From a virus, in IMG/VR virus record IMGVR_UViG_3300029448_000088, positions 1 through 44,928 of that record: a stretch of DNA of 44,928 nucleotides. One strand, given 5' to 3'. The translations under genes and the position numbers were made by a program. Position 1 is the first letter of the stretch, and every line of letters begins with the position of its first letter. The notes beneath the pieces are model-generated. The model saw nothing but the letters and a program-made list of their open reading frames with translations. It had not been told where the DNA came from and ran no database searches. Of the stretch, positions 1 through 44,928 are shown one piece after another.

Positions 1-62
1 TGGACTGAAAAGTCTACGTCGCTCAAAGCCTTACTTGCCTGATCCACCTCAAAGAAAGACAT
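1..62 (-). CDS. Start of a late-arm gene cut by the window edge
   Basis: An ATG at 62 (minus strand) opens a frame that runs off the left edge after 20 codons (MSFFEVDQASKALSDVDFSV). It lies 40 bp downstream of the stop of the 771-residue gene and is transcribed in the same direction. If the window is circular, this frame continues without a stop or frame change into the open frame at 44928-44628, giving a 120-residue protein with a lysine-rich C-terminus. If the window is a slice, it is the N-terminus of an unseen gene. I do not recognise the sequence. Confidence 0.5.
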   Translation of the reverse strand, partial: MSFFEVDQASKALSDVDFSV

Positions 63-102
63 CACATCTTTGGGGGGAATCTCGTGTTTAGTCAAAGGAG
101 TC

Positions 103-2418
103 TTAGGCGGCACGTTCACTTCCTCCCATAGATCGAGATCCCATAGAGCCAGCAGCAGCCAATCCTGCAATACCAAGAAGCGAGAGAAGAATCAGCGGCA
201 CATTCCTACCAGTAAGACCTCGGGTCTTAAGGAACTCAGCCATTCTTTTTGTGGCAGCAGCACCCTTTGGTCCCTTGGGTTTTGCGCCTGCAACCCGATC
301 ATCAAACTCTTGGCTTCGAGGCCGATCACCAACTTCCAAACCCCGAAGCAGAGATTCCTCTTGAAGAAACAACTTATACAGCCTTTGCAAAGGCTTCTGC
401 AATTTAGCACTGGTCTTTGAAGGCACACCACCTCGTTCAGCCGATTCCACAATCCCAATTACAGACTTATCATTAATTCTCTTATCAATCTGACGAGACA
501 ACTTGTCAATCTTCTTTTCGTTATCTGCTACGTTTTCGTCAGAAGCCATAGCAAACTTTAGAAAAGCCCCCTTTGAAAGCCTGTTTGGATCTGAAGTAGT
601 AGGGCCACTAACCCCACCCAAAGATCGAGGACGAGGAGTTGTTTCTGTTCCGGGAGGGACAGAGCCCCTCTGACCCGTTTCAGGATCAAAACTCAAGTCG
701 CCAGTTGTACCTTCTCGCCTCATGGCTTCGGCACGTCTAGCCCGGTCAGTTTCTTGAATTTGGGGACGTGCTTGGTCTTCCATAAGCCTTCTATATTCAT
801 CGTCAGCCCTGATTGCAGGACCGTCAGGAGAAGGCCTTGTGCTGATCGAAACCGATTCGTCCGGATATCGGCGGTTGACGATTTCTCTTGCTGCAAAGCC
901 ACTGCCGCCCCTCATCACGGGACCCTTTTCAGCACGACGAGCATCTCTTGCACTTTGCTTTCGTTGCCCTCGGTTCTGGTTTCTTACAGCATCGCCTGAT
1001 CGACTCTGACTCGCAGATTCCTTTCCGGGTCCCAACCTAACTACAACTTGATTAGCCGCATAAAGTTCGGCTCGCTTCTTTTGAAAGACCTCCGCAGAAG
1101 AATTACTAGGAATCCTTTTAAGTTCTTCCGCTATTTGATCTCTTCGGCGAACTGCTTCCTTGCGAGCAATTTCTTGCTTTGAATCACCCGTACCCAAAAC
1201 TCGATCGGTTTCTTCGCCTGCAAGGCGAGCATCTATTTGTGCCCGATCAACCTTAATTTGATCTACATCAGGTCTTTGGCCCTTAGTCTGAACCTCAGAA
1301 CGATCAATTCTTTCAGTAGTTCCAACAGTTTCAGCAAGAACAGGAGTCCCTCCTGCTTCAACTGCAAGTTGGGAACCACCAGAAGTAAGGAGAGTCTTGT
1401 CAAGAATTGACTGATCTCTCTCCATGTTAGCAAGACGCTTCTTAATTTGAATAAGAAGCCTAGTCTGCTTTTCGTCTAACTTTTTGCCTTCTGAACTTGC
1501 AACAAGACTTTTAAGTCGTTTGATTTTTTTTTCAAAGTCTTGCCCTGTTCGCTGCCGTTCTCTTGCATTCATTGCACGGCGAGGGACAGGGTTTCCTTTT
1601 TCTGCTCTTGCAAGAGTTCTTTCTGCAAGTTGCTCTCTTTCCGCTGTCCGAATAACTGCGTCTCGCGTATTCGACTTAGGCGGTTGTGTTTCTTGGCTTG
1701 GATCGGGAAGCCCTATCGGCCTTTGAGACTCAGCCTGATAGTTAGCCGTAAATCCTTCTTGCACAGGAGGGCGTGCTGAAGCAAACTTGTTTCGGTCACC
1801 ACCTTCAATGTCAAACTTCCTTCTCTGAAGTTTTTCCCTTTTAACAAGAAGGGGATCTTCAGAAGTAAGTTCTACACCAAGCCTTTTTCTGTCTTGAATT
1901 GCCGTTTCGTTGTAATCAAGTTCTCGCTGCAACTCAATCATTTCACGAGTTTCAGGTGCCTTTGACGCAGCAAAAGCATCTCTAATTTGATTAGTACGTC
2001 TTGCCCGTCCTGCTTCTCTTACATTTTTCTGATTCTTAAGATCCCTAGTTCTTTCTTCTTCAATTTTAGAATCAATTTCTTCGGGCGTACTGACGGCTTC
2101 GCTAGAGAGATTCTTTTCCTGAATGAATGTTGCGCCTGTATCAGGGTCACGCACACTCCTGATGTTTGACTTAACAGGATTTCGGGCTTCAACTCGACGA
2201 TCAATAGAAACACTTTCGGGAAACGATTGAAGTCTTTGCTTAATAACCGTTTCTGTAGTCTTGTTTCTACTGCCTATGGGTTTGCCTTCGGCATCAATTT
2301 TTACAGAGTAAGAATTGTTCCCATCAAGTACATAACGAAACTTCCCTCTGAGTGTGTCAATTTCAAAGGTGTCAATGTTGGCCGCGATTGCTTCTTTGAT
2401 TTCTTGGATCGTACTCAT
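103..2418 (-). CDS. Large charged low-complexity protein with C-terminal membrane segment; first gene of the leftward late arm
   Basis: This 771-residue protein is rich in Arg, Glu, Gln, Lys and Ser and has long helical and disordered stretches. A hydrophobic segment lies near the C-terminus (about 739-757, NVPLILLSLLGIAGLAAAG), followed by a small Ser/Gly tail. No enzyme motif is visible. Its build resembles the 694-residue protein at 26591-28675, which also combines long charged sequence with a C-terminal Gly/Ala hydrophobic segment, so an internal virion or ejection protein is a reasonable guess. The start ATG at 2418 has an AGAGG about 13 bases upstream and sits in the short divergent gap opposite the helicase gene, which makes it the first gene of the late arm. 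It does not look like a portal, terminase or capsid protein. Confidence 0.7.
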   Translation of the reverse strand: MSTIQEIKEAIAANIDTFEIDTLRGKFRYVLDGNNSYSVKIDAEGKPIGSRNKTTETVIKQRLQSFPESVSIDRRVEARNPVKSNIRSVRDPDTGATFIQEKNLSSEAVSTPEEIDSKIEEERTRDLKNQKNVREAGRARRTNQIRDAFAASKAPETREMIELQRELDYNETAIQDRKRLGVELTSEDPLLVKREKLQRRKFDIEGGDRNKFASARPPVQEGFTANYQAESQRPIGLPDPSQETQPPKSNTRDAVIRTAEREQLAERTLARAEKGNPVPRRAMNARERQRTGQDFEKKIKRLKSLVASSEGKKLDEKQTRLLIQIKKRLANMERDQSILDKTLLTSGGSQLAVEAGGTPVLAETVGTTERIDRSEVQTKGQRPDVDQIKVDRAQIDARLAGEETDRVLGTGDSKQEIARKEAVRRRDQIAEELKRIPSNSSAEVFQKKRAELYAANQVVVRLGPGKESASQSRSGDAVRNQNRGQRKQSARDARRAEKGPVMRGGSGFAAREIVNRRYPDESVSISTRPSPDGPAIRADDEYRRLMEDQARPQIQETDRARRAEAMRREGTTGDLSFDPETGQRGSVPPGTETTPRPRSLGGVSGPTTSDPNRLSKGAFLKFAMASDENVADNEKKIDKLSRQIDKRINDKSVIGIVESAERGGVPSKTSAKLQKPLQRLYKLFLQEESLLRGLEVGDRPRSQEFDDRVAGAKPKGPKGAAATKRMAEFLKTRGLTGRNVPLILLSLLGIAGLAAAGSMGSRSMGGSERAA

Positions 2419-2425
2419 GGTTCTG

Positions 2426-2455
2426 TTGCCTCTTTAGGGAAGGAGGTTGTATAAT
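2426..2455 (+). promoter_or_regulatory. Sigma-70-type promoter for the rightward arm
   Basis: The divergent gap contains TTGCCT (2426-2431), an 18-bp spacer and a perfect TATAAT (2450-2455). This would start transcription near 2461, about 28 bases before the helicase ATG at 2489. It is the best consensus promoter I see in the window and fits an early promoter read by the host housekeeping sigma factor. A TTG start codon at 2447 in the helicase frame would overlap this -10 box, which argues for the ATG at 2489. Confidence 0.6.
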
Positions 2456-2488
2456 GCACATACCCCCACACCCCCACTGGAATCTTAC

Positions 2489-3883
2489 ATGTCAAACGCG
2501 ACAAACACTGTTTTGTCTTCACCGGAACCGATGCAAGTTGCTCGGTACCTGTTGCGAACTAAATTTTCTACGCCTAATGGCCGAAGCGGTCTTTGGTATT
2601 GGCGTGGTAACTTCTATGAATGGTACGGAGAAGAATGGAAGGCTCGCAATATTGAGTGGGTTGAATCAGCCCTTTGGGTTGCCCTTGAAAACCTTACCTT
2701 TCAGACCACTAGTAATGGTGTAGTCTCACAGCAAAGATTTGCACCTAATCTTTCAAAGGTTCAAAATGTTACGAGGGCCATTCAAGCCGTGTCTTCTTTG
2801 GCTCATGAAAGAGTTCCCATTTGGATGGGAGGACCTGAAGCCCCCTCATCTAAGTATTGTATCTCTTTTCAAGACGTAATCGTTAATTGCAAGACAATGG
2901 AAGTTCAGGATCGGACTGACGCATGGTTTGATCCTCACGTTCTTCCTGTTGCTTGGGAAGATGGCGACAAGCCCCCCCACACTTGGCTTCGTTGTCTTGA
3001 AGAGTGGAGCGGTGGAGACGAAAAGTGGATTGATCTGCTTCAGCGGATGTTTGGATATTGCCTTCTGCCCCATCGGGACTACGCTAAGTGGTTCCTTTTC
3101 TACGGCAAGATCCGTGGGGGCAAGGGAACCATTATGTCTGTGCTGAAGGCCCTGATGCGGGAAGGCTATATGGGTACTTGCCTTGAAGATATTGCGGGGC
3201 AGTTTGGCCTTTGGGGTATTGAGCAGTCCCGTTTGATGGCCATTAACGAGGTTTCAGAAATTTCAAACCGTGAAGGGGAGGCGGCTTGCCGTGTTCTAAA
3301 GAGCATTGTGGGCCGTGACCCGATCAGCATCAACCGCAAATACGAGCCCCCGCTGCGGAATGTTGTTGTGGACGCTGTCCCGATCATGCAGGCTAATGAG
3401 ATCCCCAAGTTGCCTAACAAGGGACAAGGTCTTTCTAGCAAGATGGTTGTGCTTCCCTTTACGGTTTCCTTCTTGGGCAGAGAAGACTACAGCCTTCTAG
3501 GAAAGTTGCTGAAGGAACTGCCGTCTATTGCTAGATGGGCAGTTGATGGGGCCATGGCACTAGAAGCAGAGTCAGATCCTCGGCTTAAATTTGTAATGCC
3601 GGACGATGCTCAAGATACGGTTGACGAATACACCACCGTCAACAATCCCTACAACGAGTTTCTCGAAGATAAATTTACGCCTGACGAATCTTCGTTTGTG
3701 GGGTCTTCCGCGGTCTACGAAAACTGGAAGGTTTGGTCAAAGAACCTAAAGGTACCAAGAGTAAGTCAGGCACAATTCATCCATAAACTTTTGCAAGATT
3801 CGACTTGGACTTTGACTAAGCACCGTCTTGGTAAAGGCGGTTCTAGGGGTCTGAGGGGCCTTCGGATTAAACCCCAAGCGTAG
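2489..3883 (+). CDS. SF3 (D5-like) replicative helicase/primase-type ATPase
   Basis: This 464-residue protein carries the superfamily 3 helicase core of D5/P4-type phage and plasmid replication proteins. Walker A is at about residues 206-214 (GKIRGGKGT), preceded by hydrophobic FLFY. A Walker B-like segment follows (LMAINEVSE), then a sensor-type segment (MQANEIPK), and a basic C-terminal domain ends the protein. No zinc-finger or TOPRIM primase domain is visible in the roughly 200-residue N-terminal part, so primase activity is not shown. It probably unwinds DNA at the fork for the family-A polymerase encoded downstream. I chose the ATG at 2489 because the longer frame begins inside the -10 box; there is no clear Shine-Dalgarno. 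The structured region at 3884-4373 follows directly. Confidence 0.85.
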   Translation: MSNATNTVLSSPEPMQVARYLLRTKFSTPNGRSGLWYWRGNFYEWYGEEWKARNIEWVESALWVALENLTFQTTSNGVVSQQRFAPNLSKVQNVTRAIQAVSSLAHERVPIWMGGPEAPSSKYCISFQDVIVNCKTMEVQDRTDAWFDPHVLPVAWEDGDKPPHTWLRCLEEWSGGDEKWIDLLQRMFGYCLLPHRDYAKWFLFYGKIRGGKGTIMSVLKALMREGYMGTCLEDIAGQFGLWGIEQSRLMAINEVSEISNREGEAACRVLKSIVGRDPISINRKYEPPLRNVVVDAVPIMQANEIPKLPNKGQGLSSKMVVLPFTVSFLGREDYSLLGKLLKELPSIARWAVDGAMALEAESDPRLKFVMPDDAQDTVDEYTTVNNPYNEFLEDKFTPDESSFVGSSAVYENWKVWSKNLKVPRVSQAQFIHKLLQDSTWTLTKHRLGKGGSRGLRGLRIKPQA

Positions 3884-4121
3884 GGTACCGTGGGGGTACC
3901 ACCGGGGTACCGGGGGACATGGTTCCCTCGGTGCCTCTTTTTTGTATCACCAGCCCGGTTTTTGGGCAGGGGTACCATATGTACCACCTTTTTCTATAAA
4001 GGAGGTAGGTATGTATAGATATGTAAGAGTATACGCAGACATGGCACCCGTGGTACCCATGGTACCTATGGCGTTCCTGATATCAGCAAGGCCGATTGGG
4101 GTAACCACGCCTCATGGTACC
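3884..4121. repeat. Cluster of seven GGTACC palindromes
   Basis: GGTACC occurs at 3884, 3895, 3906, 3971, 4052, 4061 and 4116, with near-copies at 3921 (GGTTCC) and about 3980 and 4128. The rest of the window contains only about eight copies. The cluster starts immediately after the helicase stop codon and runs through a tiny ORF at 4011-4148. Iterated palindromes beside a replication helicase suggest binding sites for an initiator or regulator, but no matching protein can be named. Confidence 0.7.
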
Positions 4122-4148
4122 CAAATGGTACAACCCAAAAAGTTTTGA
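4011..4148 (+). CDS. Small ORF (45 aa) with a strong ribosome binding site
   Basis: An ATG at 4011 follows an almost ideal Shine-Dalgarno (AAAGGAGGT at 3998-4006). The 45-residue product begins MYRYVRVYADMAPVVPMVPM and has no recognisable domain. Its Val-Pro pairs are encoded by the GGTACC repeats, so this segment may serve both as coding and as repeat DNA. It could be a real small early protein or a regulatory leader peptide. Confidence 0.45.
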   Translation: MYRYVRVYADMAPVVPMVPMAFLISARPIGVTTPHGTQMVQPKKF

Positions 4149-4163
4149 TACGGGAACGGTCTT

Positions 4164-4315
4164 TTAACTAATAATAGAGATTGGACTTAGGGGGTGATGG
4201 GGGGGTTAGACCACAGGTAGTCTAACTATTATTAATTATATTTATTTACATGGGTGACCATGTGACATTCAGGCGGATGGTGTATTGATTAGTGGGGTGT
4301 AAGTAGTAACACCAT
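4164..4315. other. Nested inverted repeats in an AT-rich non-coding region; candidate origin or control region
   Basis: TAACTAATAATAG (4165-4177) pairs with CTATTATTAATTA (4226-4238) with one mismatch. Inside it, TTAGAC (4206-4211) pairs with GTCTAA (4220-4225), and a TGGGGGGG motif (4198-4205) lies in the outer loop. Further right are CATGG/CCATG (4249-4262) and ATGGTGT/ACACCAT (4277-4283 and 4309-4315). The stretch 4149-4373 contains no credible gene. Together with the GGTACC cluster and the neighbouring helicase gene this looks like an origin of replication or a major control region; that role is inferred, not shown. Confidence 0.45.
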
Positions 4316-4373
4316 TAGAACTTTCTAGGTTTTAGTGGTTCGTTCGTTCACACTTCACTCAGGAGTATTTCTC

Positions 4374-4748
4374 ATGATTCAATTGATCATTCGGTTGGTT
4401 ATGTTTCCCGTTGATTTCGTGTTCTTGGGATTGGACATTTACAAGTCCAACAAGCAACACAACAGTCGGGTGTGTGATACTTGGGGGGTTCATAACCTTC
4501 CCAAGTTCAAGGATCTCTGCCACATTGCATGGTGGCAAGGGGCAATCGTGGTCTGTCGGAAAATAGACCACGGAGACGAAGTCGAGTACAGAACCGACTT
4601 CAAAGGAGTAGATCCGTACTACCTAGTGGTACGGATGGGAGACAAGGCATATCCGTTGCCTTGGTTCAAGCCTCTGTATCTCTGGGCATTGGAGAGATAC
4701 GACCCCCCCGAGTGGGAGTCGTCCGAAGAAGTGGACTTCGAATATTGA
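4374..4748 (+). CDS. Unknown early protein with N-terminal membrane segment
   Basis: This 124-residue protein has a hydrophobic N-terminus (about residues 2-20, IQLIIRLVMFPVDFVFLGLD), followed by a soluble part rich in Trp and Tyr and an acidic tail. I do not recognise a family. The ATG at 4374 has AGGAG eight bases upstream. The gene stands alone between the structured region and a strong terminator that overlaps its stop codon, so it is its own transcription unit or the end of one. A membrane-anchored host-takeover or exclusion protein is possible, but nothing in the sequence proves this. Confidence 0.7.
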   Translation: MIQLIIRLVMFPVDFVFLGLDIYKSNKQHNSRVCDTWGVHNLPKFKDLCHIAWWQGAIVVCRKIDHGDEVEYRTDFKGVDPYYLVVRMGDKAYPLPWFKPLYLWALERYDPPEWESSEEVDFEY

Positions 4749-4786
4749 TTGGAAGGGGACTTCGGTCCCCTTCCAATCTCTTTTTT
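4748..4786 (+). terminator. Rho-independent terminator
   Basis: A perfect 13-bp stem (ATTGGAAGGGGAC with GTCCCCTTCCAAT) is closed by a TTCG tetraloop and followed by CTCTTTTTT. The stem starts at the last base of the upstream stop codon. Confidence 0.9.
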
Positions 4787-4798
4787 AGGAGAGATTCA

Positions 4799-5014
4799 AT
4801 GCGTGAGATCCTGAAGGATATCGCCAGCATGACAATCATGCGAGTGCCATTTTTCGTGGTGACACTGTTCGTGTTCACCACCATCATCCCTGACTGGGTC
4901 GCCGGTGGACCCAGATCAGTAGATGTCCAGTTAACTGAGATGGCTGGTTGTGGAGTGCTTGCTGCACTCCTCAATCGTGTCATCGTTCGTCCCAAGGAGG
5001 ACAACAATGAATGA
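4799..5014 (+). CDS. Small two-segment membrane protein
   Basis: This 71-residue protein has a hydrophobic segment at about residues 12-29 (TIMRVPFFVVTLFVFTTIIP), a short loop with charged residues, a second weaker hydrophobic segment (about 48-63) and a basic/acidic tail. Size and topology would fit a holin, but its place among early genes makes an early membrane-acting protein at least as likely. AGGAG lies 8-12 bases before the ATG at 4799. The next gene begins inside its last codons, so the two are probably translated together. Confidence 0.6.
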   Translation: MREILKDIASMTIMRVPFFVVTLFVFTTIIPDWVAGGPRSVDVQLTEMAGCGVLAALLNRVIVRPKEDNNE

Positions 5015-5543
5015 AAACACCGCAGATCACACCTACGTGATGGAGTCCCGTGATAATCACCTCAATTTGAGGAATATCATCATGGAAGAAATCAGTACTC
5101 CTCACCCGTGGAAGGAGAAAGAAGAAGAAGATCTTCCGTGCATGCTGGCAACGATCAGCATGGACTGCATCGTATGCGGTCGCACAAATGATTCGGGATG
5201 TAACATTTCCGAATCAGTCATTGGAGTCGATGACCTCAGGTGTGTACTGAGAACAGTCATATCTGATAGATCTATCAGAGTCAATTACGATGACGCAAGG
5301 GCAGACTTCCCTTCGTTGGGACCAATCCCAATCCCGATGGATCATCGTGCTTTCATCAGGCTTCACAACTACAGGCTTAACATATCCTGTAGTTTGTTAG
5401 TAGTCTCCAAAAAGCCTGACAATGTGGTCAGGTCAATGGAGATATTGTTCCAAAGACTACCCATCACGGTTAGTAAGTGGAACAGTTTGAAGAGCAGTAG
5501 TAGACATTCATCTTGCTACAACAAGATGAAGCACTACGTCTGA
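5007..5543 (+). CDS. Unknown early protein with several cysteines
   Basis: This 178-residue protein is of unknown family. Cysteines cluster between residues 45 and 80, including CIVC and two later single cysteines, which could bind a metal. The C-terminus is Ser- and Lys-rich. The ATG at 5007 has a strong AAGGAGG upstream and overlaps the stop of the preceding membrane protein. The frame was shortened from an earlier in-frame start because of this ribosome binding site. It is followed by a strong terminator. Confidence 0.65.
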   Translation: MNENTADHTYVMESRDNHLNLRNIIMEEISTPHPWKEKEEEDLPCMLATISMDCIVCGRTNDSGCNISESVIGVDDLRCVLRTVISDRSIRVNYDDARADFPSLGPIPIPMDHRAFIRLHNYRLNISCSLLVVSKKPDNVVRSMEILFQRLPITVSKWNSLKSSSRHSSCYNKMKHYV

Positions 5544-5569
5544 TGAGTGGTTAGTTGTAGGTTGACCGT

Positions 5570-5617
5570 GGTTCCCCCTGCCCGTCCGGGCAGGGGGAAC
5601 CCGGTCTTATTTTTTTT
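5570..5617 (+). terminator. Rho-independent terminator
   Basis: A perfect 14-bp GC-rich stem (GGTTCCCCCTGCCC with GGGCAGGGGGAACC), loop GTCC, is followed by TCTTATTTTTTT. Its arms closely resemble those of the palindrome at 7751-7782 that lies inside a gene. Confidence 0.9.
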
Positions 5618-5664
5618 GGTTTGTTGTGTTGGGTGATTCATACCAAAGTAGAGAAAGGAGTCTC

Positions 5665-6213
5665 ATGCTTCACATTCGACATTTCTCGGATGAGCGTGTG
5701 CAAGATCTCGAACAACGAGACTTAGCACAGACGAACGGTGATGACGAACACCGTTCAGATGCTGGTATCTATGGCTTCCAAGTGGAAGTAGATCCAGCAC
5801 ATACGTCGGCTACTGTCGCCTACGAATTCATTCGTGAGGAGACAAGAGATGACGTAGAAGAGTTCCATAACATATGGAACCATGTATTCCCTCCTGACAT
5901 GGAATACATAATCCCTCCGGATGACCCGGATGGATTTCAACCTGTCTTCAAGCAGGTTGTTACTGAGCAAATCAGTTTGATGCTCAAAGCCGAAGCATTG
6001 CTCCGGCAAGCAGCACGATCTAATCCAATCGTGCTTACTAGTCATGTCATCAAGTATCAACTTGATGTACCTGACAGAATTATCCACTGCGTGGATGGTT
6101 CCTGTCGTGCGTACTACGAGACGACAGAGCGGGTAGAGGATGGGTTTGTGATATCTGTACCCGCAAGGTTTGTTTACGGAAGACGTAAGGGTGGTCATCT
6201 GCATCTTATCTAG
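5665..6213 (+). CDS. Unknown acidic early protein
   Basis: This 182-residue protein is acidic in its first two thirds and basic at the end (GRRKGGHLHLI). I recognise no family or catalytic motif. The ATG at 5665 has AAAGGAG eight bases upstream and was preferred over an in-frame start 39 bases earlier. It opens a three-gene unit (5665-6998) in which genes abut or overlap by one base, directly after a terminator. Confidence 0.65.
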   Translation: MLHIRHFSDERVQDLEQRDLAQTNGDDEHRSDAGIYGFQVEVDPAHTSATVAYEFIREETRDDVEEFHNIWNHVFPPDMEYIIPPDDPDGFQPVFKQVVTEQISLMLKAEALLRQAARSNPIVLTSHVIKYQLDVPDRIIHCVDGSCRAYYETTERVEDGFVISVPARFVYGRRKGGHLHLI

Positions 6214-6411
6214 ATGACTACACGTTTCCGTTTAGTTTTTCATGGGTCTCAACTAGTAGATGTAACTAGTTCAGATCCCGACCTTCCTAATCTGAGCCAA
6301 GCACCGCTTGTCTCAAATGCAACAGTTACTACCGAGGAAGTAACAGTCTCTGATCGTCATGCAGAACAGTATCAAAGCACAGTTCTTAATTCATTCACAA
6401 GGAAAGACTAA
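6214..6411 (+). CDS. Unknown small protein (65 aa)
   Basis: The ATG follows directly on the stop codon of the upstream gene, and the stop overlaps the next ATG in TAATG. The product is Thr-, Ser- and Val-rich and shows no motif. Its tight packing between two longer genes is the main support for it being real. Confidence 0.55.
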   Translation: MTTRFRLVFHGSQLVDVTSSDPDLPNLSQAPLVSNATVTTEEVTVSDRHAEQYQSTVLNSFTRKD

Positions 6412-6998
6412 TGCCAATCATGCGTAAGAAGAAGATCGCAGACAACTGCGATACGTTCAAGTTGATCGCCGTCAAGACGAACGAGAAGGGCAACTGCCTC
6501 CTCACGTTCGCCCCTCAAGGCGAGCAGGGTTCAACCGTGCTTCAGGTCATTGACTCTGGCACCAAGGATGCCAGTTACAGCATCAACACCCCCGAAGGTG
6601 ATGTTGCAGTAAATGTTAGCACGGGTAGTGCTATCCTCGCATCACTCGCTGGCAAGACCGGCAAGTATGCGGATCAGGTGGAGAAGAGTTGGTACGAGCA
6701 TCTCGATACGATGCTTACCAATGGTGAATCCATTCCCTTCAATTGGGAAGAACGATTCACGTCCTATGTTGGTTGCATCATGCACATTGCAACCACTCCC
6801 AGTTGCATTGAACGCAACGGGTTCATCAACTTCTGTAACTTCGATGTCTCAGAAGTTGAATACGAAGATCGCATGGAGTTCATCACTGATACTCTTGCGA
6901 TGTTTGAGCCTGCCGATGAGAAGGCGATTGAGCAGTTCGTTCAGAACAAGAAGGCGTCTGCCCCGAAGCGACGGAAGCCTGTAGTCACTCGTGACTGA
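6411..6998 (+). CDS. Unknown early/middle protein (195 aa)
   Basis: The first half contains beta-type sequence (CLLTFAPQGEQGSTVLQVID), the middle is helical, and the C-terminus is strongly basic (APKRRKPVVTRD), which would suit nucleic-acid contact. Cysteines are scattered rather than in a zinc pattern. No family recognised. It starts in TAATG overlap with the upstream gene and is followed by a 400-bp non-coding block. Confidence 0.65.
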   Translation: MPIMRKKKIADNCDTFKLIAVKTNEKGNCLLTFAPQGEQGSTVLQVIDSGTKDASYSINTPEGDVAVNVSTGSAILASLAGKTGKYADQVEKSWYEHLDTMLTNGESIPFNWEERFTSYVGCIMHIATTPSCIERNGFINFCNFDVSEVEYEDRMEFITDTLAMFEPADEKAIEQFVQNKKASAPKRRKPVVTRD

Positions 6999-7010
6999 AC
7001 ACTGCTGACT

Positions 7011-7205
7011 CGACTAGGCGAGTATAAATAGCATTTAAGCCTAGTGCGGCCTCACATAGATCACCGTCTATGTGGGGCGTATGTCCTACTGGCCCGGTAC
7101 CGACCAGTGGGCGTGTGGTGATTGATCATTGCTGCACGTTAAAGATCAAGGTGGGCTGCGCATACCTTTATGATGGAATCCATTAATCACGCAGACGTTT
7201 TTTTA
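7011..7205 (+). ncRNA. Candidate structured non-coding RNA
   Basis: Four consecutive stem-loops fill this gene-free stretch. ACTAGGC 7013-7019 pairs with 7039-7045. A 12-bp stem, 7049-7060 with 7067-7078, has a 6-base loop. CCTACTGG 7085-7092 pairs with 7104-7111 (one G-U). The last is a multi-part element in which GTGATT 7118-7123 pairs with AATCAC 7185-7190, ATCAT 7125-7129 with ATGAT 7170-7174, and AAGGT 7148-7152 with ACCTT 7164-7168. A run of seven Ts follows (7198-7204), as expected at an intrinsic transcript end. It is not a tRNA. Alternatives are a structured leader or serial processing sites. Confidence 0.45.
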
Positions 7206-7273
7206 TTCAGTGTTTTAGTTTATGGTTTTAGTTTTTTTGTTTTTTTTATTTTTCATTTCATTTCATTTCATTC
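7198..7273. repeat. T-rich tract with four TTTCA tandem repeats
   Basis: About 75 bases are mainly T on the plus strand, with several runs of 6-8 Ts, and end in four tandem TTTCA units (7251-7270). No gene is present here. It may act as serial terminators for the upstream RNA or as an easily melted DNA element. Confidence 0.6.
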
Positions 7274-7358
7274 TATTAGCCTCGAACATATTGTAACTAT
7301 ATACCCCATACTAAAATAGATTAGTGTCTCTCTGTCTCGTACCTCACTTATAGGTATA

Positions 7359-7378
7359 TGCGCAGACTGTACTGCGCA
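7359..7378. promoter_or_regulatory. Inverted repeat before a gene start
   Basis: TGCGCAG (7359-7365) and CTGCGCA (7372-7378) form a perfect 7-bp inverted repeat with a 6-base centre, 20 bases before the ATG at 7399. It could be an operator or an mRNA 5' hairpin. Upstream, 7274-7358 shows no gene; TAAAAT at 7313 is a weak -10 candidate. Confidence 0.45.
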
Positions 7379-7398
7379 TTCACATAAGGAAAAGCAAC

Positions 7399-7719
7399 AT
7401 GCCAAGCAATCCGCTTAAGCACCCACTGTTTAAAGACCGACAAGCATTCTTTCTTGAACACTGTCTGTACGACGAAAATGGAATGATCGTAGATAACCGT
7501 ACCTTCAACAATGAAGGAGACGCTGATGCCTTTATGTCTTGGAAGCACCAAGAACAAAGAGATGATGGTGACTACACCAGTGAGTTGTATCTCGGTAGAT
7601 GTCTTGTCCGTATGACTACGGTAGGACAACCTCCTGAAATCGTTGCAGGTTTCAGTACCAACGAAGAGATGACTCTTGGTTTCCTTGTACTTCTAGAGAA
7701 GGAAGACCTTAACCAATGA
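7399..7719 (+). CDS. Unknown small protein (106 aa)
   Basis: This is an acidic globular-looking protein with no recognised motif. The ATG has AAGGA 10-14 bases upstream and lies just after the inverted repeat at 7359-7378. The final codons overlap the next start by four bases. It heads a run of small tightly spaced genes reaching to 9011. Confidence 0.6.
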   Translation: MPSNPLKHPLFKDRQAFFLEHCLYDENGMIVDNRTFNNEGDADAFMSWKHQEQRDDGDYTSELYLGRCLVRMTTVGQPPEIVAGFSTNEEMTLGFLVLLEKEDLNQ

Positions 7720-7946
7720 GCAGTGATAAAGATGACTGTCTTGGGCGTCCGGTTTCCCCCGCCCTAGCGGGCGGGGGAAACCTTCCTCCCCTCAGTTGGC
7801 TTGAGAAGAGGAGGAAGTATGAAGCAGGTAAATGGAAAGCACCTGTCCCACCTGTAGATGCCCGTTGGGTACACGATCATCGCATGGGTGAAGATGGTGT
7901 AGATCGTTGGATCATGTGGATTGATAACAAAGGAGAATGGCTATGA
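7716..7946 (+). CDS. Unknown small protein interrupted by a palindromic insert
   Basis: This 76-residue ORF starts in ATGA overlap with the upstream gene and ends in ATGA overlap with the next, which supports it as a real gene. Residues 13-22 (VSPALAGGGN) are encoded by a perfect 14-bp inverted repeat and look like an added low-complexity loop. The remainder is Trp-rich and charged (WLEKRRKYEAGKW; WIMWIDNKGEW). No family is recognised. Confidence 0.55.
   Translation: MSSDKDDCLGRPVSPALAGGGNLPPLSWLEKRRKYEAGKWKAPVPPVDARWVHDHRMGEDGVDRWIMWIDNKGEWL
7751..7782. repeat. Perfect GC-rich palindrome inside a coding sequence
   Basis: GGTTTCCCCCGCCC (7751-7764) and GGGCGGGGGAAACC (7769-7782) flank TAGC. 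The sequence is close to the terminator stem at 5570-5601, but no T-run follows and the surrounding frame stays open. It may be a mobile palindromic element or an attenuator inside the gene. Confidence 0.75.
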
Positions 7947-8347
7947 GCATGACTTTTTACAGCACAAATCATAAAGACGTAGATGGCCCCAACTTTAGTA
8001 ATCTTAATACTGGGGCCATGTTTTCAATTCTGATCAAGCATCTTGATGATTGGTTTGACATGTTGTCAGAAGAAAACCATGAGGTTAAGCAGGAGTTGCT
8101 TGAGTCTATTGCTACAGCACAACACATGATTCCTGAAGAAGGAGTTGTAGCAAAGACAGGAGTTAAAAGAGTTAGGAAACTTACATCTCTGTGCATTAGA
8201 TCTTTTCTTTACAACCTTGCAGTGTCACCAGAACTTTCATTCACAAATAAATTGGAACAAGAAGAACTAGATATGTTTGTTCGTGTGGCTTCACTAAATG
8301 ATTGGCTATCTGAAGTGTCACATGATTCTCTCATCTATGCCACTTAG
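7943..8347 (+). CDS. Unknown helical protein (134 aa)
   Basis: The protein is mostly helical and acidic without known motifs. I chose the ATG at 7943 because AAGGAG ends seven bases upstream and it overlaps the previous stop as ATGA. The alternative ATG at 7937 sits too close to the ribosome binding site. Confidence 0.6.
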   Translation: MSMTFYSTNHKDVDGPNFSNLNTGAMFSILIKHLDDWFDMLSEENHEVKQELLESIATAQHMIPEEGVVAKTGVKRVRKLTSLCIRSFLYNLAVSPELSFTNKLEQEELDMFVRVASLNDWLSEVSHDSLIYAT

Positions 8348-8356
8348 GAGACATAA

Positions 8357-8683
8357 ATGTATGTTCATTTAAGTAACAGTAGTATTGGTTCAATTGCTCA
8401 AGCACTACAAGAAATTGTAAATGAATACTTGAGTTCATATGAAAGCGAGATCTGCACAAAGTTGAAGGAACATGAGCATGGCGGTGACTATGCCATCGAA
8501 GATGCAGTTGAACAAGCAGCATCAGACATGGCAGAAGAATTCCATGGTGATATCGAAGCAGTAGTTACAGACTACTTTGATACACATACTCATTGGCAAT
8601 CTGAATCAGTAGATAAGATCCAAGAAAAACTTGATGAAGCAATTCAACAAGCCGAAGATGAAAAGGAGGATGAAGATGTATGA
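8357..8683 (+). CDS. Acidic small protein (108 aa)
   Basis: This is a strongly acidic, helical protein ending in a Glu/Asp/Lys tail (EDEKEDEDV). Its overall charge would allow DNA mimicry of the kind used by some anti-restriction proteins, but no family can be named and this is only a possibility. The next gene starts inside its last codons. Confidence 0.55.
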   Translation: MYVHLSNSSIGSIAQALQEIVNEYLSSYESEICTKLKEHEHGGDYAIEDAVEQAASDMAEEFHGDIEAVVTDYFDTHTHWQSESVDKIQEKLDEAIQQAEDEKEDEDV

Positions 8684-9011
8684 CTACATAGATGAACAGC
8701 ACATGTCAGATGCTGACTGGCGACAAGTAGATATGTACATTGAAGAGCATCAATTCGATAAGCAAAGAGAAAGAGAAAAGAAAGAGAAGCAAGAAGCAGA
8801 TAAGCAAGAAGAAGAGAAACAAGAAGCAGATAAGAACAACGAACTGTTCAGAAAAACTAACATGAAAGAAACAGAAGACCCCCCCACTGATCAAGTGCGT
8901 GGGGTCAATTTGTGTTTTGACTGCCGTAAGTCTCTCACCAAGAACTCTAGTTGGACACTAGGTAATACCAACTACTGTCTTGACTGTGTTCGTCATCATC
9001 TTGCACCTTGA
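8676..9011 (+). CDS. Small protein with charged helix and C-terminal zinc-ribbon-like CxxC pairs
   Basis: This 111-residue protein has an acidic N-terminus, a long Lys/Glu/Gln helix with the repeat KQEADK (about 30-60), and a C-terminal pair of CxxC motifs (CFDC and CLDC, 21 residues apart) that should bind zinc. Such a layout is seen in adaptor-type small phage proteins; the target is unknown. The ATG at 8676 follows GGAGGATGAAG and overlaps the previous gene. A TGGGGGGG motif lies between helix and ribbon. Confidence 0.6.
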   Translation: MYDYIDEQHMSDADWRQVDMYIEEHQFDKQREREKKEKQEADKQEEEKQEADKNNELFRKTNMKETEDPPTDQVRGVNLCFDCRKSLTKNSSWTLGNTNYCLDCVRHHLAP

Positions 9012-9017
9012 ATCTAT

Positions 9018-9078
9018 CCCCGCCTGACTCCCACAAAACAAACCACCAAACTAAAAGGTGGACGAAGGCGGTACGGGG
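9018..9078 (+). promoter_or_regulatory. Folded 5' leader of the next gene
   Basis: CCCCG (9018-9022) pairs with CGGGG (9074-9078), CC with GG (9067-9068), and CCACC (9043-9047) with GGTGG (9057-9061) in an inner hairpin. The outer stem ends six bases before the ATG at 9084, which has no ordinary Shine-Dalgarno. The fold may control translation or be a small RNA. Confidence 0.4.
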
Positions 9079-9083
9079 ACGCC

Positions 9084-9371
9084 ATGATCTCAGAAGAATC
9101 AAAGAAGAACTTTACCACACTGCAACGTGCATTCAGTCGTGGTGATGTATCTATAGTTCACTGCGAAGACAGCAAAGGACGAAGCAATCAAATGCTTTGT
9201 GCCTTATGCCATGATGAACCAACTGGTACATACAAATATGTACCCTTTGCCATCATGATCACACCTTCCTTTTATCCATTCGTAAACAAGTTGCTGCCTA
9301 CCAGCAAACTTAAAGGTGAATGGGGTTGGGTAACTAAAAATGATTCTACCGATACTAAAAGCGAGACCTGA
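9084..9371 (+). CDS. Unknown small protein, possibly DUF6117-like
   Basis: The 95-residue protein opens with a helix (ESKKNFTTLQRAFSRGDVSI), then a short beta region with CALC and a stretch ending KYVPFAIMI. From memory, the pattern NFxTLxRAxxxGDVxxxxC followed by a PFA segment recalls a small family of phage and bacterial proteins (DUF6117-like). I cannot confirm this here. It overlaps the UDG gene by 32 bases, so the two are probably expressed together. Confidence 0.5.
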   Translation: MISEESKKNFTTLQRAFSRGDVSIVHCEDSKGRSNQMLCALCHDEPTGTYKYVPFAIMITPSFYPFVNKLLPTSKLKGEWGWVTKNDSTDTKSET

Positions 9372-10011
9372 ATGCACACAGTGTGAACTACATACTGAAG
9401 CAAAGAACCCCGGTGTGCCAACAATTCATTACACCGAATCAGTATTCCCGTCTCCAACTACACCATATATATTTGTGATAGGTATGAACCCCGGATACAA
9501 CGAAGACAAGGAGAACAAACCCTTCGTAGGTCCGTCAGGTGTCATGCTCAAGTCTGCGTACTTGAATCCTCTTGATGTATTAAAGACTCACAGCATCTAC
9601 TTAACTAATGCTGTTAGATGTAGTACACCGGGAGACACAAAGATTAAAAACTCTCACGTCAAAGCATGTAAGCAACACACACAAGATGATCTGAATGAGG
9701 TCGTGCAATTCCATACCTCAACAGGATCTATTCTTTGTCTAGGTACACATGCAACACAAGTAATCACTAAAGAATACTTAGGTAAAGCAGTGTCTATCAA
9801 GCAAGGACTTGAGTTGCAAGGTCAACCAATTGATGTTTCAGGTAAGCAGTTGAATTTCTTCTGCACTTACCATCCTGCTGGTGTGATGCGAAGCCCCAAC
9901 CTTAAGTACGGCGTAGCAGAACATCTTGAATTGATAGGTCAACAACTTCAAGGCAATGTGCCTGCACCTTCACTGCCCAACATCGTTCAAATTAGATCAC
10001 CTCACAAATGA
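9340..10011 (+). CDS. Uracil-DNA glycosylase, family 4-like
   Basis: This 223-residue enzyme would remove uracil from DNA. Motif A is GMNPGYNEDKENKPFVGPSG, matching the family's GxxPGxxEDxxGxPFVGxxG pattern. The second motif is HPAGVMRSP, matching HPxxxLR. Cysteines C12 and C15 (CTQC) plus the later RC and AC pair, about 15 residues apart, fit the four-cysteine iron-sulfur cluster of family 4 enzymes. In phages it may protect against deaminated bases during replication or recycle DNA. The start overlaps the preceding gene; the stop overlaps the 2H phosphoesterase start. Confidence 0.85.
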   Translation: MILPILKARPECTQCELHTEAKNPGVPTIHYTESVFPSPTTPYIFVIGMNPGYNEDKENKPFVGPSGVMLKSAYLNPLDVLKTHSIYLTNAVRCSTPGDTKIKNSHVKACKQHTQDDLNEVVQFHTSTGSILCLGTHATQVITKEYLGKAVSIKQGLELQGQPIDVSGKQLNFFCTYHPAGVMRSPNLKYGVAEHLELIGQQLQGNVPAPSLPNIVQIRSPHK

Positions 10012-10760
10012 GAGACACCATGAACCAAGGACCTGTTCATTTCAATCTTGATATCTGCTTTGACAGGTATCTTTCATTCAAGTTCAACAAGGAACAGAGC
10101 GAACAAGCAAGGCAAATGCTTGTGGCATGGGATGGTGTTGCTAGGTTTATGGCTTGGCACCATGACCTTAAACTCATTCGACCTAAGGACTGGCACATTA
10201 CGATTGCCCATAGTTCTGAACTAAAAGAACAAACTGAAATCAAGTGGAAACAAAATGATTTCAAGTTGGAGTATGAAAGAAATGTAATGTGGAAAAGACT
10301 TGATGATCAACATCTCACTGACTTTGAAGATCAGATGTTTGACTACAAGCATTACCTGAAGTCATTTACTTCAGGCTATCTTGCCATGGATATTCGTGGC
10401 AAAACTTCAATGGGATTGTTCTGCGAAGAAATCACCAAGACAATGATCAACCATATCCGTGAAGGTCTCAACCTTGATCTAATGGATTGGACTCCCCATA
10501 TCACAATGGCTAACAAGACAGGGGATTCATCTGGTTCTATTGGTGGTATTGATATCACCAATGATCCTACTCAATTCAACAACACCACTCTTAAATACTT
10601 TGGTGCTAAATGGGAAGGAGATTTCTTTGATACATCATCTGTGGTCAGTCGAATGATCATGGCAAAGAAGAAAGAAACAAACCAAATCAACTTGGATTCT
10701 TACTACCACTACTGGGATAGTACCAACATGGGCTATACATCTGAATGGGGAGTTGAGTAA
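10008..10760 (+). CDS. 2H phosphoesterase (LigT/Acb1-type fold)
   Basis: This 250-residue protein has the two HxT motifs that define the 2H phosphoesterase superfamily: H63-I-T65 (DWHITIAHS) and H164-I-T166 (WTPHITMANK), about 100 residues apart and each on a predicted beta strand. Known members hydrolyse 2',3'-cyclic RNA ends, act in tRNA repair, or, as in the phage T4 anti-CBASS protein Acb1, destroy cyclic nucleotide alarm signals. The family is clear; which substrate applies cannot be read from the sequence. It overlaps UDG by four bases and ends in TAATG with the next gene. A second ATG at 10020 is an alternative start. Confidence 0.75.
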   Translation: MRDTMNQGPVHFNLDICFDRYLSFKFNKEQSEQARQMLVAWDGVARFMAWHHDLKLIRPKDWHITIAHSSELKEQTEIKWKQNDFKLEYERNVMWKRLDDQHLTDFEDQMFDYKHYLKSFTSGYLAMDIRGKTSMGLFCEEITKTMINHIREGLNLDLMDWTPHITMANKTGDSSGSIGGIDITNDPTQFNNTTLKYFGAKWEGDFFDTSSVVSRMIMAKKKETNQINLDSYYHYWDSTNMGYTSEWGVE

Positions 10761-11050
10761 TGCCCAGCACAATAAAACTTTTCAATGCAAGAGTACCTGT
10801 AGGTCGTAGGCAAAACATCCAAGGACGTTGGTCTACTGACAGTGAACACGGGAAAGAAGAATTAGTGTGGGCGTTAAGTAAAAGAGATGCCCGTAAATTT
10901 GTTGCTGCTTCTTGGCGAGTAGATGAAGATGCTGTTGTTATACGCAGCGGAAGACTAATCATTAATCCTGACACGGTACGAAAGCCAAGGCGTGTACCTG
11001 TCTTCTTTTCAATATGGGGTAACTATGAGCAAACGACATACTACGGATAG
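10760..11050 (+). CDS. Unknown basic small protein (96 aa)
   Basis: The protein is basic with aromatic residues at the end (FFSIWGNYEQTTYYG) and shows no recognised motif. It starts in TAATG overlap with the 2H phosphoesterase gene and overlaps the following start by 26 bases, so it sits within the same operon. Confidence 0.55.
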   Translation: MPSTIKLFNARVPVGRRQNIQGRWSTDSEHGKEELVWALSKRDARKFVAASWRVDEDAVVIRSGRLIINPDTVRKPRRVPVFFSIWGNYEQTTYYG

Positions 11051-11309
11051 AGACTTTGAAATTGATACTGAGTACTGCGAACTCAGAGGGACAGTGACTC
11101 TTGACATCACCGATGATGTAGTTTCAGTTATCTCTGTTGAGTTCGAAGGCAACGGTGTCCACATTCTTTATGCTCTTAAAGACTTTGTAGAAGAACATAT
11201 TCACAGTGACGAAGAGTACGATGCTGCTAAACTTCGCCGCGAAGAACAAGAGTGGGATGAATGTGAGAGAGCAGACGCAGACAGAAAGGAACGGTCATGC
11301 GAAGACTGA
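11025..11309 (+). CDS. Unknown acidic protein (94 aa)
   Basis: A short beta-rich section (RGTVTLDITDDVVSVISVEF) is followed by an acidic/basic helical tail. No family recognised. I used the ATG at 11025; an upstream GTG would also be in frame but lies deep in the preceding gene. Confidence 0.55.
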   Translation: MSKRHTTDRDFEIDTEYCELRGTVTLDITDDVVSVISVEFEGNGVHILYALKDFVEEHIHSDEEYDAAKLRREEQEWDECERADADRKERSCED

Positions 11310-11620
11310 ATGTCAGAGAGCGGTACGACCTAGAAGATGGTATTCGTAGGGCAACCGCACTCATGACATACCAGTCCGAGTGGTCATGGTTTGTTAAACG
11401 ACACTCATGCAACGTGATTCAACGAGCAATAGATCATTCTAAGTCTGCAAAAGAACTCTCTTACCAGACAGGTATTGCATCAGGGTCTATCTCTAATCTT
11501 CGTAAAGGGATAACGATCTTGAAGCCCGAGCAATACTTCAAGATTGTCGGTGCTGTTTATCCTGAGTACGGCAAGATCATTGAAGCAGAACTCCATGACA
11601 TAGAAAGGTTGAACGATTGA
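11297..11620 (+). CDS. Helix-turn-helix protein
   Basis: This 107-residue protein contains a likely Xre-type helix-turn-helix at about residues 51-73 (SAKELSYQTGIASGSISNLR), with the usual alternation of helix, Gly turn and recognition helix. It could regulate the early or middle genes, or bind one of the repeated sites in the non-coding regions. The stop overlaps the TTG start of the DNA polymerase gene as TTGA, suggesting coupled translation. Confidence 0.65.
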   Translation: MRRLNVRERYDLEDGIRRATALMTYQSEWSWFVKRHSCNVIQRAIDHSKSAKELSYQTGIASGSISNLRKGITILKPEQYFKIVGAVYPEYGKIIEAELHDIERLND

Positions 11621-13800
11621 CTGACCCCCCCATCCTTTCTCTTGACATTGAAACCTACGGAGCCTCACGCCATAACAACAACTGGATGAGGCTCCCTTCA
11701 CAGAAGTACTTCCACCCACGCAAGTCAGAGTACTGGCAGTGTGTTGACCGCAATGATCTTGTCATCACTTGCGCCGTAACTCTGATGGAGAAAGACACCA
11801 GAGATTCATCAGGTCAATGGACAAAGCAAGCAATCTCTGAACTAGTGCCGGGAGAAACTATCTTCTTTGATATGTCCAAAGGGATAGACAACGAAGTGCT
11901 GTGCAACTGGATCAAGTATGCCGACACAATCATTGGGTCCAACATTCAGTTCGACATCTCTTACTTGAGACGATTTAGAAACGAGTACAAGTTTCTTCTT
12001 GATGGACGACACACCTACATAGACACAACCATTGCAGCCTACCTATGGAATGAACTGTCTTCATCTCGTAGCCTCAAGAAACTCGGACCATTACTCGGGC
12101 AGTTCTCTTACGATGAATCACTTGCATCTGATCATCGGTTCAACCACCCAAACGATCATCGACTGAAGAGATACAACTGCCAAGACACACACAACACTGT
12201 CTTGGTCTTGGCTGAACTAGCCAAGCGGATGCCCACCAACACGCACAAGTTCACTCCCTTCTGCATCAATCATTACAGCCAAGCAATCAACTCAGTAATA
12301 ACAATGAGTGATTCAGGTATCCCTTTCTCTTCTCTTCGGTTAGAAAAGATGCGAGAAGAAATGGATGCTCAAATTAAAAGCAGTCGTGAACAGGCAAAGG
12401 ACATTGACCTACGGCTTGGAGGAAAAGGATCTCACATCTCAAAGACAAAGTTCTTTGATGAAGCAATAACTGAGATCCAAGAAGCAGGTAACGAGGACAT
12501 ACTTGACCTGCTCGATAAGACTGAGAAGAACAAACAAGTAAGCCACTCCAAGAGAAACCGAATCATCCTGATGCAGTACTTGCCTCAGCACAGCAGGTTG
12601 TATCAAGGGCTGGAGTTGTTTGGAAAGTTTCAGGACGCTCAGAAACTTCTGTCTACTTACTTGTACCCATTGCTACTGCACAAGAGAAACGATCCAACAA
12701 ATCTAAATGCAAGCCTCATCCCATTGATGATCAAGGGGCAAGAGAAGTACACTCGATTCTTCAAAGCAACTGAGTTGACGGGTGAGGTAGATGAACTTCA
12801 ATCAAAGAGTTCTCCCTTTGCTGAGACCCTCAACAGATGCTCTGATCGCACCCCTCAATCTCTTACCAACAGGTTCATTGACTCACGAGTAGAGGAAGTT
12901 GCAGACTGCAATGCTTTCCCTTCATGGTTCATTACACCTAGCAAGGTCAAGAACGACAGTGGGTCACAAGGCGGTACCATCCAAGGCAGGATCACATGCA
13001 AAGATCCTCATGCCCAGACATTCCCATCATCTATCAAGGAATGTATTTGCAGTCGCTTCAAGGACGGCAAGATCATCGGATTGGATCTAAGCCAGATCGA
13101 ACTAAGAGTTGCAGCCCTCTTGTCTGGCGAACAGTCAATGATCCGTTCATACCAAGACAAGAGAGATCTTCATGCCGACAGAGCAAGAACCCTATGGTCT
13201 AACTACGACACACAACCCGACACCCAAAAGCAACGCCGCCAAGTGGGCAAGATGATGAACTTCGCGGACCTCTTCCTCGCATCAGCCAACACCATGCGGG
13301 AACAGGTGTACGCCCAAAGTGGGGGGGACATCAACCTCCCCCTCGACATGTACCAGCAAGTAGTCAGAACCCGACCCGAGGTACGACCCCAACTCAACAA
13401 GTGGCAGAAGCAACTACTTATTGAAGCCAAGGTCAACGGTGTAATTGAACTACCATTCATTGGTCAGTCACGACAGTTCTCTAACATCGCAGCAGAGAGA
13501 TCAGAGATTGTGAATTTCCCTGTACAAACTACTGCTTCTAACCTGATGATGCAGATTCAAGGAGCAATGACTAGAAACCTGAAGGCCAAGAGTAAGAAAC
13601 GCAAAGAGCCTCTCATATTTCTGCAAGTGTTTGATGCGGTTTATGTAGATACCCCCCCACAATGTGACGATATTGTTGTAAGTTCTTTCCAAGAAGCAAT
13701 GGATTCAGTCATGCAGCCCTCAGGTTACTGGGGAATGCTCTGCAAATACCATAACCAAGAACTACTCCCACTAGAATTTGACGTAGAGACAAGCAACTGA
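11617..13800 (+). CDS. polA-like: DNA polymerase I family (family A) with 3'-5' exonuclease
   Basis: This 727-residue replicative polymerase has the proofreading motifs Exo I (LSLDIETYG, D10/E12), Exo II (NIQFDISYL) and Exo III (YNCQD). The polymerase motifs are A (D490-L-S-Q-I-E-L-R), B (R541-Q-V-G-K545-M-M-N-F549-A-D-L-F553) and C (V671-F672-D673). The position equivalent to E. coli Phe762 is Phe (F549), and the usual Tyr766 is Phe (F553). Motif C lacks the common His-Asp-Glu, reading Phe-Asp-Ala, though the metal-binding Asp remains. The start is TTG in TTGA overlap with the HTH gene; no closer ATG precedes Exo I. It carries three TGGGGGGG motifs. Confidence 0.95.
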   Translation: MTDPPILSLDIETYGASRHNNNWMRLPSQKYFHPRKSEYWQCVDRNDLVITCAVTLMEKDTRDSSGQWTKQAISELVPGETIFFDMSKGIDNEVLCNWIKYADTIIGSNIQFDISYLRRFRNEYKFLLDGRHTYIDTTIAAYLWNELSSSRSLKKLGPLLGQFSYDESLASDHRFNHPNDHRLKRYNCQDTHNTVLVLAELAKRMPTNTHKFTPFCINHYSQAINSVITMSDSGIPFSSLRLEKMREEMDAQIKSSREQAKDIDLRLGGKGSHISKTKFFDEAITEIQEAGNEDILDLLDKTEKNKQVSHSKRNRIILMQYLPQHSRLYQGLELFGKFQDAQKLLSTYLYPLLLHKRNDPTNLNASLIPLMIKGQEKYTRFFKATELTGEVDELQSKSSPFAETLNRCSDRTPQSLTNRFIDSRVEEVADCNAFPSWFITPSKVKNDSGSQGGTIQGRITCKDPHAQTFPSSIKECICSRFKDGKIIGLDLSQIELRVAALLSGEQSMIRSYQDKRDLHADRARTLWSNYDTQPDTQKQRRQVGKMMNFADLFLASANTMREQVYAQSGGDINLPLDMYQQVVRTRPEVRPQLNKWQKQLLIEAKVNGVIELPFIGQSRQFSNIAAERSEIVNFPVQTTASNLMMQIQGAMTRNLKAKSKKRKEPLIFLQVFDAVYVDTPPQCDDIVVSSFQEAMDSVMQPSGYWGMLCKYHNQELLPLEFDVETSN

Positions 13801-14339
13801 AACGAGAATGGACAATCTTCAAGGACACACGAGAGAAAAAGCCTTTGGTTTTTCCAGAGACTATGGCGTGTCTTGACGATACTGCTCCTATATCTCGCCG
13901 AAAAGATGTCACCGTCCGGCTCCACTCAGTCAATCACAAGATGGACACGGGTGATTATGCCCTGCAAGGTTATGAAAACGTAGTTCTTATTGAACGTAAA
14001 GGTAGTCTTAGAGAAATCACAGGCTACTGCCTGACCAAAGATGGGCGACGTAGATTCATTAATCAATTAGATCGCCTCAAGGCTGAAGCATCCAAGCCAT
14101 ATGTGTTGCTTGAAGGTACAGCCCACGATTTGAAAAAACCTACAGTTTATGTGCCTAAACCTCACCTTGCTTTAGATGCTTTTCAAAGGATCTTAATGGA
14201 AAAAGAAGTGCCTTTGTTACTTCTTCCATCAACTACATTGGCAGCAAGAAGAGGCATGGGCGAATGGGTTGCCCGCCTCCTAATTAACGGAGCATTGACC
14301 CATGGCATGGAAAGTAACGACAGTGGTGATGGCGGCTGA
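13797..14339 (+). CDS. ERCC4/XPF-type nuclease with a probable CTG start
   Basis: The ERCC4 nuclease family shows DxRE, GDY and ERK motifs. The frame contains D10-T-R-E13 followed by KKPLVFP, then G52-D53-Y and E66-R67-K68. The first ATG- or TTG-type start in frame (TTG 13845) would delete DTRE, which is part of the active site. Upstream the frame stays open to 13782, and the only start-like codon is CTG at 13797, overlapping the polymerase stop as CTGA, the same arrangement as the TTGA and ATGA junctions elsewhere here. I therefore begin the gene there (180 residues). A frameshift from the polymerase is the alternative. It would cut branched or flap DNA. Confidence 0.7.
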   Translation: MKREWTIFKDTREKKPLVFPETMACLDDTAPISRRKDVTVRLHSVNHKMDTGDYALQGYENVVLIERKGSLREITGYCLTKDGRRRFINQLDRLKAEASKPYVLLEGTAHDLKKPTVYVPKPHLALDAFQRILMEKEVPLLLLPSTTLAARRGMGEWVARLLINGALTHGMESNDSGDGG

Positions 14340-14577
14340 CACGACTGCCACCCATACGACAGCAGGAGAGTATGGCACAATGCTCATTCAATGTGCCGAT
14401 ACAGGTACAACGGTCAAGGGTTCTCTTGACGGGACAAACGGCACAGCAGACCTGATGGGGGGAACTGCCGCAGATACTCCTATCTCAATTGATAACTATC
14501 CTTACCTACTGCTTGATAGTGATGGTAGTGGAGATTCTGCAATTGTCATTGCTGAACGTGTCAAGGATCCGTCCTGA
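14302..14577 (+). CDS. Small beta-rich protein 1
   Basis: This is a 91-residue protein rich in Thr, Gly, Ala and Asp. Its segment GTTVKGSLDGTNG resembles GTISVTFRGSIDGINYG in the next gene, so the two are probably related in fold. Short beta-sandwich proteins of this look occur among phage head or tail decorations, yet these sit among replication genes. It overlaps the nuclease gene by 38 bases and abuts the next ATG by overlap. Confidence 0.55.
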   Translation: MAWKVTTVVMAADTTATHTTAGEYGTMLIQCADTGTTVKGSLDGTNGTADLMGGTAADTPISIDNYPYLLLDSDGSGDSAIVIAERVKDPS

Positions 14578-14906
14578 TGCCTTGGTACAAGACGGCCACC
14601 GTTTCCACTAATCGTGGGTCTGACCCCATGACAGGGAAACTAGAGGGCCTTTCAAGCAGAGTGAAGGCGAGGCTTTCGGATAAAACCGGGACCATCTCCG
14701 TCACATTCAGGGGTTCAATTGATGGCATTAACTACGGAGCAGCCCTTACCAACCGTGATGGTAGTGGAGTCATCATGTCTGCGGATGGATTCGCAGACCT
14801 CGAAGCATGGCCGTACTACAAGATTGTGAATACTGCCACGGGCAGTGGATTTGCCAACATTAATTTTTATGAGTGGATTGAAGATCCAGATGATGAGGTC
14901 ACCTAA
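14577..14906 (+). CDS. Small beta-rich protein 2
   Basis: The 109-residue protein shows the same GS(I/L)DG core as its upstream neighbour, with more aromatic residues (EAWPYYKIVN). No family identified. It begins at 14577 by a one-base overlap and ends in TAATG overlap with the metallophosphoesterase. A virion-associated or adhesive beta domain is possible. Confidence 0.55.
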   Translation: MPWYKTATVSTNRGSDPMTGKLEGLSSRVKARLSDKTGTISVTFRGSIDGINYGAALTNRDGSGVIMSADGFADLEAWPYYKIVNTATGSGFANINFYEWIEDPDDEVT

Positions 14907-15565
14907 TGGCAAAGGTACTTGTCATTGGAGACTTACATTGCCCTGCCGATCTTACTAAGTATCGGCAGCACTGTCAGCGTATCCGTGACAAGTACAAGAC
15001 CACGAAGACTGTTTTCATTGGCGACATCGTGGACGCCCACCGCTGGGGTAGATGGGATCCCCATCACGAGGCAGATGCTCCCCCCGCTGAATACAAGAAG
15101 ACATTAAAGCGGGTGGAATGGTGGCACAAGAACTTCCCCAACGCTTATGTCACCATCGGCAACCACGACATGCGGTCAGTAAAGCAGGCTCGTACTGTCG
15201 GTATCCCCGACAACATGGTGAAGTCATATGCAGATGCTTGGGGTACTCCGTCATGGGAGTGGGTGAACAATATCGAGATCGACAATGTCCGATACTTCCA
15301 TGGCGAAGGATACTCAGGTAAGTTCCCGCATTTCAACGCAGCCATGAACTCTATGAAGTCCACGGTAATGGGACACATCCATGGCGTAGCAGCAGTGCAG
15401 TGGTTTGCTCGACCGGGCGGTAAATACTTTGGAATGTCTGTAGGTTGTGGTGTTGATGTTGACCACCCCTACATGGACTATGCAGAAAAGCACCCAACAA
15501 AACCAATGATCTCTTGTGGTGTAGTAATCGACGGAAGCCCTTATGTTGAGGTACTAAATGCCTAA
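14906..15565 (+). CDS. Calcineurin-like metallophosphoesterase
   Basis: The 219-residue enzyme has the full set of metal-binding motifs in order: GDLHCP (DxH), GDIVDAH, GNHD and GHIHG. The two metal ions would activate water to cleave phosphate esters. Phage members of this family include serine/threonine phosphatases and nucleases (the MRE11/SbcD group shares the fold); the substrate here is not evident. It is too short for an SbcD with its partner domains. It may modify host proteins or process nucleic acids. The last codons overlap the next gene. Confidence 0.85.
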   Translation: MAKVLVIGDLHCPADLTKYRQHCQRIRDKYKTTKTVFIGDIVDAHRWGRWDPHHEADAPPAEYKKTLKRVEWWHKNFPNAYVTIGNHDMRSVKQARTVGIPDNMVKSYADAWGTPSWEWVNNIEIDNVRYFHGEGYSGKFPHFNAAMNSMKSTVMGHIHGVAAVQWFARPGGKYFGMSVGCGVDVDHPYMDYAEKHPTKPMISCGVVIDGSPYVEVLNA

Positions 15566-15794
15566 GTCAGATGTGCAAGTAGCAAGAGAAATTGTCGGTG
15601 CTTTTGTAGAAGAGTGTGGTGCTGATGCTGTTGTTATTATTTACAGTAAAGTAAAGAGACGAAAGACAGAGACCTTCCTTGTTCCCTTTGGGAATGCCCA
15701 CACTTGTAATGCTCTCATTGACTACGCTTATGAGAATTACGAACCTCCTTTTCCTGCCGAAGAAGTAAACGAATCAGAAGATGAAGACGACTGA
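15558..15794 (+). CDS. Unknown small acidic-tailed protein (78 aa)
   Basis: An alpha/beta N-terminal part (VAREIVGAFVEECGADAVVI) is followed by an acidic tail (VNESEDEDD). No family recognised. It overlaps both neighbours by several bases. Confidence 0.55.
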   Translation: MPKSDVQVAREIVGAFVEECGADAVVIIYSKVKRRKTETFLVPFGNAHTCNALIDYAYENYEPPFPAEEVNESEDEDD

Positions 15795-16047
15795 TAGAGC
15801 AATTAATATCCAAGCCGTAACCGGAGTGCTTCAACTTCTAGTTCTTATACTTGGAGTTGGTGGCCTCTTCTTCACCATAGGTACTAGAGATGAGATGCTT
15901 AAAGATGCAACAGAAGAAATCTCAGATCTTAAGTCTATATCTACAGATCTACTTGCGGCTCAAGCATTGTCTCAAACTCAGAATGCAAAGCATGGCCAAA
16001 TGCTTATCGACATTCTTCGACGTATCGACAGACTTGAAGGCCCCTAA
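15781..16047 (+). CDS. Membrane protein with coiled coil (XhlA- or i-spanin-like topology)
   Basis: The 88-residue protein has one transmembrane segment near the N-terminus (about 13-33, VTGVLQLLVLILGVGGLFFT) followed by a helical, probably coiled-coil part to the end (ISDLKSISTDLL... ILRRIDRLE). This is the topology of inner-membrane spanins and of XhlA-type lysis accessories. The next gene, in another frame, begins with a lipobox-like signal, which would suit a spanin pair, but sequence identity to known spanins cannot be judged. Confidence 0.55.
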   Translation: MKTTDRAINIQAVTGVLQLLVLILGVGGLFFTIGTRDEMLKDATEEISDLKSISTDLLAAQALSQTQNAKHGQMLIDILRRIDRLEGP

Positions 16048-16063
16048 TGAAACCTATGTTGTT

Positions 16064-16660
16064 TTGGAGAGACGCATCTGGGCAGTTCTTTTACTGTTCG
16101 CTCTCTGCATTACTGCATTTCTTCTTGGGTCCTGTTCTGCTTCAACTGAGATCGCCAAGGCGTCGACCGTCATTGGTGACAAGGCAGCATCGTCGAAGAA
16201 CCGCTTCGCCCTTATCGAACAAGAGGCTGAGGCGTCATCGCCGGACTTGGTACTAATTAAAAGTGAAGCAGTGGGGGGGCAGAAGGAGCAGGATGTAATC
16301 CTGAACTACTCCTCTGACATACAACACTTACTTCCATCAGTAGAAGACCAGACTCCTTATTGGTTAAACGTAGTAGAGTATGGTTTAATTGTTCTTGGCT
16401 TATTAGGTACTTGCTGGCTTCTTTGGTACACAGGCGTAGGTGCTTTGATTAAGGGGTTGATAGGATTCATACCCCGAGCCAAGAGAAGAGAAGCAAACCT
16501 AGCAAGTGAGGCTCTTGATGAGAGGAGTCCCGTGACGGTGCGGGAACTTGTTGCAGCCAAGCGTGCTTCAGACCCGGAGTTCGATCGTGCCTATGAAAGA
16601 TCAAGAACTGAAAGAGATCGAGCAGTTCGCTCGAATGAAAGACCCTCTGCCGGGATGTGA
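16064..16660 (+). CDS. Lipoprotein-like protein with a second membrane segment
   Basis: From TTG 16064 the 198-residue frame begins MERRIWAVLLLFALCITAFL and continues LGSC, a plausible lipobox with cysteine near residue 24. A second hydrophobic region lies at about residues 106-135 (YGLIVLGLLGTCWLLWYTG). The tail is strongly charged. It could be the outer-membrane partner of the preceding coiled-coil membrane protein, but it is much larger than classical o-spanins and the second membrane segment does not fit. No ATG or GTG start precedes it in this frame, so the start is uncertain. A competing frame from ATG 16047 (69 residues) looks less protein-like. Confidence 0.5.
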   Translation: MERRIWAVLLLFALCITAFLLGSCSASTEIAKASTVIGDKAASSKNRFALIEQEAEASSPDLVLIKSEAVGGQKEQDVILNYSSDIQHLLPSVEDQTPYWLNVVEYGLIVLGLLGTCWLLWYTGVGALIKGLIGFIPRAKRREANLASEALDERSPVTVRELVAAKRASDPEFDRAYERSRTERDRAVRSNERPSAGM

Positions 16661-16781
16661 TCTTTGGATCATTCAAGCATCGGACACTATAATTAACCTT
16701 GTCTCTCATATAAGGAAACTTCAATGTTCACAATTGCATCAATCGAATCGATCATCGGATCAATCTGGTTCGCCGGACTGA
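16593..16781 (+). CDS. Unknown small helical protein (62 aa)
   Basis: The ORF starts at ATG 16593 inside the end of the upstream gene and overlaps the following membrane protein. The first 45 residues look like an amphipathic protein; the tail is Ser/Gln-rich. No motif recognised, and overlap on both sides makes this a weaker call. Confidence 0.4.
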   Translation: MKDQELKEIEQFARMKDPLPGCDLWIIQASDTIINLVSHIRKLQCSQLHQSNRSSDQSGSPD

Positions 16782-16867
16782 CTCTTCTTGTTGGTTATGT
16801 GGGAGGCCACATCTTCCCTATCAGTAAGATCACTAGTCTGATCAGTGCATCAGACAAGAACGACTGA
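16724..16867 (+). CDS. Small single-span membrane protein (47 aa)
   Basis: The ATG at 16724 has TAAGGA eight bases upstream. The 47-residue product has a hydrophobic segment (IGSIWFAGLTLLVGYVGGHI, about residues 11-30) and a short polar tail (SASDKND). It could be a small holin or a lysis accessory given the membrane proteins just upstream. A 34-bp palindrome follows 26 bases after its stop. Confidence 0.55.
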   Translation: MFTIASIESIIGSIWFAGLTLLVGYVGGHIFPISKITSLISASDKND

Positions 16868-16893
16868 TAAATAAAGAGTCTCTGTGTTGCTCC

Positions 16894-16927
16894 GAGTCCA
16901 CCCCCCGCGTACGCGGGGGGTGGACTC
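16894..16927 (+). terminator. Perfect 34-bp palindrome, terminator-like
   Basis: GAGTCCACCCCCCGCGT and its exact reverse complement meet with no spacer, giving 17 bp per arm. Only a weak pyrimidine stretch follows, not a T-run, so termination would be inefficient on the plus strand. It separates the small membrane genes from the nuclease operon. Confidence 0.7.
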
Positions 16928-16954
16928 TTCGCTATCTCATTTAGGAGTTAAGGT

Positions 16955-17257
16955 ATGTATCACAAAGATGACCGTGAATATCAGGATCGTGACCATGACG
17001 CTGATGAGATCAGCATCGACCCAGAAGCAGATGGATTTAAAGTTATTGAGACTCATCAATGGCTAGAAGCCGTACCCAAGAATGTTCTTGAGTCTCTTGA
17101 CTGGCGACTCGGAACCATGATCGACATCACTAGTGCAATGGATACTCAACTCCATGCCATGCAACGAGAACTGCATGAACTGCGGTGTGAAGTAGAAAAA
17201 GAAATCGTGCGGAAGTCCTCTAAGGATTGGTACAACAATGCCCCCAAAGACACCTGA
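16955..17257 (+). CDS. Unknown helical protein (100 aa)
   Basis: An acidic N-terminus (REYQDRDHDADEISIDPEAD) is followed by a helical, coiled-coil-like part (MQRELHELRCEVEKEIVRK). No family recognised. AGGAG and AAGG precede the ATG, and it is the first gene after the palindrome. Its end overlaps the RecB-like nuclease start by 20 bases, placing it in the recombination operon. Confidence 0.6.
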   Translation: MYHKDDREYQDRDHDADEISIDPEADGFKVIETHQWLEAVPKNVLESLDWRLGTMIDITSAMDTQLHAMQRELHELRCEVEKEIVRKSSKDWYNNAPKDT

Positions 17258-18536
17258 ACTAAAAGCACCTGAGACCATGGGCAAGGATGCTTACGATTAT
17301 CTGAAGGCTCATCAGATCAATGCTGTTTCCCCCCCATGTCGTTCCAGTGATTACCGACTGGCTCTTGGTGATCCCTTTGTTTATTACATGGCACGGCGGC
17401 TGGGTATTGTTCCCGCCTTGTCTCACTCTCCCGCACTGAACCGTGGTACTTGGATGCACCTCAGGTTCCAACACTTCAACAAGCCTGCAACAAAAGTAAA
17501 CACCATCATGCAGGAAGCACTCGGTGAAAGGATGCAAGAACTCTCTGGCATCTGCACTGAATTGGGTATCCAAGGTGAAGGCAAGGCCAAGGTAATGGCA
17601 AGGGAAGACAAAGACTTCCACTGCTCAATGGGATGGTACGAGTCAGCGTGCAACATCCCTTGCTATGAAGGCCAATCGTTTGAAGACCTACTGCTTAGTC
17701 CTCACTGGCACATGATTGGAACAGAGTTCCGTCTCGTTACTTCTGTTGCAACAAACGGAAGAAGCAAGCCAATGAAGTGTGTCAGCCAACCAGACCTGCT
17801 GCTCTATCACAAGGGACAGAACACGCTGTGGATTCTTGACCTTAAGACTACAGCAATGAGTCCCAAGAAGAGAGCCATGGGAGTACCAGTAGATTTCCAA
17901 ACAGAACACTACATGTTCAGTGTTGATTCCCTGCTAAAGGGCGGACAACTCCAACGAGCATTCAACCTGCCCAGCGACTGCAAGTTGGGGGGGATGATGC
18001 ACCTCATCGTCCGAAAGCCCAGCATCGAGTTCGGAACCAAAGACCGGTCCTTCACCATGGACACCACACCATTCAAGAGCGGCCCCCGCAAAGGGCAGCC
18101 CCGCATGGTCAAGAACTTTGAAGGTGAACCATTACTTGAGAACTACATTCTTAGATGCAAGGACTGGTACTCCGCAACAGGAGACTACCTTGATAAAGAA
18201 GCCGAGTGGGTTGAAGATCCTCCTGTAGGAATTTCATTTACGAATGCGTCATTGGTTCTTGACAAGCAAATCCAGAAGCGGTATGTTGATAGAGTTCGGA
18301 TAATTCAGCGGTACGCATCGGATCTTGAGCCCCACCCTCATAACTTTCCGATGACTGACAGTCCGTTTGCACGGGCTGACTTCTCAACCTATTCCCCATT
18401 CATGCTTTCCCCGGTGGAAGAATGGCCTCGTCTAATCCAAGATGAAGGATTTGTTCTTCGTCGAAGAGATGAGCCTATACCTGACGACATTGAGTTTGAT
18501 GTCATCAAGGAACCCGGCTCGGAGTTCGAGGAATGA
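17238..18536 (+). CDS. RecB/Cas4-like PD-(D/E)XK exonuclease
   Basis: The 432-residue protein shows the RecB-nuclease motifs in order: RGTWMH with H74, E163 (GTEF), D186 (QPDLLLY), D201-L-K203-T-T (the D-x-K core) and Q221-TEH-Y225 (QxxxY). I see no clear four-cysteine iron-sulfur cluster, so it is RecB-like rather than a typical Cas4. In phages such enzymes make single-stranded DNA for annealing or degrade host DNA. It lies three genes upstream of the Sak4-like ATPase and SSB-like protein, a common exonuclease-recombinase-SSB grouping. Two TGGGGGGG motifs lie inside. It ends in ATGA overlap with the next small gene. Confidence 0.85.
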   Translation: MPPKTPELKAPETMGKDAYDYLKAHQINAVSPPCRSSDYRLALGDPFVYYMARRLGIVPALSHSPALNRGTWMHLRFQHFNKPATKVNTIMQEALGERMQELSGICTELGIQGEGKAKVMAREDKDFHCSMGWYESACNIPCYEGQSFEDLLLSPHWHMIGTEFRLVTSVATNGRSKPMKCVSQPDLLLYHKGQNTLWILDLKTTAMSPKKRAMGVPVDFQTEHYMFSVDSLLKGGQLQRAFNLPSDCKLGGMMHLIVRKPSIEFGTKDRSFTMDTTPFKSGPRKGQPRMVKNFEGEPLLENYILRCKDWYSATGDYLDKEAEWVEDPPVGISFTNASLVLDKQIQKRYVDRVRIIQRYASDLEPHPHNFPMTDSPFARADFSTYSPFMLSPVEEWPRLIQDEGFVLRRRDEPIPDDIEFDVIKEPGSEFEE

Positions 18537-18676
18537 AACCAAGGAATAAAAATGCGAGCAGGTTTACTCAAGACGCTCTCACTAGGGCTGCAAAAGGGCA
18601 GCACGAAAATCGCAAGGACCGGTCAAAAGCCTACGGCAAACCACGTCCCGGCTACAAGAAGAGGAAACGAAAATGA
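18533..18676 (+). CDS. Tiny basic protein (47 aa)
   Basis: The start overlaps the nuclease stop (ATGA) and the stop overlaps the next ATG (ATGA), so it is packed between two genes without spare bases. The 47 residues are very basic, ending PRPGYKKRKRK, which suits nucleic-acid binding. No family recognised. Confidence 0.6.
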   Translation: MKPRNKNASRFTQDALTRAAKGQHENRKDRSKAYGKPRPGYKKRKRK

Positions 18677-19029
18677 ATGACGAACTCAATCGAGAGATTG
18701 CGTACTCAGTAATCCTTCCTAAGTTGCAGCAACTCGTACAGGAAGACAAAGACAATCAGATCACTACAGTTGCAAGCATGAGAGGTAAGTTCAACACCAC
18801 GTTTGAACAGTCAATCTCAGCAAGCAAGTTCCAAGAGTGGATTGATCTTCTTGATATCAAGTTCCAAAGGAAGACGGTGATTGTGTGGCCTGCTCCCGGC
18901 AGGCCCTCCGGGCCGCCGCTCGCGGCCCCCACCAATCTTGAGGTTGAAGAAGAGACTGACGATTCAATGTCTCATTCATTCCCTCCTCAAGTTGAACGAT
19001 CTAATCTTGATGCCTTCGGTCAATGCTGA
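18673..19029 (+). CDS. Unknown protein (118 aa) with GC-rich insert
   Basis: The first 75 residues are helical and could form a winged-helix-like domain (QITTVASMRGKFNTTFEQSI; ASKFQEWIDLL). Then comes a Pro/Gly/Ala stretch (PAPGRPSGPPLAAPT), encoded by a GC-rich hairpin quite unlike the surrounding sequence, and an acidic tail. It sits between the nuclease and the Sak4-like ATPase, so a role in recombination is likely by context only. Confidence 0.55.
   Translation: MNDELNREIAYSVILPKLQQLVQEDKDNQITTVASMRGKFNTTFEQSISASKFQEWIDLLDIKFQRKTVIVWPAPGRPSGPPLAAPTNLEVEEETDDSMSHSFPPQVERSNLDAFGQC
18902..18928. repeat. GC-rich hairpin inside a coding sequence
   Basis: GGGCCGC (18910-18916) pairs with GCGGCCC (18922-18928), and GGCCC (18902-18906) can alternatively pair with the adjacent GGGCC (18910-18914). 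The segment encodes the Pro/Gly/Ala linker of the 118-residue protein and resembles the in-gene palindrome at 7751-7782 in kind. Confidence 0.55.
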
Positions 19030-19922
19030 TGGCACATACTTCTTACCAAGGAGCCCAAATGGCTTGGAAGACACTGGGCTTCTCCGGTCAGCGGATGCAG
19101 TATCCGCTCAACTCCATGTTCGGCATGGTGGTCGGAGAGCAAAACACGGGAAAGAGTTATCTCTTTCAATCTAATGAAGATGCTTTCATCTTCAACATGG
19201 ACCTCTCATCCACTGTTGTTCCCGAATGCGTGGCAACTATCTGGCCGGGCATCAATGAAGAAGGTCGCCCCATTGATGTAGACAACAAGCCAATGGTTCT
19301 TGACTGGGACAAGGTCCTACAAAAGAAGAACCAACTGATTGATATGGCTAAGAAGGAAAGCCCGCGACCACAGTGTGTCGTCTTTGACACCATCACTCCT
19401 CTTGTCCGTATGCTCAAGCCTTGGGTTGCCCAGCAAATGGGTAGAGAAAAGTGGGAACAATGCCATGGCCCAGCAGCATACGATCGTCTATACGAAGAGA
19501 TTCTTCAAATCGCCGCTGACCTTAGGAAGCATGGTTACGGCGTGTGGTTCATTGCACACCTCTCCAAAGAAATCATGGAGGTAAGTGAAGAGACCACCAA
19601 GCGTGAACTGACAGTCAATCTTTCTAGTGGTTTGACTAGACGACTCACGCCTGCGGTAGAAATGATTGCTCCTATCTGCTGCGATGTCGTAACTGAGATG
19701 GTTCCCCGTAAGAAAACCCTCAAGATGTCTAACGGCAAAGAAGTAGAAAAGACTTTCCATGACACCGTAACTTCCTATAAGCGGAAGATCGCATTCGATG
19801 ATCCCCGCTTTGCAAGTCTCATTCGCACGAGGACTGTCAATCGTATGGCAGACGTAGACCTCAACAGCACTAGTCCTTGGACTCAATTCGAAACAGCGTT
19901 CAACAACGCAAATGGAAACTGA
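19029..19922 (+). CDS. Sak4-like RecA-fold ATPase
   Basis: This protein of about 297 residues has a Walker A motif (GEQNTGKSYL) near the N-terminus and a Walker B-type strand (CVVFDTITPL). It has the short RecA-fold core typical of Sak4/AAA_24 phage recombinases, which promote strand annealing together with a partner SSB. The helical segment with an Arg/Lys-rich end (SYKRKIAFDDPRFASLIRTR) is usual for the family. I use the ATG at 19029 in TGATG overlap; an in-frame ATG at 19023 adds two residues. The SSB-like gene follows immediately, supporting the assignment. Confidence 0.8.
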   Translation: MAHTSYQGAQMAWKTLGFSGQRMQYPLNSMFGMVVGEQNTGKSYLFQSNEDAFIFNMDLSSTVVPECVATIWPGINEEGRPIDVDNKPMVLDWDKVLQKKNQLIDMAKKESPRPQCVVFDTITPLVRMLKPWVAQQMGREKWEQCHGPAAYDRLYEEILQIAADLRKHGYGVWFIAHLSKEIMEVSEETTKRELTVNLSSGLTRRLTPAVEMIAPICCDVVTEMVPRKKTLKMSNGKEVEKTFHDTVTSYKRKIAFDDPRFASLIRTRTVNRMADVDLNSTSPWTQFETAFNNANGN

Positions 19923-19923
19923 C

Positions 19924-20451
19924 ATGACTATCAGCAACAACGCGCTCTCTGCTTTCAACTCCAACATGGCTGCTGCCCCAGCAGATACTTCAGGTGGTTA
20001 CAACTCGTGGTTCCCTGAGCAGGGTGATCACGACTGCACCATCGAGGGTGTCTTCATGACTGAATGCACCGGCAAGGAGTGGATCGACGGCACCCCTTCC
20101 GAGTACGACGGTACCCTCATCAAGTTCAACTTCCGTCTCATCGATGATCCGGGCAGCCCTGATGCTCCTCGTGCTTTCGACGGGGCACCCTTCATTCTTC
20201 CCGTGAATGGCCCTGACGCCCTTCAGACGGAGAAGGGCCAGAACAACCTGACCCGTACTCTCGGGCGGCTCAAGGGCCACCTGACGACTGTCCTCGGCAT
20301 GGACGATATCCCTGATCTGGGGGCTGCTATCGCTGCTGTCGAGGAAAGCATTCAGACGGAGCCGATCGCTGTCAAGGTGAAGACCAGCACCTACAACGCT
20401 CCGAACGGAAAGAGTTACAATACCGAGTACATTTCTTCCCGACTTGGTTGA
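19924..20451 (+). CDS. Single-stranded DNA-binding-like protein (Sak4 partner)
   Basis: This 175-residue acidic protein begins with a disordered Ser/Ala stretch and then shows an OB-like beta pattern (GDHDCTIEGVFMTECTG; LIKFNFRLID) and a conserved-looking end (NGKSYNTEYISSRLG). Proteins of this build (DUF669-like) often follow Sak4 genes and act as SSB partners. GC is higher than in neighbours, in line with a strongly expressed gene. An ATG at 19912 would extend it by four residues. Two hairpin terminators follow. Confidence 0.65.
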   Translation: MTISNNALSAFNSNMAAAPADTSGGYNSWFPEQGDHDCTIEGVFMTECTGKEWIDGTPSEYDGTLIKFNFRLIDDPGSPDAPRAFDGAPFILPVNGPDALQTEKGQNNLTRTLGRLKGHLTTVLGMDDIPDLGAAIAAVEESIQTEPIAVKVKTSTYNAPNGKSYNTEYISSRLG

Positions 20452-20502
20452 CAATAGTGTCGAGTTCTTTCGATACTGATAATGAGTTTCCCCCCCACCT
20501 CC

Positions 20503-20550
20503 GTCTCGGGGGTAGCCTTACACGCACCCCCGAGACTTTATCTCTTTCCT
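20503..20550 (+). terminator. Terminator after the recombination genes, first of two
   Basis: GTCTCGGGGGT (20503-20513) pairs perfectly with ACCCCCGAGAC (20526-20536), followed by TTTATCTCTTT. A TGGGGGGG motif (reverse strand) lies just upstream at 20490-20497. Confidence 0.75.
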
Positions 20551-20555
20551 CCTTC

Positions 20556-20592
20556 GGGCCTACCTTTCTTCGGAAGGGTGGGCCTGTTTAAT
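20556..20592 (+). terminator. Terminator, second of two
   Basis: GGCCTACCTTTC (20557-20568) pairs with GAAGGGTGGGCC (20573-20584) around a TTCG loop, with two G-U pairs and no mismatch. TGTTTAATT follows, and the next ATG is at 20594. Confidence 0.75.
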
Positions 20593-20593
20593 T

Positions 20594-21127
20594 ATGGCCA
20601 CATCAATTCCAACTTGGGCAACGATATCTCCTATTAAAATTAAAGAAGGTTTAGGAGAACCAATCCGTTGCAAACTTTCTTCTGGATTGACCAGAATAAA
20701 AAAACCCTTGTTCGATGAGCATGGTATAACTCTGAAGCAAGGCTTCTTCCAGATCGAGGGGCGTCTTGCTCTTGTACTTGAGCCTCATCTAGGTGGGACA
20801 CGATGGTGGCTCTGTTGTTCGTGGAACCTTGACCAATCGACGACCGCCGACTGGTCGGACCATGAACTACTGTTGCGAGCAGACGAGTCCACCGATTGTA
20901 AATTCTTAGAGATTGAAAAATCCTTAAGGCTTTCCTCTCGGTGGGCCGTCTCTCGCATTCAGTTCATAGATTTTAGAATTACTCATGCTCACATGAAGGA
21001 GTTGAGTGATCACATTGGTGGCTTCAAAGAAGAAGGTCGTTCTTTCTTCGAGCGATTATTGCCGGGCAACTTGCCGTCCGCAGTAAGAGTATCTCCCAAC
21101 AACTGGCAAGTATGGATTCAATTGTAA
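20594..21127 (+). CDS. Unknown protein (177 aa)
   Basis: A globular protein with many Trp and Arg residues and short Cys pair (WWLCCSW). I see no catalytic motif. It starts directly after the tandem terminators, so any promoter for it must lie within the terminator region or transcription must read through. Its stop overlaps the next ATG as TAATG. Confidence 0.6.
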   Translation: MATSIPTWATISPIKIKEGLGEPIRCKLSSGLTRIKKPLFDEHGITLKQGFFQIEGRLALVLEPHLGGTRWWLCCSWNLDQSTTADWSDHELLLRADESTDCKFLEIEKSLRLSSRWAVSRIQFIDFRITHAHMKELSDHIGGFKEEGRSFFERLLPGNLPSAVRVSPNNWQVWIQL

Positions 21128-22125
21128 TGGCACATGGAATCACAGAATCAGACGGTCTCGTCCTACACAAGAAGATGGCTTGGCACGGCTTCGGTAATGT
21201 TGTTGAAGAAGCACCTACCCCTTATGAAGCATTGGGTCTGGCGAATTTGAATTGGAAGGTCAACCAAACCGAAAGTGTTCGAGGCACCACGGAAAATGGC
21301 GATACCTTTGACAGCCCCAAGTGGCGTCTCAACATTCGTAGCGACAACAGTGAAGTTCTAGGATGCGTCAGTGAGAACTACGTCCCTATTCAGAACAGTG
21401 ATGTCGCCCACTTCTGCGAACAGATTTCACAAGACACTGTGGTCAAGGTTGAGTCAGCAGGCTCTCTGTTTGGTGGACGACAACTGTGGTTTTTGCTGAA
21501 GGCTGAAACATTTGAAATGGGAAGAGACGGCAAGGAAGACCCGATTGCCCCGTACATTCTGGTTGCTAACAGCCATGACAGTACGCTTGCATTCTCTGCT
21601 CGTCCTACTTCTGTCCGAGTAGTCTGCAACAACACCTTGTCTTGGGCTATGAACCGCAAGCAGAACGTCTTCAATCTGCGGCATACCGGAAGCATCCTCG
21701 ACAGAGTTGATATTGCAAGAGAAGAACTTCAGAACTATATGTCAGGGATTGATAAGTTCAAGGTTGCTTGCAATCACCTGCGTAATACCACCATCAATCG
21801 GGAAGAGATCCAGCGATTTTTCTTCCAGATGTATGAGCGATGTGTTGGAGTAATTCCTGACGAAGGTCCTCATACTTCCGATGAAGATTACCGCAAGCGT
21901 GACAAGGCAATGAAGTCCATCGAAGAAGTGTGCAACAACTTTGATGAAGAGTTGAGTGTTGCAGGAGATAGTTACTGGAACGCATTCAATGCTTCCAGTC
22001 GCTGGCTTCAGAACCGCAACAACAGTAAGAACCCCGACACTCGAATGTTCAACAAGATGATGGGTGCAGCAAACGACAACACCAGCAAGGCATTCAACCT
22101 TGCCTTGTCTAGTGCAGGAGCCTAG
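21127..22125 (+). CDS. DUF932 family protein
   Basis: This protein of about 332 residues matches the DUF932 (TIGR03299-type phage/plasmid) pattern: an N-terminal GLVLHKKMAWHGFG segment, LGCVSENYVPIQN, and a central FSARPTSVRVVCNNTLSWA stretch. The biochemical role of this family is unknown; members are frequent in large phages and plasmids. I prefer the ATG at 21127 in TAATG overlap; an in-frame ATG at 21112 adds five residues. It is the last gene of the rightward arm and its stop overlaps the stop of the opposing late arm in CTAG. Confidence 0.8.
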   Translation: MAHGITESDGLVLHKKMAWHGFGNVVEEAPTPYEALGLANLNWKVNQTESVRGTTENGDTFDSPKWRLNIRSDNSEVLGCVSENYVPIQNSDVAHFCEQISQDTVVKVESAGSLFGGRQLWFLLKAETFEMGRDGKEDPIAPYILVANSHDSTLAFSARPTSVRVVCNNTLSWAMNRKQNVFNLRHTGSILDRVDIAREELQNYMSGIDKFKVACNHLRNTTINREEIQRFFFQMYERCVGVIPDEGPHTSDEDYRKRDKAMKSIEEVCNNFDEELSVAGDSYWNAFNASSRWLQNRNNSKNPDTRMFNKMMGAANDNTSKAFNLALSSAGA

Positions 22126-25100
22126 TAAGAACCGTATGAGTCAAACACTCCCGGACTCATACGCTGCTGCTCACTACCCTGCGGTGCGGGTGGGGGGGCA
22201 ACAGTACCTCCACGTTCTTGCTCCAGAATGTTTTGGTACTGCCCTCTCACCTGTGGGTTCATACGCCCAACCATTCGATCACGAAGTTCAGTCATCTGAT
22301 TCTCTCTGTGCTTCTTTACCTGTTGCTCAGTAACAGTAAGAGGAATGCCGAACTTCTTTTCAAACTGCAATGCAATCCTATTGGCCTTCTCAAAGTTGTT
22401 TGATTCTCTAGCACTGATGAATTCAGATTTAATCTGATCATGCTGCTGCTTGTTCGTAACCAAGAACTTATGTAGTTCCTGATCGTTACGATTCAAGTAA
22501 GGACCCAAACCAACTGAAGAGAAGATCCTCTTGATTGCAGACTCCTGCTTCAGCAAAGAACCATCTGCTCTATAGATAGCAACTTGACCTTCAGCATTAA
22601 TCTGATTGAAGTCAGTGAACTCTCGTTGAAGCCCCCCCACAAATCCTTCTTGGCTTCCAATACGAGGAGCCATGTTCAATGCCCGCTGGAAAGAGATGCC
22701 GCCGGGGATGACACGAGGCAGCAAGGCACCAATAAGAGACTTGTCTTCTTGCATGAGAGCATTGCTACCGTCAAGTGCAATGTCAATCACGGGAGGGATA
22801 GGCAACTTGTAACCAAGATCCTTCCGGTCACTAAGAACAAGAGGCCCAACAATGCTGGACTCAAACAAAGTCTGGGCACCCAAGCCCTTGCTGAAGTCCA
22901 TGCCTAGTGCATTCTTGCCTACCTCATAGACAACAGCACTAGTACCAAGAGTCCTTGCCATGTCGTGGAACATTGCAGAGAACTTGCCTTGAGTTTGAAA
23001 TCCTGTTGCACCCCAAGTACGCCTGCCCTGATTAATCATTGGGGCAGTGTTCGTCCAAGAAGTAAAAGTACGCATAGGGAACGTAAGGAACTGACGCACC
23101 CATGGAAGGGCAAGCACACCACTCTGGAAAGCAGCCGGGCTGTTAACAATGTCAGAACCAAACTGGGTGTTCTGGACAAAGGACTTGATGTTGTCCTTGC
23201 CCCTAATCAAATCCTCTGACTTACCCATGAATGAGTAGTCAGTAAGACCCTTCTTGCTCACACCCTTAATGCCTCGGACCTTGCCCGCAGTCTGCATTGC
23301 GGCAAGTGCTGCTTCACCTGTAGCCACACGGTTAAAGATCTCAGTGTGCTGGAACAACTTCAAAGGAAGTTCAGTGGTGAAGTACTTGAACTTACCCATG
23401 TCCTTGTCACCTACTGTGGCAAAGGCAACTTGATCCAACAACTCATAAGAACTAGACCGAATGTTCAACAGGTCTTCGCCGTCAACATTAGACAGGCGGA
23501 AGTGCTTACGACGCAACTCGTCAATCTCATCAGCGTTACCTCGCATAGGCAACTTCACTCGATCGCCTATGTAGTTGAAATACTGCTTAAGAGATTGCCC
23601 ATATCCCTTGGCCATGTTGCCTGCACCCATCCAAGTCTGAGCAAACAGCAGTGGCTGGAACAAGTTAAGTACAGCAGACGCAGGATTAAATCCAAGGTGA
23701 GATGAGTACAACGCAGTAGTAGCACCACGACCAAAGTTACTGCCGTCAAACTCAGTCAAGTCTCGCTGAGCAAATGACTTCATCGCACCAACAAAGCGAT
23801 TGCTCTCAGCGTTCTCCTTGCTCACCTTCTTCATGAACGGGCTATCAACCAAACCCTTTGCAATCTTCTGGGTGCCAAGCATGGCGTGATACCCCAGCAG
23901 ATCATTGATCTTCATGTCACCCTTGATGCGGGGAATCAACACACCTTGGATGTAAGAACTAGTAGCCTTGTCGCCCGCAATATCAAACTCACGAGTCAGG
24001 GTTTGAAGGGTGTCATATCTAGTCTTCCCCCCCAACACTTCTCTTGCTTGCACATCCTTGCGAGCGTCCTTGGCTCGTACCAGCGGGTAGTCCTTGAGAC
24101 CCACCTTGATGTCCGGCGAGATCTCGTCAGCGTACAAAGCAACATCGTTTCGAGTCTGCTTTAGATACTTCTGAAGGGCAGGCTGGAAGTCTAGATTAGA
24201 TACCTGAACTACACCGTCTTGAGGCCCGCTCTTAAATGAACGCTCCATCAACTCTTGGTTGCGACCAATGAAGTTTTCAAGATTAGGGTTGGCCTTGCCT
24301 GCCTTGCGGTACAACTCTGAAATCTGATCCAAGTCTTCAGGATCGTAGATGCCATCCTTTACTGAACGATCTCGGATACGGCCAGAAGAATAGTTACCCT
24401 TGGCTCGGGGATCTACAAACTTGTCAGTGCGGATCTTGGTCCCGTCAGCCATGACGTTAGACCAAACATTCCGAGGCATGTAGTTCTCAAGATCATCAAG
24501 CGATCGCTGATCCTTGATCACTTGCTTGAACTCGTTCAACTTCATCTTGCCTGACCGGAGTCCCTTGACGATTTCTTCCGCCATCTCATTATTGACATGG
24601 CCAAAATACTCCGACGCAAGGAAGGGTACGTCTTCTTGCTTGGCAACAGTGACACTCTTTTTAAGGTTGCTATACAACCTAAGAATCTTGTTGTCATCAA
24701 ACTGCCCCTTGGCGTTATAGAAAAGATCGGCGTACCGATCCTTCATAACATTACGGGTCATACCCATGAGTGGAGCAAAGCCTTCTCGCTCCAACCACTG
24801 CTGCATCAAGTTGTCAGGATCAAGGTTCTGACGAACACCACTCTTCACTTCACCCGTAACCCGACTACCCCGAGCCACCCGCACGGCAACCTCGTCCCCA
24901 ATAATAGGACGAGTAGCAGCAGCAAACTGCTGGGGGGGAAGGACCCCTTCATCCAGATCCCGAAGCATGGCATGAATATCACCTGCCTGCTCCCGAGTAA
25001 CAGGGATCTTCTTCCCGCTTTCCGTCACGACGTTGTTGGAAAAACCAATACTGGATTGCTTACGCACCAGTTGCTTGTTCATCCCGTCCATGACAGCGTG

Positions 25101-25745
25101 CATGTACACCTGACTCTTCTTTAAATACTCAGGAAGAGAAATGTATTCGCCATTAATGTTGGCGTAGATTACAGGGGCACGATCAGGAGACAGTGTAGTA
25201 ATTGGCTCCTTAAGACCAAACTTCTTACCGATAGTGTTTTGAAGATTCTTAAGAGTGGGCCTGAGGGGGATCTGTTCCTTCTCGACTAGGTCGTCAATGC
25301 GACGAGTCAAGGAGTTAAGGACCGTAGGGAGTGCGCTGCCCTCTCCCATCTGGTGGGCGTTCAACAAGCCAAGGCTTTTGAGAACGTCTTGATTCCCCCC
25401 CACAAACTCTGAGTACTTACGGCCTGAGAAGATGCGGCCTGTTGCCTTGATTGACGAAGCACCCGCAGGCGACGTTACAAACGTCAACCACACAAACGGG
25501 TTAGTGGCTAGATCAATCAGCGCATCAGACAGTCCCGTGCCGCCATATTGTTTCTTAAGGCGGTCAACGTAACTGTCTCTTTCCATAGGACTGAGTTGCT
25601 CAGGACTAAAGAAAGTTTGCTTGAATGACTTGAAGGTCGCTTCGTCATCCAAGAATTGTGTGAATGCGACGTTCGGGGCATCATAGATCGCAATGCGATC
25701 AAACCCCTGATTAGGAATCAGACCTTCTTCGTCATACTCTTGCAT
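22122..25745 (-). CDS. Giant internal virion/ejection-type protein
   Basis: This is the largest protein (about 1207 residues). It has long helical sequence with a Gly/Ala-rich hydrophobic segment near residue 85 (NPFVWLTFVTSPAGASS), a central segment typical of phage inner-core proteins (SHLGFNPASAVLNLFQPLLF, around 685) and a charged, disordered end. No lysozyme or RNA polymerase motif can be seen. Large proteins of this style at the end of podovirus late operons are ejected into the host with the DNA. The ATG at 25745 overlaps the preceding stop (TGATG). It holds five TGGGGGGG motifs. Confidence 0.6.
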   Translation of the reverse strand: MQEYDEEGLIPNQGFDRIAIYDAPNVAFTQFLDDEATFKSFKQTFFSPEQLSPMERDSYVDRLKKQYGGTGLSDALIDLATNPFVWLTFVTSPAGASSIKATGRIFSGRKYSEFVGGNQDVLKSLGLLNAHQMGEGSALPTVLNSLTRRIDDLVEKEQIPLRPTLKNLQNTIGKKFGLKEPITTLSPDRAPVIYANINGEYISLPEYLKKSQVYMHAVMDGMNKQLVRKQSSIGFSNNVVTESGKKIPVTREQAGDIHAMLRDLDEGVLPPQQFAAATRPIIGDEVAVRVARGSRVTGEVKSGVRQNLDPDNLMQQWLEREGFAPLMGMTRNVMKDRYADLFYNAKGQFDDNKILRLYSNLKKSVTVAKQEDVPFLASEYFGHVNNEMAEEIVKGLRSGKMKLNEFKQVIKDQRSLDDLENYMPRNVWSNVMADGTKIRTDKFVDPRAKGNYSSGRIRDRSVKDGIYDPEDLDQISELYRKAGKANPNLENFIGRNQELMERSFKSGPQDGVVQVSNLDFQPALQKYLKQTRNDVALYADEISPDIKVGLKDYPLVRAKDARKDVQAREVLGGKTRYDTLQTLTREFDIAGDKATSSYIQGVLIPRIKGDMKINDLLGYHAMLGTQKIAKGLVDSPFMKKVSKENAESNRFVGAMKSFAQRDLTEFDGSNFGRGATTALYSSHLGFNPASAVLNLFQPLLFAQTWMGAGNMAKGYGQSLKQYFNYIGDRVKLPMRGNADEIDELRRKHFRLSNVDGEDLLNIRSSSYELLDQVAFATVGDKDMGKFKYFTTELPLKLFQHTEIFNRVATGEAALAAMQTAGKVRGIKGVSKKGLTDYSFMGKSEDLIRGKDNIKSFVQNTQFGSDIVNSPAAFQSGVLALPWVRQFLTFPMRTFTSWTNTAPMINQGRRTWGATGFQTQGKFSAMFHDMARTLGTSAVVYEVGKNALGMDFSKGLGAQTLFESSIVGPLVLSDRKDLGYKLPIPPVIDIALDGSNALMQEDKSLIGALLPRVIPGGISFQRALNMAPRIGSQEGFVGGLQREFTDFNQINAEGQVAIYRADGSLLKQESAIKRIFSSVGLGPYLNRNDQELHKFLVTNKQQHDQIKSEFISARESNNFEKANRIALQFEKKFGIPLTVTEQQVKKHRENQMTELRDRMVGRMNPQVRGQYQNILEQERGGTVAPPPAPQGSEQQRMSPGVFDSYGSY

Positions 25746-26173
25746 CAACCAATCCGGGTACGGATACGAAGAGTCACATTGATGCCTTCGGCAGTGCTAG
25801 TGCCCGTAACCTTGAGGCCAATGCGGTTTCCTGCGGGGACGATGTTAGCGGTTTCGTCAACGGTCCATGTAACAGTGCTAGCATCAGTCGTACCAGTGGT
25901 AGCAGCGTTGGTGATTGCAGTACCGCCAGTGACAGGAGCCGTACCAGCAACAAGGCTATCAAGACGGAAAGTCGCATCGTTGGAACCATCATCATCACTA
26001 AAAGTCAGGTACGCAGCATCGACAACAGTGTCAACTTCGCAATACATGATGTAGGAAGACTTGGTTTGCGTGAGATCTTCGGTGTCACTGTTAATAGTAA
26101 CAGAGACATACTGAAAAATGTCAGGGAAACTACGGTCAGAATTCGTGCTAATAAGAGCGGTCGTGCCAGCCAT
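25745..26173 (-). CDS. Beta-rich putative virion protein (142 aa)
   Basis: The protein is rich in Thr, Val, Ala and Asp, in alternating patterns typical of beta sandwiches (ADYLTF-like strands; GINVTLRIRTRIG at the end), and contains one Cys. It lies between helical internal-virion-type genes. It could be a capsid decoration or tail-associated protein; no family recognised. Confidence 0.55.
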   Translation of the reverse strand: MAGTTALISTNSDRSFPDIFQYVSVTINSDTEDLTQTKSSYIMYCEVDTVVDAAYLTFSDDDGSNDATFRLDSLVAGTAPVTGGTAITNAATTGTTDASTVTWTVDETANIVPAGNRIGLKVTGTSTAEGINVTLRIRTRIG

Positions 26174-26183
26174 GATTCAATTC

Positions 26184-26594
26184 CTAGAAAGGGGAGTTAG
26201 GGTCAGCAGGAGGACCCTGCATGTTACGAGCAAGTTCCTGCAATAGATCTTGCCGGGGGGTACCACCGAGGACAACAGCGTCTTCGGGTAGAGATCGGCC
26301 TGCTAATACAGCATCGTAAACAGCAGGGGAATTTTGCTTAAGAAGTTCAAGATTACGACTAGTTCTTTCTCGGGCTTGCTGCCCCAACATATGGGCTAGG
26401 TGTTGTCGTTTTATTGACTTTGCTAGTTCTTTAGTCTTGTCTCTTTCTCTTTGGATATAAGAACCTGAAATATCGTCTCGCACACCTTGAATAACAGGCT
26501 GTGCAAGTTGCGCCCCAAAGGCAGCAGTCAATGGATTGATAGGCTTATTAAGACCAAGCCCAATAAGTTTTCGAATACCAGCAAGCCTACTCAT
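26184..26594 (-). CDS. Small putative virion protein (136 aa)
   Basis: A basic helical protein with a Gly/Ala/Pro-containing N-terminus (GLGLNKPINPLTAAFGAQLA) and charged middle part. The start overlaps the preceding stop as ATGA. Located in the internal-virion-type block; function unknown. Confidence 0.55.
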   Translation of the reverse strand: MSRLAGIRKLIGLGLNKPINPLTAAFGAQLAQPVIQGVRDDISGSYIQRERDKTKELAKSIKRQHLAHMLGQQARERTSRNLELLKQNSPAVYDAVLAGRSLPEDAVVLGGTPRQDLLQELARNMQGPPADPNSPF

Positions 26595-28675
26595 TGGATA
26601 AGGTCCCTAAAGTATTCCATCTCTCTATTTATCTGGGGTTGAGGAACCCCTTGAGAAAGAATTTCTTTTTCTTTTGATCCTAAAACTGCTTGAAGTTCAG
26701 GGGAAAGAGCAACTCTTTTATTGCCTCTAGTATGCTTCAAAGCCGCTGCACTTCTACGCTCAAGCATCTTTCGCTTGTATTCTTCTTGTTGTTGAACAAG
26801 TCTAGTTTGGCGATAGTTCTTAAGAAACTCTGCGTTACTTTGGGCTTGACGAACTTGTCGTTTACCTCCAGAAGTAGCAGTACCATAAGCCATCAAACCA
26901 AGACTAGCAACGGTTCCAAGAGGACCAAATGCAACTCCCGCTACTCTCCCTAGACCAGTCTTTCCTGCGTAGCCTGCAAACTTCGCAAACTTACTGTACT
27001 TCGCAGCATCATCTGCCTTGCCTGCAACAGACCCCGCTGCCGAACTTCCCTTGGGAGCGGTACTTGTAGAAGTTGGAGAATCAGGTACGTCAGGGCTAGA
27101 AGAAGTTCCGGGTGTAGGCGAAGCAGGAGAAGGGCCTTGAACAGGCAAGTCAACTGCGCCTGCAACAGACCGACCAGATCCTCTTGGCTTAGTTCCCTCA
27201 ATAATTCTAGTTCTATTGCCTAGCCTATCTCGAACAAGTTGATCGGCTTCATCGGCAGAAGTTGCAAAGACGTTATATCTCTTAACCTTGCCGGGTTCGC
27301 CAGCCTGAACACCACTTTCTGCGACTGAAACAGTGTAAGACTTAACCGTCTTACCCTTATCATTATCAAAGTAAGCACCAGTAGTGTTTCGCCTTTGCTT
27401 TGCGCCGGGCGTTGTATCTCCAACGGCATCTACCAAAGAATTCCTAAGTCCCTTAAGTTGAGCCGTTCTCTTTGAATCACCACTAGCACGATTCAATTCA
27501 ATTTGAATTTCGTTATTAATCTTCTTGGCATTACGCCTAAGAAGTTTTTGTGCTTCTACTTGCTTTTCGCTACCCGAAATATCTGTCCGTGCCCAAAGTT
27601 CGTCATATTTCTTGACAAGATCTTGCTTAATTGCCTCGGCTTTTTCACTGATCTTTACCTTGGCTTTGCCGTTAAGCGGGCGCTGATCACCAATAGTCTT
27701 AGTGACACGATTAAGAATTTCATTCGTCTTATTGTTAAGACGTGTCTTGTTACTGTCAGCCTTCCCTGCAATAGCCTGCTGTCGTTCTCGACCTCTGTCT
27801 ATTGCGTCTCTAACTTCTGGGTCAGTAACTACAACTTCCTCACCCGCAGGATTACGAGGATATTGACCGTTTGCTATTAGTCTTTGGTTCTCAGGAGTAT
27901 AACTTCTTACCCCTGTTTTACTAGGACGCATGTCATCAGTGTCATCAACTGCAAATGAACCATCATCATTAATTGCAGCACTTCGACCTGTTACTTCATT
28001 AGATCTTGGGCTAAGAGGATCCCTTGATGCACGTTCTGCTTCAGCACCAGTAACAAGTCTCCTGCCTTTAACTTCTTCTGGTTCTAGCCTGCCATCGGAA
28101 AGAACATAAGAAGGACTATCACCAAAAGCATTGTGCTTTTTTCTGTATTCTTCTGGGCTAAGTTCTCTATATCCGCTATTTGAAACAGCGTCAGAAGCCT
28201 GAGTGTCAGGAAAAAAGTCAACGCCTTGTCTTACGGTGTCATTAAAAAGTGCAGGGGTTTTAGTACCTTCAACATATTGAAGACCAAAGCCATCAGGCAG
28301 GTCAATGTTTCCAGCAGACCGAAGGGCTCTTTTAACATCCGCTGTCTTTGAACTTGCAAAGTCTTTCTTTGCCTGTGCCCGATCAGACAGTTCCCTTGGA
28401 CTTAGGCCTTTAGTTTCAGCCTTATTATTAAGGTCCTCAATCTTACTAAGAAGTTTCTTACTCTTCCTACTGTAGCCAACTCTTACGCCACCACGAACCT
28501 TTGATGTTTGGCCTTTTTCCAAAGTGAGGACTTGATCGCCCTCCTTGGGAAAAAGGACATAGTCCGTAAAAGGTACGGTAAAGCCCTTTGCTGCGTAACC
28601 ACCTCCACGGGTAAAATCTCTTTCGGCAACAGCGAAGAAATCAATCTCAACATTAAAGTGGGTGCGCAATGCCAT
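26591..28675 (-). CDS. Large charged protein with Gly/Ala membrane-type C-terminal segment
   Basis: The 694-residue protein has an N-terminal beta-type region (HFNVEIDFFAVAERDF), long charged helical parts, a Ser/Pro/Thr-rich linker at about 520-550 and a Gly/Ala hydrophobic segment at about 575-605 (GRVAGVAFGPLGTVASLGLM). The tail is basic. The architecture matches that of the 771-residue protein at 103-2418. I infer an internal virion or ejection protein that can insert into membranes; no catalytic motif seen. Its ATG overlaps the preceding stop (TGATG). Confidence 0.55.
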   Translation of the reverse strand: MALRTHFNVEIDFFAVAERDFTRGGGYAAKGFTVPFTDYVLFPKEGDQVLTLEKGQTSKVRGGVRVGYSRKSKKLLSKIEDLNNKAETKGLSPRELSDRAQAKKDFASSKTADVKRALRSAGNIDLPDGFGLQYVEGTKTPALFNDTVRQGVDFFPDTQASDAVSNSGYRELSPEEYRKKHNAFGDSPSYVLSDGRLEPEEVKGRRLVTGAEAERASRDPLSPRSNEVTGRSAAINDDGSFAVDDTDDMRPSKTGVRSYTPENQRLIANGQYPRNPAGEEVVVTDPEVRDAIDRGRERQQAIAGKADSNKTRLNNKTNEILNRVTKTIGDQRPLNGKAKVKISEKAEAIKQDLVKKYDELWARTDISGSEKQVEAQKLLRRNAKKINNEIQIELNRASGDSKRTAQLKGLRNSLVDAVGDTTPGAKQRRNTTGAYFDNDKGKTVKSYTVSVAESGVQAGEPGKVKRYNVFATSADEADQLVRDRLGNRTRIIEGTKPRGSGRSVAGAVDLPVQGPSPASPTPGTSSSPDVPDSPTSTSTAPKGSSAAGSVAGKADDAAKYSKFAKFAGYAGKTGLGRVAGVAFGPLGTVASLGLMAYGTATSGGKRQVRQAQSNAEFLKNYRQTRLVQQQEEYKRKMLERRSAAALKHTRGNKRVALSPELQAVLGSKEKEILSQGVPQPQINREMEYFRDLIQ

Positions 28676-28989
28676 CAGTCAGATTCCAATCGTGTTGCAG
28701 CATCTTCATGGGTAAGTGCTGCCATGTGCATTTCCACCGAATCTTCCGTGCGAGTAATCGAAAGAACTGAACGATCCCTAAGGATAGATCGGTCTTTACG
28801 ATTCTCCCAAAGAAACCGCCGCACTGCACGGGGAGAGAACTCAGTGGGGGGGACGACTTCAACCAGCCCCCCCACCGGCACGACCCTCGCCCCGTCCATG
28901 AGGTTTGCTTCAAAATCAAAGTCAGGGTTGCTAAGAAGAATCTGATCCTTCTCAATTGCAACAGAGGAAATCTTTTTCCAATCTCTCAA
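28675..28989 (-). CDS. Small putative virion protein (104 aa), TTG start
   Basis: It starts at TTG 28989 in TTGA overlap with the preceding gene and ends in TGATG overlap with the next. The sequence is mixed and shows no motif. Two TGGGGGGG motifs in opposite orientation lie 14 bases apart in its centre (28845-28874). Confidence 0.55.
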   Translation of the reverse strand: MRDWKKISSVAIEKDQILLSNPDFDFEANLMDGARVVPVGGLVEVVPPTEFSPRAVRRFLWENRKDRSILRDRSVLSITRTEDSVEMHMAALTHEDAATRLESD

Positions 28990-30947
28990 GGACGGCCTCC
29001 ACTAGAGTTTGCCTTTGCTCTTTCTGCTCTAACAAGGGCTTCAATCTGGGCGTCAGTCATTCCACTGAGATCATTTCTTTCTCGAAGAGACTGCTCAACT
29101 TCTGCTTGATCCAAAGTACTTGGTGTACCTGCTCGCTCAAAATCAAGAGTCCGCTGATCAATTTCCATATTGATTGCAGAAGCAGGATCATCAATAGCAG
29201 CAAGCCTGTCTGCCTTTCTTCGGGCTGCTTCAGAGCCAATACGAGATCTTTCAGATTCCCCAAACGCTTCAAGATCAGTTGCTTCACCTTCGCTAGCAAC
29301 TCTTCGAATATCAAGATCATCAAAGGTATCCATCAACGCTTCAAGATCCTGCATATCAAATCCAGCCGTGCCCACATCGGTGGCATCAACAAGTTCGTTC
29401 TGCTGATTAAACACCTGATGCTCAAGTTCAACTCTTTCAAGCATCTCCATAATGTCGGCATCAGAAATTTCTGGATTGTTTTTAATCACATTTAGGACTT
29501 GATCAAAGCCGCTTTGAGTTATTTCATCCCCACTAAGAGAGTCTGCAATACCCTTAAAGTCTACTGAAGTTTGACCTTCAAAAAGTTCTTGACCTCGACG
29601 GTCCAACCCAGATGTAGACAAAAGTTCCATCATTGCAAGGGCACCCTGTTGGCCCAAAGTTTCAAAGTCATTACGTCCTCCGGCCTCGTCGATAGCCTCC
29701 CTCAATGCAACCGACTTTTTGCGACTTGAAAGAACTACCTGATCTAGAACATAACCAAGACCCACAGTGTCTACTTCAAATTGTTTACTCAAGTCCTCAA
29801 TTGTCGCAGCCCGTCTAACAGGATTTCCGTTCCTATCCATTTTGGGTCTTTGATATGTTTGGCCGTCCTTGCCTTGGACATTTTCCATTACATCAATGTA
29901 TTCCGTACCAAGAATAAAACTCTTGTATACGCCCTTTTGGGGACCCGTCATTTCTTCATAATCAGGAAGAATTGAACTCTGCGCAAGAGCATCTGAAGTC
30001 AAACGGACCAATGCAGATTGACGAAACGCTTCATCGTTTTCAACCAACTCAAGAATATTAAGTTCTGCACCTTCTCTTCCAAGAGTGCCATATTCTGTAC
30101 TGCGAGGATTAGTTTCCCCTGCCGCAACTTCTTGTCGATAAGCAGAAAGATCCGAGTCTTGGAAAATAGAATTAAAGAAACCTACAAGCCCTCTACCGAT
30201 AGAACCGGCAGCGCCATAACCTTCAGTATCAACTTCAGGACCTGATTCTCCGGCAATATTTAGATCTGCTGTACCACTTGCAATGTCACCAACAAGAGTT
30301 GTAAGACCCGAAACAAATGATTCTGCACCTGCTACATGACCTGCTTCAAGACGTTCGCGTTTAGTAGCATGATCATTTAACCCGTCTCTAACGCCACCTA
30401 CAGCAGAATTAAAAGTGTTAGTTGCTCCGGTTCGTACAGTTTCAATCTCTATATTTGCTTTAGTAATTGAAGCCGTTTTATTAGAAATCTCTTGATTTAG
30501 TTTTGCAATTTCTTCGGCTACCTGAGCAGCGTTCTCGTTAGTTACAGTTTCTCTAAGAGACTTCTTTTCTGACTCAAGTCGCTCTAGTTCTTGAAGCAAT
30601 CCGTCTCTTCGACCCTGCGCCCTATCAGCCATCAACTTGTTTCGATTGGCTATACGTTCCTGCTCTTTAATTGCTTCCTGTGCAGACTTGTCACTTCTTG
30701 CTCTAGATTGCTCTGCAATAAGAGCCATCTCTTTTGCATTGTTGTGCTTAACATCTTCAAGTTCTAGGGCCCGTCCAAAGTCTGCTTGCTTCAACCTTTC
30801 TTGCATAAAAAGATTGGGACCAGAACCTCCCCCCCCACCTGACCTTGCTTGTGCGCCCAAGTTTCCAATAGCCTGAAGGTTAGCCGTAACATCGCCGCCC
30901 ACAGAACTAGTACTGTTAATCTTTTGATTAGCGCCTACGAATGACAT
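28986..30947 (-). CDS. Coiled-coil internal virion-type protein
   Basis: This protein of about 653 residues has a Gly run near residue 40, a long coiled coil (about 50-170, with many Glu, Lys, Gln and Arg heptads such as ELERLESEKKSLRETV) and an acidic C-terminal half. No catalytic residues are recognisable. Such proteins form the inner core or ejection apparatus of podoviruses. The Gly run is encoded by the only eight-base member of the G-run motif. ATG 30947 in TGATG overlap. Confidence 0.55.
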   Translation of the reverse strand: MSFVGANQKINSTSSVGGDVTANLQAIGNLGAQARSGGGGGSGPNLFMQERLKQADFGRALELEDVKHNNAKEMALIAEQSRARSDKSAQEAIKEQERIANRNKLMADRAQGRRDGLLQELERLESEKKSLRETVTNENAAQVAEEIAKLNQEISNKTASITKANIEIETVRTGATNTFNSAVGGVRDGLNDHATKRERLEAGHVAGAESFVSGLTTLVGDIASGTADLNIAGESGPEVDTEGYGAAGSIGRGLVGFFNSIFQDSDLSAYRQEVAAGETNPRSTEYGTLGREGAELNILELVENDEAFRQSALVRLTSDALAQSSILPDYEEMTGPQKGVYKSFILGTEYIDVMENVQGKDGQTYQRPKMDRNGNPVRRAATIEDLSKQFEVDTVGLGYVLDQVVLSSRKKSVALREAIDEAGGRNDFETLGQQGALAMMELLSTSGLDRRGQELFEGQTSVDFKGIADSLSGDEITQSGFDQVLNVIKNNPEISDADIMEMLERVELEHQVFNQQNELVDATDVGTAGFDMQDLEALMDTFDDLDIRRVASEGEATDLEAFGESERSRIGSEAARRKADRLAAIDDPASAINMEIDQRTLDFERAGTPSTLDQAEVEQSLRERNDLSGMTDAQIEALVRAERAKANSSGGRP

Positions 30948-32098
30948 CAAGCAAACTCCGATCCAAGGAATTGACTCGGCATACCCGTCAAGAGTTCAGA
31001 GCCGGGAGAAGCATCAAAAGCAAGCATTGCACTGATCACTGATGCCATAGAAAGAGGAGATCCGGGATTAGCAATAATCCTATCAGCAATAGCAGTTTGA
31101 CCTTGAGCATAGAACTGGTTGGCAAGAACTTCTGCTCCTTGCTTAATCGCAGACCCCTGTGCGTAAAGATCCTTAGACATGCCTGCAAGATTAGCCATAA
31201 CCCCACCTGCTTGGTTAATGTTAGAACCTGCCTGCATTCCAACTTGGCCGTAATTTTGAGCCCGATTCATTTCCATGCTTGCTTTGGCTTGATTGAATTG
31301 AGATGCAATCTGGCTCATAGAAGCCTGAGTCTGTTGAGCCGTATCAAAATCCATTTGATTAAGTGCTGCTGAAGCAGAAGGATCGCCCATCTTTGCGGCA
31401 GCCTGAAGTTGATTTCGCTGCTGTCCTCGCTGACGAGCCATACCAAACTTCATTGCTGAAGCATCAGATGCCGTAGTCTTTTCAAAGTTATCAATTCCTT
31501 GCTTCATCAAACGGTCAGATTCAGCAAGGACACCCTTGTTGAAATCCGTTTGATCCGCAAGGAACTGTTGACCTTGTTGATTAAACTGATCACCCCGAGC
31601 AGTAAGTTCACTAAAAGCATCCTGCCCGCTTTGGCGAATGTTTGCTGCTCCTCCTGTAAATGCCTGATCCATACGACCAAGAGCATTGTTAACTCGTTGT
31701 CCCTGAGCCTGACCCGCCGCAACCATGTTGTGGTAATCAGCCATCAAGGCTGCCCCAAGTTGCATTCGGCCCTTGTTCTTATTGAACTCGTTGTTTAGAT
31801 GACCCGCAGAATAAATATTCATGGGTGAATTACGAGGATTACTCATAAACCCATGACTTGTTGGGGGACCTTGCGCACCCGGAATTCCGTAGTTGCCGCC
31901 TCCCATATCGAACAAAGTCCCTGCTTCAAGACCCTTTTCAATAGAACCAAATCCTTGGCCTACTGGGGCATTTGCAAACATCCCGTAGTAATCATTGAAA
32001 TTACCCCCAAATGATGGGGGGGCAGAACCGTGGCTTCCGCCAAAACTACCGAGTTGCAATTGCTGCATGTTTCCAGAACTATCGTAAAAGCCTGACAT
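30947..32098 (-). CDS. Gln/Ala/Gly-rich putative internal virion protein
   Basis: The first 90 residues are rich in Gly, Ser, Asn and Tyr. The remainder (about 100-340) is a Gln/Ala-rich helical region with Met-containing repeats (AASMSQIASQFNQAKASMEM-like heptads). About 383 residues in all. A similar mixed composition is seen in T7 gp14-type internal core proteins, but I cannot confirm homology. ATG in TGATG overlap with the nozzle candidate gene. Confidence 0.55.
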   Translation of the reverse strand: MSGFYDSSGNMQQLQLGSFGGSHGSAPPSFGGNFNDYYGMFANAPVGQGFGSIEKGLEAGTLFDMGGGNYGIPGAQGPPTSHGFMSNPRNSPMNIYSAGHLNNEFNKNKGRMQLGAALMADYHNMVAAGQAQGQRVNNALGRMDQAFTGGAANIRQSGQDAFSELTARGDQFNQQGQQFLADQTDFNKGVLAESDRLMKQGIDNFEKTTASDASAMKFGMARQRGQQRNQLQAAAKMGDPSASAALNQMDFDTAQQTQASMSQIASQFNQAKASMEMNRAQNYGQVGMQAGSNINQAGGVMANLAGMSKDLYAQGSAIKQGAEVLANQFYAQGQTAIADRIIANPGSPLSMASVISAMLAFDASPGSELLTGMPSQFLGSEFA

Positions 32099-34914
32099 CA
32101 AGTATTCCTTTCGCCGGTATCAGTAGCAGTTGCTCTACCCCGACAAATCAAAGCCATCAGTTTGAAGTCCAAATCAGGACAATAAGACTCAATACCCGGA
32201 TTCAATGCAGAGTCCTGAATTCCGTGCTTGCCTCTTGTGACAGAAGAGGTATCAGTAAACGCTGCGTAATCATCAGACTCACCCGTCTTAATAGAGTCTC
32301 CAATTACAGACCCTGCAAAGTCCAAAGGAAATGCCGAAACAGCAGGATTATTTGATTCTGTATTGTAGACAAGCCCTCTAAAGAACTTGTACCCCGTGAT
32401 GCCCCCTGACACATCAGTGAAATGACACCCAACAGAAGAGATTTGCTTATTAGCAAACATGTCAAAGGTAGTGACAATCTTCTTGTTTTCTGTTCGAGTC
32501 ATAGGAAGCACGCTTCCAACGTATCTAAACAAGACAGGACTGATTGCTAGAACGTCACCTTCTACAAGACTAGCGGAAATGTTACCCCTTAGGGCAGTGA
32601 ATGAACGATTGCCGCTACCCCCATAAGTACCATCTACAGTGACATTGCCGCCTGAAGCCTTGAGGATTTGGAACTTCTTGCCTATACGAGATGTGTCAGT
32701 TGAAGAGATTACATACGCATAAGCACCAGCAAGATCATGAGCGTGAGTGCCTTCTGCGTTTTGGCCTCCCAATTCCTTAAGGGTAGTAAGGCCGCTCTTA
32801 AGAATTACTGTGTTGTTGGGGCTGGCGACAGTGACAGACTTGACGGTAAAGACGCTGTCCCCCCCACAATCAAACGTGCGTAGGACCTTGTCCGTTGATG
32901 CCGTGAGGTCGGTGGTATTGACCGCCGTCTTTTCCCTGTCAATGTCCAAGATGTAGACGCGGGGTCTCCATCCAGTAGGAATTGAAGCAGGGTTAGATGG
33001 GTCAGGATGATTCTGAAGAAAGAATGACCGCTCATTCATAGAATTAGCGGTAGTTGTAGTTGGGGTTGTGTCATCGTAAGAGTTCCTAGTGAACTCTGAA
33101 GGCCACACTCCAGTACGGACATCATCAAAATCAGTGTCATGAATCTCAGTAATGCGCCCTGTACTGAACCACATGCAAACTGTTTGTTCCTTGACGGGAT
33201 TATGGATAAACAAACAAGAAGCATAAGGATCAAACGACAGCCGCAAAGAACTTAGATCTTCATACCAATCTTCTAGAAGAAGGTTGTCAAGGGCTTTGAC
33301 ATCATCCAACTGTCCATTGTTTGCAACAGCCTTCATCCCCTTGGAAGTAACAAAGTAAATGAGAGGACCGGCTTCAGTGAAGGCTTCTCTACCTGCAAGA
33401 CCAAACCCGGAATGCAATTCATCTACAGAGATGTACATTCCATTGCGTCGGATGTGGTAGATGCGGTCATTTGAAAACCCAACCGCAAAGTCCCCTGCCT
33501 TGGCTAGAGCAATAACACGATTCTGAAATACGTCAGGCGTAAACTTGTTATTGATAGGGAAGATTTCAGGGCTTCGTTCAATCAAAGAAGACCAACGAAT
33601 CTCACCCACATTACTGACACGGGAATCAATACTAAGAACTGTATTTGATGTGCTGATCTGAGGATCAGAGATAATCAAACTTCCATCATAAGCAATGCCT
33701 GATCCCGCATAAGGGATCTCTTCATCACACAGAATCTTGTCCATGTAAATGTCTTGCATTGCAAGAGAGATGTCTTCCAGTTGATAAAAGCACTTGAAGA
33801 TATCTACGGTTACGCCAGACGCATTGTAGGGAGCCGCACTAGGAGTAGTGTTTGAAATGCCTTCAAAGTCATTTCCGGTAAGAACGGCATCTCCAACATC
33901 ATAGATTGTATCTAGGTGAAGAATAGAACCTGTATAGGTCCCCCCCACCGATTGCAGTTTGACTGATCGGAACAAGAAGATCTGATCAAACTTCGCAGTA
34001 TCAACTTCTACTTCAAATGCAATGTATCTGTCTGCGGTAATAGCAGTATCAGTTCCTGTTGCAACTGAACAGATCTCACTCAATGGGGTACGCCTACCCG
34101 TGTGGCTGTCGTGCAAGTAGTAAGCAAACGAATAGTCTGCATCACTAAACTTGTGGAATTCCGGCTTGCCTTCATTAGGTGAAGACCCGGCAGGATTAGA
34201 GGAAGTTGAAGCATCCAGTTTTCCTACCGGGATGTACTTGGTAGGAAAAGATCCTGTTCGAGGAAAGACCGGCGTAGTATCTCCAATGTTTCTGACAAGA
34301 GGAGCAGAACCGGGACCTCCATCAATAATTTGATGAGTGAAAGTAGGGCCACTGCCATCGTAGTCGATGTAAAAGACTCGACTCGGCTTACCTTGGACAA
34401 GAGTAATTACATACTTACCCATTGAAACCACATCCATCTTTGCAGTACTAAGCACATGCGAAGATGAATGCTCGCTAATAAGAATCGTCCGCCAACCAGA
34501 AGCACCATCAACTGTATTAGTAGGACAGTAGTCCATGTAAATCGCAGTATTAGAACTACCTGTTGGCTTTACCCGATAAACAAACCCGTGCCCAAACTCG
34601 CCCTCACGAATTTGGAAATGAACAGGAAAGCAATCAGTAACAATAGACTGTGACGAAACGGCTGGGGGGGCTACGTCAGAAAAAGGACGAACAGCATCTG
34701 CCGCCGTTGCATCAGAACCTTGAAAGTTCTGATTGAAGTTCAGGGTATGAGCAAGACGAAATCCTGAGGTTGGGCGACAACCAAACCTTCGGCTGCCGTC
34801 AACACCAACAATTTCATGAGCGGTGTTTTGACCAGTAAGGGCAATACGTTCAATGCTTTTGTTTTCAGAAGCAGTGACCGTGGGAAATACCCATCGACGA
34901 TTCATTTCAGCCAT
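32098..34914 (-). CDS. Tail nozzle / tail tubular protein B-like protein
   Basis: The 938-residue protein has beta-propeller-like repeats: DVFQNRVIALAKAGDFAVGF, then GREAFTEAGPLIYFVTSKGM and SLRLSFDPYASCLFIHNP. These resemble the pattern of T7 gp12-type nozzle proteins, in which reads of surface-exposed beta strands alternate with GREA.. segments. A short disordered N-terminus and an elaborate beta-rich C-terminal part follow. It probably forms the tail tip beyond the adaptor. Four TGGGGGGG motifs lie inside or at the ends. ATG in TGATG overlap. Confidence 0.6.
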   Translation of the reverse strand: MAEMNRRWVFPTVTASENKSIERIALTGQNTAHEIVGVDGSRRFGCRPTSGFRLAHTLNFNQNFQGSDATAADAVRPFSDVAPPAVSSQSIVTDCFPVHFQIREGEFGHGFVYRVKPTGSSNTAIYMDYCPTNTVDGASGWRTILISEHSSSHVLSTAKMDVVSMGKYVITLVQGKPSRVFYIDYDGSGPTFTHQIIDGGPGSAPLVRNIGDTTPVFPRTGSFPTKYIPVGKLDASTSSNPAGSSPNEGKPEFHKFSDADYSFAYYLHDSHTGRRTPLSEICSVATGTDTAITADRYIAFEVEVDTAKFDQIFLFRSVKLQSVGGTYTGSILHLDTIYDVGDAVLTGNDFEGISNTTPSAAPYNASGVTVDIFKCFYQLEDISLAMQDIYMDKILCDEEIPYAGSGIAYDGSLIISDPQISTSNTVLSIDSRVSNVGEIRWSSLIERSPEIFPINNKFTPDVFQNRVIALAKAGDFAVGFSNDRIYHIRRNGMYISVDELHSGFGLAGREAFTEAGPLIYFVTSKGMKAVANNGQLDDVKALDNLLLEDWYEDLSSLRLSFDPYASCLFIHNPVKEQTVCMWFSTGRITEIHDTDFDDVRTGVWPSEFTRNSYDDTTPTTTTANSMNERSFFLQNHPDPSNPASIPTGWRPRVYILDIDREKTAVNTTDLTASTDKVLRTFDCGGDSVFTVKSVTVASPNNTVILKSGLTTLKELGGQNAEGTHAHDLAGAYAYVISSTDTSRIGKKFQILKASGGNVTVDGTYGGSGNRSFTALRGNISASLVEGDVLAISPVLFRYVGSVLPMTRTENKKIVTTFDMFANKQISSVGCHFTDVSGGITGYKFFRGLVYNTESNNPAVSAFPLDFAGSVIGDSIKTGESDDYAAFTDTSSVTRGKHGIQDSALNPGIESYCPDLDFKLMALICRGRATATDTGERNT

Positions 34915-35174
34915 CAGTCTGCACCTTCTCTAAAAGGAAACGCCTTATTCAACTTGGCTCGGCGATTACCGCAGCCACACCCTTTCCCCCCACTAACGGC
35001 CTTCACGACCTTCTCAACGCCCGTCTTCCTGAGGAAGTTGGCAACCTTGTCACCCACTCCTCGGTCAGGGCCTTGGTATTGATCACAAGAATTGCAGTCT
35101 TCAATAGAAGGCTTCATCTCAAAGAGACCAAGAGTGCAGTGGTTGTTTCGATGTCTATTGCAAGTATAACTCAT
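34914..35174 (-). CDS. Small cysteine-rich protein (86 aa)
   Basis: Cysteines occur as a spaced set: one near residue 5, one at 13, CNSC in the middle and CGC near residue 66, with the tail NRRAKLNKAFPF. Proteins of this pattern, with a short helix between a CxxC and a CGC, recur in marine phages near tail genes, as I recall. Metal binding is likely. Starts as ATGA overlap with the cysteine-rich giant gene. Confidence 0.6.
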   Translation of the reverse strand: MSYTCNRHRNNHCTLGLFEMKPSIEDCNSCDQYQGPDRGVGDKVANFLRKTGVEKVVKAVSGGKGCGCGNRRAKLNKAFPFREGAD

Positions 35175-37081
35175 GGGATATCAATCGTCCCGTCTTCGCA
35201 ACCCACAGGCGGGGCATCAACGCATTCAATAGCAGTGATTGTATCGGAAATAGACGCTTCAATCATGAGGCGTCGTGAGGCTTGCGCGACAGCATCCAAA
35301 GGATTGACGACCATGTCGTCTTGAGTTGCCGTATCGTCAAACGAAAAACTCCAACTCTGGCTCAAGGCTCCGCAGATGTAATCTTCTTTGGTCGCAGCAT
35401 CAACGTAGGGATTGCCTAACTTGCCTAGATCCCAGTTGTTGTTTCCCGGCCCATCAAACAACCCCTTTAACTCGCCATTACGCCATTGTTTAAAAACATC
35501 AGACAATCTGAAACGGGCAAAACCCCCGCCACTTGAAATAGTCTGATCGTGCATTTGGCCGAACAATTCTGAAAATTGAATAAATGCGTTGGCATCAGTC
35601 CAAAACATCCCATCAAATTCAGGAATGTCTGTGCAGCAACAGTCATCCTTTGCATTGAAATCAATCATGGATGTCGCCATCTTCAGAGAGAATTGCGCGG
35701 TGTCAGTTAAGGTTCCGGGAAATGATCCTGTCTCAACGTAATTGGTAGACGTTGCAATTTCCAAAGGGCCGTTGGCTGTTGTTGTAAGGTTGTTGCTCCA
35801 CACCATCACGCAGTCATCGTTCGTTGTCCCAGTAGGGCAAATTTCGAGCCAGCCTCCGGGCGAATTGCTAAGGTTGCAACCCTTTGTTATGGCGTCTTCG
35901 TAAACGTCCTTACGCTTCTGCAACTTAGAGCCGCCCATAGTGTCTTCTTGGTCAGGGATGCTAAAAGTTGTAGTCGAAGTAAATTCAGTGGAAATATCTT
36001 GAGGATTGCTGTCATCATTATCTGAAATATGGCTGATCGTGGATTTGTGAGCAAACCCACCCGAAACAAGATTGAAGACTTGAACATTCGCAACCACCGT
36101 ACATCCGGGGTCAGGCTTACAGTGATTAGAGTAAATCTGATCCCACGCATTCACACTTGAGACACCGTCCCAAGTAGTTGCGTTTGCTTCCAAGTATGTT
36201 TCGTATTGGATGACAACGCCAAAGTGTATTTCGTTTTTGCCTTCCCCTTCAATCCTTCCGTCGAAACCTCCAGCGCCTTGAAAGTCGTCATCAAACTCTG
36301 AGGCTTCAATAAGAGACTCAAACGAAAACACTTTAGTACCGCTGACCTTCAAGTAGTTTCCGTGGCAACCTTGAGTCCGGCAAACCACCGGACAATCATC
36401 ATCTTCACAGTTGTCTTGCAACGTAAATGAAACAGCACTAGAAGCGTTGAGTCTTTGGACCTTGTTGTCAGGAACGTCGCACTTAAGACATCGCTCGGAG
36501 GCAGGCAAGTAAGTTGCGTCATCAAAGCAAAGATCCGTAGAACCACTAAGGCTTAAGTTCCCGCAAAACTTAAAGCATGGTTCTTCAGCAAGATCTTCAC
36601 AGCACTCTGTCCCATCGGTTCGTTCAAACAGCCAAGTCCCTGCGTAGGTGGTTGGATCTGAAAGATCAATGGTTCCGGTGCCGAGACCAAGAAAAGTCTC
36701 CCACTCGGACGCAAGAGCGGCCATGGTGTACGCACCACACAACTCATCGTCGCACGGCACAAAGAAGATCAAAGGAAGTGGGCAATCAGAGTCATCGCAA
36801 TCGTCTTGCTTTTCAAATCCGCTACTAGGAGCGGCAGTACCGGGAGAAAACCCTGTTTGAAACTTGCCGCAGTAGTCGCACGGATTTTCCCGACTAGAGT
36901 CGTTGTACTTCCAAACATCATTAACTACAGGGGCTTCCCCAAGAATTGTTGTCCATTCGCTTTTAAGCGCAAAGAACCCGGACCCCGCACAAGAGTCCGT
37001 ACCGGGGCAAGGAACGAAGAATAGAAACACATCTTCTTCAGCACAACAACAAACAGCAGCGTGAGTAACAGTCAAAGGCAA
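35171..37081 (-). CDS. Large cysteine-rich, repeat-containing virion-type protein
   Basis: The 636-residue protein contains about 33 cysteines, including CCC clusters near both ends. Two imperfect repeats open it: FFVPCPGTDSCAGSGFFALK near residue 21 and FFVPCDDELCGAYTMAALAS near 106, each followed by SEW, a Trp-containing strand and CxxC/CxFC. The middle is beta-rich with acidic clusters. Few phage structural proteins carry so many cysteines; disulfides, metal sites or both may stiffen an exposed fibre or adhesin. Start is TTG 37081, overlapping the preceding stop by ten bases. Confidence 0.6.
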   Translation of the reverse strand: MPLTVTHAAVCCCAEEDVFLFFVPCPGTDSCAGSGFFALKSEWTTILGEAPVVNDVWKYNDSSRENPCDYCGKFQTGFSPGTAAPSSGFEKQDDCDDSDCPLPLIFFVPCDDELCGAYTMAALASEWETFLGLGTGTIDLSDPTTYAGTWLFERTDGTECCEDLAEEPCFKFCGNLSLSGSTDLCFDDATYLPASERCLKCDVPDNKVQRLNASSAVSFTLQDNCEDDDCPVVCRTQGCHGNYLKVSGTKVFSFESLIEASEFDDDFQGAGGFDGRIEGEGKNEIHFGVVIQYETYLEANATTWDGVSSVNAWDQIYSNHCKPDPGCTVVANVQVFNLVSGGFAHKSTISHISDNDDSNPQDISTEFTSTTTFSIPDQEDTMGGSKLQKRKDVYEDAITKGCNLSNSPGGWLEICPTGTTNDDCVMVWSNNLTTTANGPLEIATSTNYVETGSFPGTLTDTAQFSLKMATSMIDFNAKDDCCCTDIPEFDGMFWTDANAFIQFSELFGQMHDQTISSGGGFARFRLSDVFKQWRNGELKGLFDGPGNNNWDLGKLGNPYVDAATKEDYICGALSQSWSFSFDDTATQDDMVVNPLDAVAQASRRLMIEASISDTITAIECVDAPPVGCEDGTIDIP

Positions 37082-38352
37082 ACAGCCTTAGTGGGGGGGA
37101 AGCCCGCCGTCACCCAAATAGACGCACCAATACGCTGGGCAAGAACAACGTCGTTTGTTTTATATCCTGCGTATTGCAATACGGCTAGAGAAACATTGCA
37201 GTCGTCTCCGTTCTCTTGACCATCTTGGCAAATGTACTTGCCGGGATTTGAATGAACATAAGGATCACTGCCTGATACATTGAATGAATTAAGACCAAAG
37301 TCACGCAGTTCTTTAGTCCCACTAATTTGAGACATTGTCCCATCACCGTTGTACTCATAAGCAGTAATGGTGTACTTAGCGTAATTCATTCCATTCATTG
37401 AACCTATACCGTTAGGCTCAATAACTTTGACAATTTGGGCACCAAACCCTGCATGGGCTTGAGGAACAACATTAAACCTAAGTTCGTCAGGTGTGCCGTC
37501 AGCAGCAGAAATTTCAATTGCCGCCTTAGGCACAACATCAGTTGTGATGTTTGTAACTTTAAGGGTGTCGGCATTGAAGCCTGAACTGCAAGATCCCGTA
37601 TCTGCTTGAACTGTCTTATACGGATGAGAATCAAGTGCAATTGTTACTTTGTCTGTAGTTGCAGTTGTCGTTACACCGTTATCACCTTCAATATCTAAAC
37701 TATCGGTTGTTGAAGAAGCAACAGTCGAACCAGAGTCACCCGTAAAAGTTTTATAAATCGGATGAGTCGCAGTGATAGTAATAGTGTCACTGGTGTCATT
37801 ACCCGACGTACTAATCCCGCTACCACCTGTGATCGTCACAGTTGATTCAGGGTTACCGACTGAAACATTCCCTGACTGAGTATTGATCTGATCAATACCG
37901 TTAGTTGCATTAGAAGTCTCAAATGCTTGAACAGCATTTTCAAATGCTGCACCGTTAATCCCAACTACATAAGAACCACGAACGCTACTACTAGCATTCG
38001 TAGGCGTCTTGGTCATAGTTAGAAACGTGGGGCTTGAAATTGAACCATTACTAATTGCACTAGCAGAAACATCTGCATCTGCAAACGCAGTGTTTGAATC
38101 ACTGTCATTAATAAAAGTATTGAATTGCGTTCCTGCTAGATCGCTAAAAGCAGGCAAGATCCCCATGATAAGACTAGTAGGGTCATACGCTTGATTTTGA
38201 GCGTAACTGTTCCCATTTGAATATGAGTAGTAAGGACTTCTTAGAGAACCTTGGATCAAAGGTTCCTGCATAAAAAATTCAGTAGCCCCTGCATTCCATG
38301 AGTTGTATGGAATTGGGGCACTGGGATAAGAATTGAAGTCCGAATTAATCAC
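37072..38352 (-). CDS. Putative tail fibre / receptor-binding protein
   Basis: This 426-residue protein is Ser/Thr/Asn/Gly-rich, with the stretch STVTITGGSGISTSGNDTSD (about 170-195) typical of trimeric phage fibre stems, followed by repeats built on TVASSTTDSLDIEGDNGV. The C-terminal part is more globular and could bind a receptor. The start is GTG 38352 in GTGA overlap with the small membrane protein gene. One TGGGGGGG motif lies near the end. Confidence 0.6.
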   Translation of the reverse strand: MINSDFNSYPSAPIPYNSWNAGATEFFMQEPLIQGSLRSPYYSYSNGNSYAQNQAYDPTSLIMGILPAFSDLAGTQFNTFINDSDSNTAFADADVSASAISNGSISSPTFLTMTKTPTNASSSVRGSYVVGINGAAFENAVQAFETSNATNGIDQINTQSGNVSVGNPESTVTITGGSGISTSGNDTSDTITITATHPIYKTFTGDSGSTVASSTTDSLDIEGDNGVTTTATTDKVTIALDSHPYKTVQADTGSCSSGFNADTLKVTNITTDVVPKAAIEISAADGTPDELRFNVVPQAHAGFGAQIVKVIEPNGIGSMNGMNYAKYTITAYEYNGDGTMSQISGTKELRDFGLNSFNVSGSDPYVHSNPGKYICQDGQENGDDCNVSLAVLQYAGYKTNDVVLAQRIGASIWVTAGFPPTKAVCL

Positions 38353-38480
38353 TTGTCAATCTTGTCCTTGATCTCTTGGAGGTCACGACGAATGCCTTTG
38401 ACCATGGTGTAGTAAACCAGCACCCACACAATTAGCGGGGTAAGGTTGTTCTCAAGGATTGGAAGAATAGAAGGTTCCAT
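38349..38480 (-). CDS. Small membrane protein (43 aa), holin-like
   Basis: Starts in TGATG overlap with the dockerin protein gene and ends in GTGA overlap with the fibre gene. The product has a short acidic N-terminus, one transmembrane segment (LIVWVLVYYTMVKG, about residues 16-29) and a charged helix (IRRDLQEIKDKIDK). This layout is common to small phage membrane proteins called holin-like; function not proven. Confidence 0.6.
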   Translation of the reverse strand: MEPSILPILENNLTPLIVWVLVYYTMVKGIRRDLQEIKDKIDK

Positions 38481-39106
38481 CAGGACTCCTCGTCGTCGGA
38501 AGATTCAGACCACTGACCAAACAAAATGCCAAGGTCAGTCCCATTGACCGTTCCGTCTTGGTTCAAGTCTGATCGAGGGTTGTCCGTTCCCCAATCACCC
38601 ATCAGAATGCCTTGGTCTTGTGCATCAACCCAGCCATCACTGTTGATGTCAGCGATCTGATTTTCCAACCGAAGATCGACAGACCAGTTGATTGCCTTCG
38701 TCACGGTTTCGTTCCCCCCCACCGGGAAAACGTAGTCGCATACGATCCGTCGCTTCTCGGGTTCCCAACACAAGTCTGAGCCTGACGGGAAGATCGGGAC
38801 CATGCCTTCGTCAATCTTCACCGACTGACGGTATTTGACGTTCCGCGTTTGCGGCGTCTTATTCGTGATCTGGGCATCCCCCTCCATCGTGAACGGACCC
38901 ACGACGTTCGACTGAGATGGGGTGAGGTAGTAAACGACGAGTTCTCTCGTGTCAGTCTGTGCTTCGGAGACAATCTGCAACATCCCAGTCACTTCGCCGT
39001 CAGGTCCAAAGACCGGCAGACGAGTGGTGTACATCGGAAGAAGACGAGGGCTGCAAGGCTCTGCATCCTGAACAGCCACGACAGTTGAAAGGAGCAGTTC
39101 GATCAT
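38480..39106 (-). CDS. Secreted-type protein with C-terminal dockerin-like repeats
   Basis: The 208-residue protein has a short hydrophobic N-terminus (MIELLLSTVVAVQD) and a beta-rich middle domain with four cysteines. It closes with two calcium-loop repeats: D153-I-N155-S-D157-G followed by WVDAQDQGILMGDWG, and D180-L-N182-Q-D184-G followed by TVNGTDLGILFGQWS. The DxNxDGxV plus helix pattern is that of dockerin type I domains and the GC-type dockerin tails of Planctomycetes secreted proteins. It may link phage particles to host or envelope proteins, or be a host-derived surface domain. It lies in the GC-richer fibre cassette. Confidence 0.7.
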   Translation of the reverse strand: MIELLLSTVVAVQDAEPCSPRLLPMYTTRLPVFGPDGEVTGMLQIVSEAQTDTRELVVYYLTPSQSNVVGPFTMEGDAQITNKTPQTRNVKYRQSVKIDEGMVPIFPSGSDLCWEPEKRRIVCDYVFPVGGNETVTKAINWSVDLRLENQIADINSDGWVDAQDQGILMGDWGTDNPRSDLNQDGTVNGTDLGILFGQWSESSDDEES

Positions 39107-39339
39107 GGTGCTTCCGGATCTTCGGGAGGCGGCGTCGGATCGTAAGCGACCGACTTCAACGCAGTCGCCGCCGCAGTAAGAACAGCAGCCGCCGCGATCA
39201 GTTCGTCAATCAGCATGTCGTCGGTCGGAGTCCTGCCAGTGATTTCCTTGTAAACCATCCCGAGGCGTTGAATGCGTCCCGAGATCGTGTTGAGAGCGGT
39301 CTCTATCTGTGCGAAGTTTTGGATTCTGTCTGATGCCAT
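39103..39339 (-). CDS. Small helical protein in the fibre cassette (78 aa)
   Basis: A helical protein with an Ala-rich C-terminal helix (IDELIAAAAVLTAAATALKS) and a Pro/acidic tail. It stops in ATGA overlap with the dockerin gene. It may be a small chaperone or fibre-associated protein; no family recognised. DNA here is clearly richer in GC than in the remaining late genes. Confidence 0.5.
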   Translation of the reverse strand: MASDRIQNFAQIETALNTISGRIQRLGMVYKEITGRTPTDDMLIDELIAAAAVLTAAATALKSVAYDPTPPPEDPEAP

Positions 39340-39350
39340 CAGCCTGGTCC

Positions 39351-40379
39351 TTATGTGTCATCGGTGTAGTAAAGGTCGATCTGAATCGTGTTGCCTGCGG
39401 AGAACTTTGCAAACGTCGTGGCGGCGTCGCCAGTGTTGTAATACCAGCGGATATAGAACAAGTTTCCTGATGTTGGAGGCTCATTCCCTGACGAATCTTG
39501 GAACATGATTTTGGTGTATTGATCTGCTCCCGTTCCCGAAGCGGGATCCCACATATCGTATTCGCTGCCGCTCGTCGTGTTTCGGATTCTGAAATGCTGG
39601 AGTTTGGTCTTGTCGAAGCAATCGCTGGCAGAAGAAAACGATCCGCTGTTCCCTGTGTTAACTCGGAAAAGAAAATTTAAATGGTTTGAAGAAGAACGAA
39701 ACGGCTGGTAACCGTTTGGGTAGAAAAGACCGGACCCGACAGTTTCAGAAAGGCTTGATAGATTAAACCGAGTTCCGCCAGAAGCAGAAACGAGAGTTGC
39801 AGTCGCTGAGTATTTTGGAGATGACCAATCAAACGGGTCGGTCCAAGAATCGGTTCCGCCTGATCCGGTTGTGCCGCTGTAGTCGTCGAGACTCACCACG
39901 AAGAACGGGAACGTGTCAGACCCACCGATACCGATATATCCGTCGTCATTGTCCACGCCGCTTTTCCAAGCGTGCGCGATGTACACTGCTCGGCCAGCGG
40001 AAGTTGGAGTCCCTCCCTCCGCTGTTCCGTCTGAGTATCCGTTCCGCTTGTATACGCGCCACCCGGCATCGGGGCGGCCATAACCACTAATGGCTGCCGT
40101 CTCGGAAGACACCCAGACCGCCGCGTATGGCGGTGCTTTCACCTGATTCGCTGGATTGCCGTAGTCGCCATTTGGCGCGTAGTTGTACGGGGCAGTCGCG
40201 GCACTGTTCGTGTTCATTCGTCCGACTGCGATGTACGCAGAGTCGAGAGGGAACTGGTGATCGAAATCTCGGCTGAATCCGCCCGTGTCCAGTCTCGGAA
40301 TTAGGAACGCACCGACTTGGTGCGTATCCCAGTCAGTCGTGCTTGACGCTGCTGCTTGGATTACGTTTACAAATGGCAT
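39351..40379 (-). CDS. Putative tail fibre or adhesin (342 aa)
   Basis: The protein is rich in Ser, Thr, Gly, Tyr, Asp and Asn with long beta-type sequence and many aromatic residues, the look of a receptor-binding or fibre-tip domain. I recognise no catalytic site. It follows the repeat-containing fibre gene in TAATG overlap, sharing its raised GC. It lacks the TGGGGGGG motif found elsewhere. Confidence 0.55.
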   Translation of the reverse strand: MPFVNVIQAAASSTTDWDTHQVGAFLIPRLDTGGFSRDFDHQFPLDSAYIAVGRMNTNSAATAPYNYAPNGDYGNPANQVKAPPYAAVWVSSETAAISGYGRPDAGWRVYKRNGYSDGTAEGGTPTSAGRAVYIAHAWKSGVDNDDGYIGIGGSDTFPFFVVSLDDYSGTTGSGGTDSWTDPFDWSSPKYSATATLVSASGGTRFNLSSLSETVGSGLFYPNGYQPFRSSSNHLNFLFRVNTGNSGSFSSASDCFDKTKLQHFRIRNTTSGSEYDMWDPASGTGADQYTKIMFQDSSGNEPPTSGNLFYIRWYYNTGDAATTFAKFSAGNTIQIDLYYTDDT

Positions 40380-41836
40380 TAGGCGGTGTACTCCACAACG
40401 ATCTGAAGATCGACCCCGCTTGAGTTGCTTGAGATAACGACGCCGATTCGCTCGTTCTCCGCGACAGCCGTATTCAGCAGCGAGGCGTCCGACGCTCCGG
40501 TAGAGTTCGCCGTGACCGATGCGATCTCAACATTGTCAGTGATGTTCCGAAGCGTTGCAACGCACGAACCGCTTTCCGTTTTCGCGTAGAAGTTCGTGAT
40601 CGTCCGAGCCGAAGCGACCCGAGCATCAACGACGTACCCCGGCGAAGCCTTGTCCGCTGGTGCGGTGATGAACATCGCGTAGGAGTCCTCGTGAGTGTGA
40701 GCGGCAGCCGCTGCTCCGATGTCAGACAGCACTTCGGCGTTGGTTCTTCCTACGACATGGGTAGTTCCAACGCGGAGAAAATCGTTGGTATCCAAAGCGG
40801 CTTCAGATTTGATACTGTTGCCGCTCGATTTACCAAACGTCAGTGCGGCTTGCGCTCCAATGTCGCCCAGCGTCTGGGCTGCCGTTCGGCCTTCGATCTG
40901 CGTACCGGCGACCCGAAGAAAGTCATCGTCTGCAACATTCGCATCCGCTTGCAGCACGTTGTTGTTGCTGATGCCTACCGCGAGCGGAGCAGCCGTTCCC
41001 AGCGTGGGCGTTCCGCTGATGTCGCTATACGCTTGGTTCGAGTTGAGCAGGGTTGAGAGCGAGGTCAATCCCGTGCCGCCGCGAGCGACTGCAAGGGTTC
41101 CGCTGGTCAACTTATCTGTCGAGATGTCCGGGATGCGAGCAACCGCAAGGGTTCCAGAGGTAATGTCGCCAGCCGCGTGGTTGTGGCTTGCAGCAGCAGC
41201 ACCAATATCGCCTAAGACTTCAGAAGTAGCCCGGCTCTCAAGACCGTTTGCAGTAAACCTTGCGTACTCATCATCGGCAACAGAAGTACTGTCAACCTTT
41301 ACAGCATTGGTGTTTGCAATACCAAAGGTGGGAGCAGAAGGAAGATTTGTAAGAGCCGAGCCGTCAACAGCGGGCAACTTTGCACTGCCATCAAGTTGGA
41401 CAATTTGGTTTGCCGATGTGCCGGGTACAAGACCAAGACCAGTGCGAACCGCAGCAAGGTTGTTGTAGGAAACCGTGAGGGCACCGCTTACATCGGCAAC
41501 TGCATAGCCCGAAGGCATTGTGACGCCCGTCACTGTTCCCAACTTGGTGTTAACAACAGATACGGCTCCTGCCGCAGTTGTAGCAATGTTCATCCCCGTC
41601 GAACCAGTTACCGATTGGACAGGAGCCGCAGCAGAAGCACGGGCATTTGAGAAGTAAAGGTTAGTGCTTCCTTCTCCAAGGCTGTCCGTAGTTTGCCCTG
41701 CAAGGCTTACGGGACCAACACCCAAAGCAACAGTCACTTGATCTGCTGCGGGAGAAGTCAAAGTTACAAGATCCTGTCCAACAGTCTGGACAGTAACTTT
41801 GTTTTCCGTAGTAGCAATAGTGACAGTATCAGCCAT
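40379..41836 (-). CDS. Tail fibre with three internal repeats
   Basis: The 485-residue protein has fibre signatures: STNLYFSNARA near residue 57, SHNHAAGDITSGTLAVARIP and GGTGLTSLSTLLNS. Three imperfect repeats of about 40 residues follow the pattern DDxxRxxxxxxxxRTxxxxLxDIGA: DDEYARFTANGLESRATSEV, DDDFLRVAGTQIEGRTAAQT and NDFLRVGTTHVVGRTNAEVL, each ending in DIGA. The C-terminal 90 residues look like a separate binding domain. DNA for the last 60% (about 40380-41180) is much richer in GC than the N-terminal part, suggesting the distal fibre was exchanged. Confidence 0.75.
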   Translation of the reverse strand: MADTVTIATTENKVTVQTVGQDLVTLTSPAADQVTVALGVGPVSLAGQTTDSLGEGSTNLYFSNARASAAAPVQSVTGSTGMNIATTAAGAVSVVNTKLGTVTGVTMPSGYAVADVSGALTVSYNNLAAVRTGLGLVPGTSANQIVQLDGSAKLPAVDGSALTNLPSAPTFGIANTNAVKVDSTSVADDEYARFTANGLESRATSEVLGDIGAAAASHNHAAGDITSGTLAVARIPDISTDKLTSGTLAVARGGTGLTSLSTLLNSNQAYSDISGTPTLGTAAPLAVGISNNNVLQADANVADDDFLRVAGTQIEGRTAAQTLGDIGAQAALTFGKSSGNSIKSEAALDTNDFLRVGTTHVVGRTNAEVLSDIGAAAAAHTHEDSYAMFITAPADKASPGYVVDARVASARTITNFYAKTESGSCVATLRNITDNVEIASVTANSTGASDASLLNTAVAENERIGVVISSNSSGVDLQIVVEYTA

Positions 41837-42213
41837 CAGGTTGTAACCTCAGGAGTAACAATCAGAGTTCCTTCTAGCACACGTTCAACAGTAACACCGT
41901 CTTGAGTTACGTTTTCCATGTCGTAAACGTACTTGCCCGGAGCATCAATTTCAGCAGTCAAAGTTGCAGGAATCGTAATTGTTACTGTGTGGCTGGCACC
42001 GGCAGCAAGTGTGTGCTTGAAATGAGAAGCCTCGGTAGTTCCGTTAGTCGTCAACGAAAGTACAGTAGTCCCACCAAACTTATCCTTTGCTTGCATTCTA
42101 AACGTACTGTTTGCAAGGAAGTTCTGGGCAGTTGTTCCGTCAGATTGAAAGCGGGTGTAGACAAGAGTAGATGTCTCGCCCTGATTGATTGTCCAGTCGT
42201 ATCGAGCAGTCAT
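41836..42213 (-). CDS. Beta-sandwich structural protein beside the fibre (125 aa)
   Basis: The N-terminus YDWTINQGETSTLVYTRF and a later GKYVYDMENVTQDG segment match a frequent small phage tail or baseplate domain (Ig-like beta sandwich opening with ..ixqGxt..). It probably links fibre and tail. TGATG and TAATG overlaps join it to both neighbours. Confidence 0.6.
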   Translation of the reverse strand: MTARYDWTINQGETSTLVYTRFQSDGTTAQNFLANSTFRMQAKDKFGGTTVLSLTTNGTTEASHFKHTLAAGASHTVTITIPATLTAEIDAPGKYVYDMENVTQDGVTVERVLEGTLIVTPEVTT

Positions 42214-43139
42214 TAGAATTTACCTCGGAAAGAACCGTACATTGAAATCTCGTCATATCCGGGATTATCAATCGTGTTCTTCTGATAGTGCTTGCCTGTA
42301 CGCAACTGAAGGTTAGCGAGATTGTCGGTAGCAGACTTAATTGAAGATCGGTACTGCTGAAGAATCATCTGATAATGAGAACCTGTGACCTTACGATAAG
42401 ATCCCAACTTCAAAGCAGACGCGGCAGAGATGGCTTCATATAAAGACTGCATACCAATTGGGGCAATCTCGTAACGGACGTTGGCAGAAAGAGGAGTAGA
42501 GAAAGCAAGGCGAGTAGTTACTTCCCCAAGATCAACATCATGCGTAGCAATTACTCGCTCTTCAATCATTCCAGTTTCAGGAATGATTCTTAGAATCTGA
42601 CCGGCGTAAGCGTTTTCACGACGATCAATAGATCCAAGATTTGGTGTGGTGTCGAGTTTGAAAGTCTTTCGATCACCCTGCATGGTCCCGCCATCAGCGG
42701 AGTAATGCGGCATAATGTCACCGCTTGGCACATAGTAAATGTGCCAACTGTTGCCGGTAGAAGCGTTTTCTTGCTTAGGGTCAAACCTAAGAGTATTGCC
42801 TTCAATTGCCCAACCTACACCATAAGGATGGAATTCATTACGAGGCATGACCTCATCAATGACATTTCCGTCTTCGTTGCGTAGAGCAACTCGCCAAATT
42901 TCTCCGACACTTGGGGGAAGTTGGTAATACTCAGTGTTCTTTTCAAACTCCACCATGTGACGAAGGACAACAGGATTGTCCAAGTTCATGTTTAGTCGAG
43001 ACCAAACATCAACCATCGAAGGCGAAATGATGTGCCTAATCAGAAAGTCGTTGTCGTACTTGGCATCAAAATCAGGGTCATCGAGGTACCCACGAATTCG
43101 CTCAAGAACGGTATATAGAAACGAGTTAGTACTGTGCAT
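42213..43139 (-). CDS. Tail adaptor / tail tubular protein A-like
   Basis: The 308-residue protein follows the pattern of phage head-tail adaptors: an N-terminal helical region with LERIRGYLDDPDFDAKYDND, then a beta section (LRFDPKQENASTGNSWHIYY) and a C-terminal helical part (LYEAISAASALKLGSYRK; YRSSIKSATDNLANLQLRTG). This is the usual order in T7 gp11-like proteins that bind the portal. No portal gene is seen in the window. ATG in TAATG overlap. Confidence 0.65.
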   Translation of the reverse strand: MHSTNSFLYTVLERIRGYLDDPDFDAKYDNDFLIRHIISPSMVDVWSRLNMNLDNPVVLRHMVEFEKNTEYYQLPPSVGEIWRVALRNEDGNVIDEVMPRNEFHPYGVGWAIEGNTLRFDPKQENASTGNSWHIYYVPSGDIMPHYSADGGTMQGDRKTFKLDTTPNLGSIDRRENAYAGQILRIIPETGMIEERVIATHDVDLGEVTTRLAFSTPLSANVRYEIAPIGMQSLYEAISAASALKLGSYRKVTGSHYQMILQQYRSSIKSATDNLANLQLRTGKHYQKNTIDNPGYDEISMYGSFRGKF

Positions 43140-43681
43140 TAGCCACCAGTCACAATCCGGCCCTTGGCCTTATCGAGAAGGTCCTGCTTAAATGATCCAA
43201 ATTCAGGGTCATCATTTGCAGACCATTTTCGTTGTCTGATCATATGGGCAGATTCTTCGTTTCCTTGCCGCTTCATCCAATCTGCGACCCGATGCTTTTC
43301 TTCAATGTTGTCTCGGTCCCTCTTCTTCTTAGTCAACGCTTGATCACGAATCCCCTTCTTGACGCTCTCAGCAATTGATTGAGCGGAACGAATACGACCC
43401 CGGACCCACTCCTGAGTAGGGGGCATCCAGTTGGGGGGGTAATCAAATGCCTCTAGTTCCAAAGCAATACCAATTCCATCCCGCTCAGGGTGGTACATCC
43501 ACTTCGCAAGAACAAATTTAAACGTCACCTTATGGAAGTAAACAAAGAGATCTTCTACTCCCGTAAACCTGCGGACCCAAAGAACCCAATCTGAATCAGG
43601 GAGGATCTCATGATTCTCACCAATCCTTAGATTAGAGTCCGCTGCATCAGCAATAGGGTCAAACATGATTTCAATGTTCAT
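43139..43681 (-). CDS. Unknown structural-block protein (180 aa)
   Basis: The middle of this protein has an aromatic segment (WVRRFTGVEDLFVYFHKVTF; FVLAKWMYHPERD) and the C-terminal half is a charged helix. It sits between the sigma-like factor and the adaptor, a place often held by a small head-tail or assembly protein. Function unknown. It starts at ATG 43681 overlapping the preceding gene by 11 bases. Confidence 0.55.
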   Translation of the reverse strand: MNIEIMFDPIADAADSNLRIGENHEILPDSDWVLWVRRFTGVEDLFVYFHKVTFKFVLAKWMYHPERDGIGIALELEAFDYPPNWMPPTQEWVRGRIRSAQSIAESVKKGIRDQALTKKKRDRDNIEEKHRVADWMKRQGNEESAHMIRQRKWSANDDPEFGSFKQDLLDKAKGRIVTGG

Positions 43682-44177
43682 CTAAGAAGATTCCTGAGTC
43701 ATGAAACTTGGGTCGTATGTGATGTTTAAACCAATACCTAACTGTATTAGGTGATTTATACCCAAATTCCTCGGCAATTTCTAATAGAGAATGCCCGTCC
43801 ATTTTCATTTCAACAACCTTCTTTTCTTTTTCTGTCAAAGAAGGAGGGTACTCAGGTCGATGCTCATCAATTTGGGCACCCGGTATATCTTCAATCTTTA
43901 CGTCAATTATAAAGATTCGCCACTTCCCTTCTCTCTTACGCCAACCCATGGACTTGCCATAGGCGTAATAAACTTTGCCTCCTAAGAAACAATTGAGAAA
44001 AGTAGTGACGGCTCCCTTTTCGGGGTCGTATTTATTTTCAAGCAGTTCTAATGCAGAAATATATGCTTGGTTGTAAACCTCATCAAACTCCCAACGAGAG
44101 AAGAATCTAAACCATCTAACCGTCCACTGGTGTAAAAAACCCAGATGCAAATTTATGTCTGGGTTGTGATTTATCAT
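43671..44177 (-). CDS. Sigma-70-like transcription factor
   Basis: The 168-residue protein has a region-2-like segment (FDEVYNQAYISALELLENKY, DPEKGAVTTFLNCFLGGKVY, about residues 31-72) and a region-4-like helix-turn-helix (LTEKEKKVVEMKMDGHSLLE, IAEEFGYKSPNTVRYWFKHH, about 114-153), with a short linker between them, as in small sigma factors. It would recruit host RNA polymerase to late promoters. A small terminase could also carry a helix-turn-helix, but region 2 argues for sigma. The gene lies upstream of the tail genes in the late arm. Confidence 0.7.
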   Translation of the reverse strand: MINHNPDINLHLGFLHQWTVRWFRFFSRWEFDEVYNQAYISALELLENKYDPEKGAVTTFLNCFLGGKVYYAYGKSMGWRKREGKWRIFIIDVKIEDIPGAQIDEHRPEYPPSLTEKEKKVVEMKMDGHSLLEIAEEFGYKSPNTVRYWFKHHIRPKFHDSGIFLDEH

Positions 44178-44180
44178 TAA

Positions 44181-44408
44181 TCACTTCTTCTTGCGCTTTG
44201 ACTTCCAAGACACTCGGGCTGGGCCTTTCTTTGCTTTCGTGCCCTTACGAGTGCATTGAGCCTTAGTTGGTCTACAAGCGGGATAAGGTCTCTTCCCCCC
44301 ACCCTTTGCCGACTTCCTGCCGCAGGGCTTCCCAGTTTTGCAATCAATCCAACCCTTGCCATTGTTTTGAGAGAACCACTTCTTAAGACCAGTCTTCTTC
44401 TTAGCCAT
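44181..44408 (-). CDS. Lysine-rich Cys-containing small protein (75 aa)
   Basis: The product begins MAKKKTGLKKWFSQNNGKGW and continues with four cysteines and a Lys/Arg-rich end. Four cysteines with basic residues suggest zinc and nucleic-acid binding. It shares its MAKKKTG start with the 52-residue protein 63 bases upstream, pointing to duplication. The ATG at 44408 overlaps the stop of a 21-residue frame as TGATG. Confidence 0.6.
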   Translation of the reverse strand: MAKKKTGLKKWFSQNNGKGWIDCKTGKPCGRKSAKGGGKRPYPACRPTKAQCTRKGTKAKKGPARVSWKSKRKKK

Positions 44409-44473
44409 CAGCAGCAGCACTCCTTCCACGTCTTACCGCAACGCGAGCAAATCATTTCAGATGCTGGGGTCAC
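44408..44473 (-). CDS. Cysteine microprotein (21 aa)
   Basis: A GTG at 44473 overlaps the preceding stop (GTGA), and the stop overlaps the next ATG (TGATG), so the frame is exactly fitted between two genes. The product, MTPASEMICSRCGKTWKECC plus a final C, holds a CxxC and a terminal CCC set that could bind one zinc ion. An alternative start is the ATG 18 bases downstream (15 residues). Confidence 0.5.
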   Translation of the reverse strand: MTPASEMICSRCGKTWKECCC

Positions 44474-44628
44474 TTCTTCTTCTTGCCCCCGGTGCCCCAG
44501 TTCTTAGCACCCTTCTTGCGGCACTTAACTAGGGCACCGCTTGCATAAGCAGACGGCCACTTCTTGTAACGGCTCTTGACTTTGTGGTAACAAGCGTCTT
44601 TCTTACCACCAGTCTTCTTCTTTGCCAT
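44470..44628 (-). CDS. Lysine-rich small protein (52 aa) of a common phage family
   Basis: The product begins MAKKKTGGKKDACYHKVKSR and continues YKKWPSAYASGALVKCRKKG, with WG near the basic end. This KDACYxKVKxRYxxWPSAYASGxLVxCRK pattern is, as I recall, shared by many marine phage proteins of unknown function (DUF5872-like). It starts in TAATG overlap with the previous gene and ends at the GTGA junction. Too short for standard ORF cut-offs. Confidence 0.7.
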   Translation of the reverse strand: MAKKKTGGKKDACYHKVKSRYKKWPSAYASGALVKCRKKGAKNWGTGGKKKK

Positions 44629-44928
44629 TACTTCTTGCCCTTCTTCTTCTTAGCCTTTGCCTTAAATGCTGCAACTCTCTTGGCCTTTTGAGCCGGAGTT
44701 GACTTGTTGGAAGCAATCAGGGCGTCAGTCGCTTTACGACGCTTCGCTGCGGCAGGAGTAATCTTGACTTTTACTTTACCCTGTCGCTTAGTAGGTGGGA
44801 CGATCGACCCATTTCGCAAAGGACCACTAGGAAAACCTCTCTTGCGAAGAGACGTTTGTTCTTCAACCGAACCGAACAGACCAGAGATTCCGTGAAGGCC
44901 CGTTTTTTCGTTGGGGAAACTTTTCTTC
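44628..44928 (-). CDS. Lysine-rich protein, 5' end beyond the window edge
   Basis: The frame is open from the right edge (no in-frame stop upstream of the TTG at 44819) and ends at 44628 in TAATG overlap with the next gene. Its C-terminal half is strongly basic (KRVAAFKAKAKKKKGKK), and the visible N-terminal part is Gly/Ser/Arg-rich. If the sequence is circular it continues from ATG 62 as one 120-residue protein. Lys/Ala-rich tails of this type resemble histone-like DNA-binding proteins; function unproven. Confidence 0.6.
   Translation of the reverse strand, partial: KKSFPNEKTGLHGISGLFGSVEEQTSLRKRGFPSGPLRNGSIVPPTKRQGKVKVKITPAAAKRRKATDALIASNKSTPAQKAKRVAAFKAKAKKKKGKK

Follow-up and report, generated by a model that had tools for sequence, protein, structure and literature searches.

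The window, by which we mean the whole 44,928-nt stretch of phage DNA analysed here, carries the octamer TGGGGGGG on both strands: 11 copies lie on the plus strand (4198..4205, 13320..13327, 16272..16279, 17986..17993, 22191..22198, 24931..24938, 28845..28852, 32015..32022, 34663..34670, 37092..37099 and 43432..43439) and 14 on the minus strand (2972..2979, 8879..8886, 11625..11632, 13652..13659, 17329..17336, 20490..20497, 22632..22639, 24027..24034, 25395..25402, 28867..28874, 30830..30837, 32859..32866, 33940..33947 and 38714..38721). The copies at 4198 and 20490 are intergenic, that at 30830 belongs to an eight-G run, and those at 2972 and 28845 are conserved in genome G002. The spelling of a sister lineage, TGGGGGGA, is found at 14456..14463 (+) and 34985..34992 (−), in blocks with 82% nucleotide identity to the TG6A phages L013 and G017, respectively; the TGGGGGGG site at 34663 also lies within a block common to G017. 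The genes of interest are all on the plus strand. An SF3 primase-helicase (2447..3883), which served as reference gene for orientation, and a RecB/AddB-family PD-(D/E)XK nuclease (17238..18536) both track the motif class. Between the nuclease and a Sak4-like recombinase (AAA_24; 19023..19922) lies the gene for a small three-helix protein with an acidic tail (18673..19029), a candidate reader of the motif, and the recombinase is followed by a possible single-strand DNA binding protein (19912..20451), which has no family match and is proposed from its position.

Excess of the octamer in the window

Under an order-2 Markov model 1.29 copies of TGGGGGGG are expected against the 25 observed (z 20.9), in agreement with an earlier note on this DNA that had put the expectation at about one; an order-4 model, in which some of the signal is already built in, predicts 5.4. 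Our recount also agrees with that note on the 26 G or C runs of at least seven bases (25 of length seven, one of length eight), on the base preceding the G-run (T in 25, GT in 16) and on the strand split. Runs of six are indeed fewer than runs of seven (9 vs 25), but more numerous than the "about six" given there; runs of five number 31. As likewise proposed, protein coding does not account for the octamer: the 22 copies in coding DNA compare with a mean of 0.93 and a maximum of 4 in 300 synonymous-codon shuffles, and coding G-runs of five, six and seven bases (22, 4 and 22) with 33, 7 and 1.9 after shuffling. Genes contain 22 of the 25 sites, with no preference for the sense (11) or antisense (12) orientation. 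The copies had been said to occupy all codon phases, which holds for the antisense ones, while the sense copies fall in two of the three. The stretches at 4.2-8.9 and 38.7-43.4 kb, singled out earlier as empty, are rejected as meaningful TGGGGGGG-free zones, the largest gap between sites being 4.7 kb where random placement would give 6.5 kb.

Lineage spellings, polarity and spacing

Close relatives, whose primase-helicase is ~80% identical, are enriched in TGGGGGGG as well, whereas more distant relatives lack this enrichment and instead carry TGGGGGGA, with exactly six Gs, at equal density. Further lineages spell the word GAGTGGGGG, CAGTGGGGG, AGCGGGGA (which includes the B. subtilis Chi AGCGG) or, in G433, as the 13-mer ATGGGAGGGGGAC; the earlier statement that the run has exactly seven Gs is accurate for the window's clade and fails beyond it, where spellings differ. 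The GGTTACAG repeats of L132 were set aside as a further spelling, being mostly clustered near one contig end. Across the phage group the copies per genome range from 13 to 45, with some 25-45 evenly spread sites in each near-complete genome, and the excess in relatives is similar to or stronger than the window's 25 against 1.3. Phages sharing one spelling span 42-57% G+C, TG7 and TG6A phages share blocks of ~80% nucleotide identity, and on the nuclease tree the spellings cluster, requiring 12 changes compared with 46.9 when shuffled.

Sites are conserved within clade A at 55-88%, compared with 7-16% for other GC-rich 8-mers. Four window sites coincide exactly with positions of TGGGGGGA in relatives, the last base alone being different: the same codons spell TGGGGGGA in G003, G004, G006 and a metagenome-assembled genome (MAG) at 16272, in G003, G004, G008 and the MAG at 17329, in G008 and the MAG at 33940, and in G003, G004 and G021 at 43432. 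Comparison with a Markov model and with close relatives, both put forward in the earlier note as checks, thus favoured the finding. In cultured phages, megablast with the first 20 kb and tblastn with the terminase and nuclease gave no match, and the primase and polymerase matched solely below 60% identity; a search through the 654-aa protein at 28986-30950 found no relatives.

In all 16 related genomes tested, and in almost all those examined later, the strand opposite the primase and exonuclease genes holds most copies. Summed over 16 oriented genomes the split is 149:282 (p ~1.5e-10, with sites treated as independent), and the bias persists within plus-strand genes (45:96) and minus-strand genes (107:181), whereas control runs of exactly five Gs divide 382:405. 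Nine further members and most other lineages have the same bias. Copies are also more evenly spaced than at random, with coefficients of variation (CV) of 0.68 vs 0.93 on the major strand (Fisher p 8.5e-7; mean gaps ~1.6-3.7 kb) and 0.70 vs 0.87 on the minor strand (p 0.006); the CV is 0.48 on the major strand of G440 and 0.58 for the 13-mer of G433 (P 0.008). Even spacing was absent from control words. Enrichment, polarity, even spacing, conservation and the last-base changes together establish the word as a genuine recognition sequence, polar and under selection, with a spelling that has drifted with phage lineage, and since each lineage has its own spelling, something must read it.

A proposed Chi-like signal and its possible reader

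A Chi-like signal fits best, and we lean, if only slightly, towards regarding TGGGGGGG as the form taken in the window's clade by a Chi-like recognition sequence that is polar and genome-wide. Among the candidates listed in the earlier note, whose interpretation as a whole is partly supported, this one fared best: the word is polar, evenly spaced and independent of genes, and nuclease and recombinase occur in the same genomes. An end-processing enzyme complex would enter from a DNA end, either at a broken fork or at the end of a concatemer after packaging, read the word in one orientation and then halt or attenuate degradation; the 3' strand would be passed to the recombinase and the phage DNA repaired instead of destroyed.

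Known Chi words are G-rich, polar, 5-8 bp long and variable among species (PMC5959072, PMC4824097), and in AddAB and RecBCD they are read by an inactive helicase domain (PMC4824097). Like the Chi of E. coli RecBCD (GCTGGTGG) and of B. subtilis AddAB (AGCGG), the phage word is short, asymmetric, G-rich, over-represented and specific to its lineage; it also shares the strand bias of Chi in E. coli and the link to RecB/AddB-type nucleases and recombinase loading. Unlike Chi it is evenly spaced, occurs about once per 1-2.5 kb rather than once per 4.5 kb, and has a version, the 13 bp of G433, that is longer than every known Chi; as far as tested, it marks a phage lineage and not a bacterial genome.

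The full genomes checked encode both a RecB/AddB-type nuclease and a Sak4-like recombinase. In a structure model, the nuclease domain of the 432-aa window protein resembles AddB, AdnA and RecB, and its best PDB matches in Foldseek are AdnA and AddB, followed by RecE and RecB, with low TM-scores and for a domain that is widely shared (RecE, MGME1). No helicase-like (Chi-scanner) domain was found in the phage nuclease, and a 1208-aa protein considered as an AddB-like scanner was rejected, having no helicase match. A RecB-type nuclease domain by itself is no Chi scanner, which counts against the Chi-like reading, as does the point that the same polarity and spacing would be expected of a primase or other translocating enzyme. 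The small helical protein is conserved and has no convincing family or solved-structure match.

The reader is probably an end-processing complex, and one encoded by the phage (nuclease, small helical protein and Sak4) appears more likely than the host's AddAB or RecBCD, because the lone phage-bearing MAG is unenriched and genes are exchanged between spellings. It is a possibility worth entertaining, at less than even chances, that these phages have a Chi-like code of their own, in which the RecB/AddB-type nuclease, the small helical protein as specificity factor and Sak4 would read the lineage word as marking phage DNA as self, with word and reader co-evolving.

Competing explanations and implications

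A sub-case of the Chi-like reading, differing in the reader, is that the word is the Chi of the host's own AddAB or RecBCD and that lineage spellings follow hosts with different Chi. Host Chi is known from phages that lack recombinases of their own (PMC3784561), Chi differs among species (PMC5959072), and polarity, G-richness and length would suit it. We nevertheless consider a host Chi rather unlikely: these phages have their own recombinase, a single spelling extends over the whole G+C range given above, and the blocks shared by TG7 and TG6A phages imply overlapping hosts. Lambdoid phage genomes are likewise enriched in a Chi word, but theirs is the host's (PMC3784561), whereas here sister phages differ and the word follows the phage nuclease tree. 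The sole phage-bearing MAG (G035, where bin membership is no proof of host) holds 5 copies of TGGGGGGA in 400 kb against ~6 expected, and its TGGGGGGA excess is limited to phage contigs. None of 379 genomes of Myxococcota, the sole phylum surveyed, had a convincing Chi-like excess, and the outlier G191 was rejected as Chi, its signal being a hairpin, TGGGGGGA-N-TCCCCCC. Nothing was found in support of the Phycisphaerae host suggested earlier, the sole host-side hint being the Myxococcota MAG bin. Viral contigs were also scanned for paired motifs that might reveal enrichment in unrelated phages; among the records listed, the 19 that were counted had only local repeats.

The word might instead be where a phage priming enzyme begins its primers (a primase site, or a start site on the lagging strand), in which case each strand would require one copy per 2-3 kb, and the main lagging-strand template more. 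The even spacing per strand, the major-strand mean gaps and the strand bias agree with this, as does the SF3 primase-helicase that tracks the motif class; primase sites, however, are usually dense and of 3-5 bases, so that a 13-mer would be extreme, and the match of the 478-aa protein to the solved relative is confined to that relative's C-terminal part, with no primase catalytic domain among the proteins scanned. We therefore hold this explanation to be improbable, and give similarly little credence to dispersed sites for a phage DNA-binding protein acting as stoperator, in compaction or segregation, or as a modification mark. Drifting spellings and a 13-bp specificity would suit a protein reader, there is a gene for a small, conserved helical protein, and cluster A mycobacteriophages provide a precedent in their asymmetric 13-bp sites, more than 20 per genome, that are read by the phage repressor (PMC9283540). 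Those stoperators resemble the word in asymmetry and copy number, but occupy short intergenic spaces and follow the direction of transcription (PMC9283540), whereas the word is evenly spaced, mostly intragenic and without sense preference, its strand bias ignoring gene direction; the stoperator candidate was rejected accordingly. Against a modification mark, no methyltransferase was present among the proteins scanned.

Two other candidates of the earlier note are disfavoured. A G-quadruplex calls for adjacent tracts or long runs, whereas the word is a single tract and sister lineages have AGCGGGGA, with four Gs, or split tracts; a pac or cos packaging site calls for one or a few sites near the terminase genes and not for 25 evenly spaced copies in the window or some 25-45 spread over a genome. 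Dispersal and lineage variation are also features of DNA uptake sequences, short words that mark chromosomal DNA for transformation in Neisseria and Pasteurellaceae; no uptake role is indicated for the phage word. Homopolymers are prone to error, yet the probability of an artefact of composition, coding or assembly is negligible, being contradicted by the synonymous shuffles and Markov models, by open reading frames running through the sites, by homologous-codon sites on independent contigs and by sister spellings more complex than a plain homopolymer.

If the Chi-like reading were confirmed, these phages would form a natural series of related viruses in which one genome-wide word has been re-spelled several times, and the homologous sites present in both spellings would allow direct tests of how Chi-type specificity evolves; phages might then prove to have a system of their own that marks DNA ends as self. 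With a host reader, the words would still reveal the Chi of uncultured hosts and aid in linking phages to them. We further observe, with regard to a co-evolving code, that the words of TGGGGGGA and TGGGGGGG phages are one base apart, with other spellings elsewhere.

An over-represented octamer in the window

The window contig appears to be part of the genome of a tailed phage, and nothing matching the terminase of its relatives was seen in it. It encodes an SF3 primase-helicase, a family-A DNA polymerase, an ERCC4-like nuclease, a metallophosphoesterase, a PD-(D/E)XK nuclease and a Sak4-like recombinase, as well as a phage uracil-DNA glycosylase (9340-10011) conserved across most family members examined and a 1208-aa protein without known family (22122-25748) conserved across the phage group. 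GC-rich inverted repeats resembling hairpin terminators are located at 16901-16920, 7756-7777 and 5574-5597.

The octamer TGGGGGGG (T-G7) occurs 25 times in the window, 11 times on the plus and 14 times on the minus strand, versus 1.3 copies expected under an order-2 Markov model. This agrees with the earlier note, which had read about 25 copies divided 14 to 11 between the strands, had expected about one from base composition and had proposed the Markov comparison. Its tally of G or C runs likewise holds (26 runs of at least seven bases, following T in 25 cases and GT in 16), but its figure of about six six-base runs was too small, as there are 9, and the octamer-free zones it described are no more than chance. 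When synonymous codons were shuffled across the window's genes, coding DNA contained a mean of 0.93 and a maximum of 4 octamers versus the 22 observed. Compared with the same shuffles, runs of exactly seven are over-represented (22 versus 1.9), and runs of five or six bases are not.

Lineage-specific spellings and DNA exchange

The close relatives found for the window comprise only uncultured viral contigs and one MAG. The closest set, with primases about 80% identical to that of the window, displays the same T-G7 excess (36 copies versus 1.8 expected in the close relative G002), providing the enrichment in related phages for which the earlier note had suggested looking. Farther relatives (primase 41-66% identical) are without this excess and carry T-G6-A instead, in runs of exactly six and in the contexts AGTGGGGGGA or CGTGGGGGGAC. 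Additional lineages, reached through the nuclease, use GAGTGGGGG (in G440, 41 copies of AGTGGGGG versus 1.7 expected), CAGTGGGGG or AGCGGGGA (in G439, 24 versus 0.9). The outgroup phage G433 contains 15 exact and 5 one-mismatch copies of the 13-mer ATGGGAGGGGGAC, the exact ones spanning its 48.6 kb genome (L240-L242) evenly spaced and on both strands; the reversed 13-mer gave none with up to one mismatch allowed. On the nuclease tree the T-G7 phages form one clade, and the spellings require 12 changes versus 46.9 with shuffled labels, with some labels uncertain on short contigs and class cut-offs set by hand. On a distantly related contig (L132, 540-850), a cluster of GGTTACAG repeats is perhaps an operator array.

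Codon alignments show that 55-88% of motif copies are conserved within clade A, versus 7-16% of other GC-rich 8-mers. At the window copies 16272, 17329, 33940 and 43432, relatives have TGGGGGGA, the T-G6-A spelling, at exactly the same place, the last base alone differing. The window and T-G6-A phages have common blocks of about 80% nucleotide identity; the blocks 14257-16806 and 34355-37040 are shared with phages of the other motif class at about 82%. Inside these blocks lie two of the window's few copies of TGGGGGGA (14456 and 34985), site 16272 with the window spelling and the broken sites 15079 and 15323. Phages of different spelling thus exchange DNA. The genes tracking the spelling include those for the primase-helicase, polymerase, PD-(D/E)XK nuclease, a small helical protein, Sak4 and a putative SSB; several other genes do not track it.

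Polarity and spacing

With genomes oriented to place the primase on the plus strand, most copies are on the minus strand in all 16 oriented genomes (149:282) and in nine more members; in other lineages this majority is found in most and is weak or absent in some. The bias is equal inside plus- and minus-strand genes and is slight or absent for short G runs, so gene direction and base skew do not account for it. On each strand the spacing of copies is more regular than random placement would give (major strand, Fisher p 8.5e-7; p-values are optimistic because the genomes are not fully independent, the direction being consistent); four control words showed no such regularity.

A probably Chi-like word and its possible reader

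Chi of E. coli occurs once per 4.5 kb, with 75% of copies on one strand. Known Chi words are 5-8 bp long and differ by species (PMC5959072). The word described here is best read as Chi-like, as it is polar, evenly spaced, indifferent to genes and respelled by lineage, with nuclease and recombinase adjoining in the same genomes; this assignment is by likeness and makes no claim to a true Chi site. The PD-(D/E)XK nuclease, which the recombinase adjoins, has a predicted fold that most resembles those of AdnA and AddB, with further similarity to RecE and RecB. Under a Chi model, most copies face the way that would suit an enzyme coming in from the left side of the primase and travelling rightward, which predicts the direction of packaging or of fork breakage.

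In AddAB, Chi is read by an inactive helicase domain (PMC4824097); no comparable domain was found here. The small helical protein encoded between nuclease and Sak4 (118 residues, 18673-19029), with three predicted helices, an acidic tail and no known family, evolves fast yet is present in most relatives, and in G433 by position and alignment. It is a possible candidate for a specificity factor of the word.

Lambdoid phages carry their host's Chi (PMC3784561). Within the MAG of a Myxococcales bacterium (G035), three contigs belong to one such phage and are the only enriched ones; 400 kb sampled from the rest have 5 copies versus about 6 expected. Nor is there a convincing Chi-like excess in Myxococcota overall. 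These observations, together with gene exchange across spellings, favor a phage-encoded reader, MAG binning being weak host evidence and the host survey covering Myxococcota. The nearest dispersed sites read by a phage are stoperators (PMC9283540), which differ in placement and orientation from the present words. One Myxococcota genome (G191, L093-L112) contains hundreds of TGGGGGGA, many followed a few bases on by a C-rich arm, constituting a repeated hairpin element.
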